A DNA stretch of 64,000 bases from Paenisporosarcina antarctica (lineage in GTDB: Bacteria; Bacillota; Bacilli; Bacillales_A; Planococcaceae): positions 2,424,001 through 2,488,000 of the forward strand of contig NZ_CP038015.1 of assembly GCF_004367585.1 (NCBI RefSeq), in the 5' to 3' direction. The notes beneath the pieces were generated by a model. That model was not told where the DNA came from. It saw nothing but the letters and a program-made list of their open reading frames with translations, and searched no databases. Both the position numbers and the translations under genes were made by a program. Shown here piece after piece: positions 1 through 64,000 of the stretch (positions within the stretch are counted from its first letter, which is position 1; the number at the start of each line of letters is the position of its first letter).

Positions 1-955
1 CATTCCATCCCTTATTCTCAAGCCCTTTTTGCCAACGTGATAATACTTCTTTTAACGCGACAATATCGAGAGATGTTTTCTTTTCTGCATCCCACAAACC
101 GAGATGTTCGAATTGGAAGACCATATTAAATGAACCATGCTCTTCACCGACCCACAGATCAATTTCATCTACCCCTACTCCATTAGCCTCGCCTACGGTC
201 ATAATGTCATATTTAGCAAATGTTTCTTTTTTTAACTCTTGTAAGAAAGGGTGAATTCCGTTGACATTCATATATTTATCCCATGCCAGTACAGTGGGTA
301 ATCCTTGTTCATTCGGCATATCTGAAAAGTTTTCATCTTTTTTTATATGACTGATTGCATCGACTCGGAAACCATCAATACCTTGATCTAGCCACCAATT
401 AATCATGTCATAAAGCGCTGTTCGCACATCCGTATTTTCCCAGTTTAAATCCGGTTGTTTTTGAGAAAAAATGTGCAAATAGTATTGCTCGGTTAACTCA
501 TCATATTGCCAAGCTGGTCCACTAAAAATACTTTCCCAGTTGTTTGGTTCTTTGCCATTTTTGCCATCACGCCAAATGTACCAATCACGTTTCGGATTGT
601 TCTTTGATGATTTTGATTCGATGAACCACTGATGCTCGTCACTTGTATGGTTAATAACCAAATCAATAATAAGCTTCATTCCACGGACATGTACTTCTTG
701 TAGTAACTGCGTGAAATCTGCCATCGTGCCAAACTCATCCATAATATCTTGATAATTACTAATGTCATAGCCATTGTCATCATTTGGAGATTTGTACATC
801 GGGCAAATCCATATGACATCAATCCCTAATTCTTTTAAATAATCTAATTTTGAAATGACGCCTTGTAAATCACCAATGCCGTCTCCATTAGAATCCATAA
901 AGCTTCGGGGATACACTTGATAGACAATTGCCTCTTTCCACCAGTTTCGTTTCAT
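1..955 (-). CDS. malL: GH13 alpha-glucosidase (oligo-1,6-glucosidase/MalL type), C-terminus cut by window edge
   Basis: Cytoplasmic glycoside hydrolase that removes terminal glucose from malto- or isomalto-oligosaccharides. The first 318 residues are visible; about 230 more expected for the family lie outside the window. Seen: N-terminal WWKEAIVYQVYPRSF block, barrel motif DLVINH (residues 98-103), nucleophile motif GFRVDA with Asp199, and acid/base Glu256 in the VGEANG block. The residue after the nucleophile is Ala rather than the Val typical of strict isomaltases, which in this family leans towards alpha-1,4 substrates (inference). Starts at ATG 955 behind a GAAAGAGGT ribosome site. It lies downstream of an MsmX-type ATPase and a ROK kinase, across a 300-bp gap holding LacI/CcpA-type palindromes, so carbon-catabolite or sugar-specific control is likely. 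Confidence 0.93.
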   Translation of the reverse strand, partial: MKRNWWKEAIVYQVYPRSFMDSNGDGIGDLQGVISKLDYLKELGIDVIWICPMYKSPNDDNGYDISNYQDIMDEFGTMADFTQLLQEVHVRGMKLIIDLVINHTSDEHQWFIESKSSKNNPKRDWYIWRDGKNGKEPNNWESIFSGPAWQYDELTEQYYLHIFSQKQPDLNWENTDVRTALYDMINWWLDQGIDGFRVDAISHIKKDENFSDMPNEQGLPTVLAWDKYMNVNGIHPFLQELKKETFAKYDIMTVGEANGVGVDEIDLWVGEEHGSFNMVFQFEHLGLWDAEKKTSLDIVALKEVLSRWQKGLENKGWN

Positions 956-1108
956 GGCTCGACCTCTTTCATTTTTAAAAGTTAAACAAACACAAATTAC
1001 GTGTCCATTTACATTTTCTTGACGTGATTGTCGTTCTAATAAATGTGATGGGTTAATTAAATTTTTTCCCCTAAATCTTAATAAGATTACCTAATATTAT
1101 CTCGATTG

Positions 1109-1122
1109 TGGAAACGTTTGCA
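1109..1122. promoter_or_regulatory. Candidate cre / LacI-family operator
   Basis: TGGAAACGTTTGCA is a near-perfect palindrome centred on CG, the form bound by CcpA and other LacI-family regulators. It lies about 155 bp upstream of the alpha-glucosidase start. A second related site, TGAAAACGTTGAAA, is at 1152-1165. CcpA or a MalR-like repressor could bind; the sequence cannot decide which. Confidence 0.55.
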
Positions 1123-1146
1123 CAAAAACACAATAAATATGTCATA

Positions 1147-1205
1147 CATGATGAAAACGTTGAAATTAAGCCCTCTTAGCACTTAAATTAATCATTTTCA
1201 TCATG
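1147..1205 (-). terminator. Inverted repeat between MsmX-type ATPase and alpha-glucosidase
   Basis: CATGATGAAAA (1147-1157) pairs perfectly with TTTTCATCATG (1195-1205), and an inner TTAAG/CTTAA pair tightens the loop. It sits just after the ATPase stop. It may end the upstream transcript or form part of the control region, since the left arm overlaps the second LacI-type palindrome. There is no long T-run, so termination is uncertain. Confidence 0.35.
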
Positions 1206-1256
1206 AGCCCTCTCATATCACAAAAGTAAATTAATTTAACCATTATTCGAAATCAA

Positions 1257-2342
1257 TTACTTAATTCGTAGTTCGCTATCACGATCAAAGAAATGTCCTC
1301 TTTCTAAATTAAACGATAGGTCAATTTCATTTCCTGGTTGAACGGGGTTACTAGAGTCTAAACGAGCAACAAAATCTTGACCTTCGATGCTAGAGTACAC
1401 CATTAATTCAGCACCCGTAAGTTCAGATACATCTACTTTCAAGTTTAAAGTCTGGTGCCCATCTGAAACTTCATTGCTAATATGTTCCGGTCGAATACCT
1501 AAAATTAATTCTTTTCCATCATATCCTTGATCTTTTAAATACGCTAGATGTGATTCCGGAACCTTAAGTGAAGTATTCCCTATTACGAACATGCCATAAA
1601 CTAATTTTCCTTTGAAGAAATTCATAGAAGGTGAACCTATAAAGCCTCCTACAAAAACGTTATCAGGTTTATCATATACTTCTTTGGGTGTGCCAATTTG
1701 TAGGACTAGTCCATCTTTCATTATGACAATTCGAGTAGCCATTGTCATTGCCTCAGTTTGATCATGAGTAACATAAATCGTTGTTGTGTTAAGACGTTGA
1801 TGTAATTTTGCAATTTCAGCACGCATTTGTACACGTAACTTGGAATCAAGATTTGATAAAGGTTCATCCATTAAAAATAGTTTTGCATCTCGAACGATAG
1901 CTCTTCCAAGCGCTACACGTTGACGTTGACCGCCTGATAATGCTTTCGGTTTACGATCCAAGTAAGCTTCTAAACCTAATATTTCTGCAGCATTTTGTAC
2001 GCGTTCTTTAATTTCTTCTTTCGGAAATTTACGCAATTTTAATCCAAACGCCATATTTTCATATACAGTCATATGCGGATATAATGCATAGTTTTGGAAA
2101 ACCATTGCAATATCTCGTTCTTTTGGTGCCACATCGTTCATTCTCTTGCCATCAATATAAAAATCTCCGGAAGAAATATCTTCAAGACCTGCAATCATGC
2201 GTAATGTAGTAGACTTCCCACATCCTGAAGGGCCAACAAAAACAATAAATTCTTTGTCTTCAACTTCTAAATTGAAATTTGATACAGCTAAGACATTTTT
2301 ATCATAAACTTTTGATATATTTTCTAATACTAGATTTGCCAT
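1257..2342 (-). CDS. msmX: Multi-sugar ABC transporter ATPase, MsmX/UgpC type
   Basis: Energising subunit for carbohydrate ABC importers, acting at the inner face of the membrane. Visible: Walker A GPSGCGKST, Q-loop in MVFQNYALYPHM, signature LSGGQRQRVALGRAIV, Walker B LFLMDEPLSNLD, switch His in YVTHDQTEAM, and a C-terminal TOBE/OB regulatory domain from about residue 240. In Bacillus such an ATPase serves several sugar permeases at once, which fits the absence of permease or binding-protein genes beside it. A GTG at 2351 could add three residues, but the ATG at 2342 has the better-spaced AAAGG site and the usual family N-terminus. It lies 18 bp after the ROK kinase, probably in one operon. 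Confidence 0.93.
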   Translation of the reverse strand: MANLVLENISKVYDKNVLAVSNFNLEVEDKEFIVFVGPSGCGKSTTLRMIAGLEDISSGDFYIDGKRMNDVAPKERDIAMVFQNYALYPHMTVYENMAFGLKLRKFPKEEIKERVQNAAEILGLEAYLDRKPKALSGGQRQRVALGRAIVRDAKLFLMDEPLSNLDSKLRVQMRAEIAKLHQRLNTTTIYVTHDQTEAMTMATRIVIMKDGLVLQIGTPKEVYDKPDNVFVGGFIGSPSMNFFKGKLVYGMFVIGNTSLKVPESHLAYLKDQGYDGKELILGIRPEHISNEVSDGHQTLNLKVDVSELTGAELMVYSSIEGQDFVARLDSSNPVQPGNEIDLSFNLERGHFFDRDSELRIK

Positions 2343-2360
2343 TTTATCCACAACCTTTAC

Positions 2361-3272
2361 TTATTTTTTGAATACGCCATCTTTTTCATCAGTTAGCACA
2401 AGTAAAGCTGCACCTAACATTCCTGCTTCATTGCCAAACTTCGCTTTTTTCACTTCTAACGGTTTTAACAATAAAGGTTCCAGTGCAGTCAATAAGAACG
2501 ACCACCAGCTATCTGCTGACTCTGAAACACCACCACCAATAATCACACAATCCATATCTAGTACAGCCTGGAGTGAACTAATGACAATAGCCAAGTCATT
2601 CGTGAATTTTTTGGTAATTGCTAATGCATCGCTATGACCTTCAATTGCAAGTTCGAACATTCGGTTTGGTGTAATTAACTTATTATTCTCATCAACTATG
2701 TTCATCTCAGCAATAGATCTTCTTAGAGCAGTTCCAGAAACATATTGTTCACTACATCCCGGACGACCACAACTACATATATGACCACCTGGATACAAAA
2801 TCATGTGCCCTACTTCACCTGCACCGCCATGTGTTCCGTTCATAATTTTCCCATCTATAACAAATCCGCCACCAAGTCCCGTACCAATCGTTAAACATAC
2901 GGTACGACGATAACCTCTTGCTGACCCCAAACGAGCTTCTGCAAGTCCTGCACAGTTAGCATCATTGTTTACTTCAACGTAAAGCCCTGTTGCTTTTTCT
3001 AAAAGTGACTTTACTTCTGTTCCCTGCCAACCAGGTATTGTTCCACTTTCAAACGTAATGACGCCATTTTCTGCATCAACCATTCCTCTTGTGCCAATTC
3101 CAATTGCCTGGACGTGTGTATGCTCTTTTAAAAACTGAATAATCTTATTTTCTAAATACGAATAAAGAGGAGTTTCTGTAGGAATTTTATGATCTTCCAC
3201 TACTTGTCCATTCGAATCGACAATACCCATTCGAATTTTCGTTCCCCCAATGTCAATTCCTAAAACTTTCAT
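2361..3272 (-). CDS. glcK: ROK-family glucokinase / sugar kinase
   Basis: Phosphorylates glucose or a related sugar with ATP in the cytoplasm. The 303-residue length is normal. Seen: N-terminal phosphate-binding DIGGTKIRMG, GIGTRGMVD, catalytic-base region NNDANCAGLAEA, the LTIGTGLGGGFV ATP loop, ROK signature HGGAGEVGHM, and the zinc-binding CSCGRPGCSEQY cluster. There is no N-terminal helix-turn-helix, so it is a kinase and not a ROK repressor. Glucose is the likely substrate because the next genes are an MsmX ATPase and an alpha-glucosidase that releases glucose. Confidence 0.88.
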   Translation of the reverse strand: MKVLGIDIGGTKIRMGIVDSNGQVVEDHKIPTETPLYSYLENKIIQFLKEHTHVQAIGIGTRGMVDAENGVITFESGTIPGWQGTEVKSLLEKATGLYVEVNNDANCAGLAEARLGSARGYRRTVCLTIGTGLGGGFVIDGKIMNGTHGGAGEVGHMILYPGGHICSCGRPGCSEQYVSGTALRRSIAEMNIVDENNKLITPNRMFELAIEGHSDALAITKKFTNDLAIVISSLQAVLDMDCVIIGGGVSESADSWWSFLLTALEPLLLKPLEVKKAKFGNEAGMLGAALLVLTDEKDGVFKK

Positions 3273-3591
3273 TAACGCTTAACCTCCATTTTGCTAAATT
3301 CTTTTAAACAATGAAGTTATCCTTTTATCATACATGATTTTAGAGATTCGTCTATATTTGATTTTTCGAAAAATTTACTTTTAATCAATTAATAAGTAAT
3401 TTCCATAAGCTTAATAGTCTTTTCAAAGATTTGATTTTTTTCCTTTACACTGTATTATGGAGCGTATATTATCATGATTCCACATGTAATTAGACTTTAT
3501 AGTGGTGTCAGACTTCGAACGAATTTAATTACACATCAACGGTCGTTATGTCCATTCTATCAATTATCCTCCATCTTTCAAAGTCAGAAAA

Positions 3592-3628
3592 AGACACCTC
3601 AGTGACAAATTTCGTCTCTGGGTGCTCT
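3592..3628 (-). terminator. Intrinsic terminator after HD-GYP gene
   Basis: A 37-bp imperfect palindrome (AGACACC... to ...GGTGCTCT). Read on the minus strand it ends GTGTCTTTTTC, giving a T-run 3' of the stem. It lies 60 bp past the HD-GYP stop codon. The rest of 3273-3686 shows nothing recognisable. Confidence 0.65.
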
Positions 3629-3686
3629 CTCGATATTTTCAGTTCTCATTAAATAAATCGATTGAAAAAAAACTGAGATGGAAGAT

Positions 3687-4889
3687 TTACATTAAATCTG
3701 TTAGCGTTTCAAACTCTTTAATCGGATCATTTGATTCGTTATAAACTTTTTTAAAGTTCAATTGAAGTGTTGCAACAACTTCGATTAGCTCAGGATCAAA
3801 CTGTGTTCCTTTTCCATCAAGTAATTGCTTAAACGCTTCTTCAAATGATATTTGACTACGATATGATCGATTGGAAGTCATCGCATCAAAAGCATCGACT
3901 ATCGCTAAAATTCTGGCACATAGCGGAATATCTACACCTTTTCGTTTAGTGGGGTAGCCATTACCATCCCACCGTTCATGATGATAAAGAACTCCATCTT
4001 TAAGTTCTTGTAAACCTTCAATTTTTTCTACCATCCTTGCGCCTACCACTGGGTGTGTTTTAATGATGTTAAATTCTTCAGCAGATAATTTTCCGGACTT
4101 TGTAAGGATGGTTTCTGGGATATTAATCTTTCCAATATCATGCAGTAATCCACTTAATCTAAGCTTTCTAAGCTCTTTTTCGTCTTGATATTGCGGTAAA
4201 TTCTTACCAACTTCGATCGCATATTTACTAACTCGTTCACTATGACCAAAGGTGTATAAATCCTTCGCTTCTATCGAAACAATAAAACTATTCACTACTT
4301 GTTCAATGGTCTTTTCCATTGACTTTGTAACGATATCAACTTGTTTTTTATAGATAATTTTAAAAGTATTTAAAAGAAAAAAACTAAAAGTCGCCAAAAT
4401 AATATACATCAAAATACGATTCGATATATCAATACCATCTGCAACATATGTACTAATAGGAAATTGAACAGATAAAAGTGTAAGTAGTAGTCCTCCAATT
4501 ACAGAGTAGTAGAGCAAAAGTTTGCGCTCACCATAAATACCTGCAAGTAGGGGCATGATTAAGAAAAAACTCCACGATTCTGTATATCCTGATCCAAAGT
4601 ATAAACAAATAATTAAGCAAGCACAATAAATTAATAAGAGGAATTGCTGAATTATTGAATTAATTTTGACAAGATATGTTAAGACAAAAAGAGTAAGTAG
4701 AATACCTAAACAAATTAAAAGTATTACAATATTTGCTCGTGAATAAGGCATATCAAATAGTTCAAATAATATATTCCATACTGTGCTCATTAACAGAAAA
4801 ACAGCAATAATTTTAACTAAGGTCTTTGTGATTTTTGAACGATGTTCATGAAAGTATTCATCTAAAAGTTGTTGTTCAAATTCTACCAT
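3687..4889 (-). CDS. Membrane-anchored HD-GYP domain protein (probable c-di-GMP phosphodiesterase)
   Basis: About six hydrophobic segments in the first 190 residues anchor the protein, followed by an HD-GYP phosphohydrolase domain. Seen: GHSERVSKYA, the metal-binding LLHDIGKINIPE, the HPVVG block, and HHERWDGNGYP, the GYP-loop equivalent. HD-GYP enzymes linearise cyclic di-GMP, some also cGAMP. No known sensor domain is recognisable in the membrane part. The ATG at 4889 is preferred because GGGAGT lies eight bases before it; an upstream in-frame start would add 13 residues without a ribosome site. It is transcribed alone and divergently from the acyltransferase operon. Confidence 0.85.
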   Translation of the reverse strand: MVEFEQQLLDEYFHEHRSKITKTLVKIIAVFLLMSTVWNILFELFDMPYSRANIVILLICLGILLTLFVLTYLVKINSIIQQFLLLIYCACLIICLYFGSGYTESWSFFLIMPLLAGIYGERKLLLYYSVIGGLLLTLLSVQFPISTYVADGIDISNRILMYIILATFSFFLLNTFKIIYKKQVDIVTKSMEKTIEQVVNSFIVSIEAKDLYTFGHSERVSKYAIEVGKNLPQYQDEKELRKLRLSGLLHDIGKINIPETILTKSGKLSAEEFNIIKTHPVVGARMVEKIEGLQELKDGVLYHHERWDGNGYPTKRKGVDIPLCARILAIVDAFDAMTSNRSYRSQISFEEAFKQLLDGKGTQFDPELIEVVATLQLNFKKVYNESNDPIKEFETLTDLM

Positions 4890-5041
4890 TGTTCTGTACT
4901 CCCTATCTTTTTTATGAATATATATCAATTATATCATTTCTCACTTAAGTTGTAATAATATAGCTTTCCTTGTTTTATTTTGTAAAGAATATTGACAATT
5001 TATGATAAATTTTGTCTCTTCTTATATAGTTATAAGGTACA

Positions 5042-5053
5042 AACTATATAGTT
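5042..5053. promoter_or_regulatory. 12-bp palindrome and 15-bp direct repeat before the acyltransferase operon
   Basis: AACTATATAGTT (5042-5053) is a perfect palindrome, and TATATAGTTA(T/A)AAGG occurs twice at 5023-5037 and 5045-5059 with one mismatch. The second copy runs into the AAAAGGAG ribosome site. A TTGACA lies at 4992-4997 without a well-placed -10. This could be a repressor operator overlapping the promoter or leader. Confidence 0.4.
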
Positions 5054-5070
5054 AAAAGGAGATTATTTTT

Positions 5071-5679
5071 ATGGAAACAGTTGAAAAGTATCATTATGGA
5101 CTAGCAGTTGGTCAATTACGTGAGGAAGCTATCAAATTACATCGAGCACGCTATAGTGAAGTCGGCTTTCTCCAGGAAGATGAGCAAGATCCGTATGAGT
5201 TGAATTCTCTTTATATCATAGCTCAGAATCATAATGTAAATAAAACCGTTGGCGTTACAAGATTAATCTTTAAAGCATTGTTAGAATTACCTACAATAGA
5301 AAACTTTTCTATTTATGATTTAGAGTTAAAAAAGCTTCAAAAACTCGAAAAAAATTGTTTTGCTGAAGTCAGTGCATTCACTAAAATGCCGCAACATGAA
5401 GTTGGAATGGATATCATTCGAACCGTGTTTCAATACTCACTTCAGCATGCCATCACTCATTGGATTTGTTGTATTGACGAAAGAGTGTATAAATATTTAA
5501 ATCGGGTGTTTGGCCCAGTATTTAAAGTGATTGGAGAACCACAAGTATATCTTGGTTCTGTCACAATTCCTTGTGTATTAGACATTCCAGCTGGAACACC
5601 AATTTTTAAGCAGACAAAACCCAAATTGTATGATTTTTTGTTTATTTATGAAAACCAAATCATGGAGGTGTCGAAATAA
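5071..5679 (+). CDS. FeeM/LuxI-like GNAT acyltransferase (putative N-acyl amino acid synthase)
   Basis: A 202-residue protein that resembles the N-acyl amino acid synthase FeeM and, more distantly, acyl-homoserine-lactone synthases: an N-terminal region rich in Arg and Glu, then the core strand GVTRLI (Arg64) and FAEVSAFTKM (Glu99), which match the G-RL and E-S signatures of the autoinducer-synthase fold. Members join an acyl chain from acyl-ACP or acyl-CoA to an amino acid. Family placement is from motif recognition and is tentative; the substrate is unknown. No signal peptide, so cytoplasmic. Its TAA overlaps the ATG of the following E1-like gene by one base, so the two are translated together. 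AAAAGGAG lies 8-10 bases before the ATG. Confidence 0.6.
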   Translation: METVEKYHYGLAVGQLREEAIKLHRARYSEVGFLQEDEQDPYELNSLYIIAQNHNVNKTVGVTRLIFKALLELPTIENFSIYDLELKKLQKLEKNCFAEVSAFTKMPQHEVGMDIIRTVFQYSLQHAITHWICCIDERVYKYLNRVFGPVFKVIGEPQVYLGSVTIPCVLDIPAGTPIFKQTKPKLYDFLFIYENQIMEVSK

Positions 5680-6437
5680 TGATTAAAGAACAATTCAGTC
5701 GAAACCTTGGCATTATGTCAGAGAGTGAAATACAAAAGCTACATGACACAAAGATAGTTATAGCAGGCTGTGGTTGCATTGGTGGATTTTCCGCTGAATT
5801 ATTAGCAAGAATGGGCGTAGGAAAATTAGTTTTAGCAGATCCTGATGTCTTTGATGTTTCAAATATTAATAGACAATGTGCTGCCAGCTTTAACACAGTT
5901 GGACAACTCAAGGTCGATGCATTAAGTGATCACTTATTGGCTATTAATCCAGAACTAGAAATCACTAGATTTACGAAAGGCGTGAATGAAGAAAATATGG
6001 ATGAATTTCTCCAAGATGCTGATTATGTAATAGATGCAATTGATTACTTCTGTTTTCCAGATGCTATTGCCCTTCATCGAGCCGCTCGAAAGAAAGGATT
6101 ATATATTATTACAGCTGTAGCATTAGGTTTTGGAGCTTCGGTATTAACTTTTGCACCTGATGGCATGGACATTGAAGAATATATTGGTCTTCCAAAAAAT
6201 CTGACCATCGACCAAATAAAAGGAATCACTTTCCCTGCATCTCAATACGCAAGTTACTTACCTAGCTATGTAACTGAAGAAATGATTGAAGAATTTCTAA
6301 CGAAAAAAACGATACCAACAATAAGTGTCGGACAAGCTTTAGGACCAGGTTCCTTAGTATCACACTTAGTATTGCACTTACTTGATCGAAAAAAACCGGT
6401 AATCGTTCCCGAGAAATTCCAAATTCAATTTGAATAA
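5679..6437 (+). CDS. ThiF/MoeB/HesA-family E1-like adenylating enzyme
   Basis: 252 residues with the E1-type Rossmann core: VIAGCGCIGG nucleotide loop (about 30-39), DPDVFDVSNINRQ (conserved D and NxNRQ adenylation residues), KVDALSDHLLAINP and ADYVIDAIDYF. Such enzymes adenylate the C-terminus of a small sulphur carrier or ubiquitin-like protein, or an amino acid or peptide carboxylate. The CxxC zinc pair of MoeB/ThiF is not visible, and no Cys sits clearly at the usual sulphur-transfer position, so it may only adenylate. No ubiquitin-like carrier gene is nearby. Overlap with the FeeM-like gene implies a joint job, perhaps modifying or cyclising the acylated product (inference). Confidence 0.75.
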   Translation: MIKEQFSRNLGIMSESEIQKLHDTKIVIAGCGCIGGFSAELLARMGVGKLVLADPDVFDVSNINRQCAASFNTVGQLKVDALSDHLLAINPELEITRFTKGVNEENMDEFLQDADYVIDAIDYFCFPDAIALHRAARKKGLYIITAVALGFGASVLTFAPDGMDIEEYIGLPKNLTIDQIKGITFPASQYASYLPSYVTEEMIEEFLTKKTIPTISVGQALGPGSLVSHLVLHLLDRKKPVIVPEKFQIQFE

Positions 6438-6479
6438 TGGTTCTACTAATTTTTTTATTATGTCACTAAAATTTTGAGT

Positions 6480-6536
6480 AAATGAACATACAAAATCCAG
6501 CAACGCTAGCAGTTGCTGGATTTTGTATGTTCATTT
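6480..6536 (+). terminator. Perfect 25-bp stem hairpin after the acyltransferase/ThiF operon
   Basis: The 25-nt arm at 6480-6504 is the exact reverse complement of 6512-6536, with a 7-nt loop GCTAGCA. It lies 42 bp past the E1-like stop. Both ends are A/T rich (AAATG, CATTTT), so it could end transcription from either side. The stem is unusually long for an ordinary terminator. Confidence 0.7.
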
Positions 6537-6691
6537 TAAATTGCATGGGTACTATTTAGGATTCATTTAATTATTTTCACATCATTTAAAAAATTAATAT
6601 TATTTTGACTCTCCCTAAATTAGCCTTATCCTTCAGCTTCAATAAAAATGCAATGACTAAATCATAATATTACATTGATAATTAATAGTAA

Positions 6692-6736
6692 AAAAAAGAA
6701 TCTTAAAAAGCCTCTGCTTTAGATTCTCTTTTTAAC
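6692..6736 (-). terminator. Terminator-like hairpin after the Spo0E-like gene
   Basis: AGAATCTTAAAAAGC and GCTTTAGATTCT pair with small bulges. On the minus strand the stem is followed by a T-rich tract (complement of the AAAAAAA at 6690-6697). It lies about 57 bp beyond the Spo0E-like stop codon. Confidence 0.45.
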
Positions 6737-6792
6737 ATATTAAGTTGTTATATATTGGGTTTAAAAAATCTGTTATTCCACTAATTATTAAC

Positions 6793-6948
6793 TTATATGC
6801 CTTGGTATTTATTAAGCAAAGTATCGAGTTCTTGACTGCATGTTACAACACTGGAATGTGTTCGACCAAAAAGATTGGCTCTCATATACATAATTCTCTT
6901 TTTTAACTTAATTTGAGTTAACAAGATATCTTGGTGCATATTTTTCAT
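6793..6948 (-). CDS. Spo0E-like aspartyl-phosphate phosphatase (small, 51 aa)
   Basis: A 51-residue protein recovered by translating the minus strand. It has the family layout of two helices: a first helix with ILLTQIKLKKRIMYM and a second carrying the signature SQELDTLLNKYQ. Spo0E-family proteins dephosphorylate Spo0A~P (some act on other response regulators) and so delay sporulation; the SQELD motif is the phosphatase signature. The ATG at 6948 is preferred because GGAGG lies 11 bases before it; an ATG at 6966 inside the ribosome site would add six residues. Transcribed alone. Which regulator it targets cannot be told. Confidence 0.88.
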   Translation of the reverse strand: MKNMHQDILLTQIKLKKRIMYMRANLFGRTHSSVVTCSQELDTLLNKYQGI

Positions 6949-7148
6949 TAGCTCTCTATCCTCCATACTATATTAATAAGTCTTTACCCAATATCGAGAT
7001 ACAAGATACATCATATATGATTCTTGATGTAGTAATTTGTCACATTGTGAAAAAATACATAAGTTCATAAATTCGTCACATTTATGTTGAATTATATTTT
7101 TAAAGTTGTTTTTATTAAATAACTTCTTTATGAATATTTATTCGTTTT

Positions 7149-7589
7149 TCATATATTCTCTATACTCGTTTCATACACCTTATTTGGATTAACAACAAAA
7201 ATTTTATATAAAAAATACGCTAATAAAATTCCTAATAAATCTACACCAACATCAAAAAGTCTGCCGTTTCGATTAAAATGCAGTTGAAGAACTTCCGTAA
7301 AGACTGCATAAACACTACATAGTATGATTGAAATTCCAAATCGTTTAATCGTGGTTAACACTAAAAAATAAAGCAAACCAAATGCAACAATATGACCTAT
7401 TTTTTGAATTACATAAAACTCATTTGAAAAATGAATGTCACTTGTAATTAGCAAGTCACGATAGTTCGGTGTTAAGTTCATATTGAAGCTTACTAATTGA
7501 TCATATAAAAAAGCATGTGCGTCTGAAGTACAGCCTGCCATTAAAATGAATATAGCCCAAATGATAAGTAAGTATGGTGCTAAAAACAA
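7149..7589 (-). CDS. VanZ-like family membrane protein
   Basis: 146 residues, mostly hydrophobic, with about four membrane segments and the VanZ-like pattern: IGHIVAFGLLYF, then FTEVLQLHFNRNGRLFDVGVDLLGILLAYFLY, where Glu in FTE, the GR-FD pair and the D--G motif are typical. The founding member VanZ gives teicoplanin resistance; most relatives have no defined role. AAAGGAGACT lies just before the ATG. It sits upstream of the Spo0E-like gene on the same strand, 200 bp away, with no obvious functional link. Confidence 0.8.
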   Translation of the reverse strand: MFLAPYLLIIWAIFILMAGCTSDAHAFLYDQLVSFNMNLTPNYRDLLITSDIHFSNEFYVIQKIGHIVAFGLLYFLVLTTIKRFGISIILCSVYAVFTEVLQLHFNRNGRLFDVGVDLLGILLAYFLYKIFVVNPNKVYETSIENI

Positions 7590-7699
7590 TTAAATAGTCT
7601 CCTTTCTATTAATTCTCACATTCCCATTAAAACGTTTTTTTTGGGGAACTATAAAGTAGACCAATTAAATCTCCTAAGTGCTGTTGCCTAAAATATATA

Positions 7700-7729
7700 A
7701 AAAACCGACAGTTTTCACTGCCGGCTTTT
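7700..7729 (-). terminator. Intrinsic terminator after the SASP gene
   Basis: AAAACCGACAGT, a TTTC loop and ACTGCCGGCTTTT form a hairpin with one bulge. Read on the minus strand it ends CGGTTTTTT. It lies 4 bp after the SASP stop. Confidence 0.8.
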
Positions 7730-7732
7730 GTT

Positions 7733-7939
7733 TTATGAGTTTTGATTACCTTTTAATTGTTGTTGGGCTTGCGCTACTAATCGCTTCGTAATTTCTCCGC
7801 CAACGGAACCGTTAGCACGCGATGTTGCGTTTTCGCCTAATTGCACACCAAATTCTTGTGCAATTTCATACTTCATTTGATCTAAAGCTTGTTTGGCACC
7901 TGGTACAGATATTTTATTACTTGAATTGTTGTTAGTCAT
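7733..7939 (-). CDS. Alpha/beta-type small acid-soluble spore protein
   Basis: Binds and saturates spore DNA, protecting it from UV and chemical damage, and is degraded by the Gpr protease at germination. The 68-residue sequence carries the family signatures: [12 protein letters not shown] near the Gpr cleavage region and [23 protein letters not shown] in the C-terminal half, with a Gln-rich tail. The ATG at 7939 is preferred: AAGGAGG lies eight bases before it, whereas an in-frame GTG at 7948 falls inside that ribosome site. A sigma-G-like promoter lies just upstream. Proof that the organism forms spores or descends from a spore former. Confidence 0.96.
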
Positions 7940-7962
7940 TTCGCTCACCTCCTTGTTACATA

Positions 7963-7991
7963 TAGAATGTCCGATTTTTCAAGAATCATGC
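7963..7991 (-). promoter_or_regulatory. Sigma-G-like forespore promoter of the SASP gene
   Basis: On the minus strand, -35 GCATG (7987-7991) and -10 CATTCTA (7963-7969) are 17 bp apart. They match the sigma-F/G patterns GHATR and CATNHTA. The placement, about 24 bp before the start codon, suits an ssp gene. Confidence 0.6.
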
Positions 7992-8062
7992 GCGAAACTA
8001 AATTATTGATTTTAGAGTTAATTAAATTAAATCATAATTGTTTCATATCTAATTAAGGACCT

Positions 8063-8120
8063 GTGACAAAAAACAGAGCAGGGTGAGAATGTTATCAACC
8101 AAAGCCTCGTTATCTGTCAC
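8063..8120. other. GC-richer block bounded by GTGACA/TGTCAC in a 317-bp gap
   Basis: Within 7949-8265 a stretch of about 58 bp is richer in G+C than its surroundings and is bounded by GTGACA and its complement TGTCAC. No start codon supports a gene. It may be a remnant of a mobile repeat or a folded RNA; I could not assign it. Confidence 0.25.
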
Positions 8121-8207
8121 GCCTTCAGCACAAAAAAATTGCACACAACTCGATTTATTTATAAACACAACAGAATATGTTGTAATTAATTTCGATTTCC
8201 AGAAAAT

Positions 8208-8237
8208 AAAAACCTTCTGTAAATAACAGAAGGTTTT
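8208..8237 (-). terminator. Intrinsic terminator after the YflT/DUF2382 gene
   Basis: AAAAACCTTCTGT and ACAGAAGGTTTT pair perfectly around a 5-nt loop; the minus-strand reading ends in a T5 run. It lies 29 bp past the stop. Confidence 0.85.
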
Positions 8238-8265
8238 CTCTCACATTTTATTTTAAAACTACATG

Positions 8266-9039
8266 TTACATTCTTCTTTTTCGAACAACTATTTCCCCGG
8301 TGACGACTTTTTCATTAATCACTTTTACTCGCTCCTCAATAATTGGTACACGAATTAACTCTTCATCATCGGACTCAATTGGAGGTGTAGGACTGTCAAA
8401 ATAAATGTGTTCTACATATATTTCATCTTTCGTTACACTTGTACTCTTCCCTTGTTCTTTTTCATTCTCATCATAATAAACTTGCACGTCTTCAGGTTGA
8501 ATATGTTCTAGTGAAGTATATAACTCTTCATTAATTAATTTCTCCGTATGTTCATCTAATGCTTGATCTTGCATCGTCACTTGAGTTGGAACGTATTCAT
8601 TGTTCTCATAATACTGCATGGATTGTTCTTCGTTTGAAAAATCAGCAATATCTGTATCATCGGTATAAGGTTGACGTGGTACATCTGCAGTAGCAAGTAC
8701 CATTAAATCTCCTTGCTCTATCTTCCGTACATAAGTTCCAACTTCATCTTCCTTGATTCCAGCAGACTTTAATACAGCTGCCACTCCTGAATGTTTCGTA
8801 TCAAAATCTAACGCATAGAAAACTCGACCAAATAATCCAGTGCTTTTCGGCTCCAGTTCACCATTCTCAGGAACCTCTTCTAATTGAACGCCAGTATCCC
8901 TTACAATCGCTGAAACACTCGCAGGATCCTTCGCTAATATAAAAATTGTATTCTTATCATGCCCTAATTTTTTTAACTTATCAATCTCTAACATCGCTGC
9001 TTCTTTGCTATTATAAACTCCAACAACTCGTTTACTCAT
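8266..9039 (-). CDS. General stress protein with YflT-like N-terminus and DUF2382 C-terminus
   Basis: 257 residues in two parts. Residues 1-115 (VVGVYNSKEAAMLEIDKLKKLGHD, then a stretch of LAK and GLFGRVFYALD) match the heat-induced stress protein YflT/GsiB-17M type domain. An acidic linker rich in Glu, Asp, Tyr and Gln spans about 120-215. The end, IRVPIIEERVKVINEKVVTGEIVVRKRRM, is one DUF2382 (YsnF-like) motif. Such proteins belong to the SigB general stress regulon in Bacillus; the molecular job is not known. No signal peptide. AAAAGGGGG precedes the ATG. It is monocistronic with its own terminator. Confidence 0.8.
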   Translation of the reverse strand: MSKRVVGVYNSKEAAMLEIDKLKKLGHDKNTIFILAKDPASVSAIVRDTGVQLEEVPENGELEPKSTGLFGRVFYALDFDTKHSGVAAVLKSAGIKEDEVGTYVRKIEQGDLMVLATADVPRQPYTDDTDIADFSNEEQSMQYYENNEYVPTQVTMQDQALDEHTEKLINEELYTSLEHIQPEDVQVYYDENEKEQGKSTSVTKDEIYVEHIYFDSPTPPIESDDEELIRVPIIEERVKVINEKVVTGEIVVRKRRM

Positions 9040-9290
9040 CTTGAATCCCCCTTTTTTCCTTCAATTAATCCTTAATCCATTTATACCCTTCATCAGCCAA
9101 ATACTAAACAACCCCTATGTTAAGAAATTCATCGAAGGTCTGAGATTGATCAGTGCAACGCCTTTTTTGCTAAAAAATAATTAACATTATATTTCTATTA
9201 GTATCTCGTTTGAAGAAGCAATTCAGACGTTTCCATGCACAGCTCTTCAAATTACCCCCTACATAGACAAGATAACCCCTTTACAGTATC

Positions 9291-9320
9291 TTGATAAAAC
9301 CTTAACAAAAATGGTATAAT
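9291..9320 (+). promoter_or_regulatory. Sigma-A promoter of tagA
   Basis: TTGATA (9291-9296) and TATAAT (9315-9320) are separated by 18 bp, 58 bp before the tagA start. Nothing else is recognisable in the 339-bp gap 9040-9378. Confidence 0.65.
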
Positions 9321-9378
9321 CATTTACAAAGTGTTTACATCTATTAATGGAAATCAAAAGAATAAGAGGTGAAATCTT

Positions 9379-10143
9379 ATGATGCATGATAAAGTAACGA
9401 TTGTGGATGTGCCTATTGATAACTTAACCAAAAATAGACTACTAGATGTGGTTTACAATGAGATCGAACAAAAACAAAAAAATATATTCATTGTAACTGC
9501 TAATCCAGAAATCATCATGAGTGCTAAGAAATCGAAATCTTACCGAGATTCCATTCTAAAAGCTGATTTTATAGTACCTGATGGTTCAGGAGTCATGATG
9601 GCCTCTGAAATATTGCAACATCCCTTAAAAGAAAAAATAACAGGTTATGACCTTGTCCATACATTTCTATCTTATGCAAGCGAAAAACGAAAGTCTGTTT
9701 ACTTCTTCGGTTCTCAAGAAGGTGTAGCTGTTGACGCTGCTATCAATGCAATTAAACTTTATCCAAATATTCGAATTGCAGGGACTAAAAACGGCTATTT
9801 AGGTTATGGACAAGAGATTGCGGAAGAAATCGCATCAACAAATCCTGATTTCGTATTTATTGGTCTTGGCGCTCCTTTACAAGAGAATTGGGCTGCAAAG
9901 TATAAGCATTTATTTCCTAATGCTGTTGTAATGGGTGTTGGCGGTAGCTTTGATGTTTTAGCAGGCCATACGAAGAGAGCTCCACAGTTTTGGCTTAATC
10001 ATAATTTAGAATGGATGTACCGCTTAATTACACAGCCTGTTCGTAGTAAGCGAATGATTAAATTACCAATTTTTGTAGCTGAAGTTTACAAACAAAAATG
10101 GGCGAGTCGTAAAGTTTATGTGAAACGTGAAAGACATATATAA
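9379..10143 (+). CDS. tagA: TagA: UDP-ManNAc transferase of wall teichoic acid linkage unit
   Basis: WecG/TagA/CpsF-family glycosyltransferase that adds ManNAc to undecaprenyl-PP-GlcNAc, the second step of teichoic acid linkage-unit synthesis at the inner membrane face. 254 residues. Seen: TANPEIIMSAKKS near residue 40, PDGSGVMMAS (catalytic-Asp region), the FFGSQEGVA and PDFVFIGLGAPLQENWA blocks, MGVGGSFDVLAGHTKRAPQFW and the C-terminal LEWMYRLITQPVRSKRM, all family hallmarks. AAGAGGTG precedes the ATG. It faces tagHGF and shares their terminator region; together with tagD and tagB it gives an almost complete poly(glycerol phosphate) set. TagO and MnaA must lie elsewhere. Confidence 0.95.
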   Translation: MMHDKVTIVDVPIDNLTKNRLLDVVYNEIEQKQKNIFIVTANPEIIMSAKKSKSYRDSILKADFIVPDGSGVMMASEILQHPLKEKITGYDLVHTFLSYASEKRKSVYFFGSQEGVAVDAAINAIKLYPNIRIAGTKNGYLGYGQEIAEEIASTNPDFVFIGLGAPLQENWAAKYKHLFPNAVVMGVGGSFDVLAGHTKRAPQFWLNHNLEWMYRLITQPVRSKRMIKLPIFVAEVYKQKWASRKVYVKRERHI

Positions 10144-10144
10144 A

Positions 10145-10183
10145 AAAATCCTGTAAACATCTTTTGATGTTTACAGGATTTTT
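10145..10183. terminator. Bidirectional terminator shared by tagA and tagH, overlapping the tagH end
   Basis: AAAATCCTGTAAACATC and GATGTTTACAGGATTTTT form a 17-bp stem with a TTTT loop. It ends tagA two bases after its stop, and its right arm includes the tagH stop (10171-10173) and last codons. On the minus strand the stem begins inside the tagH reading frame. Confidence 0.85.
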
Positions 10184-10980
10184 TCTTTTTTCAAAGATTG
10201 CCTATTAAGGGCATCTGTTCGGTATTTCTTCTTCTCTGTTTTAGTTAATGCTTGATATTCGGCCAAAAACGATTCGTAGTGTTTTAAAACTTCACTAGCC
10301 TTACCATATTCTTTCACGGTCCCAAATTCTAACCAAATTATTTGTTCACAAAACTTTTTCATTTGGGATATTGAATGACTGACAAAAAACATCGTTTTAC
10401 CTCTCGCCTTAAATTCCATCATTTTTTCAAGACTTTTCTCTGCAAATGCTTTATCTCCAACAGACAAGGCCTCATCAATAATTAAAATGTCGGGATCTAC
10501 TCTTACAGATATGGAAAAACCTAATCGAGATTTCATACCACTTGAATAAGTTTTAACAGGTTGATCAATAAACTTCTCTAACTCTGCAAACTCAATGATT
10601 TCTTCTTCCATATTTATGATTTCTTTTTTGGAAAAACCAAGCATTAGAAGTTTAAGTTCAATGTTTTCTCTTCCAGTTAACCCTGCATCTAACCCCGCGT
10701 TAACGGCAATCAAAGCCACATTACCTTGAATTTTAATTTCACCTGTTGTCGTCGGAATTACACCTGCGATGATATTCGCAAGTGTGGACTTTCCAGAGCC
10801 ATTAATACCAACAAGACCAATGATTGACCCTTTCTCCACATCAAAAGAGACGTTTTGTAGAGCAAAAAAATCCTCGCCATATTCTTTGTGAGGCATTATT
10901 AAATCAAGAATACGCTCCGATTTTTTCTTATAGAGTTTATATCTCTTATATACATTTTTAACTTCGACTGTTTTTAACAT
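10171..10980 (-). CDS. tagH: TagH: teichoic acid export ABC ATPase
   Basis: ATPase of the TagGH transporter that flips lipid-linked wall teichoic acid to the outside. Seen: Walker A GINGSGKST, the family's altered signature YSSGMKSRLGFSISV, Walker B ILIIDEALSVGD and switch VSHSISQMKKFC. At 269 residues it lacks the long C-terminal extracytoplasmic SH3-like extension of Bacillus subtilis TagH and is the short form. The ATG at 10980 is preferred: GGAAGTG lies six bases before it. TagG stops 18 bp upstream, so they are co-transcribed. The stop codon lies within the terminator shared with tagA. Confidence 0.94.
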   Translation of the reverse strand: MLKTVEVKNVYKRYKLYKKKSERILDLIMPHKEYGEDFFALQNVSFDVEKGSIIGLVGINGSGKSTLANIIAGVIPTTTGEIKIQGNVALIAVNAGLDAGLTGRENIELKLLMLGFSKKEIINMEEEIIEFAELEKFIDQPVKTYSSGMKSRLGFSISVRVDPDILIIDEALSVGDKAFAEKSLEKMMEFKARGKTMFFVSHSISQMKKFCEQIIWLEFGTVKEYGKASEVLKHYESFLAEYQALTKTEKKKYRTDALNRQSLKKEKIL

Positions 10981-10998
10981 GCATGTCACTTCCAATTT

Positions 10999-11805
10999 TT
11001 ATAGGAAATCAATAAATTGACTTCTGAATTTCACGTGCAAATATGAACCAATTAACAAAGTTAAACCCATTACTGCAATAAAATATAAGGTGTATAGAGG
11101 GTTTTCAATAAAATACCATCCTTGACCAAGCAAAGAATAACGATACCCCTCTATTATATAATAGAAGGGGTTTAACTTAACCCAAATCTGCCATGATTCT
11201 GGTAACAACGTCGGCGGCCATAAAATTGGTGACAAATATAAGAGCATACGCATGACCGACTGTAATAACATCTGAACATCACGTGCAATAGTTGTCAATG
11301 TAGAAGTAATAAGCGATAGACTAAATATGAAGACTAATACAGCTGCTATATATAATGGCAGTTGAAGATAGTATATGGAAATTGGAAAACCCATAAACTG
11401 TAACAAGATCATTCCTAGTGCTAAAAGCAATAGATGAGGATAAAATTGAGAAAAAATAACATAATTCGGAATTACACTCATTGGAAAGCTCATTTTAGAC
11501 AACATCCGAATCTTGCTATAAATCGATTTGGATGCTTTCATGACACTTTGATTAATAAAGAACCACACCAGAATGCCTGCAAACATCCATTGGAAATACG
11601 GAATACCATCGATTGCTTCTCGCTGACGAATTCCAAAACCAAATACGAACCAATAAATTAAAATTTGAATCGTCGGATTGATAATTTCCCAAGCAGCCCC
11701 TAAGTAATTGCCGCTCGTTAAACTCCGTAATTCATATATAGATAATCTTCTAACCAAATAGAAAAATTGAAATTGTTCTTTTAGAATCTTTATTACTGAT
11801 TTCAT
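10999..11805 (-). CDS. tagG: TagG: teichoic acid export ABC permease
   Basis: Membrane subunit of the wall teichoic acid exporter. 268 residues, six hydrophobic segments, ABC-2 type. Seen: N-terminal amphipathic RRLSIYELRSLTSGNYLGAAWEIINPTIQI (a block typical of O-antigen/teichoic acid permeases), PMSVIPNYV, and the C-terminal LNPFYYIIEGYRYSLLG. Upstream tagF ends 34 bp before its start, and tagH follows directly, so tagF-tagG-tagH form one minus-strand operon. Confidence 0.94.
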   Translation of the reverse strand: MKSVIKILKEQFQFFYLVRRLSIYELRSLTSGNYLGAAWEIINPTIQILIYWFVFGFGIRQREAIDGIPYFQWMFAGILVWFFINQSVMKASKSIYSKIRMLSKMSFPMSVIPNYVIFSQFYPHLLLLALGMILLQFMGFPISIYYLQLPLYIAAVLVFIFSLSLITSTLTTIARDVQMLLQSVMRMLLYLSPILWPPTLLPESWQIWVKLNPFYYIIEGYRYSLLGQGWYFIENPLYTLYFIAVMGLTLLIGSYLHVKFRSQFIDFL

Positions 11806-11839
11806 TAGAATTCATCACCTACTCACTTTTTATCACACA

Positions 11840-14260
11840 CTATTTCAAGAAAGCTTGTACCACACGTTTAGTAGCATGACCATCCTCTAAAGAAGAAAAC
11901 TTGGTTTTAAAGGATTTGAACGTTGGATTAGATTGAACATTAGATTGCTCAAGTTCATTTATCGCTTGGAACAGCTCTTCCTCTGTTTGAACGATTGGTC
12001 CTGGAGCATCTTCTTGAATATTCATATAGAAACCTCTAAGTTCATCCCTGTACGTCTCTAAATCATACATAAAGAACACAATCGGTCTATTCAATATGGC
12101 GAAATCAAAGAATACAGATGAATAATCTGTGATTAAAAGATCTGCACTTAGATAAAGCTCGCGAATATCTGGATAAGAAGACACGTCGTAAACAGTTCCT
12201 TCATGTGCAGAGAAATCAAAGTTTTCGGCTATCAAGTAATGCATTCTTGACAATAACACCCACTCGGAACCAAATTCTCTTTTCCAGTTTTCTAAATCAA
12301 ATTTGAAGTTAAATTTATATTTCCCTTTTTTATGAAATTCATTATCGCGCCATGTTGGAGCATAAAGCATAATTTTCTTCTCTTCAGGAATTCCTAATTT
12401 TTGCTTCAAACTTTTTACCACGTCTTCTGAAGGAATAGACAAGACATCATTTCGTGGATATCCTGATTCAATGACTTGTCCATCATAGTGAAATGCTCTT
12501 TTGAAAATTTCTGTTGAATACGCATTTGGAGAAACCAGGTAATCCCAGTTTCGAGATTCGTTAATAAAGTTCCTTTTATACGTATCTGTTTTAGTTCCAG
12601 GCATGTGAATTTGTTCTATATCTAGTCCAAGTTTCTTTAATGGTGTCCCGTGCCAAGTTTGAACGTATACTGTTCCTTCAGGTTTAGGCATCCATCCTGG
12701 TAAACGTACATTATTAACCCAATACTTTGCGCGAGGGAATGTTAGAAACCACTGTAATGAAAATCGAGTAACATATGGAACCTGAAAATCATCGAATAAT
12801 TTAATGGATTGTTTGTCAATACTCCATAGTAACTGGTAATCCTTATGCTGCTCTTTCATGTACTCATAAATGGCACGCGGATTGTCACTATACTGTTTCG
12901 CATGGAAACTTTCGAACATAACCAATTTCTTCTTTTTAGGCATCCATCCCATGACAACAAAGATGGAACGAAATACTTTTAACAAGAACTTGCTATTTTT
13001 AAGATTTTTTAACATAATAAAATTCCTTTTCAACATAGTGTACTCTTTAGATTTAGGAACAATAGATGAAGTCATATGTCCTCGGGAGTTAGTTCCAATA
13101 ATATTAACTTGATCATTATTTATCGTATAATCCAATATTTTTGATTTTCCAGGACGTAACTTTAACTTTAAATTATGCAAAATTGTTTTTTCATTTCCTA
13201 AATAGACCTTATTCTCAACTACATTATTTACATTTAAAGAATCTATTGGTACTTTATAAAAACCATATCGTCTAAGAAACCGGATATTAAAAGGTCGAAC
13301 AAACTTCGTAATCGATTTTTCATTATCTCCGATATAAAGATAATCGTACCTTCCACTCGCTTTGTATGCATAATGTGTATTTCGCCCAAAGATATAAAGG
13401 TTTTTCCCAACAAATCGTGATTTCATATTCGGATAAAAGCCAGAAATTTTCATTGGGTTTGTACGAGTCAAAAAGACACCCGCCAATTTATTATGAAGAT
13501 AGTATTTTGAACCATTGATAGTTAAAATCCCTAATATATGCCTACCACGAAGTTTTTCTGATTGATAAATATCAAATACTCTCGTGCCTTTTGCAGATAT
13601 TTTTTTAAAGTCAATACTTGCACAATCAGTTTCAAAAGATATCTCAATTGAATTTGGACTGATAAGTTTAATACCTAACCCAAACTCACTATCAAAAGAA
13701 TCCACAGAGAAAATAACTTTTTTCGTGATTAATTCTTTTCTAAATAAATCATAAATAATAAATTGATAATAGGATGCGTATTTTATTTTTGCTATAGTTA
13801 AATAACGAAATTCAATTGTAGTAAGTTCAAGTTCAACAGGGTAAACATAAATAGAGGGATCCTGTGTTACAATATCGTGGATACTAAATAAAAAGTGACC
13901 CTTATTATTAAATATGGATAACGAAGTTTCCCCAGTTTGTTTCAATAACAATAAATCAGAAAAAGCTTCTGTAATCATTTCATGCGAATTTTCTGTAATT
14001 TGAAATTGTTCATTTGGGACATGGCTAACAGTAGTTACCATAATATTTTCAGATTTAATATAAATGATAATGTCCTGATCAGTTAACGTTTTCTTTAATA
14101 ATACTTGGTCTTCTAATGGATACTCTCCAAGAATGAGAGGTTTTACATCATTTACATGATCTAAATACAAATGAAATATAGTTCCATTTTCTGATAAGGT
14201 AAATTCGATTTTATGAATTGAATCTTCTAATAGTAGAATATTGTTACTATATACTTTCAT
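11840..14260 (-). CDS. tagF: TagF: CDP-glycerol poly(glycerophosphate) glycerophosphotransferase
   Basis: Polymerises the glycerol-phosphate chain of wall teichoic acid from CDP-glycerol at the membrane. 806 residues from the chosen start: an N-terminal half (to about 410) rich in beta structure with no recognised catalytic motif, then the glycerophosphotransferase domain. In the latter: KKLVMFESFHAKQYSDNPRAIYEYM, QTWHGTPLKKLG (catalytic His), ESGYPRNDVL, LYAPTWRDNE and the active-site ITDYSSVFFDFAILNRPIVF. The ATG at 14260 has AAGGA eight bases upstream; an upstream in-frame start lacks one. Divergent from tagD, as in the Bacillus tagDA/tagGH arrangement. AT content is high throughout, as in most tag genes. 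Confidence 0.95.
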   Translation of the reverse strand: MKVYSNNILLLEDSIHKIEFTLSENGTIFHLYLDHVNDVKPLILGEYPLEDQVLLKKTLTDQDIIIYIKSENIMVTTVSHVPNEQFQITENSHEMITEAFSDLLLLKQTGETSLSIFNNKGHFLFSIHDIVTQDPSIYVYPVELELTTIEFRYLTIAKIKYASYYQFIIYDLFRKELITKKVIFSVDSFDSEFGLGIKLISPNSIEISFETDCASIDFKKISAKGTRVFDIYQSEKLRGRHILGILTINGSKYYLHNKLAGVFLTRTNPMKISGFYPNMKSRFVGKNLYIFGRNTHYAYKASGRYDYLYIGDNEKSITKFVRPFNIRFLRRYGFYKVPIDSLNVNNVVENKVYLGNEKTILHNLKLKLRPGKSKILDYTINNDQVNIIGTNSRGHMTSSIVPKSKEYTMLKRNFIMLKNLKNSKFLLKVFRSIFVVMGWMPKKKKLVMFESFHAKQYSDNPRAIYEYMKEQHKDYQLLWSIDKQSIKLFDDFQVPYVTRFSLQWFLTFPRAKYWVNNVRLPGWMPKPEGTVYVQTWHGTPLKKLGLDIEQIHMPGTKTDTYKRNFINESRNWDYLVSPNAYSTEIFKRAFHYDGQVIESGYPRNDVLSIPSEDVVKSLKQKLGIPEEKKIMLYAPTWRDNEFHKKGKYKFNFKFDLENWKREFGSEWVLLSRMHYLIAENFDFSAHEGTVYDVSSYPDIRELYLSADLLITDYSSVFFDFAILNRPIVFFMYDLETYRDELRGFYMNIQEDAPGPIVQTEEELFQAINELEQSNVQSNPTFKSFKTKFSSLEDGHATKRVVQAFLK

Positions 14261-14379
14261 TATATCGGTCCTTCTTTGCTTTATATTTTCAATAGCTATA
14301 AAAAATGATAACATACAATATGTAATCATAACATTTTAATAAGATTAAGAAAATAGCCTTATATAGGAGTGAATCTAAA

Positions 14380-14775
14380 ATGAAAAAAGTAATTACATAT
14401 GGAACTTTTGATTTAATTCATCACGGTCATATCAATATTTTGAGAAGAGCGAAGGAATACGGTGATTATTTGATCGTTGGATTGTCTTCGGATGAGTTCA
14501 ATTCACTTAAAGGAAAAGCAGCTTATTATTCCTTTGAAGAACGAAAAATGATTTTGGAAGCAATTAAATATGTTGATGAAGTAATTCCTGAACATAACTG
14601 GGGTCAGAAAGCAGACGATGTACAAACAAATGACATTGATCTATTTGTTATGGGTTCTGATTGGGAAGGTAAATTCGACGAACTAAATGAACATTGTGAA
14701 GTTGTTTACTTACCAAGAACTGAAGGAATTTCAAGTTCTAAGATAAAAACGGATTTATTTAACAATAAATGCTAA
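14380..14775 (+). CDS. tagD: TagD: glycerol-3-phosphate cytidylyltransferase
   Basis: Makes CDP-glycerol from CTP and glycerol-3-phosphate, supplying TagB and TagF. 131 residues, the normal length. Seen: nucleotide-binding TYGTFDLIHHGHINILRRAKEYGD with the HxGH motif, GLSSDEFN, the GSDWEGKFD block and the C-terminal EGISSSKIKTDLF (variant of the usual ISTTKIK). ATAGGAGTG lies eight bases before the ATG. Its end overlaps the tagB start by seven bases, so the two are translationally coupled. Confidence 0.97.
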   Translation: MKKVITYGTFDLIHHGHINILRRAKEYGDYLIVGLSSDEFNSLKGKAAYYSFEERKMILEAIKYVDEVIPEHNWGQKADDVQTNDIDLFVMGSDWEGKFDELNEHCEVVYLPRTEGISSSKIKTDLFNNKC

Positions 14776-15938
14776 AGGAAGTTATCATTTCTTTATATTT
14801 ATTCCTTTTTAAAGTAATTTTTTCTGTATATAAATTTCTTCCATTGCAAAATAAAACTGTTTTCCTTTCATCATTTGGGGATAATGCCTTTTTCGTTGCA
14901 AAAGAATTAGCTCATTCAAAAAATCATTCACTTATCTTTTTGAATCAATCTCGCTGTAAAATTGATTTTTCTACAATTCCTACTGACAAAAAGAAGATAT
15001 ACGCGTTTGAAACATCAAACTTGCTACATACATGTCTATCAATTTACCATTTGGCCACTTCTAAATATGTATTCGTCGATAACTATGTAGGTGTATTGTC
15101 TACAATAAGATTTCGAAAAGAAGTCAAGTGTGTGCAATTATGGCATGCAACTGGAGCCATTAAACGATTTGGATGGAGCGACCCCACTACGAATGAAAGA
15201 AGCGAACTAGCGAAAGAAAGATTTCAAAAAGTATATAATCAATTTCAATATATCCCAGTCGGTTCAGAACAAATGGCTCAAATATTTGCTGAATCTTTTC
15301 AGGTGAATCAAAATCGTTTTTTATTTACAGGTGTTCCGCTAACTGATTTTTATTATGATGAAATCGCCAAGAAAAAAAGTTTGGACCGCGTTATAGAAAC
15401 TTATCCGATAATCCTAGGGAAAAAAGTAGTTTTATATGCTCCAACTTTTAGGAAAGACTCACTGGAAAAAATGGACTTGCAACTTGAAATAAATGAATTT
15501 CTCGAAAGACTAGATGATAATTATATACTTCTCATCAGATTGCATCCTTCTGTTAAAGCGTTGACGCCTATACCTACCCATCCTAGAGTCCTCGTTGTAA
15601 GTGCTTATCCTTATCTCAATGAACTATTGGTAGTAAGTGATATCTTAATTTCGGATTATTCCTCGGTTCCTTTCGAGTTTTCACTATTGCGTAAAAAAAT
15701 GATTTTTTACACATACGATTTGGATTCATATGATAAAGAACAAGGATTATGGGCAGAAAATAGTCTATATTTTCCTGGTCCGATTGTAAAATCGACAACG
15801 GAAGTTATCAATCATATTTTAGATCCTGAAATTGATTTTGAAAAAATCGATCGTTTTAAGAACCATTGGAACACCTTTTCTTCTGGCCAAGCATCCAAAT
15901 CTTTAATCTCAGTGGTTTATAAAGAAAAGGCTCTATAA
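14769..15938 (+). CDS. tagB: TagB: teichoic acid glycerophosphate primase
   Basis: Adds the first glycerol-phosphate from CDP-glycerol to the ManNAc-GlcNAc-PP-undecaprenol linkage unit. 389 residues, with an N-terminal hydrophobic segment (about 7-25) that would hold it at the membrane. Shared family motifs: VQLWHATGAIKRFG (catalytic His), GVPLTDFYY, LYAPTFRKDS, IRLHPSV, and ILISDYSSVPFEFSLLRKKMIFYTYD. Shorter than TagF and lacks its N-terminal half, which fits the primase. Start overlaps tagD; no separate promoter seen. Confidence 0.92.
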   Translation: MLKEVIISLYLFLFKVIFSVYKFLPLQNKTVFLSSFGDNAFFVAKELAHSKNHSLIFLNQSRCKIDFSTIPTDKKKIYAFETSNLLHTCLSIYHLATSKYVFVDNYVGVLSTIRFRKEVKCVQLWHATGAIKRFGWSDPTTNERSELAKERFQKVYNQFQYIPVGSEQMAQIFAESFQVNQNRFLFTGVPLTDFYYDEIAKKKSLDRVIETYPIILGKKVVLYAPTFRKDSLEKMDLQLEINEFLERLDDNYILLIRLHPSVKALTPIPTHPRVLVVSAYPYLNELLVVSDILISDYSSVPFEFSLLRKKMIFYTYDLDSYDKEQGLWAENSLYFPGPIVKSTTEVINHILDPEIDFEKIDRFKNHWNTFSSGQASKSLISVVYKEKAL

Positions 15939-15952
15939 TACCTTTTCAATAA

Positions 15953-15989
15953 AAAAAAGACAATCCTGTCCATGCGGATTGTCTTTTTT
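15953..15989. terminator. Bidirectional terminator between tagB and the convergent membrane-protein gene
   Basis: AAAAAAGACAATCC and GGATTGTCTTTTTT pair perfectly around a 9-nt loop, with A-runs and T-runs on both sides. Confidence 0.9.
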
Positions 15990-16013
15990 AATTTTACTTA
16001 ATGACCAATTTAA

Positions 16014-16664
16014 TTACGTATTTTTCGTTCTAAACTGCAAATAACGTAATCTACTTAAAGGGTTTTGACGTTGGCCTTTGCATATTAAATAAAACCATGT
16101 AGTAAGCATAATACCCCCAATAATATAACTAACAAACACGAGCGTTGCTTTTAATGTAAGCAAATAACCATTTTTATAAGTAACTTCAATTAATTTACTC
16201 CCTGTATACGCCTCAATAATAAGTGGAGCGAATGTAACAATGAACAAAAATGAACCTAAGAAGGCTAAAATTAAGCTCCAAATTTTATATGGTTTATACC
16301 AACTTACCAAAAGCATAATTCCCGCTAATCCTAATGTCAGCCATCCAAACTCTCGAAAATAGGTAAGCAGTTCACTCATTACGAAAGACAGAATTAATAC
16401 ACTTAAGATTGAAAGAACTGTAATGGACATTAACGCAGTTAAACCAAAAATTTCTCCAATTGTTTTAATGATGCTATTTCTTTGCTCTGGTTGATTTCCC
16501 TGTTCCCATTTTACAAAGCCATATTGCCCACTTTCCAATCGTTCCTTTTTCTTTTCTCCAAAGTATTTTATTGTTTTTTTATATACTTCAGTAAATTTGT
16601 GTTTTTGCTCAGTACCTTTTAATTTCTTTTTCCATAATAGTACTCGGTAATTTTCATACTTCAT
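16014..16664 (-). CDS. Hypothetical membrane protein, four to five TM segments
   Basis: 216 residues; I do not recognise the family. The first 70 residues are highly charged (KKKLKGTEQKHKF, GEKKKERLESG) and likely cytoplasmic. Hydrophobic segments follow at about 75-96, 103-122, 125-150 and 168-190, and a short basic tail ends the protein. No catalytic or binding motif stands out. A weak GGAGGG lies 6-11 bases before the ATG. It shares a terminator with convergent tagB and is not obviously linked to it by function. Confidence 0.7.
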   Translation of the reverse strand: MKYENYRVLLWKKKLKGTEQKHKFTEVYKKTIKYFGEKKKERLESGQYGFVKWEQGNQPEQRNSIIKTIGEIFGLTALMSITVLSILSVLILSFVMSELLTYFREFGWLTLGLAGIMLLVSWYKPYKIWSLILAFLGSFLFIVTFAPLIIEAYTGSKLIEVTYKNGYLLTLKATLVFVSYIIGGIMLTTWFYLICKGQRQNPLSRLRYLQFRTKNT

Positions 16665-16785
16665 TAGTTTCCCTCCAAAACCTTTTGTGAATCCATTTCA
16701 CATTTTTAGACATCTGATTTATACATTCTATTCAGTAGCAATTGCAATAAGAATAAGGGAGGGATTGTAGTATGAGTGTAAAAAA

Positions 16786-16813
16786 ATTCAGCACTCAGTG
16801 TCAGTGCTGAAAT
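16786..16813 (-). terminator. Intrinsic terminator after the first zinc-ribbon gene
   Basis: CAGCACT and AGTGCTG pair around a 7-nt loop, extended by ATT/AAT pairs. The minus-strand reading is followed by a run of seven T. Confidence 0.8.
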
Positions 16814-16847
16814 CATATTTGTATTTATTATAATTAAAATTACGGTG

Positions 16848-17033
16848 TCACATCAGTTTTTTAATAATTTTCGACTGAGGATAATACTTTACTATCTTAA
16901 ATGACCTTTTTTCCGCATACTTTTTGCATGAGTAGCAAAAAATCATGCGAATTCCACTACTATTTTCGTATTTAATCAAGGAACTCTCTTGATCTTTACA
17001 AATCGCACATGATTTTTTCCATAATTTGATCAT
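16848..17033 (-). CDS. Small zinc-ribbon-like protein, copy 1
   Basis: 61 residues from the chosen start MIKLWKK. Two CxxC pairs (CAIC near residue 9 and CYSC near 34) and basic surroundings suggest a small zinc-binding protein. Function unknown. It is clearly homologous to the 48-residue product of 17459-17605: both share the order KKSC-IC, an aromatic-N/S-G region, C--C, then K/R-YA-KRS/DRRA. That alignment and GGGA before the ATG favour 17033 over an in-frame start at 17048. The tail, KYYPQSKIIKKLM, is longer than in the paralogue. Confidence 0.6.
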   Translation of the reverse strand: MIKLWKKSCAICKDQESSLIKYENSSGIRMIFCYSCKKYAEKRSFKIVKYYPQSKIIKKLM

Positions 17034-17458
17034 GAAATTCAGTCCCATTCTTCTATATTTTTTAATAAGGCTCTTCTAAATACGAATCCAAGTCTTAAAC
17101 CAATTTAAATAACTATTACTAGGTATTTAGACAGTTATAAAAAGTGATGTATATTTTAAAAAAATATTAATTTCAAGACTATTTATCTATCACTAAGTAC
17201 TTTTTATCTATAACTAATTATATATGAATCACTTCCATTTTTAAACAGGAATTTTTGTCATTAATTGTCGAATAACGTTTAAAAGAATCTGACAAGTTAC
17301 TTTTACATCCATATAGTTGCATACACTAATTTGTTTAAGTAGTTACAGGACTTTTCACATATACTTGTTTAAACAAAAAAACAACAACTATAACGCAGCT
17401 GGATTCATATTTTTGTCGTTCATAGTGAGCCATTTCTTTTACAAATTGAACTCAAATA
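17034..17458. other. AT-rich gap between zinc-ribbon paralogues
   Basis: 425 bp, very AT rich, with repeated short CACTAAGTACTTTT and ATAACTA-type words but no gene, hairpin with T-run or promoter that I can defend. Confidence 0.4.
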
Positions 17459-17605
17459 TTAAAGTTTCTTATACGCTCGTCTATCGGCATACTCTCTACA
17501 AGCATTGCATACTTTCAGTACCTTACCTGTATCATTTTTATACGTAGTCAATGGTTTTATTTTACGTTTGCAAATCGTGCAAGACTTCTTGAAATAGTTA
17601 AACAT
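17459..17605 (-). CDS. Small zinc-ribbon-like protein, copy 2 (48 aa)
   Basis: Found by hand on the minus strand. It begins MFNYFKKSCTICKRK, has a second pair CNAC, and ends EYADRRAYKKL. GGGGAG lies nine bases before the ATG. The two CxxC pairs, their spacing (about 21 residues) and the flanking residues match copy 1 at 16848-17033, with roughly 45 percent identity by eye, so this is a tandem paralogue. Function unknown; a small zinc-binding regulator or ribosome-associated protein is possible but not shown. Confidence 0.6.
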   Translation of the reverse strand: MFNYFKKSCTICKRKIKPLTTYKNDTGKVLKVCNACREYADRRAYKKL

Positions 17606-17837
17606 CCAAATACGCTCCCCTTTATTATGTATGGTATTCTTTCAATCAATCAAATTACCAAAAATTAATTTTAGCCTATTTATTTATTATTATATTAACA
17701 AAATGTAATATAAATCCCCTACGATGATGTACTTTTTCCAAGCGGTAAAAAAATATCTCAAGAATTATATACATGATTATTCCTTTTTAAACTCAAACTA
17801 ATACGAATCTACTTTACAATTATGAGGAGGAATTCTT

Positions 17838-18023
17838 TTGGATACTAAACGAATAAAACAAATCGTCTCTTCACCTAAAGAAATTGAGGTAACATACAAT
17901 GGCGTATCAGTTTGGATTGACCAGATACATGAAAACGGTGAACTTGCGACAGTTCATTTAAGACGCTCTCTAGAAGAAAGATCGGAAGTCAATATAGCTG
18001 AGCTTAAAGAAGAAATTCGATAA
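17838..18023 (+). CDS. sspH: H-type small acid-soluble spore protein SspH
   Basis: 61 residues matching SspH: MDTKRIKQIVSSPKEIEVTYNGVSVWI near the start, the ATVHLR block, and an acidic end ELKEEI. SspH proteins accumulate in the spore core and are minor SASPs that do not share the alpha/beta DNA-binding sequence. GAGGAGGAA lies seven bases before a TTG start. Stands alone between gene-poor stretches, with its own terminator. Confidence 0.92.
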   Translation: MDTKRIKQIVSSPKEIEVTYNGVSVWIDQIHENGELATVHLRRSLEERSEVNIAELKEEIR

Positions 18024-18070
18024 GAATAAGCGTATGGTTTGTAAACGAAAAAATTTTTTTCTTCAGTGAA

Positions 18071-18105
18071 GATGATTTCTGTATAGCACAGAAATCATCC
18101 TTTTT
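18071..18105 (+). terminator. Intrinsic terminator after sspH
   Basis: GATGATTTCTGT and ACAGAAATCATC pair perfectly around a 5-nt loop, followed by CTTTTT. Confidence 0.9.
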
Positions 18106-18242
18106 ATATTTCATTGATGTGATACAGGGCTTAATCTCTGTCTCATCTTTGAAATGACCAAGAAAAAATGCCTTTTCTAAAGGGAGCGATGGGTGAAGAT
18201 TCAATCTAAGGATCTCTAAGTCCATTAAATCTAGCACAAAAA

Positions 18243-18272
18243 AACCCAGCAACTTTGATAAGCTGCTAGGTT
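18243..18272 (-). terminator. Intrinsic terminator after the SGNH-type gene
   Basis: AACCCAGCA and TGCTAGGTT pair with one mismatch. On the minus strand the stem is followed by a long T-run (A-run at 18237-18244). Confidence 0.75.
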
Positions 18273-18321
18273 GAAATGCATATTGATTAGTTGGATGAAC
18301 CCTATGACCAGTGTTTCCTGA

Positions 18322-19362
18322 TTATTCACTTATCCAATTCTTCATATCCCTTAAATATTGTTCTACATTATTCTCTGTAACACTTAGATAAATTTCACCT
18401 TCGCCTTCCCCGGTTTCTAATGAGTGAATCATTTTATCGCCAATTTCAGGATAAAAGTGATAGAAGTCCATCCACTGTTTATCGTTTTGAGTTAAGTCAT
18501 TTTGCATATGAAAAGATTTCACTTCACCAAACACCTCAACTATTTCGCGAATAGAGCGTGCGTAAGCATCAAAGAAATTCGGATTGCGTAAATATATTTT
18601 CAAACGATCTTCATGCGCCATGTCCGTGAAAATAACAAATTTGGAGTCTTTATTTTCTCTTTTAATCTTCAGCAACTCGTCTTTGTAAAATTCGTTATAA
18701 GCGAAATCAGTCGTATAGTTTGTTTTATCATATCGACTTTTAAAATCTTCTTTTGCTTTTGATAATCGATTATTTGGATAAGTTGTTTTTACTTGGTTGT
18801 CTCTCGTATACGATCTTTGCAGAGGATAAGCATTTGCTTTTGATGCATTGTAATTTACCAATGATTTGTCTAATGTGTCTTTTGAGAAGAGCACTGTATA
18901 ATCTAATACTCGATTTTGAGCTTGTTCAAAAAAAGTATCAGGTTTTCCCATCGGCGGTTGGACATTCGCATAGTAGGAATGTAACGATAATTCAACATAA
19001 ATGTCATTTAGTACGCCATCATTTATTTTTTTGGCAAAAGCAATATAGTCACTGTATTCGCTTATATGCATGGAACTTAATCCATAATTAAAAACTTCAT
19101 CGTGCTTAAAGCTGTTGGTATTCATATAAGTCACACGGCTTGAGCCAATAAGTAACGAACTAAAAGATTGACTATTATTAACTAATAGATTCGTTTTTTG
19201 TAATCGTTCATCAAAGCCATTTTGATAATCATTATGTGCATGTGCATGTTGGAAATTCCAATAAGGATCTACATAATAATTGAACCCCATTACACCAAAT
19301 ACAGGGATGAGAACAATCAACATGCTCACCAGAAAAAGATTGAACCATTTTCGATAATTCAA
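18322..19362 (-). CDS. SGNH-hydrolase-like protein paired with MBOAT (DltD/AlgJ-like acyl transfer)
   Basis: 346 residues. One N-terminal membrane segment (about 9-29) leads to an outward domain. Seen: LLIGSSRVTYM (nucleophile block I, Ser74 or Ser75) and near the C-terminus DFYHFYPEIGD, the D--H pair of SGNH esterases/acetyltransferases. It starts 13 bp after the MBOAT stop, so they form an operon. In DltB/DltD, AlgI/AlgJ and PatA/PatB systems the MBOAT moves an acyl group across the membrane and the SGNH partner attaches it to a cell-surface polymer. The acceptor here is unknown; wall teichoic acid genes 2.4 kb away make a wall polymer a fair guess. Not canonical DltD. Confidence 0.78.
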   Translation of the reverse strand: MNYRKWFNLFLVSMLIVLIPVFGVMGFNYYVDPYWNFQHAHAHNDYQNGFDERLQKTNLLVNNSQSFSSLLIGSSRVTYMNTNSFKHDEVFNYGLSSMHISEYSDYIAFAKKINDGVLNDIYVELSLHSYYANVQPPMGKPDTFFEQAQNRVLDYTVLFSKDTLDKSLVNYNASKANAYPLQRSYTRDNQVKTTYPNNRLSKAKEDFKSRYDKTNYTTDFAYNEFYKDELLKIKRENKDSKFVIFTDMAHEDRLKIYLRNPNFFDAYARSIREIVEVFGEVKSFHMQNDLTQNDKQWMDFYHFYPEIGDKMIHSLETGEGEGEIYLSVTENNVEQYLRDMKNWISE

Positions 19363-19374
19363 ATGAAGACACCC

Positions 19375-20844
19375 CTAAAAATTAAAATACAAAAATTCAC
19401 TATTCTTATGAAGAATATACGTAACAAATAATACAGCAATAATACAGACATTCACTAGCAGTAAGGTAGATACTTTAGGTTCGAATTTCTCCAATAATTG
19501 AATTGAATTCGGAGCCAGTAAAGATACTGCCAAAAATAATAGAAGAAAAGGCACTACAAACATAGGATTCGTTAACCAATGGACACCTAAAAACTCGAAG
19601 GTTTCCCATGTAGACGCGAATGCAAGTTTTTGATTGAATACATGAAGAATACTTTGATCCAAAGTAAACATTTTCCCAAACAACGTATGAGCTTGTCCTA
19701 AACTTTCCGCTCTGAAGTACACCCATGCTAAGTTAATGAAAGAGAACGTAATAAACCAAGATATTACGAATGGAAGGACAATTTTGGTTTTGCCCCATAC
19801 TCTTACAATGATGGATGCAACCCCATGTAAAGTTCCCCAAACCACAAACGTCCAGCCTGCACCATGCCATAAACCACTAACTGCAAAGATGATAATGATA
19901 TTTAAATATGTTCGATACTCGCCTTTTCGATTACCACCTAACGGGAAATAGAGATAGTGAGTTAAAAAACGGCTAAGCGTCATATGCCAACGTTTCCAAA
20001 ATTCTTGGATATTTCGAGACTTATATGGTGAGAAAAAGTTTATTGGTAATTTAATATTAAACAATAAAGCTAACCCAATAGCCATGTCACAATAACCACT
20101 GAAATCAAAATAGAGTTGCAACGTATATGAAAGAGAGGTTAACCAAGACTCTACAAACGTCAATGTTTCTACATTCGCATAACCTTCATTTGCCCACACA
20201 GCAAAAGTATCTGCAATTCCAACCTTTTTGAACAATCCAATTGAAAAAATAAAAATACCTTTTACTATGTTACTCAATTGAATGTGATATTTACTTTTAT
20301 CGTTAAACTGAGGAATCATTTCATGATGATGGACAATTGGTCCTGCAATTAATTGAGGGAAAAAGGTGACAAATAATGCATATGTCATAAATGAATATTG
20401 TTTTGTCTCCCCGCGATACGTATCTATAATAAAGGCAATCTGTTGGAACGTGAAAAAACTTATCGCTAAAGGCAATAGTAAATTCTGTAAAGCAATATTC
20501 GTTTCAAATAAGAAATTTGCATTCTCAACAAAGAAATCATAGTATTTAAAATACCCTAATAACAAAACGTTGCCTAAGACGCCCAAAAACAATAACAGAT
20601 TTCGAGAAAATAAATTTTTCGAACCATTCATTATAGTTCCTATTAAAAAGTTAAAAATCATAGAACCTACAATTAAGAACAAATAAACAGGATTCCAAAA
20701 ACTATAGAATACAAGAGAAGAAATAATTAAGAGAAGTAAAGCCATTTTATGTAAATTTATTTTATGTAATCCAAAATATATTAAAAACACTACTGGCAAA
20801 AATAATAACAAAAATTCAATGGAATTAAAAAGCACTTTATTCAC
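19375..20844 (-). CDS. MBOAT-family membrane O-acyltransferase (AlgI/PatA/DltB-like)
   Basis: 489 residues with ten or more membrane segments. MBOAT hallmarks: FPQLIAGPIV (about 162-171), YFDFSGYCDMAIG (245-257), FWKRWHMTLSRFL with His287, and SGLWHGAGWTFVVWG with the invariant His327. It imports an acyl (often acetyl) group from the cytoplasm for transfer to an extracellular polymer by the SGNH partner encoded next. No dltA or dltC carrier-protein genes are present, so D-alanylation is unlikely and an AlgI/PatA-type O-acetylation is favoured. AAGGGTG precedes the ATG. Confidence 0.92.
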   Translation of the reverse strand: MNKVLFNSIEFLLLFLPVVFLIYFGLHKINLHKMALLLLIISSLVFYSFWNPVYLFLIVGSMIFNFLIGTIMNGSKNLFSRNLLLFLGVLGNVLLLGYFKYYDFFVENANFLFETNIALQNLLLPLAISFFTFQQIAFIIDTYRGETKQYSFMTYALFVTFFPQLIAGPIVHHHEMIPQFNDKSKYHIQLSNIVKGIFIFSIGLFKKVGIADTFAVWANEGYANVETLTFVESWLTSLSYTLQLYFDFSGYCDMAIGLALLFNIKLPINFFSPYKSRNIQEFWKRWHMTLSRFLTHYLYFPLGGNRKGEYRTYLNIIIIFAVSGLWHGAGWTFVVWGTLHGVASIIVRVWGKTKIVLPFVISWFITFSFINLAWVYFRAESLGQAHTLFGKMFTLDQSILHVFNQKLAFASTWETFEFLGVHWLTNPMFVVPFLLLFLAVSLLAPNSIQLLEKFEPKVSTLLLVNVCIIAVLFVTYILHKNSEFLYFNF

Positions 20845-21135
20845 CCTTATTTCTAGTAATATAACTTTTCTATTATATTCAAAACTATCATTTTGGTCAA
20901 ACCTTGATTCGGCTTCAATTAAGACGAAACGCTCCTACTTTATTCATAAAGGTTCAACCTAGCTCTACTTCGATGGCAGAAAAAACTCATTTTAAATTTT
21001 TCGTTTAACATGGAAATTTTTCTTTTTTTCCATCAATATATGTTAATTTCCAACTGCGATACTCATACTAAAATCGTCTAAATAGTGAATATTTCAAATG
21101 ATATTCTGTCATTCAAAAACGAATGTTAAAAAGAA

Positions 21136-21202
21136 GTTGTCTAATAAGTACCTACAATATAATAGGTGGAGGAAAAATGACATATTTTACTGAAGCCACT
21201 GA
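21136..21202 (+). repeat. Degenerate intergenic repeat, copy 1 (possible IS-end remnant)
   Basis: The order GTTGTCTAA, GACATATTTTACTG, CCACTGA recurs at 30833-30884 in the same orientation with gaps. No transposase is nearby. The rest of 20845-21302 holds no gene I can support. Confidence 0.3.
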
Positions 21203-21240
21203 CACCTATTGAAAGTATTGGGGAATTATATACAGACAAT

Positions 21241-21279
21241 AAAGGAAGCAAAACACTATTTAGGTGTTTTGCTTCCTTT
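21241..21279 (-). terminator. Perfect terminator after glcF
   Basis: AAAGGAAGCAAAACAC and GTGTTTTGCTTCCTTT form a perfect 16-bp stem with a 7-nt loop, 23 bp past the glcF stop. Confidence 0.85.
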
Positions 21280-21302
21280 TCACTATTAAAATTAGACCAT
21301 CA

Positions 21303-22595
21303 TCAAGAAACCTCGCAAGCTTCAGCCAATACTTCAACCAAATGCTTTACGGATACTGTTGATTCAAGTCCCTCACGTTTAACGCCTAAAATCATTTGAA
21401 GATGACATCCTGGATTGGTAGTGATAATTAGGTGTGGTTTCACATCTTTGACTGTTTTCATTTTCATATCTAGAATCATCATAGATTCTTCATGATGGAC
21501 GATGTTATAAATACCTGCAGAACCGCAACATAAATCTTGATTCTTCATTTGAGTAAATTCGATTCCGGGAATTTTTCTTATGAGCTCCATTGGTTCGTTA
21601 ACGATTTTCTGGACATTCGTTAAATGACACGAAGGTTGATACGTAACTCGCATGTGGAGCGGTTTTGTAATTGGCAGTTCCATCCGTGATAAAATATAGC
21701 TAATATCCTTGTTTTTCAATGAAAATTTCTTCGCTCTTCCAAACCAAGGATCACTTTTTTCAAATAAATGATCATATTCAACTAATGCTGCACCACAGCC
21801 ACCAATTGCATTCACAATATAGTCGCAATCTAATTGTTCAAATACTTCAATATTCTTCTTTGCCAATTCAATGGCAGTTTCTTTCTCAGCACTATGTTGA
21901 TGCAAAGCCCCACAGCAAGTCTGTTCTTTTTGAAGAACTACTTCACATCCCGCTTTCTCTAACAGTTTCATGCTTAAATCATTTACGCGTGCAAAAAATG
22001 TATCCATTATGCAACCTGTGAAAAATGCTACCTTGGTCTTCGTTTTCAATTTAGAGTTTACTTGAAAATTTTCTCGTGACTCGGGCTTGTAAATTCTCGG
22101 CGTTATCTGTTCCATCGTGGCTAGTGACGGAGAAACTTGTTTGATTACACCGGATTTTCTAATTACCTTATCTGCTTTTGTTCTTTGATATAAGCGTAAA
22201 CCAGTTCCCACGATCTTCAGTATTTTTTTGTTTGGAAGCACCTTTTTAAAGACAATATTTCGAACTACTTTTTCACTAATAGATTGCTGGCTTTTACGAA
22301 ATGCGCCCAAAACATCAATTGCAGAATCTAGTATTTTTCCATATTCCACATTTGTTGGGCAAATTGTTTCACATGCTCGACATCCCAAACAGCAGTCAAT
22401 AGAATCCCCTAAATCTTCAAACCCTATTTTCCCTTCTGCTGCCAGTTTCACAAGCTGAATTCTTCCACGTGGAGAGTGACTTTCTTTACCAAAGGCTAAA
22501 TACGTCGGACACGCAGGCAGGCAATACCCACATTGAACGCAACTAAAAGTTTCATCGTATGCGAGTTTATCCTGTAATATTTTGTTATTAGTCAT
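21303..22595 (-). CDS. glcF: GlcF: glycolate/lactate-type oxidase iron-sulphur subunit
   Basis: Electron-transfer subunit of a membrane-associated 2-hydroxyacid oxidase. Two 4Fe-4S motifs at the N-terminus, CVQCGYCLPACP and CCLGCRACETICP, and two CCG domains (TCCGALHQHSA and DLCCGSAGIY), each preceded by further Cys-rich HxxxC blocks. About 430 residues, normal for GlcF. The ATG at 22595 overlaps the glcD stop by eight bases; a TTG at 22607 with a closer AAAGG site would add four residues and cannot be excluded. Partner of glcD; the third subunit GlcE is missing, as in several Firmicutes. Confidence 0.92.
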   Translation of the reverse strand: MTNNKILQDKLAYDETFSCVQCGYCLPACPTYLAFGKESHSPRGRIQLVKLAAEGKIGFEDLGDSIDCCLGCRACETICPTNVEYGKILDSAIDVLGAFRKSQQSISEKVVRNIVFKKVLPNKKILKIVGTGLRLYQRTKADKVIRKSGVIKQVSPSLATMEQITPRIYKPESRENFQVNSKLKTKTKVAFFTGCIMDTFFARVNDLSMKLLEKAGCEVVLQKEQTCCGALHQHSAEKETAIELAKKNIEVFEQLDCDYIVNAIGGCGAALVEYDHLFEKSDPWFGRAKKFSLKNKDISYILSRMELPITKPLHMRVTYQPSCHLTNVQKIVNEPMELIRKIPGIEFTQMKNQDLCCGSAGIYNIVHHEESMMILDMKMKTVKDVKPHLIITTNPGCHLQMILGVKREGLESTVSVKHLVEVLAEACEVS

Positions 22596-24003
22596 TTCGC
22601 AACTCAAACCTTTGCCCTTTTACCGGAAAAATTTTACCCGGATTCAAGATATTTTTTGGATCCCATGCTTCCTTAATACTTTTCATCATCGCAAGACCAT
22701 CCACGCCTAATTCCATCTCCATGAACGCTGACTTCATTGTGCCAATTCCGTGCTCTCCAGACAGCGTACCACCCAAATCAATAGCAGCTTTGAAGATTTC
22801 TGCAACCGCCATTTCCACTCGTCTCATTTCTTCCTTATCACGCTGATCCGTAATAATATTCGGATGAAGATTTCCATCACCAGCATGACCAAAAACTACC
22901 AAGTGTATATTGTATTTTTCTTTGATGAGTTTTAACCTTCTAAACATTTCAGGTATTTGACTCCTTGGTATCGTTGCATCTTCAGAAATTTTTGTTGGTT
23001 TTAACTTTACAATAGCAGGCGAAACAAGTTTTCGTGCTTGCCACAACTCAGCTTCTTCCTTTTTATCCTGGGCAACTTGAACACTTCTCGCACCTACATT
23101 CATACAAACTGATTTTACTCGTTGCATTTCATCTTCTATAGCAAGTGGATGTCCATCAAGTTCAATCAGTAAAATCGCTTCCACATCCACTGGTAATCCT
23201 AAAGAAGCATACTCTTCTACAGCGATGATAGAGCTTTGATCCATTATTTCCATTTTTGATGGCATAATACCTGACACTAAAACCTTCGAAATCGCACTTC
23301 CAGCATCAATAATGTCATCAAACAAAACCATTGCGGTCAAGGAAGCTTGTGGTTTTGGAATTAATCTTAATGTCGCTTCTGTAATAATGGCTAGAGTCCC
23401 TTCAGAACCTACAATTAGTTTTGTGAGATCATACCCAGTTACATTTTTAATGGTTTGTCCACCAGTTCGCACAATTTTCCCATCAGCTGTTACAATCTCC
23501 AAACCTAAGACATAATTCTTCGTAACACCATATTTCAACCCACGAGGTCCACCCGCATTTTCTGCTAAATTACCACCAATCGTGGAGACATGAGCACTGC
23601 TTGGGTCTGGAGGGTACATAAGTCCAAATTCATTTGCTGCATCATTTATATGTGATGTAATCACACCTGGAGAAACGGTAGCAATTAAGTTTTCCTCATC
23701 AATTACAAGTTTTGTATCCCATAATGAAAAATCCAATACAATACCACCATGTACCGGCAATGGCCCACCACTTAAACTCGTTCCCCTACCTCTTGGACAA
23801 AGTGGAATTAAATATTCGTTTGCAATACGGACAATGCTTGCAACTTCAGTAGACGACATGGGCTGACACACAACATCAGGTTTATACATGCCGAAAGAGG
23901 CATCAAATGAAAAGCTATACAAATCTGCTTCACTAGTTAAAAATCTCTTTGGGTCAGCTAATGTCTTTTTAAGTTTTTCCAGGATATCTTCTGTAACTTT
24001 CAC
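22588..24003 (-). CDS. glcD: GlcD: FAD-linked glycolate/D-lactate oxidase subunit
   Basis: Oxidises glycolate or D-lactate to the 2-oxoacid using FAD and passes electrons to GlcF. Seen: FAD-binding CPRGRGTSLSGGPLPVHGGIVLD, PPDPSSAHVSTIGGNLAENAGG, GLEIVTADGKIVRTGG, and C-terminal HAGDGNLHPN and SGEHGIGTMK. Start moved: the longest frame would run from 24093 and overlap the regulator gene, but the GTG at 24003 has AGGAGG nine bases before it and gives 471 residues, the usual GlcD length, 13 bp after the GntR gene. Glycolate versus lactate cannot be told. Confidence 0.92.
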   Translation of the reverse strand: MKVTEDILEKLKKTLADPKRFLTSEADLYSFSFDASFGMYKPDVVCQPMSSTEVASIVRIANEYLIPLCPRGRGTSLSGGPLPVHGGIVLDFSLWDTKLVIDEENLIATVSPGVITSHINDAANEFGLMYPPDPSSAHVSTIGGNLAENAGGPRGLKYGVTKNYVLGLEIVTADGKIVRTGGQTIKNVTGYDLTKLIVGSEGTLAIITEATLRLIPKPQASLTAMVLFDDIIDAGSAISKVLVSGIMPSKMEIMDQSSIIAVEEYASLGLPVDVEAILLIELDGHPLAIEDEMQRVKSVCMNVGARSVQVAQDKKEEAELWQARKLVSPAIVKLKPTKISEDATIPRSQIPEMFRRLKLIKEKYNIHLVVFGHAGDGNLHPNIITDQRDKEEMRRVEMAVAEIFKAAIDLGGTLSGEHGIGTMKSAFMEMELGVDGLAMMKSIKEAWDPKNILNPGKIFPVKGQRFELRND

Positions 24004-24016
24004 GATGAGTAACCTC

Positions 24017-24715
24017 CTATTCGTAGTTATGTCGAACTTTAATCGAATGTAAATGTTCCCACATTGCTTTTTTTGCTGACTCAGCATCTTCATTTAGTAT
24101 CGCTTCATATATTAATTGATGTTGCTTCATCACAACTTTAACTTCTAGTGGTTGCAGCAACGTTTCCATGCGATTTTGTTGGATAAAGGAATATACTTTT
24201 TCAGATATGACTTCCATTAATCCTTCCATTATTGCGTTGTTAGCACCCGTTAATATAGCTTTATGAAACGCATAATCTTCTTCTATAGCTAGTTCACCGT
24301 TCAGTTCTGCATTCTTTAAGTTTACATAACAGTTTTCTAGCTCCATACGTTGACCTACTGTAATTCTCTTAGCCGCGTAATAAGCTGCGTCTCCCTCGAT
24401 TGCTTGCCTTAACTCAATCAATTCGGACAAATTTTGTTTTTTGGGCTTTAAAACCGCTAGCAATTCTTGTTGGATGACTTGTTTCGTGTGACTTACAAGA
24501 AATATTCCAACGCCAGGTTTTATAGAAACAATTCCATTTGCCTCAAGTACGGAAATGGCCTCTTTAACCGTTGTTCGTGAAACTTCTAGAAGTTCAGCAA
24601 TTGTTCGCTCTGACGGCAATTTATCTCCAGGTTTTAACTTTTCTTTAGAAATAGATGAGAAAATCTCATTGATTACTTCATGATATAACCTATTTTTCTT
24701 CAAGATTGGTTTCAA
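24017..24715 (-). CDS. GntR-family regulator, FadR/LldR subgroup (FCD domain)
   Basis: 232 residues: an N-terminal winged helix (KLKPGDKLPSERTIAELLEVSRTTVKEAISVLEANGIV) and a helical FCD ligand domain with the metal-site residues in ELRQAIEGDAAYYAA, DYAFHKAI and HQLIYEAIL. Relatives GlcC and LldR respond to glycolate or lactate and control the adjacent oxidase; being first in the glcDF operon supports that role. TTG start at 24715 with GAGAGGAG seven bases before it. A short inverted repeat, CTGGTTGGTCCAG, at 24743-24755 just upstream could be its operator. Confidence 0.88.
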   Translation of the reverse strand: MKPILKKNRLYHEVINEIFSSISKEKLKPGDKLPSERTIAELLEVSRTTVKEAISVLEANGIVSIKPGVGIFLVSHTKQVIQQELLAVLKPKKQNLSELIELRQAIEGDAAYYAAKRITVGQRMELENCYVNLKNAELNGELAIEEDYAFHKAILTGANNAIMEGLMEVISEKVYSFIQQNRMETLLQPLEVKVVMKQHQLIYEAILNEDAESAKKAMWEHLHSIKVRHNYE

Positions 24716-24742
24716 GCAAGTTCTCCTCTCTTTCGAGGTCTG

Positions 24743-24755
24743 CTGGTTGGTCCAG
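24743..24755. promoter_or_regulatory. Possible GntR operator before the glc operon
   Basis: CTGGTTGGTCCAG has CTGG/CCAG arms, resembling the TGGT-ACCA style of FadR/LldR-subgroup operators. Lies 28 bp before the regulator start. Weak evidence. Confidence 0.3.
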
Positions 24756-24770
24756 TTAATGAAAAAAATG

Positions 24771-24794
24771 AAGAGAAGAAAATTTTCTTCTCTT
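24771..24794 (-). terminator. 24-bp palindromic terminator after the OpuC-like operon
   Basis: AAGAGAAGAA, AATT, TTCTTCTCTT is a perfect palindrome. The minus-strand reading continues into CATTTTTTTC. It ends the operon that finishes with the alpha/beta hydrolase at 24934 and insulates the glc operon. Confidence 0.75.
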
Positions 24795-24933
24795 ACAATT
24801 TTTCACAAAGATTTATTCACTATATTGTAGTCGTATCACTTGTTACAAACATTACTCAGATTTCGCTATATAAGGAAGAAAAAATCTGGTATTTTTGTAA
24901 TTCATAATTCAGATTGGCTTCATTTACTAACAA

Positions 24934-25848
24934 TTATGCCGTTACTTCTGTCTTTGTATCAACAGACATATGAGAGTTGAAAAAGATTGTCAATTCGGCA
25001 ATGAGCTCCTGAAAAACAGGATCTTCATGATACATAAAATCATTATGTTTTCCATCAATTAAATAAAATTGCTTAGGTTCAGAAGCCGCTGCATATAAAG
25101 CTGTCGATTCCTCAAGGGGATGCAGTAAATTATCTTTTCCGTGACCGATAAATAACGGTGCTGTTGAAATATCTGTTACAACCTTCTCAGCGTTCATATT
25201 CATAATTGAATCAGTAAACTGAAGCTGCGTTTGTTTACCAAAAGGAGATAATGGAACTAATTCCTTTTGAACATAATCGTTTGTTGCTGGGTCTAGAGGG
25301 TAATGAATAAATGGATCAGCATACAGGGATTGTCCTGTTACTACACGTTGCACTCGGTCTTGCTCTACAGTTTTCACAAGATCCATCCATTCAACATAAC
25401 TGTGAATTGATTTTAACCAACGTTCCCCATCAAAGAAACCATTTAGTGCAGCAACTGCTTTTACTCGTTTGTCTTTAGCAGCAACTCGAACGACGTTGGA
25501 GCCACCCATTCCCCATCCAATTAAACCAACTTGGTTAATGTCTACTTCTGGTTGTGCTTGCAAAAAACTAATTGCGTTGATAATATCTTCGACTTGTTCA
25601 TCTAAAATGACACGGCCCTTTTCACCCTCACTGTTGGCAAAACCACGGTAGTCAAATCCAAAGCAAACATACCCTGCTTTTGTTAAGTTTTGCGCAAATA
25701 ATCGTGGGTAAAAGTTATTAAATCCTTGGTACCCTGAGTTTGAAATGATTGCAGGTCTTTTTTCCCCAGCTTGATAATCATCTGGTAAATAAACTGTTCC
25801 ATCTAACTTAAAACCTTCACTATAAAAACTAATTTGGCGTTCTTTCAT
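24934..25848 (-). CDS. Alpha/beta-hydrolase of dienelactone-hydrolase-like type; nucleophile position is Gly
   Basis: About 304 residues with a normal alpha/beta-hydrolase layout: FGFDYRGFANSEGEKG after strand 3-4, the nucleophile-elbow equivalent LIGWGMGGSN, FIGHGKDNLLHP with the acid Asp, and DGKHNDFMYH with the His. The elbow normally reads GxSxGG or GxCxGG; here the nucleophile position is Gly (residue 113, codon GGA). A Ser four residues on could act, or the enzyme has lost hydrolase chemistry or belongs to a divergent subfamily. GGAGG nine bases before the ATG at 25848 favours that start. Last gene of the sigma-54 operon, after the MmgE/PrpD gene. Confidence 0.8.
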   Translation of the reverse strand: MKERQISFYSEGFKLDGTVYLPDDYQAGEKRPAIISNSGYQGFNNFYPRLFAQNLTKAGYVCFGFDYRGFANSEGEKGRVILDEQVEDIINAISFLQAQPEVDINQVGLIGWGMGGSNVVRVAAKDKRVKAVAALNGFFDGERWLKSIHSYVEWMDLVKTVEQDRVQRVVTGQSLYADPFIHYPLDPATNDYVQKELVPLSPFGKQTQLQFTDSIMNMNAEKVVTDISTAPLFIGHGKDNLLHPLEESTALYAAASEPKQFYLIDGKHNDFMYHEDPVFQELIAELTIFFNSHMSVDTKTEVTA

Positions 25849-25880
25849 TTTTAACATCCTCCGTTATAATAGAATTTTTT

Positions 25881-27194
25881 TTATTCATTAATTATAGATA
25901 AAAGCTCACCAATATCATCTAATTTCTCGAGTTGCCTAATGCACTCCAGTAACCTGCGACTTCTCTTTTCTCCGATAATAGGCGTTGTAAGAGAATAGAA
26001 TTTTTCTTCTTTTTCAGCTTCAATTAAAGGGAAATCATAATCCCCTCTAGCTTGCAAAACAGAGGAATATAAGACTCTCCCTGCCTTTGTGTGTATCTCA
26101 ACTTGACTTTGTGCAATTGTTGGGAAAGTCTCATCGAACTTTTTATTAACTCTCGTTTCAATTTTTCCCATTACGTCTAATACGTTCTGGTTTTGTAATT
26201 CATACAAGATTTGCTTAGGTCCAACTTCCCCGAATACAAGGTATGATGCAAGGGGAAATAATAAATTATATTGGGCTTCTTCAGTATTAGTTGGTGCTTG
26301 ATGAGACAAACTAGCTGACTCTGTAAACGTGTAAACGATGATTTTCTCAATCTCTTCGTATTTGATATCCGTTTGACTTACCAATTCTTTCAAGCACTCT
26401 ACAGCCGGCTGAGCCCAACGACAGCATGCGTGAGGCTTATAGTAAAGTTGGTGAATTCGCTCAACCGTTCCAAGCTCTTGCACATATTCCCTTCCTTCAT
26501 TTGATGAAAAAAGAGATGGGATTCCAGTAAATTGAAGCTTTGCTAAATAGGCTGAACTTAGTCCTGTCATGCACCCCCAGCCAATTCCATCCTTCAGCAT
26601 AGATGGATGTTCAATACATCGCATCATGGGAGAATAGGTTGAATGGTATTCCGCTATTCCAAGTGCATGTTCAGTCTCTTGTTCTGACAAACCTAATATT
26701 CTACTTACCCCAGCAGCTGCTCCTATTGCCCCCCACGAACCAGTGCAGTGATATTCTGGACGCTTACGATGCGCAATAATCCCTGCGCGAATTCCTACTT
26801 CGTAGCCTATTAAAACAGCAATAATAAATTCTTCACCCGTCGATTTCAGTTCTTCGGCAGCTGCTAATATAGCCGGAATAACGATAGCTCCAGGGTGCCC
26901 TTTTGTTAAGCGATGTCCATCATCTATATCAAGAGCATTTGCCATGACTGCATTTACAAAAGCTGCTCCTGCTGGAGTAACTTTTTCTTTCTCTAAAAAG
27001 ACAGAACTCACACCTACTCCCCATTGTGCTTTTGTGTATTTCTTCGCAATTATGGATACTTTCGCTTCACTACCTGCAATCGCACATGCAATATGGTCGG
27101 CCAACGCTTCTTTTACTGCCTTAATTGTCTCAGGAGTTTTGTCTACTAATGCTTCCTTTACGATATAAGACGAGACTACACCTCCAACATTCAA
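25881..27194 (-). CDS. MmgE/PrpD-family protein
   Basis: 437 residues matching the 2-methylcitrate dehydratase-related MmgE/PrpD family: LADHIACAIAGSEA near the N-terminus, NALDIDDGH (conserved DDxH motif), HPGAIVIPAILAAAE, GYEVGIRAG, HCTGSWGAIGAAAG, KPHACCRWAQPAVEC and a C-terminal RVNKKF. The family contains dehydratases, isomerases and decarboxylases such as iminodisuccinate epimerase and cis-aconitate decarboxylase, so the reaction is not fixed. No methylcitrate-cycle genes are nearby; the link is to a quaternary-amine transporter, pointing to a dedicated catabolic step. Lies 38 bp after the binding-protein gene. Confidence 0.88.
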   Translation of the reverse strand: MNVGGVVSSYIVKEALVDKTPETIKAVKEALADHIACAIAGSEAKVSIIAKKYTKAQWGVGVSSVFLEKEKVTPAGAAFVNAVMANALDIDDGHRLTKGHPGAIVIPAILAAAEELKSTGEEFIIAVLIGYEVGIRAGIIAHRKRPEYHCTGSWGAIGAAAGVSRILGLSEQETEHALGIAEYHSTYSPMMRCIEHPSMLKDGIGWGCMTGLSSAYLAKLQFTGIPSLFSSNEGREYVQELGTVERIHQLYYKPHACCRWAQPAVECLKELVSQTDIKYEEIEKIIVYTFTESASLSHQAPTNTEEAQYNLLFPLASYLVFGEVGPKQILYELQNQNVLDVMGKIETRVNKKFDETFPTIAQSQVEIHTKAGRVLYSSVLQARGDYDFPLIEAEKEEKFYSLTTPIIGEKRSRRLLECIRQLEKLDDIGELLSIINE

Positions 27195-27232
27195 ACTTTA
27201 ATCAACACCTTTACTTATATAATACTTATTTC

Positions 27233-28159
27233 CTACTCTACTAAACCTTCTTGTACTAGCCATTCTCGAGCCACTTCAGAAATTTCATCATGCTCAACAT
27301 CTACACTATAATTCAACGACATCATTACTTCTGTATTTAATTTAGCAGACAGTTTATTTAACAACTCAGCAAGCTCATCAGTTAGAACTTCATCTCTAAT
27401 TACAGGTGCTGCATTATAAGCTGGGAAGAACATTTGATCGTCTTCCAAAGCAATTAAATCAAATCCTTTAATACGACCATCCGTAGCAAACCCTACAGAC
27501 ACATCTACCTGTCCTTCATTTAATGCGTTATATAGCAATCCTGAATCCATACGAGTGACATTTTTTGAAGGGAATTCAAATCCATACAACTTCTCAAGTC
27601 CTTTAATCCCATCTTCACGAGCATAAAACTCTGCATTTGATGCAAACTTTAGTGAATCATCAATTTTGTTAACATGGTTTGCGAGATCTGAAAGAGTTTT
27701 AATTTTCAATTCATCAGCCAAATCTTTTCGCATTAATAGAGCATACGTATTATTTACTTCTGCTTTATCCAACCAAATTAATCCATTTTTTTCGTCCGTA
27801 TCTTTTACGATTTGATACGTAACGTCTGGGTCTGATTCAACATCATGCTTTTGGTATACAACAAGTGCTGTACCTGTATACTCCCAGTAAAGATCAACCT
27901 GGCCATTTTCTAACGCTGAACGTACAACTGTACTACCCATATTGCTTGCTTCTTCAACTTCATAGTCGTTCTCTTTCAAGTAAATAGACGTTATTTTTGA
28001 TAATAATAATTGTTCTGTAAAGTCTTTCCCACCAATCGTAACCTTACCTTTTGATTCTTTAGATTGATCATCACTATTATCAGCATTATCTGTTTCGCCA
28101 CAGGCAGCCAAAGTAAGAATAAGTGAAAACATCAGTATTCCTAATAAAATTTTTCTCAT
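27233..28159 (-). CDS. OpuC-like ABC substrate-binding lipoprotein (glycine betaine/carnitine/choline type)
   Basis: 308 residues. A lipoprotein signal peptide ends in the lipobox LAAC (Cys20). The mature part has VTIGGKDFTEQLLLSKI, GSTVVRSALENGQVDLYWEYTGTAL and FARED-like blocks characteristic of the OpuAC/OpuCC binding fold, which cages trimethylammonium groups with aromatic residues. Substrate not certain: the adjacent catabolic genes suggest uptake for growth, not only osmoprotection. 20 bp after the second permease gene; AAAAGGAGG precedes the ATG. Confidence 0.9.
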   Translation of the reverse strand: MRKILLGILMFSLILTLAACGETDNADNSDDQSKESKGKVTIGGKDFTEQLLLSKITSIYLKENDYEVEEASNMGSTVVRSALENGQVDLYWEYTGTALVVYQKHDVESDPDVTYQIVKDTDEKNGLIWLDKAEVNNTYALLMRKDLADELKIKTLSDLANHVNKIDDSLKFASNAEFYAREDGIKGLEKLYGFEFPSKNVTRMDSGLLYNALNEGQVDVSVGFATDGRIKGFDLIALEDDQMFFPAYNAAPVIRDEVLTDELAELLNKLSAKLNTEVMMSLNYSVDVEHDEISEVAREWLVQEGLVE

Positions 28160-28179
28160 TATATTATCCTCCTTTTAAT

Positions 28180-28917
28180 TTAAATGATTTCTAACTTACG
28201 CTGTATTCCTTTTGATACAACTAATTTCTCTAGTTTCCCTAAAATGAAATCTATTGAAATCGCTAAGACAATAATAGGAATTGCACCTGATAGCATAATT
28301 CCTGTGTCAGCTATCGCTATCCCAGTAAAGATTAAATCTCCTAACCCACCTCCTCCAATAAGAAATGCAAGAGCGGCGGAACCAACATTTATAACAATTG
28401 ATGTTCTAATTCCAGCTAACATAACAGGGAGTGCATTTGGAATTTCAAGCTTAAGAAGAATTTGAATCTTGGTCATCCCCATTCCTTCTCCAGCGTCAAT
28501 GATTGAACGATTTATGTTGTCAATTCCAGCTACTGTATTTCTTAATATAGGTAGTAAAGAGTTAAACCATAGAGCAAATACCGCAGTTTGCCACCCAAGT
28601 CCAAAGAAAGACATAATTAATGCTAATAAGGCAAGAGTTGGAACCGTTTGTCCAACATTAGCAAAGTTGATAACAATCCAATCATATTTTTTATATTTTG
28701 GTCTTGTGACAAAAATTCCTAACGGTACAGCAACTAATACTGCAAAAAAGCAGGAAATGGCAACTAATCGTAGATGCTGACCACTTAAATATAAAAGGTC
28801 CCCAGGGTTATTAATGATGAATTCAAATGAGCCTGCCTTAAAAGCCCATGCAAACAATGCTATTATTATGGCAACTAGTGAGAATCTAGCTATTCGTTCA
28901 ATTTTCTTCCCATTCAC
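28180..28917 (-). CDS. OpuC-like ABC permease (OpuCD position)
   Basis: 245 residues, six membrane segments, BPD_transp_1 fold. Typical: VAISCFFAVLVAVPLGIF, FANVGQTVPTLALLALIMSFFGLG, the EAA-like loop DAGEGMGMTKIQILLKLEIPNALPVMLAGIRTS and FLIGGGGLGDLIFTG. It is the second of two permease genes flanking the ATPase gene, the usual OpuC order (CB/CA/CD/CC variants). GGAGGGAT precedes the start. Confidence 0.9.
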   Translation of the reverse strand: MNGKKIERIARFSLVAIIIALFAWAFKAGSFEFIINNPGDLLYLSGQHLRLVAISCFFAVLVAVPLGIFVTRPKYKKYDWIVINFANVGQTVPTLALLALIMSFFGLGWQTAVFALWFNSLLPILRNTVAGIDNINRSIIDAGEGMGMTKIQILLKLEIPNALPVMLAGIRTSIVINVGSAALAFLIGGGGLGDLIFTGIAIADTGIMLSGAIPIIVLAISIDFILGKLEKLVVSKGIQRKLEII

Positions 28918-28927
28918 AATATCCCTC

Positions 28928-29929
28928 CTAACGAGCTACAGTCATTTCTGTTGGATGAACAGAGGTCAAAGATTCAAAATCAGAAACACGCAGTACACCG
29001 AGACGTTTTCCAGCTTCATCTTGTACCCATGCTTCCCCTGAATGTGAAGATAGAATAATAGACAGAGCCGTTCTTAAATTATCATTCAGTTTAATTGTAA
29101 ATTGACTTCCTTCTTGCCCATATACTGATGGCTTCTTTAAGTGGTCTAATTTTCCCAATAAATCTTTAACCGTCAATAATGTTAACCGTTTTAAAGAACT
29201 TTCATTTCCAATAAAGTCACGAACAAAATCATTTTTCGGATTGGACAATATATTATCAGGTGAATCAAATTGCATGAGATCACCCTCTTTAAAAATAGCT
29301 ATCTTATCAGCTAACCGAATCGCTTCATCAACATCATGGCTAACAAATAAAATAGTTTTCTTCACATTCTTCTGAATTCGTAAAAACTCATTTTGAATAT
29401 GTTCTCGAATAATCGGGTCAAGAGCACCAAATGGTTCATCCATTAACATGATAGGAGGATCAGCTGCTAGCGCTCTTGCAATTCCAACACGTTGCTGCTG
29501 TCCACCTGATAATTCCCAAGGAAAGCGCTTACTAAATTCGTCAGGTTGTAAACCAAACAAGTCAAGAAGTTCATTTGACCTTTTTTTCATTTTCAACCGG
29601 TCCCAACCCATTAATTTCGGTACTACACTAATATTTTCTTCTATCGTCATATTTGGAAACAAACCATTTTGTTGAATGACATAACCAATTGATCGTCTCA
29701 AATCGTTTATATTTAAAGATTGAGAATTTTTACCATCCACTTCAATTGTTCCACTTGTTATTGGAATTAGACGATTGACCATTCTAAGTAATGTTGTTTT
29801 ACCACATCCTGATGGTCCCAGAAAAACGCATATTTCGCCTTCTTTAATCTCAAGGTCTATTTTATTAACTGCAGTAACTTTTTTCGATTCAGTTTCATAA
29901 ATTTTTGTAACATTTTTAAAATTAATCAT
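28928..29929 (-). CDS. OpuC-like ABC ATPase
   Basis: ATPase of the quaternary-amine importer. Walker A GPSGCGKTT, Q-loop YVIQQNGLFPNM, signature LSGGQQQRVGIARAL, Walker B IMLMDEPFGALD and switch His FVSHDVDEAIRLADKIAI. A C-terminal tail from about residue 250 resembles one or a degenerate pair of CBS segments, shorter than in osmoregulated OpuCA/OpuAA; ionic-strength sensing may be weak. The ATG at 29929 has GGAAGG nine bases before it; an ATG two codons earlier is too close. 19 bp after the first permease gene. Confidence 0.92.
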   Translation of the reverse strand: MINFKNVTKIYETESKKVTAVNKIDLEIKEGEICVFLGPSGCGKTTLLRMVNRLIPITSGTIEVDGKNSQSLNINDLRRSIGYVIQQNGLFPNMTIEENISVVPKLMGWDRLKMKKRSNELLDLFGLQPDEFSKRFPWELSGGQQQRVGIARALAADPPIMLMDEPFGALDPIIREHIQNEFLRIQKNVKKTILFVSHDVDEAIRLADKIAIFKEGDLMQFDSPDNILSNPKNDFVRDFIGNESSLKRLTLLTVKDLLGKLDHLKKPSVYGQEGSQFTIKLNDNLRTALSIILSSHSGEAWVQDEAGKRLGVLRVSDFESLTSVHPTEMTVAR

Positions 29930-29948
29930 AATCATTCACCTTCCTTCA

Positions 29949-30608
29949 TTACGAATTCGCACCTTTTGGACTAAGAAACTTTTGAATTCTTCCAAGTATT
30001 AAATCGGCTGAAATCGCTAATATTGATACTGCTAAGGCACCGACTTGAACCATTACTGTATAACTTGTAGAAATCCCTCGAGCAATGTAGACTCCTAAAC
30101 CACCTGCTCCAATGTAGGCAGCAATAGCTCCAATACCTATTGTCAACACTATTGCCATTCGAATGCCCGCCATAATGACTGGGAGAGACAGTGGAAGTTC
30201 AACTTTGTATAATCTTTGCCATGTGGTCATGCCCATTCCAATAGCAGCATCTCGCGTATTTGGATCTACACTTTTTATTGCAATATACGTATTTCGTATA
30301 ATCGGTAACTGAGAGTAGAGAATTAACGCAACAACAGCTGGGAGAAATCCAATCCCTTGATTAATAATAGAAAAGATTGGAATCATGAGTCCAAACAAAG
30401 CAATACTTGGTATTGTCATGATAATACCTGCAACTGCTAACACTAAATTTGCTAATGATTCCTTTTGTGAAATATAAATACCGATTGGAATCCCAGTTAA
30501 AATAGCAATTCCCACCGCTAGACCAACAAGCTGAATATGCTCCCAGGTTAATTGCAATAATGTAGTCCAGTTAACTTGAATAAATTCAATTAACTCCAAA
30601 TCATTCAC
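29949..30608 (-). CDS. OpuC-like ABC permease (OpuCB position), first gene of sigma-54 operon
   Basis: 219 residues, six membrane segments. Typical: HIQLVGLAVGIAILTGIPIGIYIS, GIIMTIPSIALFGLMIPIF, EAA-type loop DAAIGMGMTTWQRLYKVELPLSLPVIMAGIRMA and YIGAGGLGVYIARG. GGAGGTG lies directly before the ATG at 30608; a TTG four codons in has better spacing and is an alternative. A sigma-54 -24/-12 promoter at 30646-30662 would start the transcript about 30 bp upstream. Confidence 0.9.
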   Translation of the reverse strand: MNDLELIEFIQVNWTTLLQLTWEHIQLVGLAVGIAILTGIPIGIYISQKESLANLVLAVAGIIMTIPSIALFGLMIPIFSIINQGIGFLPAVVALILYSQLPIIRNTYIAIKSVDPNTRDAAIGMGMTTWQRLYKVELPLSLPVIMAGIRMAIVLTIGIGAIAAYIGAGGLGVYIARGISTSYTVMVQVGALAVSILAISADLILGRIQKFLSPKGANS

Positions 30609-30645
30609 CTCCTAGATTTCATATTTGTTTATATAACTATTACTA

Positions 30646-30662
30646 TTGCAATTCCCATGCCA
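30646..30662 (-). promoter_or_regulatory. Sigma-54 (-24/-12) promoter of the OpuC-like operon
   Basis: Minus strand reads TGGCATGGGAATTGCAA: TGGCAT at -24, five bases, TTGCA at -12, against the consensus TGGCAC-N5-TTGCW. It lies 38 bp before the first permease gene and in the same direction. rpoN and an NtrC-type activator are encoded in the same island. Confidence 0.85.
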
Positions 30663-30723
30663 ACTTTAAATTCAGTAAAATTCATTCAATTCAGAACTTT
30701 TCGTAAAAATCTTAAATCATAGA

Positions 30724-30739
30724 GTAAAAATTTTTTTAC
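30724..30739. promoter_or_regulatory. Candidate activator binding site (UAS) of the OpuC-like operon
   Basis: GTAAAAATTTTTTTAC, near-palindromic, about 95 bp upstream of the expected sigma-54 start. The same motif, one base shorter, occurs at 37782-37796 upstream of the other sigma-54 promoter; even the GAG before it is shared in corresponding orientation. Confidence 0.65.
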
Positions 30740-30832
30740 ATACGAATGACTTTGTTTAGTAAATTAACAAATGTTAGAAAATGATGTGCTCGAAGATAAC
30801 ACTTTGTTCTTTTCCTACGTGTAATAAGAGAG

Positions 30833-30884
30833 GTTGTCTAAAATAAACAGTTGGGAACAAAGACATGTTTTACTGTGCCCACTG
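30833..30884 (+). repeat. Degenerate intergenic repeat, copy 2 (possible IS-end remnant)
   Basis: GTTGTCTAA, GACATGTTTTACTG, CCCACTGA match the order of words at 21136-21202. Part of a 740-bp gap without genes. Confidence 0.3.
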
Positions 30885-31173
30885 AAAAATTCACTAGTTT
30901 TCTTTCTTCCTTCCTCCAGAGAACTCAAAAACTTCTTTCCCCCTTAATTTTTGATATGCTTTTTGATTAATTAGGAGTTTTACAGAAACTCTAACATCTG
31001 AAAGTCACAATATTTATTACCCAATTTTTACTATTGCAAATTGGAGCGTGAATTTCACCAGTTGAACACCACATTTTGGCGAGCGAGCAATCATTCATCA
31101 GAAATTTCAGTGAAATTTATTGATGGCTTTAGCCGTCCATTTGCTATTTTGAGAGCAATTATGGTTATCCTCC

Positions 31174-31218
31174 AAATTTTATCTCCAGGTCTACTCGGTC
31201 AACCTGGAGATAAAATTT
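31174..31218. repeat. Perfect 17-bp inverted repeat in the gap before the activator gene end
   Basis: AAATTTTATCTCCAGGT (31174-31190) and its exact complement (31202-31218) enclose 11 bases. No gene adjoins it; no clear T-run on either side. Could be a remnant terminator or a mobile hairpin. Confidence 0.5.
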
Positions 31219-31287
31219 TCCAACTTACTTTTGAAAAAACCATCTATTTTTTCCCTGGTAGGGGAAATATCATGGCCATTATAATAT

Positions 31288-31342
31288 GAAAAGAGGGCTG
31301 AGCATAAAGGTCATATTAAATGACTTTTCTACTCAACCCCTC
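31288..31342 (-). terminator. Long terminator after the NtrC-type regulator
   Basis: AAGAGGGCTGAG and CTCAACCCCTCT form the base, with an inner AAAGGTCAT/ATGACTTTT pair. On the minus strand the stem is followed by CTTTTCAT. It lies about 7 bp past the regulator stop. Confidence 0.7.
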
Positions 31343-31348
31343 TGCTAT

Positions 31349-32716
31349 TTATATTAGGTTAAAAAATTTATTCATTTTATATAATAAGCTTTGCCTTGAT
31401 ATTCCTAGTTTCCTTGCGGCCACAGATTGTTGGCCTAACGCATCATCTAATGCTTTTAAGATAAGTTTCTTTTCAATATCTTCCATTTGTTCAGGTAACG
31501 ATTTTCCACTTTCTTGAAGGTTTGTTTCAACGCTTGGTTCGTAATTCACTTCTCTAATTTCTCTATGAAAATCATCGATTGATAATTGCTGATCTTGAGC
31601 TAAAACAACTGCACGCTCGATTGCATTTTCCAACTCCCGAACATTCCCTGGCCACTGATAGTTTATTAAAATTCTCATCAATTCCCCAGAGATTTGATAG
31701 TCACGTTCATATTTTTTTCGATGTTTGTCCAAGAATTTATTAACAAGTAAAGGAATATCGTCTTTCCTTTCTCTCAAAGGTGGTATGTAAATATCAACAA
31801 TATTTAGCCGATAAAATAAATCCTCTCGAAACTTTCCTTCTTCCACCATTTTTTTTAAGTTCCGATTGGTCGCAGTAATAATCCTGACTTCTACTTGCTT
31901 AATGGAATCACTTCCAACAGGGATAAACGTTTTATTTTGAGTCACCTGTAACAGTTTAGCTTGGAACGCTGGTGTAATTTCCCCAATTTCATCAAGAAAA
32001 ATAGTCCCCCCATTAGCCGCAACAAATTTCCCTTTCCTTGCTGAGACGGCCCCAGTAAACGATCCCTTTTCATGTCCAAATAGTTCACTCTCTAATAATT
32101 GTTCGGGGATGGAAGCGCAGTTAACGGGGATAAACGGGGCATGACTCCGATCACTTAATTTATGCATCGCTTCAGCAATCATACTTTTTCCTGTTCCACT
32201 TTCACCTTCCAACAACACATTTGCATTGGTATTGGACACTCGTTCAATAAGAAGAAGAATTTGTTTCATTACTTTACTTGTTCCTAATAATTCCCCATTC
32301 GTTTCAGATCTCTTTAATTTTTCCTTTAATATATGATTTTCTTGTTTTACTTTTAACCACTCTATTGCTTTCTCAATAACAACAATAATTTCATGGAGTT
32401 TCACTGGCTTAACAATGTAGTCAAATGCACCTGTCTTCATTGCTATAACAGCATTTTCAATATTCCCATAAGCAGTCATCATAATAAATATCTTAGTTGG
32501 ATATACAGAAACAAATTCCTGCAATAAATCTAATCCGGAACAATCAGGAAGTTTTAAGTCTAGGAAAACAATAGATATATCATCTTGTTCATATATTTTT
32601 CGTCGGGCTTCCTGACCATTAGCCGCTGTATATATCGTATAATTCTTTTTCGTTAGTGAAGATTGGAAAATTTTTAATAGCTTGGATTCGTCATCAACAA
32701 TTAATATGCTATTCAT
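31349..32716 (-). CDS. NtrC-family sigma-54-dependent response regulator
   Basis: About 455 residues in three parts: receiver domain (ILIVDDESK, phospho-Asp in FLDLKLPDCSG, KPVK); AAA+ domain with Walker A GESGTGKS, the sigma-54-contacting GSFTGA loop (a tolerated variant of GAFTGA), Walker B GGTIFLDEIGE and FREDLFYRLNIV; and a Fis-type DNA-binding helix-turn-helix, AARKLGISRQSLLYKMNKF. Once phosphorylated it should activate sigma-54 promoters from upstream sites. ATG at 32716 with GGAGG seven bases before it; overlaps the kinase stop by eight bases. The two -24/-12 promoters on either side are its natural targets. Confidence 0.95.
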   Translation of the reverse strand: MNSILIVDDESKLLKIFQSSLTKKNYTIYTAANGQEARRKIYEQDDISIVFLDLKLPDCSGLDLLQEFVSVYPTKIFIMMTAYGNIENAVIAMKTGAFDYIVKPVKLHEIIVVIEKAIEWLKVKQENHILKEKLKRSETNGELLGTSKVMKQILLLIERVSNTNANVLLEGESGTGKSMIAEAMHKLSDRSHAPFIPVNCASIPEQLLESELFGHEKGSFTGAVSARKGKFVAANGGTIFLDEIGEITPAFQAKLLQVTQNKTFIPVGSDSIKQVEVRIITATNRNLKKMVEEGKFREDLFYRLNIVDIYIPPLRERKDDIPLLVNKFLDKHRKKYERDYQISGELMRILINYQWPGNVRELENAIERAVVLAQDQQLSIDDFHREIREVNYEPSVETNLQESGKSLPEQMEDIEKKLILKALDDALGQQSVAARKLGISRQSLLYKMNKFFNLI

Positions 32717-34823
32717 CAAGGACCCTCCCTTTCAGCTTCGGCAAACGAACACATATGGTCGTTCCCTCGTCAATCGAACTTGTAGCTTCTATTGTCCCAT
32801 TATGATGAGAGATGATTTCATAGGCAATGGACAACCCTAAACCTGTTCCTTCTTTTTTAGTCGTGTAAAAAGGATTGAAAATCCAGTTGATATCTGACTC
32901 TGGAATCCCTTTACCAGTATCCCTAATCTCTATCATCCAATCTTCATTAGTCTCTTTTACTGTTATTGTTAAAACACCACCATCTTCCATGGCTTGAATA
33001 CTATTGATAATGATATTTAAAAATACTTGATTTAATTGGTTTTCAATTGCTAGGACATCTATAACTTGATAAGCATAGTTTTGCTGAACCGAGATTTGTT
33101 GATCATCTAGTTTTTTCCTTAATAATGAAAGTAACTCATTAATTAGCACATTCAAATTAACATTTGTTTTATTATTTTCATTTTCACCCTTGGACATTTT
33201 AAGGAAATCAGTGAGTAAGTTATTCATACGATCCGACGTTTCGATAATGTCATTCGTCATTTCCTGAATAAGGTGAGTATCCAATTTATCTTCTTTTAAT
33301 TCAAGTTCAATGGCATCTGATGCAGCAATAATGATACTCAACGGATTTTTTATTTCATGAGCAATTCCCGCTGTTAACTGACCAAGTGATGCCATCCTCT
33401 CTGACTGTTTTAAATACCCCTCTAATTTTTTAACTTCACTAACATCTCTTAAAATAAGAATAGCACCAATATTATGCTTCTTATCATCATAAAATAAAGC
33501 TGAATAAATGCGAACGACATGTTTTATTCCATCTTTATCGAAAATATCATTTTCTACCTCGTTAAACTTCTTACCTTCTTGTAACGTTTGCCATGATAGA
33601 AATTCTTTTTTTGACTTTTTAATTGGAAGATCAGTAATCTTTTTACCAATCACTTCGTTATGATTAAAGAGAGTTAGTTGTTCTGCACCTTTATTAAACG
33701 TTTCTATATTCCCCTTTTTATCAGTTGTTATCACTGCATAAGGAATTGATTCTAATATATTGAACAGTCTCTTTTCTTTATTGGATAATTCTGTAGCCAT
33801 TTCATCCATGATCACAGATAAGTCTTCTAATTCGTCTCCAGTATTTACTTTTTGAAAACTAGAGCGCTTTCCTTCTTTATACTCTCTAGTTTGTTTTGTT
33901 AGAAATCTTATTGGTTTTACAATCCTCGATGTAGCAAAGATGGTAAAAACAAGCGTTAAAATTAAAACTGTTAAAAACCCTTTCAATAATAATCCTTGTA
34001 CATCTGCCGTTGAGGCCAGTGCTTGTTCCAAAGGTTCTCCTACAATCACTCCATAACTCCCTAATTGCATTGGCTGATATGCAAACACCATATATTCGTT
34101 AAATAATAACCCTTCCCAAATTCCTGATTTACTATTATTTAAATAATTTCCAATCGGATTATCAGCAAGACTCGTGCCTATATACGATGCATCGCTATGA
34201 CTAATCAAAACACCATTTCGATCTATAAGTGCGTTTACTCCTCTGTCGCCAATTTTCACTTGATTTAAATGCTGAGACAATACAGCTAAATTAACATATG
34301 CAATAACTCCACCTTGAACATTCTTTTTACTATCGATAATAGGATAAGTAACAGCAATAACTTTTTTTCCATTATCAAGAGTAAATATATTCGATAAATA
34401 AAATGTTTCACTCCAAGAGACTCTGTCAATAAATTCAATTATTTTCTCGGAACCTGATACATGAACATTTGGAATCGTAAATAATGTATTTCCTTGATTA
34501 TCAACAATTTGACTATGCAGGATTAAAGGGTTCCGTGAAATGATTTTTTCTACTTCTTCTAAATCAACATATTCTTTATTCTGTATCTTCAACGTATATT
34601 CTGAAATTAATCTTAAATCATTGATCATGTTAGAAAAAATATAGTTGGTATTCTTTCCTACTGTCTTCGCCATCGTTTGATTACGATAATCCATTTCTTC
34701 TCGCACAGAATTATTCATTACCTGAATCGTTATAAAATATAGTAAGGCTAACGCACAAAAGGTGACGAACAATGAGATAATCAAATATCTTTTAGTTATC
34801 TTTGAACGAAAAAATTGATTCAT
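32709..34823 (-). CDS. Membrane sensor histidine kinase (PDC sensor, HAMP, PAS)
   Basis: About 704 residues. TM1 near residue 15-37, an extracellular PDC/dCache-like sensor (about 40-275, with QIVDNQGNTLFTI and ALIDRNGVLISHSD repeats), TM2 about 281-301, HAMP, a PAS domain (about 350-460, YAVITTDKKGNIETFNKGAE), HisKA with the phospho-His in GIAHEIKNPLSII, and HATPase boxes NIIINSIQAMEDG, DTGKGIPE, GTGLGLS. PDC sensors often bind small ligands such as amino acids, organic acids or quaternary amines, so it may sense the substrate outside the cell. ATG at 34823 has GGAG eight bases before. Co-transcribed with the regulator. Confidence 0.93.
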   Translation of the reverse strand: MNQFFRSKITKRYLIISLFVTFCALALLYFITIQVMNNSVREEMDYRNQTMAKTVGKNTNYIFSNMINDLRLISEYTLKIQNKEYVDLEEVEKIISRNPLILHSQIVDNQGNTLFTIPNVHVSGSEKIIEFIDRVSWSETFYLSNIFTLDNGKKVIAVTYPIIDSKKNVQGGVIAYVNLAVLSQHLNQVKIGDRGVNALIDRNGVLISHSDASYIGTSLADNPIGNYLNNSKSGIWEGLLFNEYMVFAYQPMQLGSYGVIVGEPLEQALASTADVQGLLLKGFLTVLILTLVFTIFATSRIVKPIRFLTKQTREYKEGKRSSFQKVNTGDELEDLSVIMDEMATELSNKEKRLFNILESIPYAVITTDKKGNIETFNKGAEQLTLFNHNEVIGKKITDLPIKKSKKEFLSWQTLQEGKKFNEVENDIFDKDGIKHVVRIYSALFYDDKKHNIGAILILRDVSEVKKLEGYLKQSERMASLGQLTAGIAHEIKNPLSIIIAASDAIELELKEDKLDTHLIQEMTNDIIETSDRMNNLLTDFLKMSKGENENNKTNVNLNVLINELLSLLRKKLDDQQISVQQNYAYQVIDVLAIENQLNQVFLNIIINSIQAMEDGGVLTITVKETNEDWMIEIRDTGKGIPESDINWIFNPFYTTKKEGTGLGLSIAYEIISHHNGTIEATSSIDEGTTICVRLPKLKGRVLDE

Positions 34824-34889
34824 TTTCTTCACTCCAATATGGTCAGAGAGTTATATTAGCATTCATTAACTAATGCAAAATTATTAAGA

Positions 34890-34923
34890 AAAAGGAAACC
34901 CTACATTGCTCCAGGATTTCCTA
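34890..34923 (-). terminator. Terminator after the nitrilase operon
   Basis: AGGAAACCCT and AGGATTTCCT pair around a 10-nt loop; on the minus strand the stem is followed by TTTTTC. It separates the nitrilase operon from the kinase gene. Confidence 0.65.
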
Positions 34924-34961
34924 ATATCTTTACTCATTATACACTTTTAACCGAGTAAATT

Positions 34962-36701
34962 TTATATCACAAGAGGTTTGTACTCTTTGGTTTGACGCAG
35001 TGTGATCAATTTTTCTTGGTTAAACCACCAATCTAAATGTAACGTTTCATAATTGACAATAATAATTTCTTCTATATTTGACGAAGCCATCACAGGTTGA
35101 TCTAATCCATATAATGGATCAATAGTATAGAGTCCACTTCTTCCCCCTACTAATTGATTTGTGTTAATGGAATTAGCTACAATCATATACGCTTGAGAGC
35201 TAAGTGCAATGGAGTCCCATGTTGAAAGAGCTCCTTCTGGATATGAATTTAATGAAATGTTTTTATTCATTTCTAAAGATCTTCCAAACTCTCCTGACCA
35301 GTTTGACGGGATAATAATTGTATCAGCACGTTTAATTGCTAAAATACGAGAAGCCTCAGGAAAAGCAGCATCATAACCAATTAATAACCCAACCCTGCCT
35401 AATTTCTCCGTTTCAAATACTTCGATTTTACTACCAGCAGTGGCCCATCTTTTTTCATCTTTGGTTAAATGCATCTTACGATAAAGTCCTAAGACATCGC
35501 CATAATCGTTAATAAGGATTGAGGAGTTATATAAATGTCCCGACTCTTTTTCCAAGAAACCTAGTACAAGGTACACTTGCTCATCTTTTGCTAATTGTTG
35601 ATATTGCTTCATAAAGTCACTATTTACTTGTTCTGCTAAATCCCTTATTTCTTCAATTGAAAACGTTTCCAAAGATCCAGTTGTCACTAGCTCTGGTAAT
35701 ACTGCTAAAAGAAGTTTCTTTTCCTTTACCTTCGATTGAATAATTGCTTCATGAACCAATTGTTTATGTTTGCTGAAATTTTCTTCCTTACTCATATTAA
35801 TCGATTCGCACTGTAGAATGGCAGCTGTGATTTTATGCTGTTCCTTACTTTTGGTAAAGTCCCACGGCGCAATATATTGCATTAACTCTTTATAACAATC
35901 TGGTTTTCTCTCCTGCAGTCTTGCCTTTCCAGCATTTTGATATAGGGCTTTGTCAATGATGCTATAAATAATGGTTGGTTCATCTATCGGCTGTTCTAAT
36001 GGGGTTACGTAAGGTGACTCTTCTAATTTTTCTCCAAGAGGCGACCAGATAGCGCTAGCTCCAATCATATGAAATCCTTTTTCACAATTTGAACGATTTG
36101 CGCTTAACACATAAAGTCCATTTGTCTCAGCTCTTGCTTGAAGGAGAAAGACAGATTGGGCACTTGAGTTTGTTGGAAATGCAAGAATATTAGCTCCTTG
36201 AACAGCTGCTAATCTTGATGATTCAAAAAAAATTGAGTCCATACATATATTAATGGCAATATTCCCAATCTCTGTTTCAAAAACAGGAACTCCTAAGTCT
36301 CCTAAAGCTGACCAATGAGCTTCACTCTCCCATAAGTGAACCTTTCGATATTTGCCAATATAACCATGTGGACCAATTAGAGCTGCTGAATTATAATATA
36401 AATCGGTTTCCTTATCGATCTCCGGCATACCTACTACAATATAAGTATGAAAATTCTTTGCAATTTCTTCAAACCGAGCCGTTGTTCTCCCGGGTATAGT
36501 ATCAACAAACTGCGAAATAGCCTCACGATCTTTATAGTAATATCCTGTTGTAGCCATTTCCGGTGTAATAATAAGCTTTGCCCCGTTTTGAGCAGCTTCA
36601 ATTACAACGTTAAGTAATGCCTCTATATTTTTCTCTCGCTCATTTAAGATTGGATTAAATTGAATACAGGAAGCTTTAAATGTATTATTTATCTCGTTCA
36701 C
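34962..36701 (-). CDS. Double-domain nitrilase-superfamily amidohydrolase with a degenerate second domain
   Basis: 579 residues made of two tandem carbon-nitrogen hydrolase domains. Domain 1 (about 8-265) has the full Glu-Lys-Cys triad: Glu48 in ITPEMATTG, Lys120 in YRKVHLW, Cys153 in NICMDSIFFE. Domain 2 (about 290-565) keeps Glu337 (LPELVTTG) and Lys409 (YRKMHLTKDEKRW) but reads LLIGYDAAFPE where the family has ICYD-FPE, so Cys is replaced by Gly442 (GGT, one base from TGT). Domain 2 is therefore probably structural or regulatory. Family members hydrolyse amides, nitriles or N-carbamoyl compounds. Downstream of the DUF6282 gene by 57 bp, in one sigma-54 operon. Confidence 0.88.
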   Translation of the reverse strand: MNEINNTFKASCIQFNPILNEREKNIEALLNVVIEAAQNGAKLIITPEMATTGYYYKDREAISQFVDTIPGRTTARFEEIAKNFHTYIVVGMPEIDKETDLYYNSAALIGPHGYIGKYRKVHLWESEAHWSALGDLGVPVFETEIGNIAINICMDSIFFESSRLAAVQGANILAFPTNSSAQSVFLLQARAETNGLYVLSANRSNCEKGFHMIGASAIWSPLGEKLEESPYVTPLEQPIDEPTIIYSIIDKALYQNAGKARLQERKPDCYKELMQYIAPWDFTKSKEQHKITAAILQCESINMSKEENFSKHKQLVHEAIIQSKVKEKKLLLAVLPELVTTGSLETFSIEEIRDLAEQVNSDFMKQYQQLAKDEQVYLVLGFLEKESGHLYNSSILINDYGDVLGLYRKMHLTKDEKRWATAGSKIEVFETEKLGRVGLLIGYDAAFPEASRILAIKRADTIIIPSNWSGEFGRSLEMNKNISLNSYPEGALSTWDSIALSSQAYMIVANSINTNQLVGGRSGLYTIDPLYGLDQPVMASSNIEEIIIVNYETLHLDWWFNQEKLITLRQTKEYKPLVI

Positions 36702-36758
36702 AACAAACCCCCTCTCTAATAATTTAATTGAGTCTACTTCATTTATCCTTACTGACTC

Positions 36759-37637
36759 TTACAGACCTAATAACTGTTTTGGATTATCTACAATCATTTT
36801 TGTAATCTCTTTATCAGACAAACCTCCACGAAGCATGTCATCAATGAATTGACTTAGTGCTTCAATAGGCGGAATATTGTGGCTCTGCCCATAGTCTGTT
36901 ACCATGACACATGAATTTGCGTCTAAAGCTTTAATGGATTGTGCCATTTCTTCTTTTTTTATATCATTAAAGTCATCACTACAGGCTAAATAACATTTTT
37001 CAAGAATACACCCTTTTTTTATTAATTCAAATTCTAACTTATGAGGAATACGTGCAATACCTAGATCTGTATGTTGAATCAATATTTTTTCGACCTTATG
37101 TTCAATGGCCGCATCAACTAATACGGAGACTTCTGCTGGTGCTAAATGCCCTGTTGCAAGAACTATATCCGCTTCAGCAATTAACTCTAATATTTCATGG
37201 ACTTCTGATAAAATCCTTTTGTTATCATCCCAAATTTCTAATCCATAACTATGAGAAAGCTTTTTCTCACTATTAAAAAAATTTGTTTTCTTTTTCCCAA
37301 AGTAGCGTTGATGCTCTTCTGATGAAAAGGTTGGCATCCAAATTACTTTTGCGCCTAAACGAATAGCGGTATCTACGGTCGCAGGAGAAAGACCTCCTGT
37401 AAAATGATTACAGACTAAACCACCATATACATGAAGATCTGGTTCTTTTCCACGAATTAATGTGGCTCTATCCACAGTTTGAGCTTCATGAGCCTTTAAT
37501 ACTACACCTGCCATTTGTGCTTTTTTCACATCTTCTATTAACTCCCAATCTGTTTGTTTTCTTGGAAATAAGCTCGGTGCACTATGAACATGTAACTCTA
37601 TTGCTCCCTTTAGTAACGGATGAAATGTAGTTGTCAT
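36759..37637 (-). CDS. DUF6282-family amidohydrolase-like protein
   Basis: 292 residues. Matches the DUF6282 family: N-terminal metal-type motif ELHVHSAPSLFPRK, VLKAHEAQT, the GGLVCNHFTGGL block, ATGHLAPAEV, IQHTDLGIARI and VMVTDYGQSHN, spaced as in the amidohydrolase/PHP metal-dependent hydrolases, where these His and Asp residues bind metal. Reaction unknown; a hydrolytic step on an amide, lactone or imine is plausible. First gene of the operon, about 33 bp after the expected sigma-54 start; the nitrilase follows. GGGGAGTAAT precedes the ATG. Confidence 0.82.
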   Translation of the reverse strand: MTTTFHPLLKGAIELHVHSAPSLFPRKQTDWELIEDVKKAQMAGVVLKAHEAQTVDRATLIRGKEPDLHVYGGLVCNHFTGGLSPATVDTAIRLGAKVIWMPTFSSEEHQRYFGKKKTNFFNSEKKLSHSYGLEIWDDNKRILSEVHEILELIAEADIVLATGHLAPAEVSVLVDAAIEHKVEKILIQHTDLGIARIPHKLEFELIKKGCILEKCYLACSDDFNDIKKEEMAQSIKALDANSCVMVTDYGQSHNIPPIEALSQFIDDMLRGGLSDKEITKMIVDNPKQLLGL

Positions 37638-37680
37638 AAATATTACTCCCCTTTATTTATTAATCATTTTATATTTTACT

Positions 37681-37697
37681 TTGCAAGAATTGTGCCA
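37681..37697 (-). promoter_or_regulatory. Sigma-54 (-24/-12) promoter of the DUF6282-nitrilase operon
   Basis: Minus strand reads TGGCACAATTCTTGCAA, an exact match to TGGCAC-N5-TTGCA, 44 bp before the DUF6282 start and in the same direction. Confidence 0.92.
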
Positions 37698-37781
37698 CTT
37701 TTTAAAAATCAATAAAACACTGCAGGACTCGATAATAGCCAATCGTACTTTTGAAACATCCAAATTCAATGTTGTCTATTT

Positions 37782-37796
37782 GTAAAAAAATTTTAC
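37782..37796. promoter_or_regulatory. Candidate activator binding site (UAS) of the DUF6282-nitrilase operon
   Basis: GTAAAAAAATTTTAC, a near-palindrome about 119 bp upstream of the expected start. Its complement, GTAAAATTTTTTTAC, differs by one A from the site at 30724-30739. ATTTGTAAA (37778-37786) and TTTACAAAT (37813-37821) also form an inverted pair, hinting at two adjacent sites as is common for NtrC-type proteins. Confidence 0.65.
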
Positions 37797-37985
37797 TCAT
37801 TTTTTTAACTTCTTTACAAATTCACATGCTAAAAAGTAATTTATTTTTACGTCTATTGATAAGGATGGAGTAAAAGTTGATGAGTAATATATTTCGCAAT
37901 TTATAGCAGTACTTCTTCTCGAGATTAATTTATAGATTTTCCGTATATTTGACGATTGTTGAATGTTATATTTTCACCGTAAGAA

Positions 37986-38033
37986 AACACCTCCTGAGTA
38001 GCCGCTAAATCTACAGTCGGCACTAGGGGTGTT
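37986..38033 (-). terminator. Probable terminator after rpoN
   Basis: AACACCTCCTGAGTAGCCG pairs with CGGCACTAGGGGTGTT with small bulges; minus-strand end GTGTTTTC. Lies 28 bp past the rpoN stop. Confidence 0.5.
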
Positions 38034-38060
38034 ATCTTATGTTTATCTTTTTTATACACT

Positions 38061-39374
38061 TCATACTTTTATCTCTTTTCTGTTACTTGAAGAGGGGATT
38101 TTTAGTTCTTCCCGATACTTACTAATCGTACGTCTAGAAATGGTAATTCCTTTTTCATCATTAAAATAACTAGCAATTTTTTGATCTGACAACGGTTTGA
38201 ATTTATTTTCTTTCGCAATATAAGTTTCTAATAGTCTTTTTACCTTCGTTTGAGATACGGAATTTCCGTCTACGGTTTCTAACTTTGACGTAAAGAACAT
38301 CTTAAGGTCAAAAGTTCCTTTTGGTGTTTGAATAACTTTATTCATAGTAGCCCTACTTACAGTAGACTCGTGCATGCCTATTTCTTCCGCAACTTCTTTT
38401 AAAGTTAATGGTTCAAGTGACATAAATCCGTCTTTAAAAAATCTTTCTTGTTTATTAATAATGACCTTCACTATTTTCATTATCGTTTGACGTCGCTGTT
38501 CTATACTGCTTAACAACCATTGATAACTAGTATATTTATCATTAATATACTTTGAAGTCTCATCCTTATTATTTAGTAAACTTGTATATTCATTATTAAA
38601 ATTAATTTTAGGCAAATAACTATCATTTAAATAAAAAGATATCTCCGTTTCTTTAATTTCTACAATAATATCAGGATTCAAATATTCTATTGAGAAGTCT
38701 GAAATGCTAGAACATGGTCTAGGATTAAGAGTCAGAATAAAGTCGTTAATATCTTTTACCTGGGTCATAGTTATGTTCATGCGTGCAGCTATATCATTCC
38801 ATTTTTTATTCGCTAAAAGTTCCAAATAATTCTGAACTAGACATTTAGCTAATTCTTCTTTTGGAAAATCAATTGTAATTTGCAATAGTAAACATTCCTT
38901 CAAATTCCTTGCGCCTATCCCAGTAGGACCAACTTGTTGAAGAAGCTCAATTCCTCTGTCAATTTCACTTTCTTCAAACTCTCCATAAGGAAATGGTTCA
39001 ATTTGATTGAGATGTAAATAGCCACTATCGTCAAGATTATGAATGATATAGCTAATAATTTTTTGATCTTGAACATCCTTAAATAACAATTTTGCTTGTT
39101 CTAATAACATATTTCTCATACTCATATCATTACTTGATACTAAATCCACTGTCATTTTAGTGGGGCTAATTGACTTCAAGTTCCCATTAGATTTTTCTTC
39201 ATTCAAAGAAGCATTCTTTTGTTCTACTAAATCAATTAAGGGGTTTTCCAACTCTTGTTCTCTTATAAATTGGTACAGTTCATAAGTAGTGTATTGTAAT
39301 AATTCAATGGCTTGTCTTAACTCGAGTGTCATTATTAGATTAAGTTCTTGTCTTTGTTTGAGAACGAGTTCCAT
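38061..39374 (-). CDS. rpoN: RNA polymerase sigma-54 factor RpoN
   Basis: About 437 residues. The N-terminal activator-interacting region is Gln/Leu-rich (QRQELNLIMTLELRQAIELLQYTTYELYQFI), followed by an acidic linker, the core-binding domain (ISYIIHNLDDSGYL, GPTGIGARNLKECLLLQI), the helix-turn-helix LTLKEVAEEIGMHESTVSRA and the diagnostic RpoN box ISRRTISKYREEL near the C-terminus. ATG at 39374 has GGAGGGG before it; an in-frame upstream start lies within that ribosome site. Its place between the two sigma-54 operons and their activator makes the island nearly self-contained, although RpoN would serve other genes too. Confidence 0.96.
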   Translation of the reverse strand: MELVLKQRQELNLIMTLELRQAIELLQYTTYELYQFIREQELENPLIDLVEQKNASLNEEKSNGNLKSISPTKMTVDLVSSNDMSMRNMLLEQAKLLFKDVQDQKIISYIIHNLDDSGYLHLNQIEPFPYGEFEESEIDRGIELLQQVGPTGIGARNLKECLLLQITIDFPKEELAKCLVQNYLELLANKKWNDIAARMNITMTQVKDINDFILTLNPRPCSSISDFSIEYLNPDIIVEIKETEISFYLNDSYLPKINFNNEYTSLLNNKDETSKYINDKYTSYQWLLSSIEQRRQTIMKIVKVIINKQERFFKDGFMSLEPLTLKEVAEEIGMHESTVSRATMNKVIQTPKGTFDLKMFFTSKLETVDGNSVSQTKVKRLLETYIAKENKFKPLSDQKIASYFNDEKGITISRRTISKYREELKIPSSSNRKEIKV

Positions 39375-39732
39375 GGTTTCCCCTCCCATATTTGATTATT
39401 GTAACCGTTTACATGAATATTCATTTTATTATAATACAACTTCTCATAATTCTCTATGGAAAATAATGAATCTTCTGAATTGCGGAATTCAATAAACCGA
39501 TATTTTCCTACTACACTTTGTTTACTAGTTTGTCCTTGGAGTAATTTTTACTACATCTAGATACGAAAAACCGGACAAATTCACACTCGGCACTATTAAG
39601 AAAGCACTAGATTATAAATTGTTTTTCCATACAATTCCAACTAAGTTCCGACTTTGGATGCCCGATGATATTCTTAACGTCTATAATAAAAGACGCTGAT
39701 ACTACTACTGCTTTCGAGTTAACCCACTATAT
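39375..39732. other. Gap upstream of rpoN without recognised gene
   Basis: 358 bp, AT rich; should contain the rpoN promoter. I see no -24/-12 element or coding region that I can defend. Confidence 0.4.
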
Positions 39733-39772
39733 AAAAAAATCCCCAGTACCACTTTGGGGACTGGGGGTTTTT
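39733..39772 (-). terminator. Terminator after the cstA operon
   Basis: AATCCCCAGT and ACTGGGGGTT pair strongly around a 12-nt loop; on the minus strand the stem is followed by ATTTTTTTAT. 9 bp past the small-protein stop. Confidence 0.85.
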
Positions 39773-39780
39773 ACTATTAT

Positions 39781-39933
39781 TCACTTGAGTACATTTGCCA
39801 ATAAAATACCACCTATAAATACAAGGGTTAGACCAATTTTCATAAATAATGGAGGAGTATCCCTCCCTTTTTCATTAACCTTTTCCTCTTGATCATTGAC
39901 AGTTTTACGATAATTGGGACTACAGCATCCCAT
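39781..39933 (-). CDS. Small membrane protein coupled to cstA (50 aa)
   Basis: Recovered by hand. It begins MGCCSPNYRKTVNDQEEKVN, has a charged middle, and ends in one hydrophobic helix (about 30-48) with sequence like KIGLTLVFIGGILLANVLK. The ATG overlaps the cstA TAA by one base, so it is translationally coupled. I believe similar short MGCC proteins occur in other Bacillales, but no function is known to me. A link to CstA is plausible: in Gammaproteobacteria CstA/BtsT is also followed by a tiny gene (YbdD/YjiX), though that one is unrelated in sequence. Confidence 0.7.
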   Translation of the reverse strand: MGCCSPNYRKTVNDQEEKVNEKGRDTPPLFMKIGLTLVFIGGILLANVLK

Positions 39934-41384
39934 TACTTTGAATCACTCCATTTAGAAATATCTTCTTCAAGAGGGATATTAGCAGCACGATTCTTCTTAG
40001 CTGCATTAAAGAATAAAACGATAATGAGTAGAGTAATGATGGTTGCACCAATATATGCCGCATTTAGTGATAAACCAAATCCAATTGGAGCATTGATGAT
40101 GTATGTGGTTGTTGCCATTGTAATAAATATAGCTGGTATCATGGCAATCCAATAGTTTTTCTTAGCAATGAACAAGTACATAGCTCCGACCCACAAAGCA
40201 ATAGCGGCTGTGGATTGGTTTGCCCAAGAGAAATATCTCCATAATAATGTGAAGTCAATTTTCGTAAGTGCAAAAGATAGCACGAATAGTGGAAGTGCTA
40301 TCCACAAGCGACTCGTCATTTTCTTTTGTGCTAGGTTGAAATAATCTGCGATAATCATTCGAGCGCTTCGGAAAGCCGTATCTCCTGAAGTAATCGGTAA
40401 AATGATGACACCAATTATAGCTAATGTGCCCCCAATTGAACCAAGTAATAATATAGAAGCTTCACTTACAATTGCAGCTGGTCCGCCGTTCGCAAGCATA
40501 TCGTTTAATCCGTCATAGCCGTTGAAAAGACTCATAGCAGCTGCCGCCCAGATCATAGCGATAACTCCTTCTGCAATCATCATTCCATAGAAAATTTTTC
40601 GGCCTTGTTTCTCGCTTTGAGTCGTACGAGAAATGATAGGAGTTTGCGTTGCATGGAATCCAGATAGAGCCCCACAAGAAATCGTCAAGAATAGGAGTGG
40701 GAAGATTGGAAGGTTATCAGGATGCATGTTCTTAAATGTTAATTCTGGAATTGGAGCACCAGTAAGTACCAGTTGAACCAAGACACCCACTGCACTAATT
40801 ATCAGCAACGCGCCAAAAATCGGGTAAAATCGTCCGATAATTTTATCAATTGGTAGTAATGTTGCCAATATGTAGTACATGAATATTACAGCAACTATCG
40901 CACCCATCGCCATCCAGCCATCCATTAAGTTATAAATTAAAGTTGCTGGAGATGATACAAATACAGTTCCTACTAATAGAAGAAGTAAAATAGCGAATAC
41001 GTTTACGACATGTTTCATTATTTTCCCTAAAAATTTCCCTGCTAGTTCAGGAAGATGTGCTCCACGATTACGGATTGAAATCATTCCAGTTAAATAATCA
41101 TGTACCGCTCCTGCAAAAATTGCACCGAACACAATCCAAATAAATGCGACTGGTCCATAAAGTGCGCCCATGATAGGTCCAAAAATCGGCCCAACACCAG
41201 CAATATTTAACAATTGAATTAATGCGTTCTTTTTGGTAGACATTGGTACATAGTCCACATCATCTTTATTAACATAGGCAGGTGTTGTCCGATCCTCTTT
41301 TACACCAAACATCTTTTCAACAAATTTACCATACGTGAAGTAACCTACGATTAATAGAATTATACCTCCAAGAAATGTATACAT
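39933..41384 (-). CDS. cstA: CstA-family carbon starvation / pyruvate-peptide transporter
   Basis: 483 residues, with about 13 membrane segments. Family motifs: DDVDYVPMSTKKNALIQLLNIAGVGPIFGPIMGALYGP near the N-terminus, FAGAVHDYLTGMISIRNRG, CGALSGFHATQTPIISRT and ITSGDTAFRSARMIIADYF. At this length it is the short Gram-positive type. CstA proteins were linked to peptide uptake; the E. coli relative BtsT is a pyruvate/H+ symporter under the BtsS/BtsR system. A LytS/LytTR pair of exactly that kind lies upstream here, supporting a pyruvate-like substrate (inference). AAGGGGGAG precedes the ATG; a cre-like site lies just before it. Confidence 0.92.
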   Translation of the reverse strand: MYTFLGGIILLIVGYFTYGKFVEKMFGVKEDRTTPAYVNKDDVDYVPMSTKKNALIQLLNIAGVGPIFGPIMGALYGPVAFIWIVFGAIFAGAVHDYLTGMISIRNRGAHLPELAGKFLGKIMKHVVNVFAILLLLLVGTVFVSSPATLIYNLMDGWMAMGAIVAVIFMYYILATLLPIDKIIGRFYPIFGALLIISAVGVLVQLVLTGAPIPELTFKNMHPDNLPIFPLLFLTISCGALSGFHATQTPIISRTTQSEKQGRKIFYGMMIAEGVIAMIWAAAAMSLFNGYDGLNDMLANGGPAAIVSEASILLLGSIGGTLAIIGVIILPITSGDTAFRSARMIIADYFNLAQKKMTSRLWIALPLFVLSFALTKIDFTLLWRYFSWANQSTAAIALWVGAMYLFIAKKNYWIAMIPAIFITMATTTYIINAPIGFGLSLNAAYIGATIITLLIIVLFFNAAKKNRAANIPLEEDISKWSDSK

Positions 41385-41406
41385 AAAACTCCCCCTTATA
41401 AATACG

Positions 41407-41420
41407 TGAACACGCTTTCA
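41407..41420 (-). promoter_or_regulatory. cre-like CcpA site before cstA
   Basis: Minus strand TGAAAGCGTGTTCA agrees with the cre consensus TGWAANCGNTNWCA except at one position. It is 23-36 bp before the cstA start, where bound CcpA would block transcription when preferred sugars are present. Confidence 0.55.
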
Positions 41421-41592
41421 TTTATTTTAGGTGGTGAATGGGCTAAATAGGTGTTTTGAGGTGTAACATGTCATTACCAAGGTTAAGACGTATGTATGGA
41501 TGATTGACAAGCGCTTATTATTTCAGAATATTAAAATAGTATGATTGATCGCATGATGAATTAACCACATAAGAATCATTTCTGTTTAATAA

Positions 41593-41624
41593 AAAAGAGT
41601 TAGGAAAACTCTCCTAACTCTTTT
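41593..41624 (-). terminator. Terminator after the LytTR regulator
   Basis: AAAAGAGTTAGGA and TCCTAACTCTTTT are exact complements around six bases; the minus-strand reading continues TTATT after a T6. Confidence 0.88.
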
Positions 41625-41656
41625 CGTATTTGTCTAGTAATGACTTCAAGGTAATT

Positions 41657-42388
41657 TTATATTTCAAGACGCCCTCTAAGTGTCTTTATATAATTACGGC
41701 TAACAGAGAGCATTTCCTCCCTTCCTTCTATTTCAAGTTGGTACGCACCGTTAAACCATGGAGTTAAACGCGTTACAAAAGTTAAATTTACGAGGAAACT
41801 CTTGTGGATTCGAAAAAAAGAGAAAGGGAGTAAACGACTTTCCAACTCCTTTAAGGGTGTTCGCACTTCAAACTCTTGTGAAGTTGTAATAATTTTCGAT
41901 ACTTTTTCATCCCGATATATATAAATGATTTCCTTAGGTTCTATATAAAAAATTTCTCCATCTACCTCAACTGCTAATTTCCCCAACGGTTTAGTAACCT
42001 CAATATCATTAGGGGGTGTAAGTAATTTTTCAATTCGCTGAATGGTCTGTTGCAATTGTTCTTGATCATACGGTTTCAATATATAATCAATTGCTTCATA
42101 GCGAAATGCTTCGACTGCAAATTGGGGATAGGCTGTTGAAAACACAACTAATGGACTTTTTTTAAACTCCATTAGTGCTCTTGCTACTTCCATACCGTTC
42201 ATTTTGGGCATTTCTACATCTAGAAAAATAACATCGGGCTGATATTGCAGTGTTTTTACGATGGCATCTTCACCAGAATCAGCCTCCCCAACAATCTCTA
42301 CTGATGGATACTCTCCTAATAAATGCTTGAGCTCATCGCGGCTATAATGTTCATCATCCACAACCAAAACACGAATCAGTTTTCCCAT
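41657..42388 (-). CDS. lytT: LytTR-type response regulator (LytT/BtsR-like)
   Basis: 243 residues: receiver domain (VLVVDDEHYSRDELKHLL, phospho-Asp in VIFLDVEMPKMNG, KPYD) and a C-terminal LytTR DNA-binding domain (YIEPKEIIYIYRDEKVSKI, FFRIHKSFLVNLTFVTRLTPW, LSVSRNYIKTLR). It binds paired direct repeats upstream of target genes. Together with the LytS-type kinase (14 bp upstream) it probably controls cstA, 270 bp downstream. Symbol by analogy only. Confidence 0.9.
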   Translation of the reverse strand: MGKLIRVLVVDDEHYSRDELKHLLGEYPSVEIVGEADSGEDAIVKTLQYQPDVIFLDVEMPKMNGMEVARALMEFKKSPLVVFSTAYPQFAVEAFRYEAIDYILKPYDQEQLQQTIQRIEKLLTPPNDIEVTKPLGKLAVEVDGEIFYIEPKEIIYIYRDEKVSKIITTSQEFEVRTPLKELESRLLPFSFFRIHKSFLVNLTFVTRLTPWFNGAYQLEIEGREEMLSVSRNYIKTLRGRLEI

Positions 42389-42401
42389 GTTCCTTCCTCC
42401 T

Positions 42402-44129
42402 TTACCCTAGAATAAATGATACTTTTGTGCCTTCATTTTGTTTGCTCTCAAAACGAAGAGCACTTTTCACACCAAACATAATGGTTAATCTTCTATTAAC
42501 ATTATAAAGTCCTATTCCTGTTCCATTATCTGAAACTGCTTGTTGCATACCTAAAAGCTTAATTCGTTCCGGGCTTATACCTTGCCCATTATCTTCGATA
42601 CATACAATCGTAAGTGCATCCATTTTTTGTATGCTGATTTTAATCAAACAGTTGTTGCTTTTATTTTTAATTCCATGTTTGACTGCATTTTCAACAATCG
42701 GCTGCAGAGTAAGAGGAGGAATACTTTCCAATAACACATTGTCATCTATGTTGTATTCCACAACGAGCCGATCAACATAACGTACTTCTTCGATCTCTAG
42801 ATAAGCTTTAACGTGCTTTAACTCTTGCTCAAGTGTAGTTAATGTCTCGGTTGTAACAGTAAGGTTTTGCCGTAAAAAGTGAGAGAGTGAAATGAGTAAT
42901 TTTCTAGCCTTTACTGGTTCAATTCTTACGAGAGAGACAATTGTATTTAATGTATTAAATAGAAAATGTGGACTAATTTGTGCTTGCAGCGCTTTAATTT
43001 CAGCTTCCTTTGCGAGCTGATACGCCTTATCAGCTTCCGCAATTTCTAGTTGAGTACTTAGAAGCATACTAAGGCCAGAAATGAGTTCTAAGGTGACGTT
43101 CGTAACCTTTTTTTCTGAAGTAAAGTAAAATTTCAACGTTCCTATTGTTTCACCACGCTGTTTTAATGGAGCAATGACTGCGGTACCAAGTGGACAATTT
43201 TCATTTAAGCAACGAATCGAACGATTGTGCGAAACGATAAGCTCACCTTTTTGAATGGATTCCCATGTTAATTCACTCTGAATTGGTGCATACGCTCGAT
43301 GATGGTCATCCCCAATTCCTATATGAGCCAATATGCTTACTTGGCTTGTCATCGCAACTGCGCTTGATTCTATTTCCTTATGTAAAATTCGACAAACAGC
43401 CTCAGCAGATTCGAAGTCCATTCCTTTCCTCAAATGAACAAGAGTCTGATCAGCAATTCTCAGTGTTTTCTGAGCTTGCATAGCACCTGCTTTTTCTTCC
43501 TCATTAAAAACACTTTTAATGATAAGTAGGAAAAGCGCACACCCCACTCCATTTGCAAGAATCATAGGGATCCCAATAACTTCTATGAGTGTGAGCGCTT
43601 TTTCGTATGGTTTAGCCACCAATAAAATAATTAACATCTGAATTGTCTCTGCAGCAGCTCCAATGAAAAAGGCATTGCTTATTTTGTTTCTACTGTCTTT
43701 ACGATGAAATATACCAGAGAGAATACCAGCAATAATGGCTGCAAGTCCACAAGCAAGTGCTGTATATCCCCCTAGGGTAAAGCGATGTATGCCAGCAATA
43801 AGTCCAGCGCCAATTCCAACTTTATAGCCGCCAAGTAATCCCGCTATCACCACGCCAATAACGCGTGTGTTAGCAATCGCTTCATCATTGCTTAATCCCA
43901 CCGCCCCTGTCCAACGGTCAAATTCCTGAGTATTTATGTCAAGAGAAACTCCTGTATACGTACCGATAATGCCAAAAAAGCCAAAAAATAAAATAGCAGA
44001 AAACTGCTGTTTACGTCCAAATTTATCTTGATAAATCATTTGCCTGAAAAATGGAAGCCGAGTTAACACGAAGGCGATCATCACAATAATTCCAATACGT
44101 TCAAGCATCGTTAAAAAAAGTTCAGTCAT
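42402..44129 (-). CDS. lytS: LytS-type sensor histidine kinase (5TM-LYT, GAF)
   Basis: About 575 residues. The N-terminal 5TM-LYT membrane module shows its usual LERIGIIVMIAFVLTRLPFFRQM, GIIGTYTG, NTRVIGVVIAGLLGGYKVGIGAGLIAGIHRF and GVGCALF. A GAF domain (about 215-350) follows, then a His_kinase domain with phospho-His in LQAQISPHFLFNTLN and ATPase boxes NAVKHGIKN and DNGQGI. In Bacillus and E. coli LytS/BtsS relatives detect pyruvate. The ATG at 44129 matches the family N-terminus better than the upstream GTG. Confidence 0.93.
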   Translation of the reverse strand: MTELFLTMLERIGIIVMIAFVLTRLPFFRQMIYQDKFGRKQQFSAILFFGFFGIIGTYTGVSLDINTQEFDRWTGAVGLSNDEAIANTRVIGVVIAGLLGGYKVGIGAGLIAGIHRFTLGGYTALACGLAAIIAGILSGIFHRKDSRNKISNAFFIGAAAETIQMLIILLVAKPYEKALTLIEVIGIPMILANGVGCALFLLIIKSVFNEEEKAGAMQAQKTLRIADQTLVHLRKGMDFESAEAVCRILHKEIESSAVAMTSQVSILAHIGIGDDHHRAYAPIQSELTWESIQKGELIVSHNRSIRCLNENCPLGTAVIAPLKQRGETIGTLKFYFTSEKKVTNVTLELISGLSMLLSTQLEIAEADKAYQLAKEAEIKALQAQISPHFLFNTLNTIVSLVRIEPVKARKLLISLSHFLRQNLTVTTETLTTLEQELKHVKAYLEIEEVRYVDRLVVEYNIDDNVLLESIPPLTLQPIVENAVKHGIKNKSNNCLIKISIQKMDALTIVCIEDNGQGISPERIKLLGMQQAVSDNGTGIGLYNVNRRLTIMFGVKSALRFESKQNEGTKVSFILG

Positions 44130-44565
44130 ATCGGATGTCACCTCTCTCGGAAATAAAATAATTCTTGGAGTTTCATTTTTATTGTGTTCGCATTTTTCTT
44201 ATTTTAGCATAAATGTAGCTGATGTTGAGTCAACTTTAATTACTAGCTTGTCCTTTTCGAGCAATTCACTCGATCCATATGTGGGGAATGTTTTATCAGT
44301 CACTATGTTTATTCCTGTTCACCCTATTTTTCCTAATAAAATTGAACAGAAAACTTGTCATTATGAACCAAAACGAATCTCATTAAACTCAGAGTACACT
44401 TCTTTCTCAACAATACCTGCCAGACACCAACTGGCAGGCCATTTAGCTCTTCATGTTTGTCCCATTTTAATTCCAGTCAAACGCAAAAAATTGATTGGAA
44501 CTGTCGGACTAACCGATAGCCTTATCAGCGACTTGCGGTAAATGGAAATCATGATAGTGTTGTTG

Positions 44566-44780
44566 AATTTCACATGATAACCGAATAACCACCTTCCAAT
44601 ATTTCACTATTACAAAGTGAATCATGAATTTTACAACGTGGAGGTCAATTTTTACAACGTCAACATCCATAATTACAACGTGACAGCTATTAATTACAAC
44701 TGAGCTATCACTCGACATTTGAGCCATTGCTTTTTGACGATGAAAGACAATTTACAGTGTGGCAAAACCCTTTATTCCAC
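44566..44780 (+). repeat. 21-bp-period repeat array, copy A
   Basis: Five units with TACAA at 44611, 44632, 44653, 44674 and 44695, exactly 21 bp apart; core unit TTTTACAACGT. Flanks also match copy B (49330-49575): GAATTTCACAT before, and after the array CTCGACA, TTTTTGAC, AAACCCTTT, AGTAAG-CCATTCTCTA. Multiple about 20-bp repeats are typical of IS21-family ends, but no istA/istB gene is here. An apparent minus-strand frame across it (44509-44727) is a product of the periodicity. The rest of 44142-45069 has no gene. Confidence 0.75.
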
Positions 44781-44920
44781 GTTTGTGGAATTGCCTATAC
44801 TTTAAAACTTGCAGAAATCGGGTGAAAATGTATTTTGGACGATTATTTTTTATATAGTAAGTGTCCATTCTCTAGTAAACCAAAACCAAAATCAAAGCAA
44901 CCTTTCGCAAGATTGCCTAT

Positions 44921-44974
44921 AGGAAAAGAGACAAGAGCTAAGTTAAATAGTTACTTAGTCTTGTCTCTTTTCCT
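44921..44974. terminator. Strong isolated hairpin
   Basis: An arm of about 22 bases (AGGAAAAGAGACAAGA then CTAAGT) pairs with ACTTAG then TCTTGTCTCTTTTCCT around nine bases. No gene ends here on the plus strand, so it may be left from a lost gene. Confidence 0.5.
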
Positions 44975-45028
44975 TAGTTAAATTATGATGCAGTGGGTTT
45001 GCCGTCTTGTCGATTGAATTTCGAAAAA

Positions 45029-45060
45029 AAAACGACTCAACAATTCGTTGAGCCGGCTTT
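45029..45060 (-). terminator. Terminator after the SLC13 gene
   Basis: CGACTCAAC and GTTGAGCCG pair around five bases; on the minus strand a T9 run follows. 9 bp past the stop. Confidence 0.88.
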
Positions 45061-45069
45061 ATATATCCG

Positions 45070-46710
45070 TTATTTAGTAAACTTGTCCGGTATCGACATT
45101 AAGTCAATTCCCCATACGAGTGGTAAGAAGTAGAATACTGCCAAGCCTACAAAGAAAATGCCAAATACATTGAGTGCTAAACCAGCTCTTGCCATGTCTG
45201 CAATACGCAAGTAACCTGAACCGAATACGACCGCGTTCGGTGGCGTTGCTACTGGCAGCATAAATGCACATGAGGCTGCAACCGCAGCTGTTACTAATAA
45301 TGCATACGGATGGATACTAAGTGCAACAGCAAGTGATGCCATAATCGGGAACATCATTGAAGCTGTAGCAGTATTAGATGTGATTTCAGTTAGGAATAAC
45401 ACAAGTGCTGCTACAACTAAAACCACTAACAATACATTTACGCCTTGTAAACCTGTTAATTGTCCACCGATCCAGTCTGATAGTCCTGAACTTGTAAAAC
45501 CAGCTGCAATTGCGAGCCCACCTCCGAATAATAGCAAGATTCCCCAAGGTAATTTAACCGCAGTTGCCCAATCGAGCAAGTGATCTCCTTTTCTGTTTTT
45601 CGAAGGTATGATGAACAGGATAATTGCTGCAATTAAGCCGACCATCGCATCATTCAAATTTGGGACGAATTGTACTAGCAAGAACGACCGCGTAATCCAC
45701 GCAAGTGCCGCCAATACAAACACGATGAAAATCACTTTTTCTTCATACGAAGCCTTGCCCAAATTCGTTTTCTCTTCTTGAATTACAGCGTTTCCACCTG
45801 GTAGCTGTTTCATTTTTTGTGGATATGCTACTTTTATTAAATAATACCAAGCAATAAAAATAAATATCCAAGCGAATGGAACTCCGAAAAGCATCCACTG
45901 AGCAAAGGTAATTTCAATGCCGTAAATTTCGTTGACCGCGCCCGCTAGCAGTGTATTCGGTGGTGTTCCGATCAATGTCGCTATGCCTCCAAGAGAAGCA
46001 GAGTATGCAATCCCGAGCATCAGTGCTTTACCAAATCCGAAATTTTCTTTGGAAGTATCGATCGAGTCATCATCTTTTAGTGCATCTTGTACTTGATAAA
46101 TGATAGCCAAGCCAATTGGCACCATCATCATGGCTGTTGCAGTATTGGAAATCCACATCGATAAAAAGCCAGTAGCAATCATGAAGCCAAGAATAATTCT
46201 TTCTGTATTCGTTCCAATAAGTGAGATAATCGTCAACGCAATTCTTTTATGTAGATTCCACTTTTCCATTGTTAAGGCAATCATAAACCCACCCATGAAC
46301 AAGAAAATCGTATCATTTCCGTAAGCCGAAGTTGTCGCCCCTACATCTAGTCCATTTGAAATCGGAAATAATATAATCGGCAATAATGAAGTGACCGGAA
46401 TAGGAATCGCTTCAGTAATCCACCAAGTCGCAATCCACAGCGTACTCGCTAGAATGGCTTTTGCCTCTGGTGGTAAACCATCTGGATTAAAGAACAGCAA
46501 AGTTAATACAAACAATAACGGTCCTAAAAATAACCCGATCAATTGCGGTGTGTTGTAACTCCGTTTCTTATTACGTTCATCATATGAGCCTGCGTCTTCT
46601 GCACGATCTCTATCTCTAGATATTGCAGAACCAGGCTTTGCAAAAAACTTGATGGTGTCTTTCGCCTGGTCATGCTTGTCCCAAAGCCAATTCCAAGTTG
46701 ATGTAATCAA
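45070..46710 (-). CDS. SLC13/DASS-family sodium:dicarboxylate (anion) symporter
   Basis: About 546 residues, 11-12 membrane segments. Two SNT motifs that form the sodium/substrate site, SNTATAMMMVPIGLAI and SNTATASMMFPI, plus WWITEAIPIPVTSLLPI, GFMIALTMEKWNLHKRIAL and ATPPNAVVFGSG near the end. Imports C4-dicarboxylates, tricarboxylates or sulphate with sodium; dicarboxylates are most likely given the motif set. The ATG at 46725 overlaps the GGAGG; TTG at 46710 has GGAGG eight bases upstream and is chosen. G+C looks higher than in the flanking genes, and the gene lies between two copies of a 21-bp repeat, suggesting transfer. Confidence 0.92.
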   Translation of the reverse strand: MITSTWNWLWDKHDQAKDTIKFFAKPGSAISRDRDRAEDAGSYDERNKKRSYNTPQLIGLFLGPLLFVLTLLFFNPDGLPPEAKAILASTLWIATWWITEAIPIPVTSLLPIILFPISNGLDVGATTSAYGNDTIFLFMGGFMIALTMEKWNLHKRIALTIISLIGTNTERIILGFMIATGFLSMWISNTATAMMMVPIGLAIIYQVQDALKDDDSIDTSKENFGFGKALMLGIAYSASLGGIATLIGTPPNTLLAGAVNEIYGIEITFAQWMLFGVPFAWIFIFIAWYYLIKVAYPQKMKQLPGGNAVIQEEKTNLGKASYEEKVIFIVFVLAALAWITRSFLLVQFVPNLNDAMVGLIAAIILFIIPSKNRKGDHLLDWATAVKLPWGILLLFGGGLAIAAGFTSSGLSDWIGGQLTGLQGVNVLLVVLVVAALVLFLTEITSNTATASMMFPIMASLAVALSIHPYALLVTAAVAASCAFMLPVATPPNAVVFGSGYLRIADMARAGLALNVFGIFFVGLAVFYFLPLVWGIDLMSIPDKFTK

Positions 46711-46893
46711 AATTTTCGCCTCCATTTAATATTGTATAAAAATTCATATTCCTGTAATTATAACCGTCTTCACTCTATGAAACAAGGAAATTTCTTGAAA
46801 ATAGTAAAGTGTAGAATTTTATTATTCTTATACATCTTCTCCACTTATGACTCAAAATAGAGTTGCTGTGGCCACCTATGAAACTGATTTTTA

Positions 46894-46937
46894 TCATAAA
46901 AAACTACCACAACATTAAATGTCATGGTAGTTTATGA
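46894..46937 (-). terminator. Terminator after the thioesterase gene
   Basis: TCATAAAAAACTACCA pairs with TGGTAGTTTATGA, leaving a bulge, about 26 bp past the stop. Confidence 0.7.
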
Positions 46938-46962
46938 ATATGTTTTTTCATGTATTATAGTT

Positions 46963-47355
46963 TCATTTCAATTTCACTATTGCCACAGTGCATCTAGACA
47001 CACAAATCAACTTTTCTTCTTCATCGACAATTTTAATTTCCCACACCATAGTTGTACGTCCTTTATGTAGTGGTGTTCCTATAGCCGTGACGATTCCATC
47101 CTTTTTGCCACGGATATGATTTGCATTAATTTCTAGCCCAACGGCTGTTTCTTTTGCTTGATCAATTAAATACAAACTTCCAACACTCGCAACTGATTCC
47201 GCTAAGACAACCGATGCTCCTCCATGAAGCTGGCCAAAAATCTGATGCGTTGACGCGTTAACCGGCATCGTGGCAGTGACACGATTCTCAGACACTTCCC
47301 CAAATTCAATGCCTAATAAGCCTATAATTGTTTCTTCTAGTGGTTTCATTTCCAT
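46963..47355 (-). CDS. Hotdog-fold thioesterase, PaaI/YdiI-like
   Basis: 130 residues from the chosen start. Hydrolyses an acyl-CoA. Motifs: LLGIEFGEVSENRVTATMPVN, HQIFGQLHGGASVVLAESVASV (HGG and the catalytic acid region), GLEINANHIRGKKDG and GRTTMVWEIKIVDEEEKLICVSRCT. The ATG at 47355 has GAGAGGAAG before it; a longer frame to 47415 adds 20 residues unlike the family. 74 bp after the acyl-CoA ligase, likely same transcript, so the pair may activate and recycle one acyl substrate. Confidence 0.88.
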   Translation of the reverse strand: MEMKPLEETIIGLLGIEFGEVSENRVTATMPVNASTHQIFGQLHGGASVVLAESVASVGSLYLIDQAKETAVGLEINANHIRGKKDGIVTAIGTPLHKGRTTMVWEIKIVDEEEKLICVSRCTVAIVKLK

Positions 47356-47429
47356 TACTAACTTCCTCTCTTTATTAATAATTATTAAACACAAGATCCT
47401 ACTAGCACATTTCACCTATAGTCGAGCGT

Positions 47430-48989
47430 TTAGTGGTTGGCGCTTTCTACTCTTTGTTCCCTTAACAGGAATTTTTGAATTTTACCACTTGCATTACGAG
47501 GAAGTTCCTCTACAAATTTATAACTTCTTGGACGTTTATAACCTGCTAATTTAGTGTTTCCTTTACAGAATTGTTCAAGTTCTTCTATAGTAAGTGTCGG
47601 ATCTTTCGTGACAATAAACGCAAGCACGGATTCTCCCCATTTCTCGTCGGGAATCCCCAAAACGGCTACATCCTGAACCGATTCATGTTCGTGTAAAACA
47701 TCTTCTACTTCTCTCGGGTAAATGTTTTCGCCACCGCTGATGATCATATCATCCACTCTATCCGCCACATACAAATAGCCATCTTCATCCATGAACCCTA
47801 GATCGCTAGAGTGGTACCACCCTTTATACAAGGCTTTTTCAGTTGCTTCCTTCAGATTAAAATACCCTGCCATCATGCAAGGTCCTTTGACAATGATTTC
47901 ACCGACTTCTCCTGGTTTCAAAATATTGTCCGGCTCAGAAGGACCGTTTTCATTAGGCATAACAATTCGAATTTCGTGATTATATGCTGGTTTTCCCGCA
48001 GAGCCGACTTTTGTCAGCTGTTCATCTTCAGCAAGGAATGTAATAGCTGGTCCCATTTCTGTTTGACCGTATGCTTGAATTAAATTAATTCCTAAAATAT
48101 CTTTTACTTTCTTTACCAGGACAGGAGCCATTGGTGCAGCTCCGTATAAGCCGCGCTGCAACGTTCCAACTTTGGACGCTGCCCCCTCAAGCTCCGCCAT
48201 CATACTCCACATGGTCGGAACCGCGAACATGACGGTAACTTGTTCCTTTTCAATCGTTTCCAATGCAGTTTGCGGATTGAATTGATGCATAATGATATTC
48301 GTTGCCCCAGCATGAACACGAGGAATGACACAACAATGCAATTCAGCACAATGAAACATAGGTGCCGTGACAAGCCCTATATCATTTTTAGTGTAATTTA
48401 ATAAAGCAATACAGATTAGACTTTGTTCGGTCATATCTCTATGGCGATGAATAACTCCCTTAGGTCGTCCTGTCGTCCCACTCGTATACATAATGGCATA
48501 GGTATCCATTTCATCTACTTCAACAGTAGGGTGCGTCGCCTGTGCTTTTTCTACTTCTTCATGGTAGCTTTTAGCGTAATTCGGCTTATCATCATTAATA
48601 AACCAAAATTGTATAGTGGGAAATTCCGATTGAATCGAAGTTACCTGATCTCTTAATTGTTCTTCAAACAGGACAATTTTTGGACTTGCATCCTTTAAAA
48701 TATAAGCCAGTTCTTCTGATTTTAGGCGGAAATTAATTGGATTGAAAATGGCTCCGATTTTTGCACATGCAAATAATGTCGTGGATAATTCACTTGTATT
48801 AAAGAGGAACGTCGAAACCCTGTCACCTTTTCCGACACCTGAATCAATCAGCGCATTGGCCAATCGATTTACCTCAGTTCCCCACTCTCCATACGTCCAG
48901 CTTTGACCTCTTTTCAAGTCAACGATTGCTTCTCTGTTTGGAAATTTACTTACTGTCTGATCGAATATACTGCCTAAAGTCGCATACAT
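47430..48989 (-). CDS. Acyl-CoA synthetase (long/medium-chain fatty acid-CoA ligase, AMP-binding)
   Basis: 519 residues of the ANL superfamily: P-loop YTSGTTGRPKGVIHRHRD (about 167-184), GLYGAAPMAPVLVKKV, QAYGQTEMGPAITFL, GEIIVKGPCMMAGYF, YHSSDLGFMDEDGYLYVADRVDDMIISGGENIYPREVE and the catalytic Lys in PRNASGKIQK near the end. It forms acyl-AMP then acyl-CoA; chain length is not readable. An inverted repeat TGAAT-N4-ATTCA lies 23 bp upstream and resembles the operator of the TetR-type FadR that controls fatty acid genes in Bacillus. GGAGGGG precedes the ATG. Confidence 0.92.
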   Translation of the reverse strand: MYATLGSIFDQTVSKFPNREAIVDLKRGQSWTYGEWGTEVNRLANALIDSGVGKGDRVSTFLFNTSELSTTLFACAKIGAIFNPINFRLKSEELAYILKDASPKIVLFEEQLRDQVTSIQSEFPTIQFWFINDDKPNYAKSYHEEVEKAQATHPTVEVDEMDTYAIMYTSGTTGRPKGVIHRHRDMTEQSLICIALLNYTKNDIGLVTAPMFHCAELHCCVIPRVHAGATNIIMHQFNPQTALETIEKEQVTVMFAVPTMWSMMAELEGAASKVGTLQRGLYGAAPMAPVLVKKVKDILGINLIQAYGQTEMGPAITFLAEDEQLTKVGSAGKPAYNHEIRIVMPNENGPSEPDNILKPGEVGEIIVKGPCMMAGYFNLKEATEKALYKGWYHSSDLGFMDEDGYLYVADRVDDMIISGGENIYPREVEDVLHEHESVQDVAVLGIPDEKWGESVLAFIVTKDPTLTIEELEQFCKGNTKLAGYKRPRSYKFVEELPRNASGKIQKFLLREQRVESANH

Positions 48990-49011
48990 TTTCTCAACCC
49001 CTCCATATTAA

Positions 49012-49025
49012 TGAATGGTTATTCA
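49012..49025. promoter_or_regulatory. FadR(TetR)-like operator before the acyl-CoA ligase
   Basis: TGAATGGTTATTCA has TGAAT/ATTCA arms. The Bacillus FadR operator is a TGAATGA-TCATTCA type palindrome, and fatty acyl-CoA ligase genes are among its targets. Position just upstream of the ribosome site fits repression. Confidence 0.5.
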
Positions 49026-49329
49026 CTTTTGTTTCTCTTTTAATAATGTCAGATTAGAAGAAATATTGCAACAATTTACCAGAGTATTTAGATACCTTAA
49101 CGAGAGCATTAAGTTACAACATTCGTTTCCATAATTTCACTAGCGTGGTTTTTCCAACTGACCAATCGCTCACCCTGAATATCGAATAATAAAAACAGCA
49201 ATATCATCTTAGCTCCTGAAAAAGTAATGCTTTTTTCTTCATTTACTGAAGGCCTTTCACAACCACTAAAGCTTTTGGAAAACAGAATTCTGTGACGTTT
49301 TGACTTATGGAAAATAGATACAGTGAATG

Positions 49330-49590
49330 AATTTCACATCATCATGTCTAATTAATTTACATAATTTAACTATTACAACTTGAACCGTCATTTTTACAAC
49401 GTGGATGTCTATTTTTATAACGTCACCTTCCATAATTACAACGTAACACCCAATAATTACAACTGAGCATAACGCTCGACACTAACGCTTTAGATTTTTG
49501 ACTATGCCGATGGGGAAACCCTTTCTTTGCGGATTAAGCAATGAGCTGCCGAATTGTAGTAAGCACCCATTCTCTATTAATCTATCTCGA
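49330..49590 (+). repeat. 21-bp-period repeat array, copy B
   Basis: TACAA or TATAA at 49374, 49395, 49416, 49437 and 49458, exactly 21 bp apart, aligned base by base with copy A (44566-44780) in the same orientation, roughly three-quarters identical over about 180 bp. The gap 48990-49807 has no gene. Confidence 0.75.
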
Positions 49591-49664
49591 TAAAGTGTAA
49601 AAGTAACATGGTCACCTCCCTCTGCACTTTCATTTCCTTCGTAATAATGCAATCAAAATAAAAA

Positions 49665-49719
49665 AACTGTACTTCGAATCACTGACACTTTGTTAAAGAG
49701 TCTGATTCGAGGTACAGTT
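49665..49719 (-). terminator. Long terminator after asparagine synthase
   Basis: AACTGTAC-TCGAATCA pairs with TGATTCGA-GTACAGTT with single mismatches and an inner GAC/GTC pair; minus-strand reading is followed by T7. Confidence 0.8.
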
Positions 49720-49807
49720 CATATCCAAAATTTATATTCTTTTAAAAATCCCAACGCTTTTCAATTGCATCTTTATAGATTTCTCCCAACAGAATTTCCA
49801 CTATCTG

Positions 49808-51691
49808 TTATCGAGTTGTTACCAATTGTTTAGTTTGTTTAGACTTGGTTTCCACAAAAGGTATTGAATTTGATTCAAAGTATACTTTGTACCATATTAA
49901 GAACATGAAAATAGTCCAGATTTTTCTTCCATTATTCGTCTTACCTTGATAATGGTCTTCAAGAAGCTGTAGTATTTTTTCCTGGTCGAAAAATGTTGAT
50001 GCAGCAGTTCCTGTAAAATACTCCTTGATTTCTTGATAGTATTTGTCAGTGCGGATCCAATGACGAATGGGTACAGGAAAGCCGATTTTTTTACGGTTGG
50101 CTGATTTTTGGGGTAGAGACCTTCCAGCAGCCAAGCGAAAAGCATATTTTGTATCGATATGATTCACTCGATATTTAGTAGGAATTTTTGACGCAGTGGC
50201 CATTACTTCCCGATCTAGGAAAGGTACGCGCAATTCAATAGAATGTGCCATACTCATTTTGTCAGCTTTCAATAGAATATCATCAACTAGCCACAAGTGA
50301 AGATCAAGATATTGCATTTTGGTCAAATCATCTTCCTGTTTCACTTGGTCATAAATTGGCTTAACAATTTCTTCTACTTTTAAAGAATTTCTTAAGTAAG
50401 GTTTAACTATACTCACCGCTTCTTCTTCAGAAAATATTTTTGCCTGTCCAATAAACCAATCCTCAACAGGAAGTCCACCCTTGATCAAAAAGCTTTTGCC
50501 TTTCACCTCCGGAAGTCGCTTTGCAACGACGCCCAATTGTTTCCTAATAAGTAATGGGATTTTTTTGTATTTTTTTAATGCAGGAGCTGTGTCGTAATCA
50601 GCATAGCCTCCGAATAGTTCATCGGCACCCTCTCCTGAAAGAACAACCGTAACATGTTTGCTTGCCAATTCGGCCAGGAAATAAAGAGGAACAATGGATG
50701 GATTTGAATGTGGTTCATCCATCATATATTGAATCTCAGCCAACTTGCTAAAACAGGCATCAGGATCTAAAATTTCACTGATATTTTGAATTCCCAATTC
50801 ATTCGACAATTCTTTGGCATTATCAATTTCAGAGAAGTTTTGATTACCAAAACCAACCGTAAATGTTTTATCTGGTTTCAAAACCGATGCCACATAACTG
50901 GAGTCTACACCACTCGACAGGAATGATCCTACTTTCACATCACTTATTTTATGGGCAATAACGGACTCGCGAACAACATCATCAATTTCATCCACCAATT
51001 TCACCAATGGCTGGTCACTCGGCTTGAATTGTGGCGTCCAATACCTATTTATTTGCAAATTGCCTTTCTCATAGATCATGTAATGGGCTGCTGGTAATTT
51101 ATAAACGCCCTTAAAGAACGTCTCATTTAACACCGGATACTGGAAAGTTAAATACGGTTTCAATGCTTTTTCATTAAATTCTTTTTGGAAATGAGGATGT
51201 GGAATAAAACTTTTTATTTCCGAACCAAATAAAAGAGTCCCATTCATTTGAGAGTAATAAAATGGTTTAATGCCAAACATGTCACGTGCCGCAAAAAGTT
51301 TTTTCTCGCTACGATCCCAGATAACAAAAGCAAACATACCACGCAGTTTTGCTACCAAATCTTTGCCATATTCTTCGTACCCATGAATAAGCACTTCACT
51401 ATCAGTATGTGTCAGAAAGTTATGTCCCTTGGCCACTAGATCGTCTCTCAGTTCCATAAAGTTATAAATTTCTCCATTGAAAATTAAGACAATGGATTGA
51501 TCTTCATTATAAATTGGTTGACTCCCTGCTTCTAAATCAATAATACTTAATCTTCTAAAACCAAGAGCAGCGCCGTCTTCAACAAACTCCCCCGAAGAAT
51601 CTGGACCACGATGGACAATTGTCTCCATCATTTCTGTTAACACATCAAACGCATTATTTGTTTCCCCAATAAATCCTGTGAATCCACACAT
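49808..51691 (-). CDS. asnB: Asparagine synthase, glutamine-hydrolysing (AsnB/AsnO type)
   Basis: 627 residues. An N-terminal class-II glutaminase (Cys2 after Met removal; MCGFTGFIG, RRLSIIDL, FNGEIYNF, THTDSEVLIHGYEEYG) and a C-terminal synthetase with the ATP PP-loop SSGVDSSYVASV, then LSGEGADELFGGYADY. It transfers glutamine nitrogen to aspartate. The ATG at 51691 is required so that Cys is second; AAGGAG lies nine bases before. Relatives can also amidate cell-wall or secondary-metabolite substrates, but nothing here suggests that. Stands alone, with a strong terminator. Confidence 0.95.
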   Translation of the reverse strand: MCGFTGFIGETNNAFDVLTEMMETIVHRGPDSSGEFVEDGAALGFRRLSIIDLEAGSQPIYNEDQSIVLIFNGEIYNFMELRDDLVAKGHNFLTHTDSEVLIHGYEEYGKDLVAKLRGMFAFVIWDRSEKKLFAARDMFGIKPFYYSQMNGTLLFGSEIKSFIPHPHFQKEFNEKALKPYLTFQYPVLNETFFKGVYKLPAAHYMIYEKGNLQINRYWTPQFKPSDQPLVKLVDEIDDVVRESVIAHKISDVKVGSFLSSGVDSSYVASVLKPDKTFTVGFGNQNFSEIDNAKELSNELGIQNISEILDPDACFSKLAEIQYMMDEPHSNPSIVPLYFLAELASKHVTVVLSGEGADELFGGYADYDTAPALKKYKKIPLLIRKQLGVVAKRLPEVKGKSFLIKGGLPVEDWFIGQAKIFSEEEAVSIVKPYLRNSLKVEEIVKPIYDQVKQEDDLTKMQYLDLHLWLVDDILLKADKMSMAHSIELRVPFLDREVMATASKIPTKYRVNHIDTKYAFRLAAGRSLPQKSANRKKIGFPVPIRHWIRTDKYYQEIKEYFTGTAASTFFDQEKILQLLEDHYQGKTNNGRKIWTIFMFLIWYKVYFESNSIPFVETKSKQTKQLVTTR

Positions 51692-52061
51692 TTTCAAGAA
51701 CTCCTTTTACACAACATCCACTAAAACGATTTTAGTCAAACTAAATTCTTTTAATATCAATTGGAAGTTTTAAATTTTCTACTTTTTAAAGCTAGACTGT
51801 TGAGTCAATTCCCATTACAATAAAAGGAAAGATAAATAGTTCAGTATGATCAAATAGTTTTCTGGTAATTAACATTTCATCCATACAAACTCTGCTAATT
51901 TAATCCTAAATACCTTAATAAATTATTACATATATGTTAATAATAAGTATTATTGTAACATTTTATTGATTCTAAATATATGTAAAAATTTCGACTCCAT
52001 TCGACATTTAGAGATTTTTTGTGGACCCTTTTTCACTAGACAAATCCCCTAACAATGGCGG

Positions 52062-52116
52062 AAAAGAAAATAAGCTAACCACCTACTTTTAATAGGCAGT
52101 TAGCTTATTTTCTTTT
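52062..52116. terminator. Perfect 18-bp stem hairpin in the asnB-MFS gap
   Basis: The 18-nt arm 52062-52079 (AAAAGAAAATAAGCTAAC) is the exact complement of 52099-52116, with a 19-nt loop containing CCTA/TAGG. It lies downstream of a decayed minus-strand frame and may have been its terminator. Confidence 0.7.
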
Positions 52117-52156
52117 CCGATTTCTAGATTCTTTTTTTCTTAGATTCGTCTATTGA

Positions 52157-52277
52157 TTATTCAAAACCTAATTTTTCTATACGTTCACTAAGTCCATCTA
52201 TCCTTGCATGATATTTACGGGTTCCTAAAATCCATATTCACCGTTATAATTAGGGGCACTAAACATCATTAACTTGT
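52157..52277 (-). pseudogene. Possible C-terminal gene remnant, frameshifted
   Basis: Minus strand reads DKLMMFSAPNYNGEYGF then, in another frame, ILGTRKYHARIDGLSERI and EKLGFE before TAA. It looks like the end of a protein broken by one frameshift and deletion of the rest; family not recognised. The hairpin at 52062-52116 sits where its terminator would be. Confidence 0.3.
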
Positions 52278-52283
52278 CTTTAA

Positions 52284-53591
52284 ATGAAAAGAGCTGATAA
52301 AATTTTGAACTTTTTTGGTAATAATCACACTGTACCGTTAAAATCCACGTTCTATTATGGATGGTATATTGTGTTTATAGGGAGTCTAGGTGCATTTTTC
52401 TCTGGACCTGGTCAAACGTATTTTATTTCTGTATTTATCGATCAATACATTAGAGATTTCGATTGGAGTCGTTCTCAAGTTTCAACGATTTACTCGGCAG
52501 CTACGCTTGTATCAGCTGTTTGCATGTTTTTCATGGGAAGATTAATTGATAAATTTGGTCAACGTAATATGATGGTTATTGTTTCCATCATGTTGGCGCT
52601 TGCTTGTTTTTTTAATAGTACTGTCAACAATTTAATCATGTTGTTCTTTGGAATTTTGATGTTACGATTATTTGGACAAGGCTCTATGACTCTTATTCCT
52701 AACACATTAATCCCTCAATGGTTTATGACAAAAAGAGGAAGAGCTCTTAGTTATATGGCTATAGGTGGATTTGCTAGTTCTGCTATTTTCCCACCGCTAA
52801 ATGTTTGGCTTGTTAGTGCTATTGGTTGGGAAAATACATGGATTCTTTGGGGAGTTACCATATTAATCGTCTTTACCCCACTCGCTTACTTTTTAGTTAG
52901 AAATACACCAGAGCAAGTAGGTTTAGAACCCGATGGCTACATAACACCGATTAGAAGTAAGGCACAAGAAAATGATCCGAGTTTCACGAAAAAAGTCGAA
53001 AGTGATTGGACTTTTAAAGAAGCAATTCGCACAAAAGCTTTTTGGTTCATTTTATCTTGTGTCGGAATCCCTGCGCTTGTTAATACAGCCATCACATTCC
53101 ATCTGATCTCTATATTTAATCAAAATGATTTAGGTGCTGGAGTTGCGGCATTGGTTCTTGCTGGAATGGCCCTTGTCGGATTTCCTGTGACACTTGTAGC
53201 TGGTAGATTATTGGACCGAGTTAAAGTCAATATAATTTTGGCAGGAATTTTTGTTTTAGAGATTGTCCTCCTAATGATGCTTCAAATAACCAATACTATT
53301 TTCATGGCTGTACTTTTTGCTTTAGTTTGGGGAATCAGCAATGGATTTGAACGAATCGCGTTATCCTATGTGTGGCCAAGTTACTTTGGTCGAGCTGCTC
53401 TAGGTAGTATTCAAGGACTCGCAACGTCTGTGATGGTATTTGGCTCAGCCATTGGTCCACTTCCCTTCGGCATTGCCTTTGATATTTTCGGTGGTTATAA
53501 GGAAATCATCTGGATTTCACTCATATTCCCTATTATAGGAATCATAAGTTCACTACTTGCAAAACAACCTGAAAAGAAAAAGGTCGTTTGA
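52284..53591 (+). CDS. MFS transporter, OFA/monocarboxylate-type
   Basis: 435 residues with 12 membrane segments. N-terminal YYGWYIVFIGSLGAFFSGPGQTYFISVF, the loop motif GRLIDKFGQRNMM, and a middle loop after TM6 (LVRNTPEQVGLEPDG) that is typical of the oxalate/formate antiporter and monocarboxylate-like branch. Probably exchanges or imports a small organic acid; substrate unknown. No good ribosome site before the ATG (TTGTCTTTAAATG), so the start is the least certain part. Monocistronic. Confidence 0.85.
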   Translation: MKRADKILNFFGNNHTVPLKSTFYYGWYIVFIGSLGAFFSGPGQTYFISVFIDQYIRDFDWSRSQVSTIYSAATLVSAVCMFFMGRLIDKFGQRNMMVIVSIMLALACFFNSTVNNLIMLFFGILMLRLFGQGSMTLIPNTLIPQWFMTKRGRALSYMAIGGFASSAIFPPLNVWLVSAIGWENTWILWGVTILIVFTPLAYFLVRNTPEQVGLEPDGYITPIRSKAQENDPSFTKKVESDWTFKEAIRTKAFWFILSCVGIPALVNTAITFHLISIFNQNDLGAGVAALVLAGMALVGFPVTLVAGRLLDRVKVNIILAGIFVLEIVLLMMLQITNTIFMAVLFALVWGISNGFERIALSYVWPSYFGRAALGSIQGLATSVMVFGSAIGPLPFGIAFDIFGGYKEIIWISLIFPIIGIISSLLAKQPEKKKVV

Positions 53592-53598
53592 TATAAGT

Positions 53599-53632
53599 AA
53601 AAGGTCACAACTCATTGAGCTGTGCCCTTTTT
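53599..53632 (+). terminator. Terminator after the MFS gene
   Basis: AAAGGTCACAACTCA pairs with TGAGCTGTGCCCTTT with mismatches and is followed by TTT. 8 bp past the stop. Confidence 0.75.
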
Positions 53633-53767
53633 TATATGAAAGTCATTAACCTTATTAATCCAATTTTTTTCTTTTCCAATCAAAAATGCTATTTCTACCA
53701 TAGAAATTTTTAAAGTGTACTAGTTTTAAAAGCAGATTTTAATATCATCCATATTAATATTTACCAA

Positions 53768-54409
53768 TTAATGGACCACATACGTAACTAAGCCTTTTGC
53801 ATTTGCATATAGGGCTGCTTTTGTTCTATCAGTTAGATCAAGTTTTGCGAATACTTGACTCACATGTTTTTTTACGGTGTATTCGGTAATATGCAAGATC
53901 TCTGAAATTTCTTTATTTGAAAGGCCTTTGCCAATTTCAATTAATACTTCCTTTTCCTTAGGAGTTAATTGTTTTAAATGTCCATCCTCATCATATGAAT
54001 CTCTTGATTTCATTATCAGATCAAGAACCCCTGGATCATAATATTTTCGTCCTATGTTTATAATTTGCAATGCATGCAAGAGCTCTTCAGGTAATGCTTC
54101 TTTTAATACATAGCCTTGAACACCTATTTCTTTCGCTCGATTAAAGTCTGCCTTTTCCATTGACGATGTTAACACCACAAACTTACAAGTTGCTCCTTGT
54201 CTAATTGCATCAATTATTAGATCTAAACCCGACTCACTTCCTAATCGGAGATCTACTAACGCTAAATCAGGTTTAGTCGTACTAAAAAGAATTAGTGCCT
54301 CGCTACTATTCGTTGCTTCCCCAAGAATCTCCATTGATTCTTCTAACGAAAGTAAGGAGGTTAGTCCTCTTCTAACTAGTGGATGATCATCAATAATAAT
54401 TACTTTCAT
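53768..54409 (-). CDS. NarL/LuxR-type response regulator (LiaR/DegU-like)
   Basis: 213 residues: receiver domain (VIIIDDHPLVRRGLTSLL, phospho-Asp in LALVDLRLGSESG, KEALPEE) and a GerE-type helix-turn-helix (QLTPKEKEVLIEIGKGLSNKEISEILHITEYTVKKHVSQVFAKLDLTDRTKAALYA). Its ATG overlaps the kinase TAA by one base. Likely controls its own operon with the exported proteins at 56108 and 57082. Confidence 0.93.
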   Translation of the reverse strand: MKVIIIDDHPLVRRGLTSLLSLEESMEILGEATNSSEALILFSTTKPDLALVDLRLGSESGLDLIIDAIRQGATCKFVVLTSSMEKADFNRAKEIGVQGYVLKEALPEELLHALQIINIGRKYYDPGVLDLIMKSRDSYDEDGHLKQLTPKEKEVLIEIGKGLSNKEISEILHITEYTVKKHVSQVFAKLDLTDRTKAALYANAKGLVTYVVH

Positions 54410-56121
54410 TATCCAACCACCTCATGCTCCTTTAGATTTTTTATTATTGGAATTTCGATTTGTATACGTGTTCCTAAACCATGTATTCCTTCTATTGATA
54501 TTGTTCCAGAAAGAGAACTTATAATACTTCGCATATTAATAAGACCCATGCCTTTTTCCTTGTCGTCTTCATCATATTTAGAATTTATTCCTATGCCATC
54601 ATCGTGGATTGTTAATATTGTTTTCTCAATTAATATCGATAAACTTAGTTTAATAACATTACACTTCCCATGGCGAACTGCATTTCCACAAGCTTCACAA
54701 ATAATTCGATAAAGCTCTTTCTTTATCTTATTTGTAATTAAAGATTCATCTCCAGTTATATGGTAGTCTATATTAATGTCATTTAACTTGGAATAATCAT
54801 TCAAATATCTTTTTACACGGATAATAAATGGCTGCTCACCTTTCTTTACAGAGCTTAGACTGTAAATAGCTGCCCTTAGTTCTTTCATTGTAGTATTTGC
54901 GGATTGTGATAGGAATAAATACTCTTGATTCAGTTCTTCCCTTGTACTATTTTGGTTTTTCACCTGTAGACTGTGTAACGAATAAACAATTCCGAATAAT
55001 CTTTGTGAAACACTGTCGTGAATTTCATTAGCGATACGATTCTGTTCTTCAATTACAATCATCTGCTCCATCATTTGATCTATGTGTATTTTCTCAAGCA
55101 TGATTTCACTAAGTTCAGCTAAAAACTCAAAAGTACGGCCTAATAAGAATGTATTTTCAACTTCACTAGAGTTGGATACCTTAACACCTAGAACGCCAAT
55201 ATAAATCGGAGTTCTAATTATAGTCATCCAATATAATTCATTGTTAATAGTACTTATAAATGGTTCTTTATTTTTTCGAATATTATGCCATTCAATCCTT
55301 AGATCGGTTTCTAAATATTTATTAGTTGTTATATTAGAAATATGACTATTTTGATGATTTAGATCAGTTAACCAAAAGAATGCTTCATCTACCGTTGTGT
55401 ATTTAACTAAATATTTAGTTATTTCATTCGTTACCTTTTCAGGGGTCTTTTTCGAAGAAAAGTTATCCATAAGGTGGTAAAGGGACATGATATGCTCTAA
55501 TGTTTCTTGATACTTGTAATTCGATTCAGTCAATTGACAATTAACTTGTAAAAGTTCCATTTTTTGAATTTTTAGTATGCTTGCTTTTAAATCTAACTCT
55601 TTTGTTAAACCTGAAAATAATCTTGCTAATATTGTTGCTAGTAAACACGCTAGATAAAAATATGATTTCTCTTCTAAAATCATGACTATATTGTCTATTC
55701 TGAATAATTGATAGGTAATTAATGTAGCACTACTAAGGTAAAAGAATAATGTCCCCCAGCAAAATAATGATGTCAAAAAACTCGCTGCTACTAGTACGGG
55801 ATTTAGTGCATACCAAATAAATGGACTAGAAATACCACCTGTAGGAATAAGTAACAAAGTTAAACCAATTGTTTCAGTCAACACAATCACTTTTAAGATT
55901 TTATTATTTTCTATATATCTTCTCTGTAAATCAGTTAAGATCCAGGCCGCAATCCCCAATGACACAACGACTCCTATTTTAAAAATAACTGGTGATTGAG
56001 GATCCAACAAGTAAAAAAAGGAAGTTATTAGTAGAGAAATATATCTGTATAAAAATACTAACCGCATCTTATCGGAAGGATTCCTACTTAGAAAACGATA
56101 AAATTGATTAACTGTTTGCAT
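54409..56121 (-). CDS. NarX/LiaS-class sensor histidine kinase with membrane and GAF-like domains
   Basis: About 570 residues. Six or so membrane segments (about 25-185) with a coiled stretch after them, a GAF-like domain (about 220-355, KYTTVDEAFFWLTDLN), then a HisKA_3 dimerisation domain with phospho-His in RIANEIHDSVSQRLFGIVYSLHSL and ATPase boxes CGNAVRHGKCN, DDGIGI and GMGLINM. No extracellular ligand domain, so it probably senses the membrane or an internal cue. ATG at 56121 overlaps the stop of the exported-protein gene by 14 bases; an in-frame GTG lies at 56142. Confidence 0.9.
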   Translation of the reverse strand: MQTVNQFYRFLSRNPSDKMRLVFLYRYISLLITSFFYLLDPQSPVIFKIGVVVSLGIAAWILTDLQRRYIENNKILKVIVLTETIGLTLLLIPTGGISSPFIWYALNPVLVAASFLTSLFCWGTLFFYLSSATLITYQLFRIDNIVMILEEKSYFYLACLLATILARLFSGLTKELDLKASILKIQKMELLQVNCQLTESNYKYQETLEHIMSLYHLMDNFSSKKTPEKVTNEITKYLVKYTTVDEAFFWLTDLNHQNSHISNITTNKYLETDLRIEWHNIRKNKEPFISTINNELYWMTIIRTPIYIGVLGVKVSNSSEVENTFLLGRTFEFLAELSEIMLEKIHIDQMMEQMIVIEEQNRIANEIHDSVSQRLFGIVYSLHSLQVKNQNSTREELNQEYLFLSQSANTTMKELRAAIYSLSSVKKGEQPFIIRVKRYLNDYSKLNDINIDYHITGDESLITNKIKKELYRIICEACGNAVRHGKCNVIKLSLSILIEKTILTIHDDGIGINSKYDEDDKEKGMGLINMRSIISSLSGTISIEGIHGLGTRIQIEIPIIKNLKEHEVVG

Positions 56122-56590
56122 ATGCCTGATCTTTTCCTGCACCTATTTTTTGATACAAATAGTCCCCATCAATAATAAAATATAATGCTTTTTCATCTTG
56201 TTGAACTCTACTGAAGAATACTGGAAGCTCTTTTTCATCAGCAATCTTTATTGCAGATTCGATAGAAAAAAGAGTAATCATTGATTTCTGCGCACTATTT
56301 ATTTTCTGTGACACAGGAATAATTCTACTTCCATACTTTTTATTATTAATTATTTGGTGTTCTGATTTATTCTTTAATTTAACCCTATCAACTTTTATTG
56401 TCATTGCTGTATTATTTATAACAGAAAAATTTTTACCTACCCCATAAGATATTGACATAAGAGCACTTTCCTCCGAGACAATAGATAATGTTGCAGTATT
56501 CTTTATTTTAGCATTTGTAAAACTGGTGCTATGGAAAAGTAAAAATGATATGGATATTAAAAGGACTGATAGTGAAAAAAACAGTTTCAA
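56108..56590 (-). CDS. Small exported protein of unknown function
   Basis: 160 residues from the chosen TTG start (KLFFSLSVLLISISFLLF is a clear signal peptide or anchor). The mature part begins near NTATLSIVSEESALMSISYGVG and alternates hydrophobic and polar residues as in a beta sandwich; the end, DYLYQKIGAGKDQAYANS, is hydrophilic. No LPXTG or repeat. I do not recognise the family. GGAGGAG lies seven bases before TTG 56590, whereas the ATG at 56611 is upstream of that site. Overlaps the kinase gene, so it belongs to this two-component operon and may be its target or accessory sensor. Confidence 0.6.
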   Translation of the reverse strand: MKLFFSLSVLLISISFLLFHSTSFTNAKIKNTATLSIVSEESALMSISYGVGKNFSVINNTAMTIKVDRVKLKNKSEHQIINNKKYGSRIIPVSQKINSAQKSMITLFSIESAIKIADEKELPVFFSRVQQDEKALYFIIDGDYLYQKIGAGKDQAYANS

Positions 56591-56618
56591 CACGTCTCCT
56601 CCCCAATTCATAATAAAA

Positions 56619-56658
56619 GCCCAATTAATTAGGACAAAATGTCCAAATTTAATTAGGC
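56619..56658 (-). promoter_or_regulatory. Leader hairpin (possible attenuator) before the exported-protein/kinase operon
   Basis: GCCCAATTAATTAGGACA pairs with TGTCCAAATTTAATTAGGC, a stem of about 17 bp. On the minus strand it is followed by TTTTATT and then immediately by the GGGGAGGAG ribosome site. Just 5' of it, at 56659-56693, is an unusually GC-rich block with GCACC/GGTGC and GTTG/CAAC pairing options. A transcription or translation control leader is possible. Confidence 0.4.
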
Positions 56659-57081
56659 CGGTTGCACCAACAACTCCATACGTCCCAGGTGCCCATATAA
56701 AGGATGTACTTCATAGTTTCCAATATACATATTTAAATTACTAACTTTAATTATTATATTATTCCGAATATTTAGCGATGTCAATGATAATGTCGAATTA
56801 TGTATTATTATATTTATTCAATAGATTAATTAATTAGAGTAATAGAGACATACACAGAATCTCCATTTATTATTCTACCTAATTAGAACTCATCGTTTTT
56901 GTCATTCTATTTGAATAAGTTGGGTATATCTTACATGATAAACGAATATTTTATTGTGAATTTATCGCCTCTAGTATTTCTTTCAAATTGTTCTTAGTTA
57001 ACAGGTCCCCAATCTTTCTTTTAATTAATCTAAAAAGGACAATCCAATGGATAAACCACCAATTCTTCATTTTTCATTAAC

Positions 57082-57687
57082 TTAATCTATATCCGCTTCA
57101 GATTCTACAATAATAGATCCCATTAATACTTCTTGTGAACCTGCTTGTCCATTTGGGATATTAATTTTCACAGCTATATTTCTGATGTTTTGCATTCCTG
57201 AACCAGACTCTTTGCTAACTTTGTCAATTACTAAAGCATCTCCTCTTGTACCCCAAGCAGGATTACTAACCGTACTTTGAGATACTGTTCCAAATGTCAT
57301 ATATTTTGCATATGGTCCTTTCGCGCGAACGGTTACTTTAATTGTTTCAGCTGATTTATTTCTTACAGTAAACAATGGATTCCATTGATATTCACTATTA
57401 GGCTCTAGCCCGTAAAATTTTGCAGTAGAACTATCTCTATCAACGCCCATACCAAATTGAAAGTATATCTCTCCATCTTTCACAATAGCGGTTTTGTCTT
57501 TTGCACCAACTATACTCTGCCAGCTCCAAGGTGTATTAGCATCAAGAGTTAATAATGCTTCATTTGTATTAACAACCTTCAAATCGGTAGCACTTACTAC
57601 AGTTGCCATATTATTAGACATTGACGCCATCACACTTGACATGACTAACAGGAATACAACTATTAGTAATCCTTTTTTAATCTTCAC
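57082..57687 (-). CDS. Exported protein, possibly TasA/DUF1102-like surface protein
   Basis: 201 residues from a GTG start (AGGAGG nine bases upstream). Signal peptide KIKKGLLIVVFLLVMSSVMASM, then a beta-rich, secreted domain: NTPWSWQSIVGAKDKTAIVKDGEIYFQFG, YGLEPNSEYQWNPLFTVRN, ETIKVTVRAKG and VAVKINIPNGQAGSQEVLMGSIIVESEAD. The pattern of a Y-G-x-PNS-Y-W--FTVRN block followed by a C-terminal IPNG motif recalls DUF1102 and SipW-type exported proteins; this is a resemblance only. No cell-wall anchor or TM at the end. Transcribed towards the two-component operon, which starts about 470 bp downstream. Confidence 0.55.
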   Translation of the reverse strand: MKIKKGLLIVVFLLVMSSVMASMSNNMATVVSATDLKVVNTNEALLTLDANTPWSWQSIVGAKDKTAIVKDGEIYFQFGMGVDRDSSTAKFYGLEPNSEYQWNPLFTVRNKSAETIKVTVRAKGPYAKYMTFGTVSQSTVSNPAWGTRGDALVIDKVSKESGSGMQNIRNIAVKINIPNGQAGSQEVLMGSIIVESEADID

Positions 57688-58104
57688 TTCTAAAATCCTC
57701 CTAAATTTTTTTCGGATTGTCACCGTTTAATTAAAGTATAGGAGAATGTATTATTGTTAACCACACGCAAAAGTGTTCTCTTTTGAAATCATTTGTCTAC
57801 TACATCATTCATCGTTGTTTCTACGAATGTTTAGAGAAGGTATACCTTTGTACCAAATCAATTCTACTTTAGAGGGCTTTTTTTGGTATGGAATTTACAA
57901 TGAATTAGAGAGGAGGAGGGATTCTCTGAAAGTAGTTACAAAGATAAAACGTTCCAAACTTGTAAAAATAGTTTTCGCAGTACTACACTTATCATCACTA
58001 GCTTTAATCACATCACAAACTGAAGCGCAGCGAAAACCAAACCAATTTATTCTTCACATTATGTGTTTCGATGAGGTGTTTTTGTGGGGAAAATTGGGCG
58101 AATG

Positions 58105-58186
58105 GGATTAAAACAATTTGAACAGGAATAAACAGAGTTCAACGGGATTAAACACCTCGTGAACAGGATAAAAATGGTGGGAAAGC
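58105..58186 (+). repeat. Degenerate 20-21-bp tandem repeat
   Basis: Four units start with GGATTAAA or GGA(A)TAAA at 58105, 58125, 58145 and 58166; most end TTGAAC or GTGAAC. No gene is supported in 57688-58527; a plus-strand frame at 57773-58111 has no ribosome site or family resemblance. Like the 21-bp arrays at 44.6 and 49.4 kb, such arrays can be IS21-family end remnants. Confidence 0.6.
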
Positions 58187-58400
58187 AATTTACGCAGTAT
58201 ATATCCGCTCATAACAAAGAAACAAATCCGAATCGGTGTGCTCACTGAGTAATCTCAACTATTTTGATTTCCCTCTTAGAAAATCGTTTAAATTCAATTT
58301 TAACGGTATACAAAAAAACCAGCAACGAGCTTCGATGCTGAGTTTTCTAAATATATATATCTATTCAGTTGTTCCATAAAAATAAATACCTAACAATAGA

Positions 58401-58429
58401 AAAAACCCATCAACTATATCAATTGATGG
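58401..58429 (-). terminator. Terminator of the hxl-dct-kdg operon
   Basis: CCATCAA and TTGATGG pair around nine bases, and on the minus strand GTTTTTTC follows. A second, weaker hairpin with a T7 run (CAGCA/TGCTG) lies at 58312-58347. Confidence 0.75.
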
Positions 58430-58527
58430 AATTCTTATGGTTTATATGTGGTTGTTTTTCATCAATAATATTATTCTTATGAGTATCTTCAAACATGTCT
58501 CTAGTAATGAAATTGATTATCACCCTA

Positions 58528-59148
58528 TTAATTCATTAGCTCTTTCATCCATTTTTCTGATTCCTTAGTCAACGCGGTCCAATCTTTATTAAAGATGTAG
58601 CTTTTCTTCAAAAGCGCGCTACCAGCTCCGACTGCAATGGCACCTGCTTCAATGTAAGAACGTGCATTGGCTAAATCGATTCCTCCGGTAACCATGATGG
58701 GGATGTGAGCAAGTGGACCTTGTACATCTTTTACAAACCCAGGGCCTACAGAGGCTGCTGGGAAAAGTTTGACCGCTGTTGCGCCTAGGTCATATGCACG
58801 CATCATTTCACTTGGTGAATATACACCTGGGATGACTGGAATTCCTTGTTCCACGGCGTACGTGACGACTTGTTCGTTCAATACAGGAGCAACGACAAAT
58901 TGAGCACCAGCATCGATTGCCCGGCTGCAATCTTCAATTGTCAAAACCGTTCCAGCTCCGACAAGTGCATGACTTCCAAACTCATCCACAGTTTTCCGAA
59001 TAATTTCTGATGCACGCTCAGTTTCCATTGTGATCTCTACAGTACTTACGCCGCCTTCAATGAGAGCTTTGACGATAAATGAACTGTCTTCAAAGCGAAT
59101 TTTTCGTAAAACTGGGACAAGTGGACTTTTATTCAAATGTTCTAACAT
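58528..59148 (-). CDS. kdgA: KDPG/KHG aldolase (2-dehydro-3-deoxyphosphogluconate aldolase)
   Basis: Class I aldolase splitting 2-keto-3-deoxy-6-phosphogluconate into pyruvate and glyceraldehyde-3-phosphate. 206 residues. Seen: PVLRKIRFED, EITMETERA with the catalytic Glu, VGAGTVLT, PGVYSPSEMM, and the Schiff-base Lys127 in AVKLFPAASVGPGF, then PIMVTGGIDLANARSYIEAGAIAVGAGS. Last gene of the operon, eight bases after kdgK, completing KDG breakdown. Confidence 0.95.
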   Translation of the reverse strand: MLEHLNKSPLVPVLRKIRFEDSSFIVKALIEGGVSTVEITMETERASEIIRKTVDEFGSHALVGAGTVLTIEDCSRAIDAGAQFVVAPVLNEQVVTYAVEQGIPVIPGVYSPSEMMRAYDLGATAVKLFPAASVGPGFVKDVQGPLAHIPIMVTGGIDLANARSYIEAGAIAVGAGSALLKKSYIFNKDWTALTKESEKWMKELMN

Positions 59149-59156
59149 GGTGGCAC

Positions 59157-60104
59157 CTACCTTTCGATTATTTCTCGCTTGCCCAGAAAATTTTCGACGT
59201 CTTCTAAATATGGCAGTCCTTCATTGTCTCCATTAACTTGAACGACCATAGCCCCTATCGCATTAGCGAATACTAATCGTTCTACTAACGGCCATTCTTG
59301 TAACAATCCATACAAATAACCAGAGTCAAAACCGTCACCCGCTCCTACTGTATCAACCACTTTTGCTACCTTAACACCGGGAACATGTAGCCATTTTCCA
59401 TTAACTAAAGCAAATGCTCCGTTTTGCCCATCTTTCATTACAACTTCTCTAAAATTGAAGCGTCCTAGTTGTGCCAAAATTTCTTGCTCATCCTTCGTAT
59501 CACATAATAGTTCCAACTCTTCTTTTGAGACTAAGAGATGATCGACAAAAGGTAAGTATGTCAAGATAGTTTCTCTTGCCTCTTCTTTTGACCACAATCT
59601 TAACCGAATGTTTGGATCAAATGATACAATCACACCGTTTTCTTTTGCAATTTCTAATGCCCTTAATGTTATCGCACGGTTTTGTTCCAAAATAGCACAG
59701 AACACCCCGGTCAAATGTAAAACCTTTGCTTGGCGAATATAATCAAAAGGTAGTAGTTCAGGTGTTAATGTTTCAGTTGGTGAAGGTACACGATAGTAAA
59801 ACGTACGACCTTCTCCAGATTCTTGTACTTCCTTAAAATTCAATGAAGTGGCATAACCGTCCATTAAGTGGACTTCTGAAATATCGACACCTTCACCGCG
59901 AACTGTATTCACGATATGTCGCCCAAATTCATCTTTTCCTAAGCGGCTAATCCAACCTGCTTGGAGGCCCAGCCTTGCACATCCAAGCATCACGTTTAAT
60001 TCTGCTCCGCCAATCTTACGCTCAAATGTATTCACAAACCTTAAAGGGCCTTTGGTTCCGGGATCGAATGTAATCATTCCATCCCCAATCGTTACAACAT
60101 CCAT
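59157..60104 (-). CDS. kdgK: PfkB-family 2-keto-3-deoxygluconate kinase
   Basis: Phosphorylates KDG with ATP. About 315 residues with PfkB marks: N-terminal DVVTIGDGMITFDP, IGGAELNVMLGCARLG, SFDPNIRLRLW, the ATP-site DTVGAGDGFDSGYLYGLL with catalytic Asp. A TTG at 60125 would add seven residues; the ATG at 60104 fits the family start. Adjacent kdgA makes KDG the likely substrate. The enzyme may also accept related 2-keto-3-deoxy sugars. Confidence 0.9.
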   Translation of the reverse strand: MDVVTIGDGMITFDPGTKGPLRFVNTFERKIGGAELNVMLGCARLGLQAGWISRLGKDEFGRHIVNTVRGEGVDISEVHLMDGYATSLNFKEVQESGEGRTFYYRVPSPTETLTPELLPFDYIRQAKVLHLTGVFCAILEQNRAITLRALEIAKENGVIVSFDPNIRLRLWSKEEARETILTYLPFVDHLLVSKEELELLCDTKDEQEILAQLGRFNFREVVMKDGQNGAFALVNGKWLHVPGVKVAKVVDTVGAGDGFDSGYLYGLLQEWPLVERLVFANAIGAMVVQVNGDNEGLPYLEDVENFLGKREIIER

Positions 60105-60125
60105 TTTCTCAACTTCTTCCTTCAA

Positions 60126-60404
60126 CTAATTTTTAAGCAATGATGAACGAATAGGTGTGAAAACATCTATAATGGTACACGCTTCAATAACCTTAACTTG
60201 ATGTGGTACATTCGAAGGCATGAAAAGTGTATCCCCTGTTGAAAGTACATTCACTTTTCCATCCAACGTAAATTCTAATTTCCCAGTTTCAATATAACTT
60301 ACTTGTTCTTCTACATGTTGATCTAGTTCGCCTTGAAATCCTTCCGGCAATTCTACTTTTACTAACATAATCGAACCTTCTGCGACTAATATATTTCGTT
60401 TCAA
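60126..60404 (-). CDS. Small cupin-domain protein
   Basis: 92 residues from a TTG start with AAAGGAG eight bases before it; the longer frame would overlap dctM by 77 bases without a ribosome site. A single cupin barrel: QHVEEQVSYIETGKLEFTLDG (motif 1 with His/Glu metal ligands), GDTLFMPSNVPHQVKV (motif 2 with His). Relatives in pectin/uronate operons (KdgF type) speed the linearisation of unsaturated uronate, giving KDG precursors; that function is an inference from context. Confidence 0.75.
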   Translation of the reverse strand: MKRNILVAEGSIMLVKVELPEGFQGELDQHVEEQVSYIETGKLEFTLDGKVNVLSTGDTLFMPSNVPHQVKVIEACTIIDVFTPIRSSLLKN

Positions 60405-60417
60405 TATTTTATCTCCT

Positions 60418-61698
60418 TTATTGTCCGAGTAAATTTGGTATCCACATCGAAATTGCTGGAATGTATGCAACAACAAATAGTACAGCCAAGACAATTAGCA
60501 TATAAGGTACAACTGCCACGACTGAACGTTCAATACTTAAGTCCCCAATCTTCGCTGCCAGTAATAAACATAATCCATAAGGTGGTGTAATGAGACCAAT
60601 TGCCAATGTGATAACTATAATTAATCCTAAATGTATTGGATCCATACCAAATGCCAGTGAAGTAGGCAAAATTATTGGTACAAATAAAATCATAGCTGGA
60701 ATGGCATCCATAAACGTTCCTATGAATAAAAAGAAAGCAATGAGAATCAGAATAAATAACCACTTGCTTCCGATATTGTTTGTAAAGAAATCTTGAGCAA
60801 TGGTAGACACTCTAAAATAACTCAACAATTCGCCAAGTGCACTCGCTGCAGCTAAAGCGAAAATAGATAACGAACTGAGGGCTAGCGTATCCATCAGTAT
60901 TTTAGGCAAATCTCTTATCTTAATCGTCTTATAAATAAATACCCCGATGATGAAAGTATAGAGAGAGGCAATTGCTGCCGCTTCTGTTGCAGTAAATAGC
61001 CCTGAAATGATTCCACCAATAATAATGATTGGTGTGAGCAATGCTGGAAGTGACTGAACAAAAAGTTTGAAAAACGCCTGGAAAGTTGCACGTTTTGCTT
61101 TTGGATAACCTTTTCTTACGGCAAGGAAGTAGACAAATACCATCATACTAACACCAACTAAAATGCCTGGAATTATTCCAGCTAAGAACAGTGCTCCTAC
61201 TGAAACATTCGTTAGCCCAGCAAAAATAATCATTGGGATACTAGGGGGGATAATGACCCCAATAGTAGATGATGCCGCGGTTACAGCAACTGCCGTTTCC
61301 GTGTCGTATCCTTGTTTTTTCATATTAGGAATCAATATCTTTCCGACACCTGCAGTATCTGCTTGTGCCGCTCCGGAAACTCCTGCAAACATCATCGAAA
61401 CAAGAATATTAGCTTGAGCTAAACCGCCACGGATATGACCGACCATTGTAAGCGCTAAATCAATGAGTTTTTGAGAGACTTTCCCGTGATTCATTAAATT
61501 TGCTGCCAAAATGAATAGAGGTACTGCGAGCAGTACAAAGGAATCGATTCCGTTCAACATTTTCATAGGCATTGTTACTTCAGGAATATGTGATACCGAC
61601 ATTATTCCTGTTAATGCAATAATTCCGATTACAAAAGCAATAGGAACACCAATGATCATTAGAATGAGAAACAATAAAACCAATATAATTCCAATCAT
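60418..61698 (-). CDS. dctM: TRAP transporter large permease subunit DctM
   Basis: 426 residues, 11-12 membrane segments. TRAP-type large subunit: GIPIAFVIGIIALTGI, MKMLNGIDSFVLLAVPLFILAANLM, GGLAQANILVSMMFAGVSGAAQADTAGVG, ITAASSTIGVIIPPSIPMIIFAG-like block, and GLITPPYGLCLLLAAKIG. Overlaps the small-subunit gene by four bases. Uses a sodium or proton gradient with the DctP binding protein to import an organic or sugar acid. Confidence 0.95.
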   Translation of the reverse strand: MIGIILVLLFLILMIIGVPIAFVIGIIALTGIMSVSHIPEVTMPMKMLNGIDSFVLLAVPLFILAANLMNHGKVSQKLIDLALTMVGHIRGGLAQANILVSMMFAGVSGAAQADTAGVGKILIPNMKKQGYDTETAVAVTAASSTIGVIIPPSIPMIIFAGLTNVSVGALFLAGIIPGILVGVSMMVFVYFLAVRKGYPKAKRATFQAFFKLFVQSLPALLTPIIIIGGIISGLFTATEAAAIASLYTFIIGVFIYKTIKIRDLPKILMDTLALSSLSIFALAAASALGELLSYFRVSTIAQDFFTNNIGSKWLFILILIAFFLFIGTFMDAIPAMILFVPIILPTSLAFGMDPIHLGLIIVITLAIGLITPPYGLCLLLAAKIGDLSIERSVVAVVPYMLIVLAVLFVVAYIPAISMWIPNLLGQ

Positions 61699-62168
61699 AA
61701 GCTCACCTTCTCTCTAAGCAGTGCTACGTTTTTCAAGATGTGATTTATAGAATATATGGACATAGTTACACCCATTACCGGGATGGACAGCCAAATGTAT
61801 CCCATTTTTAAACCTGGAAATGCCAACCAGTTATAGTCCCAAAATGTAGTAACTGCTTGGAAGCCGTAAAATGCAAGACTTAAAGCAAACAGCAGGATGA
61901 TTGCATCAATAATGACCAATAAAACCGCACGTTTTTTCCCTTCAAGTTTACGAGAGAAATAATCAAAACTGAAATGTTCTTTTCTATTTACCATAACCGA
62001 AGCCCCCATAAATATGGCCCAGATAAAGGAATAGTTCGCTACCTCTTCAGTCCAAATCACAGAAATACCTAGATAACGCGTTGCGATTTGTATCAAAATC
62101 GTGATAAAAAATAGACTTAAAAACAGCACACCAACTGTCATTTGTATTTTTTCAAGCATTCTAACCAT
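61695..62168 (-). CDS. dctQ: TRAP transporter small permease subunit DctQ
   Basis: About 157 residues with four membrane segments and the DctQ signature TEEVANYSFIWAIFMGASVMVNRKEHFSFDYF. Together with DctM forms the membrane domain. The ATG at 62168 sits after AGGGGTGG; an in-frame GTG at 62177 lies in that site. Confidence 0.92.
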   Translation of the reverse strand: MVRMLEKIQMTVGVLFLSLFFITILIQIATRYLGISVIWTEEVANYSFIWAIFMGASVMVNRKEHFSFDYFSRKLEGKKRAVLLVIIDAIILLFALSLAFYGFQAVTTFWDYNWLAFPGLKMGYIWLSIPVMGVTMSIYSINHILKNVALLREKVSL

Positions 62169-62192
62169 ACTGTCCACCCCTATTGTTAACGA

Positions 62193-63215
62193 TTATTTAC
62201 GTAGGCTGTTGATTTGTTCAACAATTTCTTCTGCACCGATATCTACTGCCAATTTATCTTGAATAGGAATCGCAAGTTCTTGGAATTTAGTCGTATCGAT
62301 TTCATTCACAACGGCACCTTCGTCGATTGCTTTTTGTTTATATTCTTCTTCTTGTGCATAGACTGCTTCACGCTCAGCTTCTACAGATGCTGTAGCTGCT
62401 TCTAACAAAGCTTCTTTTTGTTCATCAGTCATAGCATCAAATTTCTTGCCGTTTACTAGCATTAAGCGAGTTGTATAATCATGTGCTGTTTCAGAAATGA
62501 ACTTACCATTTTTCGTTTTGTGATGGTTTTGTTGAACAAAGTATGGATAAGCATTCTCAGATGAATCCACTACATTTTGTTGAAGTGCTTGATAAAGCTC
62601 ACCCCATGCAACAGACGTTGGTACTGCTCCAGCTTGTGTCCAGTAATCCGACACGACGCCAGATGTTTGAGTACGGATAGATAAACCTTTCAAATCGTCC
62701 ATCGATTCAATCGGTTTCTTTCCGTAGTAATGACGCACACCAGCTGACCAATATCCAACTAATTTAAAATCATTGTTAGATTTCTCGTTAATCAGCTCCG
62801 CCATTTGGTCTCCAACTTCACCATCAACAACTGATTCCCAGTGCTCATAGCTTTCAAATAGATAAGGTAGTGCTAATAGATCAACTTCTTTTACACCAGT
62901 TTGAGACATAAATCCTGGTGACACGACAATGACATCAGCTGCACCTAATTTTAGCTTTTCAACAAGTTCAGACTCTTCTGTTCCAAGTGTACCTGCATGA
63001 ACTTCTACCTCTATATTTGCGTTGGAGTCTTCAAGAACTTCCTCAAACTTTAATAATCCAGTTTGATATGGATTGTCAGGTGAAGTTTGGTTATGAGCAG
63101 CAAGAATTTTTAAGCTTTCCCCATCACTTGATCCTTCTGTTTTGCTATCTCCACAACCGGCAAGAATTGCAGATAACCCCATTGTTACTGCTGCTACAAA
63201 AATTAATTTTTTCAT
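62193..63215 (-). CDS. dctP: TRAP transporter solute-binding lipoprotein DctP
   Basis: 340 residues. Signal peptide with lipobox LAGC (Cys21), so it is membrane tethered. Typical DctP body: AAHNQTSPDNPYQTGLLKFEEVLE, LGAADVIVVSPGF, GLSIRTQTSGVVSDYWTQAGAVPTSVAWGELYQALQQNVVDSSENAYPYF with the conserved Arg that binds a carboxylate, and the NGKKFDAMTDEQKEALLEAA end. Likely carries a sugar acid or uronate, given KdgK/KdgA and a cupin in the same operon. Confidence 0.95.
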   Translation of the reverse strand: MKKLIFVAAVTMGLSAILAGCGDSKTEGSSDGESLKILAAHNQTSPDNPYQTGLLKFEEVLEDSNANIEVEVHAGTLGTEESELVEKLKLGAADVIVVSPGFMSQTGVKEVDLLALPYLFESYEHWESVVDGEVGDQMAELINEKSNNDFKLVGYWSAGVRHYYGKKPIESMDDLKGLSIRTQTSGVVSDYWTQAGAVPTSVAWGELYQALQQNVVDSSENAYPYFVQQNHHKTKNGKFISETAHDYTTRLMLVNGKKFDAMTDEQKEALLEAATASVEAEREAVYAQEEEYKQKAIDEGAVVNEIDTTKFQELAIPIQDKLAVDIGAEEIVEQINSLRK

Positions 63216-63232
63216 TTTCCATTTCCCCTTTG

Positions 63233-63790
63233 CTATTCCATATTTGTGTGTTTATTTTTCATTTCTTCAAATGACATAGAATCAGACGCCTTTTCCAATG
63301 TATAGATAATAATACTATCCAGTAAGAGATGAACTGATTGATCAAACTGATTACCTAGCGGTTGAATCGTATCTGGTTCATTACTCTTGCGATACTTTGT
63401 TGCAGCTGGTACATGTAGAACATTTTGACAATCCTTACTAACCTTAGCTTCACGATTAGTTGTGACAAGTGCAAGAACTGCCTCTTTTTTCTTTATGGTT
63501 TCTACTAAACTTGTAATCATGGCTGATGAACCAGAACCAGAGATGACGACAAGCAAATCATCTTTCTGAATGCTCGGTGTTGTGGTCTCCCCGACGACAT
63601 AAACCGAAAACCCTCCGTGCATTAATCGCATAGCAAACGCTTTTCCCATTAATCCCGACCGACCTTCACCGAAAACAAAAATGTTTTTTGCCTGGACTAG
63701 TAACTCAGATAGCTCAATTGCTTCCGTTTCATTTACATGAGCTAATACGGTTTTGATTTCTTGTGTAACGGTTTCAAGTATGTTCCTCAA
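63233..63790 (-). CDS. hxlB: 6-phospho-3-hexuloisomerase (HxlB/PHI-like)
   Basis: 185 residues with a SIS fold: FVFGEGRSGLMGKAFAMRLMHGGFSVYVVGETTTPSI and VISGSGSSAMITSLVETIKKK, then the C-terminal LDSIIIYTLEKAS. Isomerises 3-hexulose-6-phosphate to fructose-6-phosphate in the ribulose monophosphate pathway. TTG start with GAGGGGGTG eight bases before; overlaps the hxlA stop (TTGA). In an operon with a TRAP importer and KDG enzymes it may act on a different keto-sugar phosphate. Confidence 0.9.
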   Translation of the reverse strand: MRNILETVTQEIKTVLAHVNETEAIELSELLVQAKNIFVFGEGRSGLMGKAFAMRLMHGGFSVYVVGETTTPSIQKDDLLVVISGSGSSAMITSLVETIKKKEAVLALVTTNREAKVSKDCQNVLHVPAATKYRKSNEPDTIQPLGNQFDQSVHLLLDSIIIYTLEKASDSMSFEEMKNKHTNME

Positions 63791-64000
63791 AACTGTGTCA
63801 CCCCCTCTTGTATTTCTTTTGCGGCTACAGCTGGATTCTCATGACCTGTGATAGCGCTTCCAACAATCACGACTGAAGGTTGTTGTTTCATGAGTAACGG
63901 TAATAGATCGCGATTGATACCACCAGATACAACAAGTTGGAAATCCGAAATATGATTGGTTAATTGGAAATGTTGTGCACCCCATTCCACATCCTTTTGC
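63787..64000 (-). CDS. hxlA: 3-hexulose-6-phosphate synthase-like protein (HxlA), C-terminal fragment
   Basis: Only the last 70 residues are visible; the gene continues past the right edge. The part ends in a TIM-barrel phosphate site: FQLVVSGGINRDLLPLLMKQQPSVVIVGSAITGHENPAVAAKEI, which matches HPS/HxlA (AGGI then GSAIT) of the OMP-decarboxylase superfamily. The neighbour hxlB supports the assignment. An in-frame GTG at 63990 is internal. Confidence 0.85.
   Translation of the reverse strand, partial: QKDVEWGAQHFQLTNHISDFQLVVSGGINRDLLPLLMKQQPSVVIVGSAITGHENPAVAAKEIQEGVTQF

Follow-up and report, generated by a model that had tools for sequence, protein, structure and literature searches.

In AtoS/AtoC and NtrB/NtrC, a kinase and a response-regulator AAA+ activator adjoin -24/-12 promoters, and in the Bacillus sigma-54 (SigL) regulons (RocR, AcoR, BkdR, PrdR, LevR) a local activator drives the adjoining catabolic operon. 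OpuC, A. fulgidus ProX and EgtU importers (binding-protein subcluster F-III) have two permeases, an ATPase and a ligand site made of an aromatic cage and a Lys/Thr/Arg carboxylate site. LigI (2-pyrone-4,6-dicarboxylate hydrolase) and the PTE-like lactonases share the amidohydrolase fold and its metal ligands, and MKS1 (methylketone synthase 1) is described, in part of PMC10548524, as having an alpha/beta-hydrolase fold in which the canonical triad is missing and the His is present. Likenesses to all of these occur in one gene cluster of Paenisporosarcina antarctica, within a 64,000-nucleotide stretch of DNA (the window; Table 1), and on balance we think this cluster is probably a dedicated two-component, sigma-54-dependent catabolic regulon that imports and degrades a betaine-like compound.

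Table 1. Features of the cluster and its surroundings, in window coordinates.
Feature	Coordinates	Strand	Remarks
rpoN (sigma-54)	38061..39389	-	PF00309, PF04963, PF04552 all above cut-off
cre-like (CcpA) palindrome directly upstream of rpoN	39400..39413	-	one mismatch
Predicted activator palindrome, operon 1	37782..37796	-	GTAAA-N5-TTTAC, 99 bp before -24 element
-24/-12 promoter, operon 1, before DUF6282	37682..37697	-	TGGCACAATTCTTGCA
DUF6282, amidohydrolase-fold	36759..37637	-	metal-ligand set H16, H18, H164, H189, D248
Two-domain fused nitrilase	34962..36701	-	first half E48-K120-C153; second half Gly442 for Cys
cre-like site within nitrilase gene	35658..35671	+	zero mismatches
Terminator-like hairpin, nitrilase/kinase intergenic	34893..34922	-	
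Sensor histidine kinase	32709..34832	-	dCache_1/PAS/HisKA/HATPase
Response regulator, AtoC/NtrC type	31349..32719	-	Response_reg + Sigma54_activat + HTH_8, GSFTGA
Predicted activator palindrome, operon 2	30724..30739	-	GTAAA-N6-TTTAC, 77 bp before -24 element
-24/-12 promoter, operon 2, before transporter operon	30647..30662	-	TGGCATGGGAATTGCA
OpuC-type permease 1	29949..30608	-	
ProV/OpuCA-type ATPase	28928..29935	-	
OpuC-type permease 2	28180..28917	-	
Substrate-binding protein	27233..28159	-	predicted betaine site: K45, Y94, T97, Y139, E177, R181, F224, Y248
MmgE/PrpD-fold protein	25881..27194	-	optional member; MmgE/PrpD fold family
Alpha/beta-hydrolase-fold protein	24934..25857	-	Gly116 for Ser nucleophile, Asn243 for acid, His271 kept
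Terminator-like hairpin after operon 2	24771..24794	both strands listed	
GntR/FCD regulator	24017..24715	-	adjoins GlcDF
GlcD-type FAD dehydrogenase	22588..24093	-	counterpart of GlcD in homologous clusters
GlcF-type Fe-S subunit	21303..22607	-	

A sequence-only reading of this DNA had described rpoN, a GSFTGA activator, a sensor kinase and two operons with a -24/-12 site each, and this description was borne out, all named genes being intact open reading frames on the minus strand at the positions it gave. The genes do lie in the interval it proposed (24934-39374), but the functional unit reaches down to about 21303 and takes in GntR, GlcD and GlcF. GlcD and GlcF, outside that interval, are members of the gene set, and the genome's only GlcD above 37% identity adjoins the cluster; it scores 507.8 bits against the glycolate oxidase equivalog cut-off of 567.9. 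In the window, GlcDF have their own GntR and lie beyond a terminator-like hairpin (the search found 15 such hairpins versus 8.9 expected, sd 3.5), and any co-regulation with the cluster is therefore hypothetical; neither GlcD nor GlcF was found in the Siminovitchia locus. The description of the island as self-contained did not hold for rpoN: the genome contains three copies, and the gene was not found in the loci compared from 16 further carriers of the same DUF6282 type; in the 12 such genomes searched whole, it was found elsewhere in the genome. The copy in the window is 91% identical to that at G000:C1:257650, and a better-placed ATG gives 39374 as its probable start, matching the earlier reading. 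Both cre-like sites were called by their match to the cre consensus.

The regulator combines a receiver, an AAA+ domain with the GA/SFTGA loop and a Fis-type HTH, the set that defines NtrC-type enhancer-binding proteins. The pair is not AtoS/AtoC proper, as both equivalog cut-offs were missed (AtoC 458.7 of 714 bits, AtoS 289.5 of 646), and the cluster differs from AtoS/AtoC and NtrB/NtrC in its dCache sensor, in its targets and in scores well under the AtoC, AtoS and NtrC equivalog cut-offs. Compared with solved structures, the kinase sensor gave weak chemoreceptor and histidine-kinase sensor matches (best E 0.0027) and no ligand hint. The SigL regulons differ in their input domains, which in the sigma-54 activators of B. 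thuringiensis are of the PAS, GAF or PRD type according to part of PMC4428206, whereas the activator in the cluster has a receiver domain and a membrane-bound kinase as its partner; the terms glycine betaine, nitrilase, transporter and amidohydrolase are absent from that text.

The number of -24/-12 sites with at most one mismatch in the window (3 versus 1.47 expected, with 19 of 100 shuffles reaching 3) is by itself within chance, and so, taken alone, is the count of the palindrome (2 versus 0.82 expected). The two -24/-12 sites are credible because of their position, the attached palindrome and their conservation in relatives. At the transporter-operon sites of relatives, the palindrome is present with at most one mismatch in 11/11, is perfect in eight and keeps a spacing of 75-80 bp in ten. 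It was first spotted by eye in the same set later used for its counting; in an independent test on just three loci fetched once the motif was fixed, all among those 11 sites, it was perfect in each, at 77-78 bp. Of the sites preceding DUF6282, only 4 of 8 have it with at most one mismatch, as does 1 of 6 preceding the alpha/beta-hydrolase, while none of the 4 preceding the nitrilase and not the single one preceding MmgE does. Across the whole 3.97-Mb genome, the layout of half-site plus -24/-12 element occurs three times, two of them being the operon 1 and operon 2 promoters, versus zero for the reversed-pattern control.

The earlier reading had asked for a search for co-occurrence of these genes, which showed that the set is conserved with sigma-54 sites in 11 other Bacilli genomes. 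Each of the 11 carries one or more -24/-12 sites (at most one mismatch) no further than 136 bp upstream of a gene of the cluster; ten have a mismatch-free site, and in nine a site precedes the transporter operon. No site was found before the transporter operon of G431 or G444, and the sole site in G431, itself imperfect by a mismatch, is located 136 bp upstream of the aligned nitrilase start. Four further relatives (three genomes and one plasmid, in stretches of 20-25 kb) are of a GntR type: they carry DUF6282, the alpha/beta-hydrolase and GlcD (4/4), GlcF (3/4), a Na/glutamate-type symporter and GntR, and neither the kinase, the regulator and the OpuC importer within those stretches nor a -24/-12 site in the same upstream regions was found. 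Once antisense and mis-called ORFs are set aside, together with a family present in L165 (two copies) and L023 (one), a single gene recurs at cluster edges; it sits between the alpha/beta-hydrolase and DUF6282, is common to Brevibacillus and G449, and in Brevibacillus is a HAMP/MCP chemoreceptor. We predict both operons to be sigma-54-dependent, with the promoter conserved in orthologous operons, and the regulatory part of the model is well supported.

The transport class of the importer is fairly supported. Binding-site residues were placed by alignment to A. fulgidus ProX, with roles taken from parts of PMC9732360 and PMC10087775, and the binding protein is predicted to have the aromatic cage and the carboxylate-binding Lys/Thr/Arg of F-III betaine binders, with Phe in place of one cage Tyr. 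These residues are identical in 12 of 13 copies, G444 departing at two cage-region positions.

The fused nitrilase proved to be double in domains and not in catalytic triads: the Glu-Lys-Cys triad of the first half is present in 10/10 copies, the window included, while the second half appears dead, with Gly for the catalytic Cys in all ten and Gln for Lys in three. On tandem or dead nitrilase halves, nothing fitting appeared in the titles or opening lines of abstracts among the matches listed. The live half resembles N-carbamoylputrescine amidase and archaeal nitrilase models, and a nitrilase is found in all 11 sigma-54-type relatives (double in eight, single in three). Together with the symporter of the variant clusters and the lack of a visible demethylase, these observations would fit a nitrogen-scavenging amide or cyclic-imide pathway, in which DUF6282 would open a ring, the nitrilase would hydrolyse the half-amide and an ordinary zwitterion would be the substrate rather than a quaternary amine. 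The cage and carboxylate site of the binding protein argue against this, as does the lack of a nitrilase match in the loci of three GntR-type genomes, and we consider such a pathway unlikely.

No solved relative of DUF6282 was found by sequence up to E 1, and therefore a structure model (pLDDT 83.8) was built and used for a fold search. Among the 50 Foldseek matches listed, PTE-like lactonases were best, with TatD and 2-pyrone-4,6-dicarboxylate hydrolase close behind; the TM-scores were modest (0.46-0.62 by query length), and for this reason the assignment to the amidohydrolase superfamily, suggested by a modelled barrel with HxH/His/His/Asp on strands 1, 5, 6 and 8, extends to the fold class only. 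The metal ligands are kept in 15/15 relatives compared. Structural alignments gave about 12-15% identity to LigI and the PTE-like lactonases among the matches listed, from which DUF6282 also differs by its specific K48, H50 and E213. Our literature search found no paper mentioning DUF6282. On a Thermus plasmid, a distant member adjoins PIG-L, CHA-aldolase and catechol-dioxygenase genes, others adjoin aldolase genes and TRAP systems, and in a sister cluster an L-2-hydroxyglutarate oxidase (603.5 bits versus a cut-off of 299) adjoins DUF6282 and GlcDF. A lactone or 2-hydroxy-acid pathway akin to the end products of aromatic meta-cleavage, served by a betaine-type importer recruited as transporter, would fit these neighbourhoods; as the Thermus-type and other aldolase- or TRAP-linked subfamilies are about 26-44% identical and have other partner genes, we rate it as rather improbable.

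In the OpuC osmoprotectant importer, the ATPase carries CBS domains. None was detected in the cluster's ATPase with profile families up to E 0.1, which places it outside that definition, and the cluster further differs from OpuC, ProX and EgtU by its catabolic operon, its sigma-54 promoter and a binding protein of non-ergothioneine type. Osmoprotectant uptake by an OpuC system placed among metabolic genes by chance is thus very unlikely, even though ProX, OpuC and ProV types are nearest to the binding protein and ATPase, since the sigma-54 sites with their conserved palindrome and the enzyme linkage in 11 other genomes also speak against it. Ergothioneine uptake and degradation is highly improbable: EgtUC is among the closest solved relatives and shares the Lys/Thr/Arg carboxylate residues and N-x-Y, but Phe47 for EgtU Gly244 and Tyr94 for EgtU Phe293 leave both EgtU determinants missing in 13/13 copies, and an ergothioneine importer was rejected on these two residues.

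The alpha/beta-hydrolase-fold protein shows GWGMG, Asn and His in 17/17 copies, so that nucleophile and acid are replaced and a serine hydrolase (G-x-S-x-G, acid, His) is rejected; it is likewise under the equivalog cut-off for the UilS AHL lactonase (122.5 of 400 bits), and a search of the UilS paper for active-site words gave nothing about catalytic residues. The likeness to MKS1 is in residues only, MKS1 being a plant enzyme of an unrelated pathway. MmgE is absent from 3 of 11 relatives and, at 44.8 of 950 bits, is not 2-methylcitrate dehydratase PrpD proper.

The sequence-only reading had proposed import and degradation of a nitrogenous, perhaps quaternary-amine, substrate. Its sigma-54 regulon with betaine-like import and breakdown is supported by the promoters, the palindrome and the binding site, but quaternary-amine degradation is doubtful, because no demethylase was seen in the gene set and the GntR-type relatives have a symporter and, in the stretches compared, no OpuC importer. 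For the regulon importing a betaine-like compound, we infer a substrate and an order of reactions as follows. The dCache kinase would sense the substrate outside the cell, or a product, and phosphorylate the AtoC/NtrC-type regulator, which would bind GTAAA-N5/6-TTTAC, a site predicted from conservation, and open the two -24/-12 promoters, the first driving DUF6282 and the nitrilase and the second the importer together with MmgE and the alpha/beta-hydrolase-fold protein. The compound taken up by the importer would be a zwitterion that combines a cationic head with a carboxylate; DUF6282 would open a lactone or cyclic amide, as suggested by its fold, its metal ligands and the distant member in an aromatic meta-cleavage cluster; and the live nitrilase half would take off an amide nitrogen. 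MmgE, where present, may isomerise, dehydrate or decarboxylate, the nucleophile-less alpha/beta-fold protein may catalyse a step other than hydrolysis, for instance a decarboxylation driven by its His, and GlcD/GlcF would turn the resulting D-2-hydroxy acid into a 2-oxo acid. The cluster holds no substrate-specific signature, which counts against this explanation. Only tentatively do we propose betaine-type catabolism without initial demethylation and with two enzymes not recognised before, DUF6282 as a metal-dependent lactonase or cyclic hydrolase and the alpha/beta-fold protein as a cofactor-free decarboxylase or lyase; the dead nitrilase half would then be kept as a permanent partner with a structural or regulatory role.

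Literature searches gave no match joining sigma-54 control in Bacillus with nitrilase, quaternary ammonium and MmgE (at least four topics together), nor any joining at least three of L-2-hydroxyglutarate oxidase, GlcD, lactonase and amidohydrolase. DUF6282 and the two proteins without the expected catalytic residues point to chemistry that we have not found described. With the proposed model, a domain of unknown function, a nucleophile-less alpha/beta-hydrolase clade and a half-dead nitrilase fusion become one testable pathway, for which the binding protein and the sensor offer entry points in ligand screens, and the two promoters with their candidate activator site may serve as reporters. The cluster would also be an example of a two-component sigma-54 catabolic regulon conserved across several genera of Bacilli.

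The gene set occupies the minus strand of the window (G000:C1:2424001-2488000, in a genome of 3.97 Mb on two contigs) in the order rpoN, DUF6282, two-domain nitrilase, dCache/PAS histidine kinase and AAA+ response regulator, followed by permease-ATPase-permease-binding protein genes of an OpuC-type importer, MmgE/PrpD and an alpha/beta-hydrolase-fold protein. Directly downstream of the last gene lie a GntR/FCD regulator, GlcD and GlcF. GlcD and GlcF are members of the same set in relatives, and the window GlcD has no close paralogue in its own genome (next matches 37, 36 and 25% identity). Elsewhere in the window, KDPG aldolase and PfkB kinase genes stand beside permease-like ORFs and a gene for a DctP-type (TRAP) binding protein, a sugar-acid-type operon (see table).

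Of the 261 genomes of the order, 9 have DUF6282; among 398 genomes sampled across the class 53 do, 50 above the family cut-off. We compared 54 loci (6 plus 8 regions and 40 survey places, with most lower-scoring survey places left out), and a DUF6282 of the window type (51-84% identity) turned up in 15 genomes and on one plasmid. Eleven of these genomes are of the sigma-54 type. The OpuC-type importer and the alpha/beta-hydrolase are present in 11/11 of them, the double nitrilase and MmgE in 8/11 each. The remaining three sigma-54-type genomes encode a single nitrilase-type protein (called by Pfam in Gottfriedia, by similarity in G313 and by eye in translation in Cytobacillus). The MmgE of G480 is a 44% piece only, and genome-wide searches of Siminovitchia, Schinkia and G444 detected no MmgE at E 1e-40. 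Kinase and regulator occur in 10/11 (the G444 contig stops within the regulator gene), as does GlcD, which was not found in Siminovitchia's locus; in Cytobacillus, contig ends lie between DUF6282 and the other members of the set. Three genomes and a Priestia plasmid instead carry GntR and a Na/glutamate-type symporter with DUF6282, alpha/beta-hydrolase and GlcD; within these locus stretches (20-25 kb) no kinase, regulator or OpuC-type importer was found. Bacillus sp. AFS088145 (L022) keeps a window-type DUF6282 without partners within 20.8 kb, probably a remnant, and some flanking ORFs resemble by eye those of Gottfriedia L019. In Brevibacillus a chemoreceptor gene lies between alpha/beta-hydrolase and DUF6282, and G449 has a relative in the corresponding position; they may serve chemotaxis towards the pathway substrate.

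Both window operons are preceded by -24/-12 sites (n=2). A first scan of 15 loci, two of which (L020 and L102) belong to one genome, found 33 sites with all positions counted, where Markov sequence would yield 10. Our final rule counted a site if it had at most one mismatch and lay on the strand of a cluster gene, no more than 200 bp ahead of that gene's aligned start. All 11 other sigma-54-type genomes hold one or more such sites, and in 10 of them one is mismatch-free; the exception, G431, has a one-mismatch site 136 bp before the nitrilase start. No such site precedes cluster genes in the three GntR-type genomes, the Priestia plasmid or AFS088145. Loci L084, L104, L150 and L022 carry one site each elsewhere, that of L104 within GlcD on the opposite strand.

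A palindrome, GTAAA-N5/6-TTTAC, was first spotted by eye upstream of these sites. In a chosen set of 23 promoter-upstream stretches of 220 bp each (one G313 site before MmgE and some later-added loci were omitted), 8 contain a perfect copy (0.055 expected) and 13 a copy with no more than one mismatch (1.7 expected), counts that are not independent because the motif was derived from that set. As an independent test we used the two Cytobacillus copies of the transporter operon and the Gottfriedia operon, which by coordinates shares a contig with its kinase and regulator genes, about 21 kb away. All three have a mismatch-free -24/-12 site with a perfect palindrome 77-78 bp upstream. In the final count, which covered 130 bp upstream of each site, took in the window and merged copies of one site, the palindrome within one mismatch accompanies 11/11 transporter-operon sites (8 perfect; 10/11 at 75-80 bp), 4/8 DUF6282 sites, 1/6 alpha/beta-hydrolase, 0/4 nitrilase and 0/1 MmgE sites. 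These per-gene counts tie the putative activator site firmly to the transporter promoter and frequently to that of DUF6282, and not to the other three. Across the whole own genome, three places combine a half-site with a -24/-12 site at that spacing (reversed-pattern control, zero): the window's two promoters and one upstream of the other extra rpoN.

The own genome has three rpoN genes. One lies upstream of gapA-pgk-type genes (32-33% identity); another, 91% identical to the window copy, adjoins another activator near a soluble diiron monooxygenase operon. No rpoN was found in the loci of 16 other carriers, several of which stop at contig ends, and in the 12 carrier genomes searched whole (three GntR-type genomes left out) it lies elsewhere at 35-40% identity, as one copy in 11 and two in one. 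Order-wide, 146/261 genomes have a protein that matches the window RpoN at E 1e-30, with the two types taken together; in several of the neighbourhoods listed a sigma-54 activator or a -24/-12 site is close to rpoN, in several it is not. The rpoN beside the cluster is therefore a local feature, and the earlier picture of a self-contained island including it does not hold. Cre-like matches in the window number 13 against 3.19 expected (reached by 0/100 shuffles), representing only 8 places since palindromes count twice. A title cited in PMC4348106 reports that B. subtilis sigL is controlled by a CcpA roadblock.

A propane-monooxygenase-like island of the same genome (L163, L014) encodes two Phenol_Hydrox subunits, a reductase and an MmoB/MimD-like effector (MimD match 136.7 of 150 bits), a soluble diiron monooxygenase set. 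This set has its own rpoN and a sigma-54 activator alongside -24/-12 sites, and its neighbours include genes of amidohydrolase, Zn-alcohol dehydrogenase and GroEL-like type. Among the neighbourhoods listed (L130-L149), wider-family rpoN often, not always, has close to it a sigma-54 activator or the -24/-12 sites of operons that look catabolic by eye (hydroxyproline-type, histidine-type, amidase-type genes), as if rpoN travelled with its targets.

Coordinates of features in the window, the own genome and compared loci
Feature	Coordinates	Remarks
Cre-like palindrome	39400-39413	just upstream of rpoN
Cre-like site	35658-35671	within nitrilase gene
Cre-like site	41407-41420	upstream of cstA
c-di-GMP-II riboswitch	56647-56730	74.6 bits (gathering 53.5); upstream of ORF 56108-56611
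Sugar-acid-type operon	58528-63215	
Propane-monooxygenase-like island	G000:C1:244162-248391 and 248787-258963	
Chemoreceptor gene	L020:8174-9886	Brevibacillus; HAMP and MCP signalling domain
Chemoreceptor relative	L100:7864-9609	G449

Aligned with A. fulgidus ProX (1sw2), the binding protein leaves K13, Y63, T66, Y111, E145, R149 and Y214 unchanged and has F for Y190 and N for D109; PMC10087775 names Y63, D109, Y111, R149, Y190 and Y214 as ProX residues. PMC9732360 describes for EgtU a cage with Asn at its base and Lys/Thr/Arg carboxylate contacts, and attributes ergothioneine specificity to Gly244 and a Tyr-to-Phe switch. The window protein has neither, so that, by these determinants, an ergothioneine type was rejected. 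The window's binding-site residues recur in 12/13 copies, G444 having Asp for Asn137 and Leu for Phe224.

The nitrilase keeps E-K-C in its first half and has Gly for Cys in the second in 10/10 sequences (relatives and window). The alpha/beta-fold protein has GWGMG versus GISLG in 7qjm, Asn for the acid and a retained His (17/17). According to PMC10548524, MKS1, without the canonical triad but with His kept, decarboxylates beta-keto acids, and ABH oxygenases dispense with the nucleophile; because such proteins work without triad or nucleophile, our guess by analogy is that this protein may catalyse a non-hydrolytic step. Solved relatives of MmgE (iminodisuccinate epimerase, cis-aconitate decarboxylases; E 4e-26 to 2e-14) are too distant for a reaction to be named.

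The 52 DUF6282 sequences with 250 residues or more all share H164, H189 and D248, while H16, H18, K48 and H50 occur in 51. A model from six sequences (pLDDT 83.8, pTM 0.86) finds its matches, at modest TM-scores, in PTE-like lactonases, TatD and 2-pyrone-4,6-dicarboxylate hydrolase. Our literature search, with subscription journals mostly outside it, found no paper on DUF6282 or on the gene combination. In an aromatic meta-cleavage cluster on Thermus oshimai plasmid pTHEOS01 (L153), DUF6282 follows catechol-dioxygenase and GntR genes and precedes PIG-L and CHA-aldolase genes, a position where, by analogy with protocatechuate meta-cleavage, a pyrone-dicarboxylate hydrolase would be expected; this DUF6282 is a candidate alternative pyrone-dicarboxylate hydrolase. 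A sister cluster type (L070 and similar loci) combines an MBL-fold hydrolase, DUF6282 (~42%), MFS, GntR, GlcD and GlcF, and several add a DAO-family oxidase, that of L070 being an L-2-hydroxyglutarate oxidase. The enzymology of the set is supported by fold and residues only; the importer class is well supported, and a sigma-54 regulon is firmly supported by the comparative evidence.
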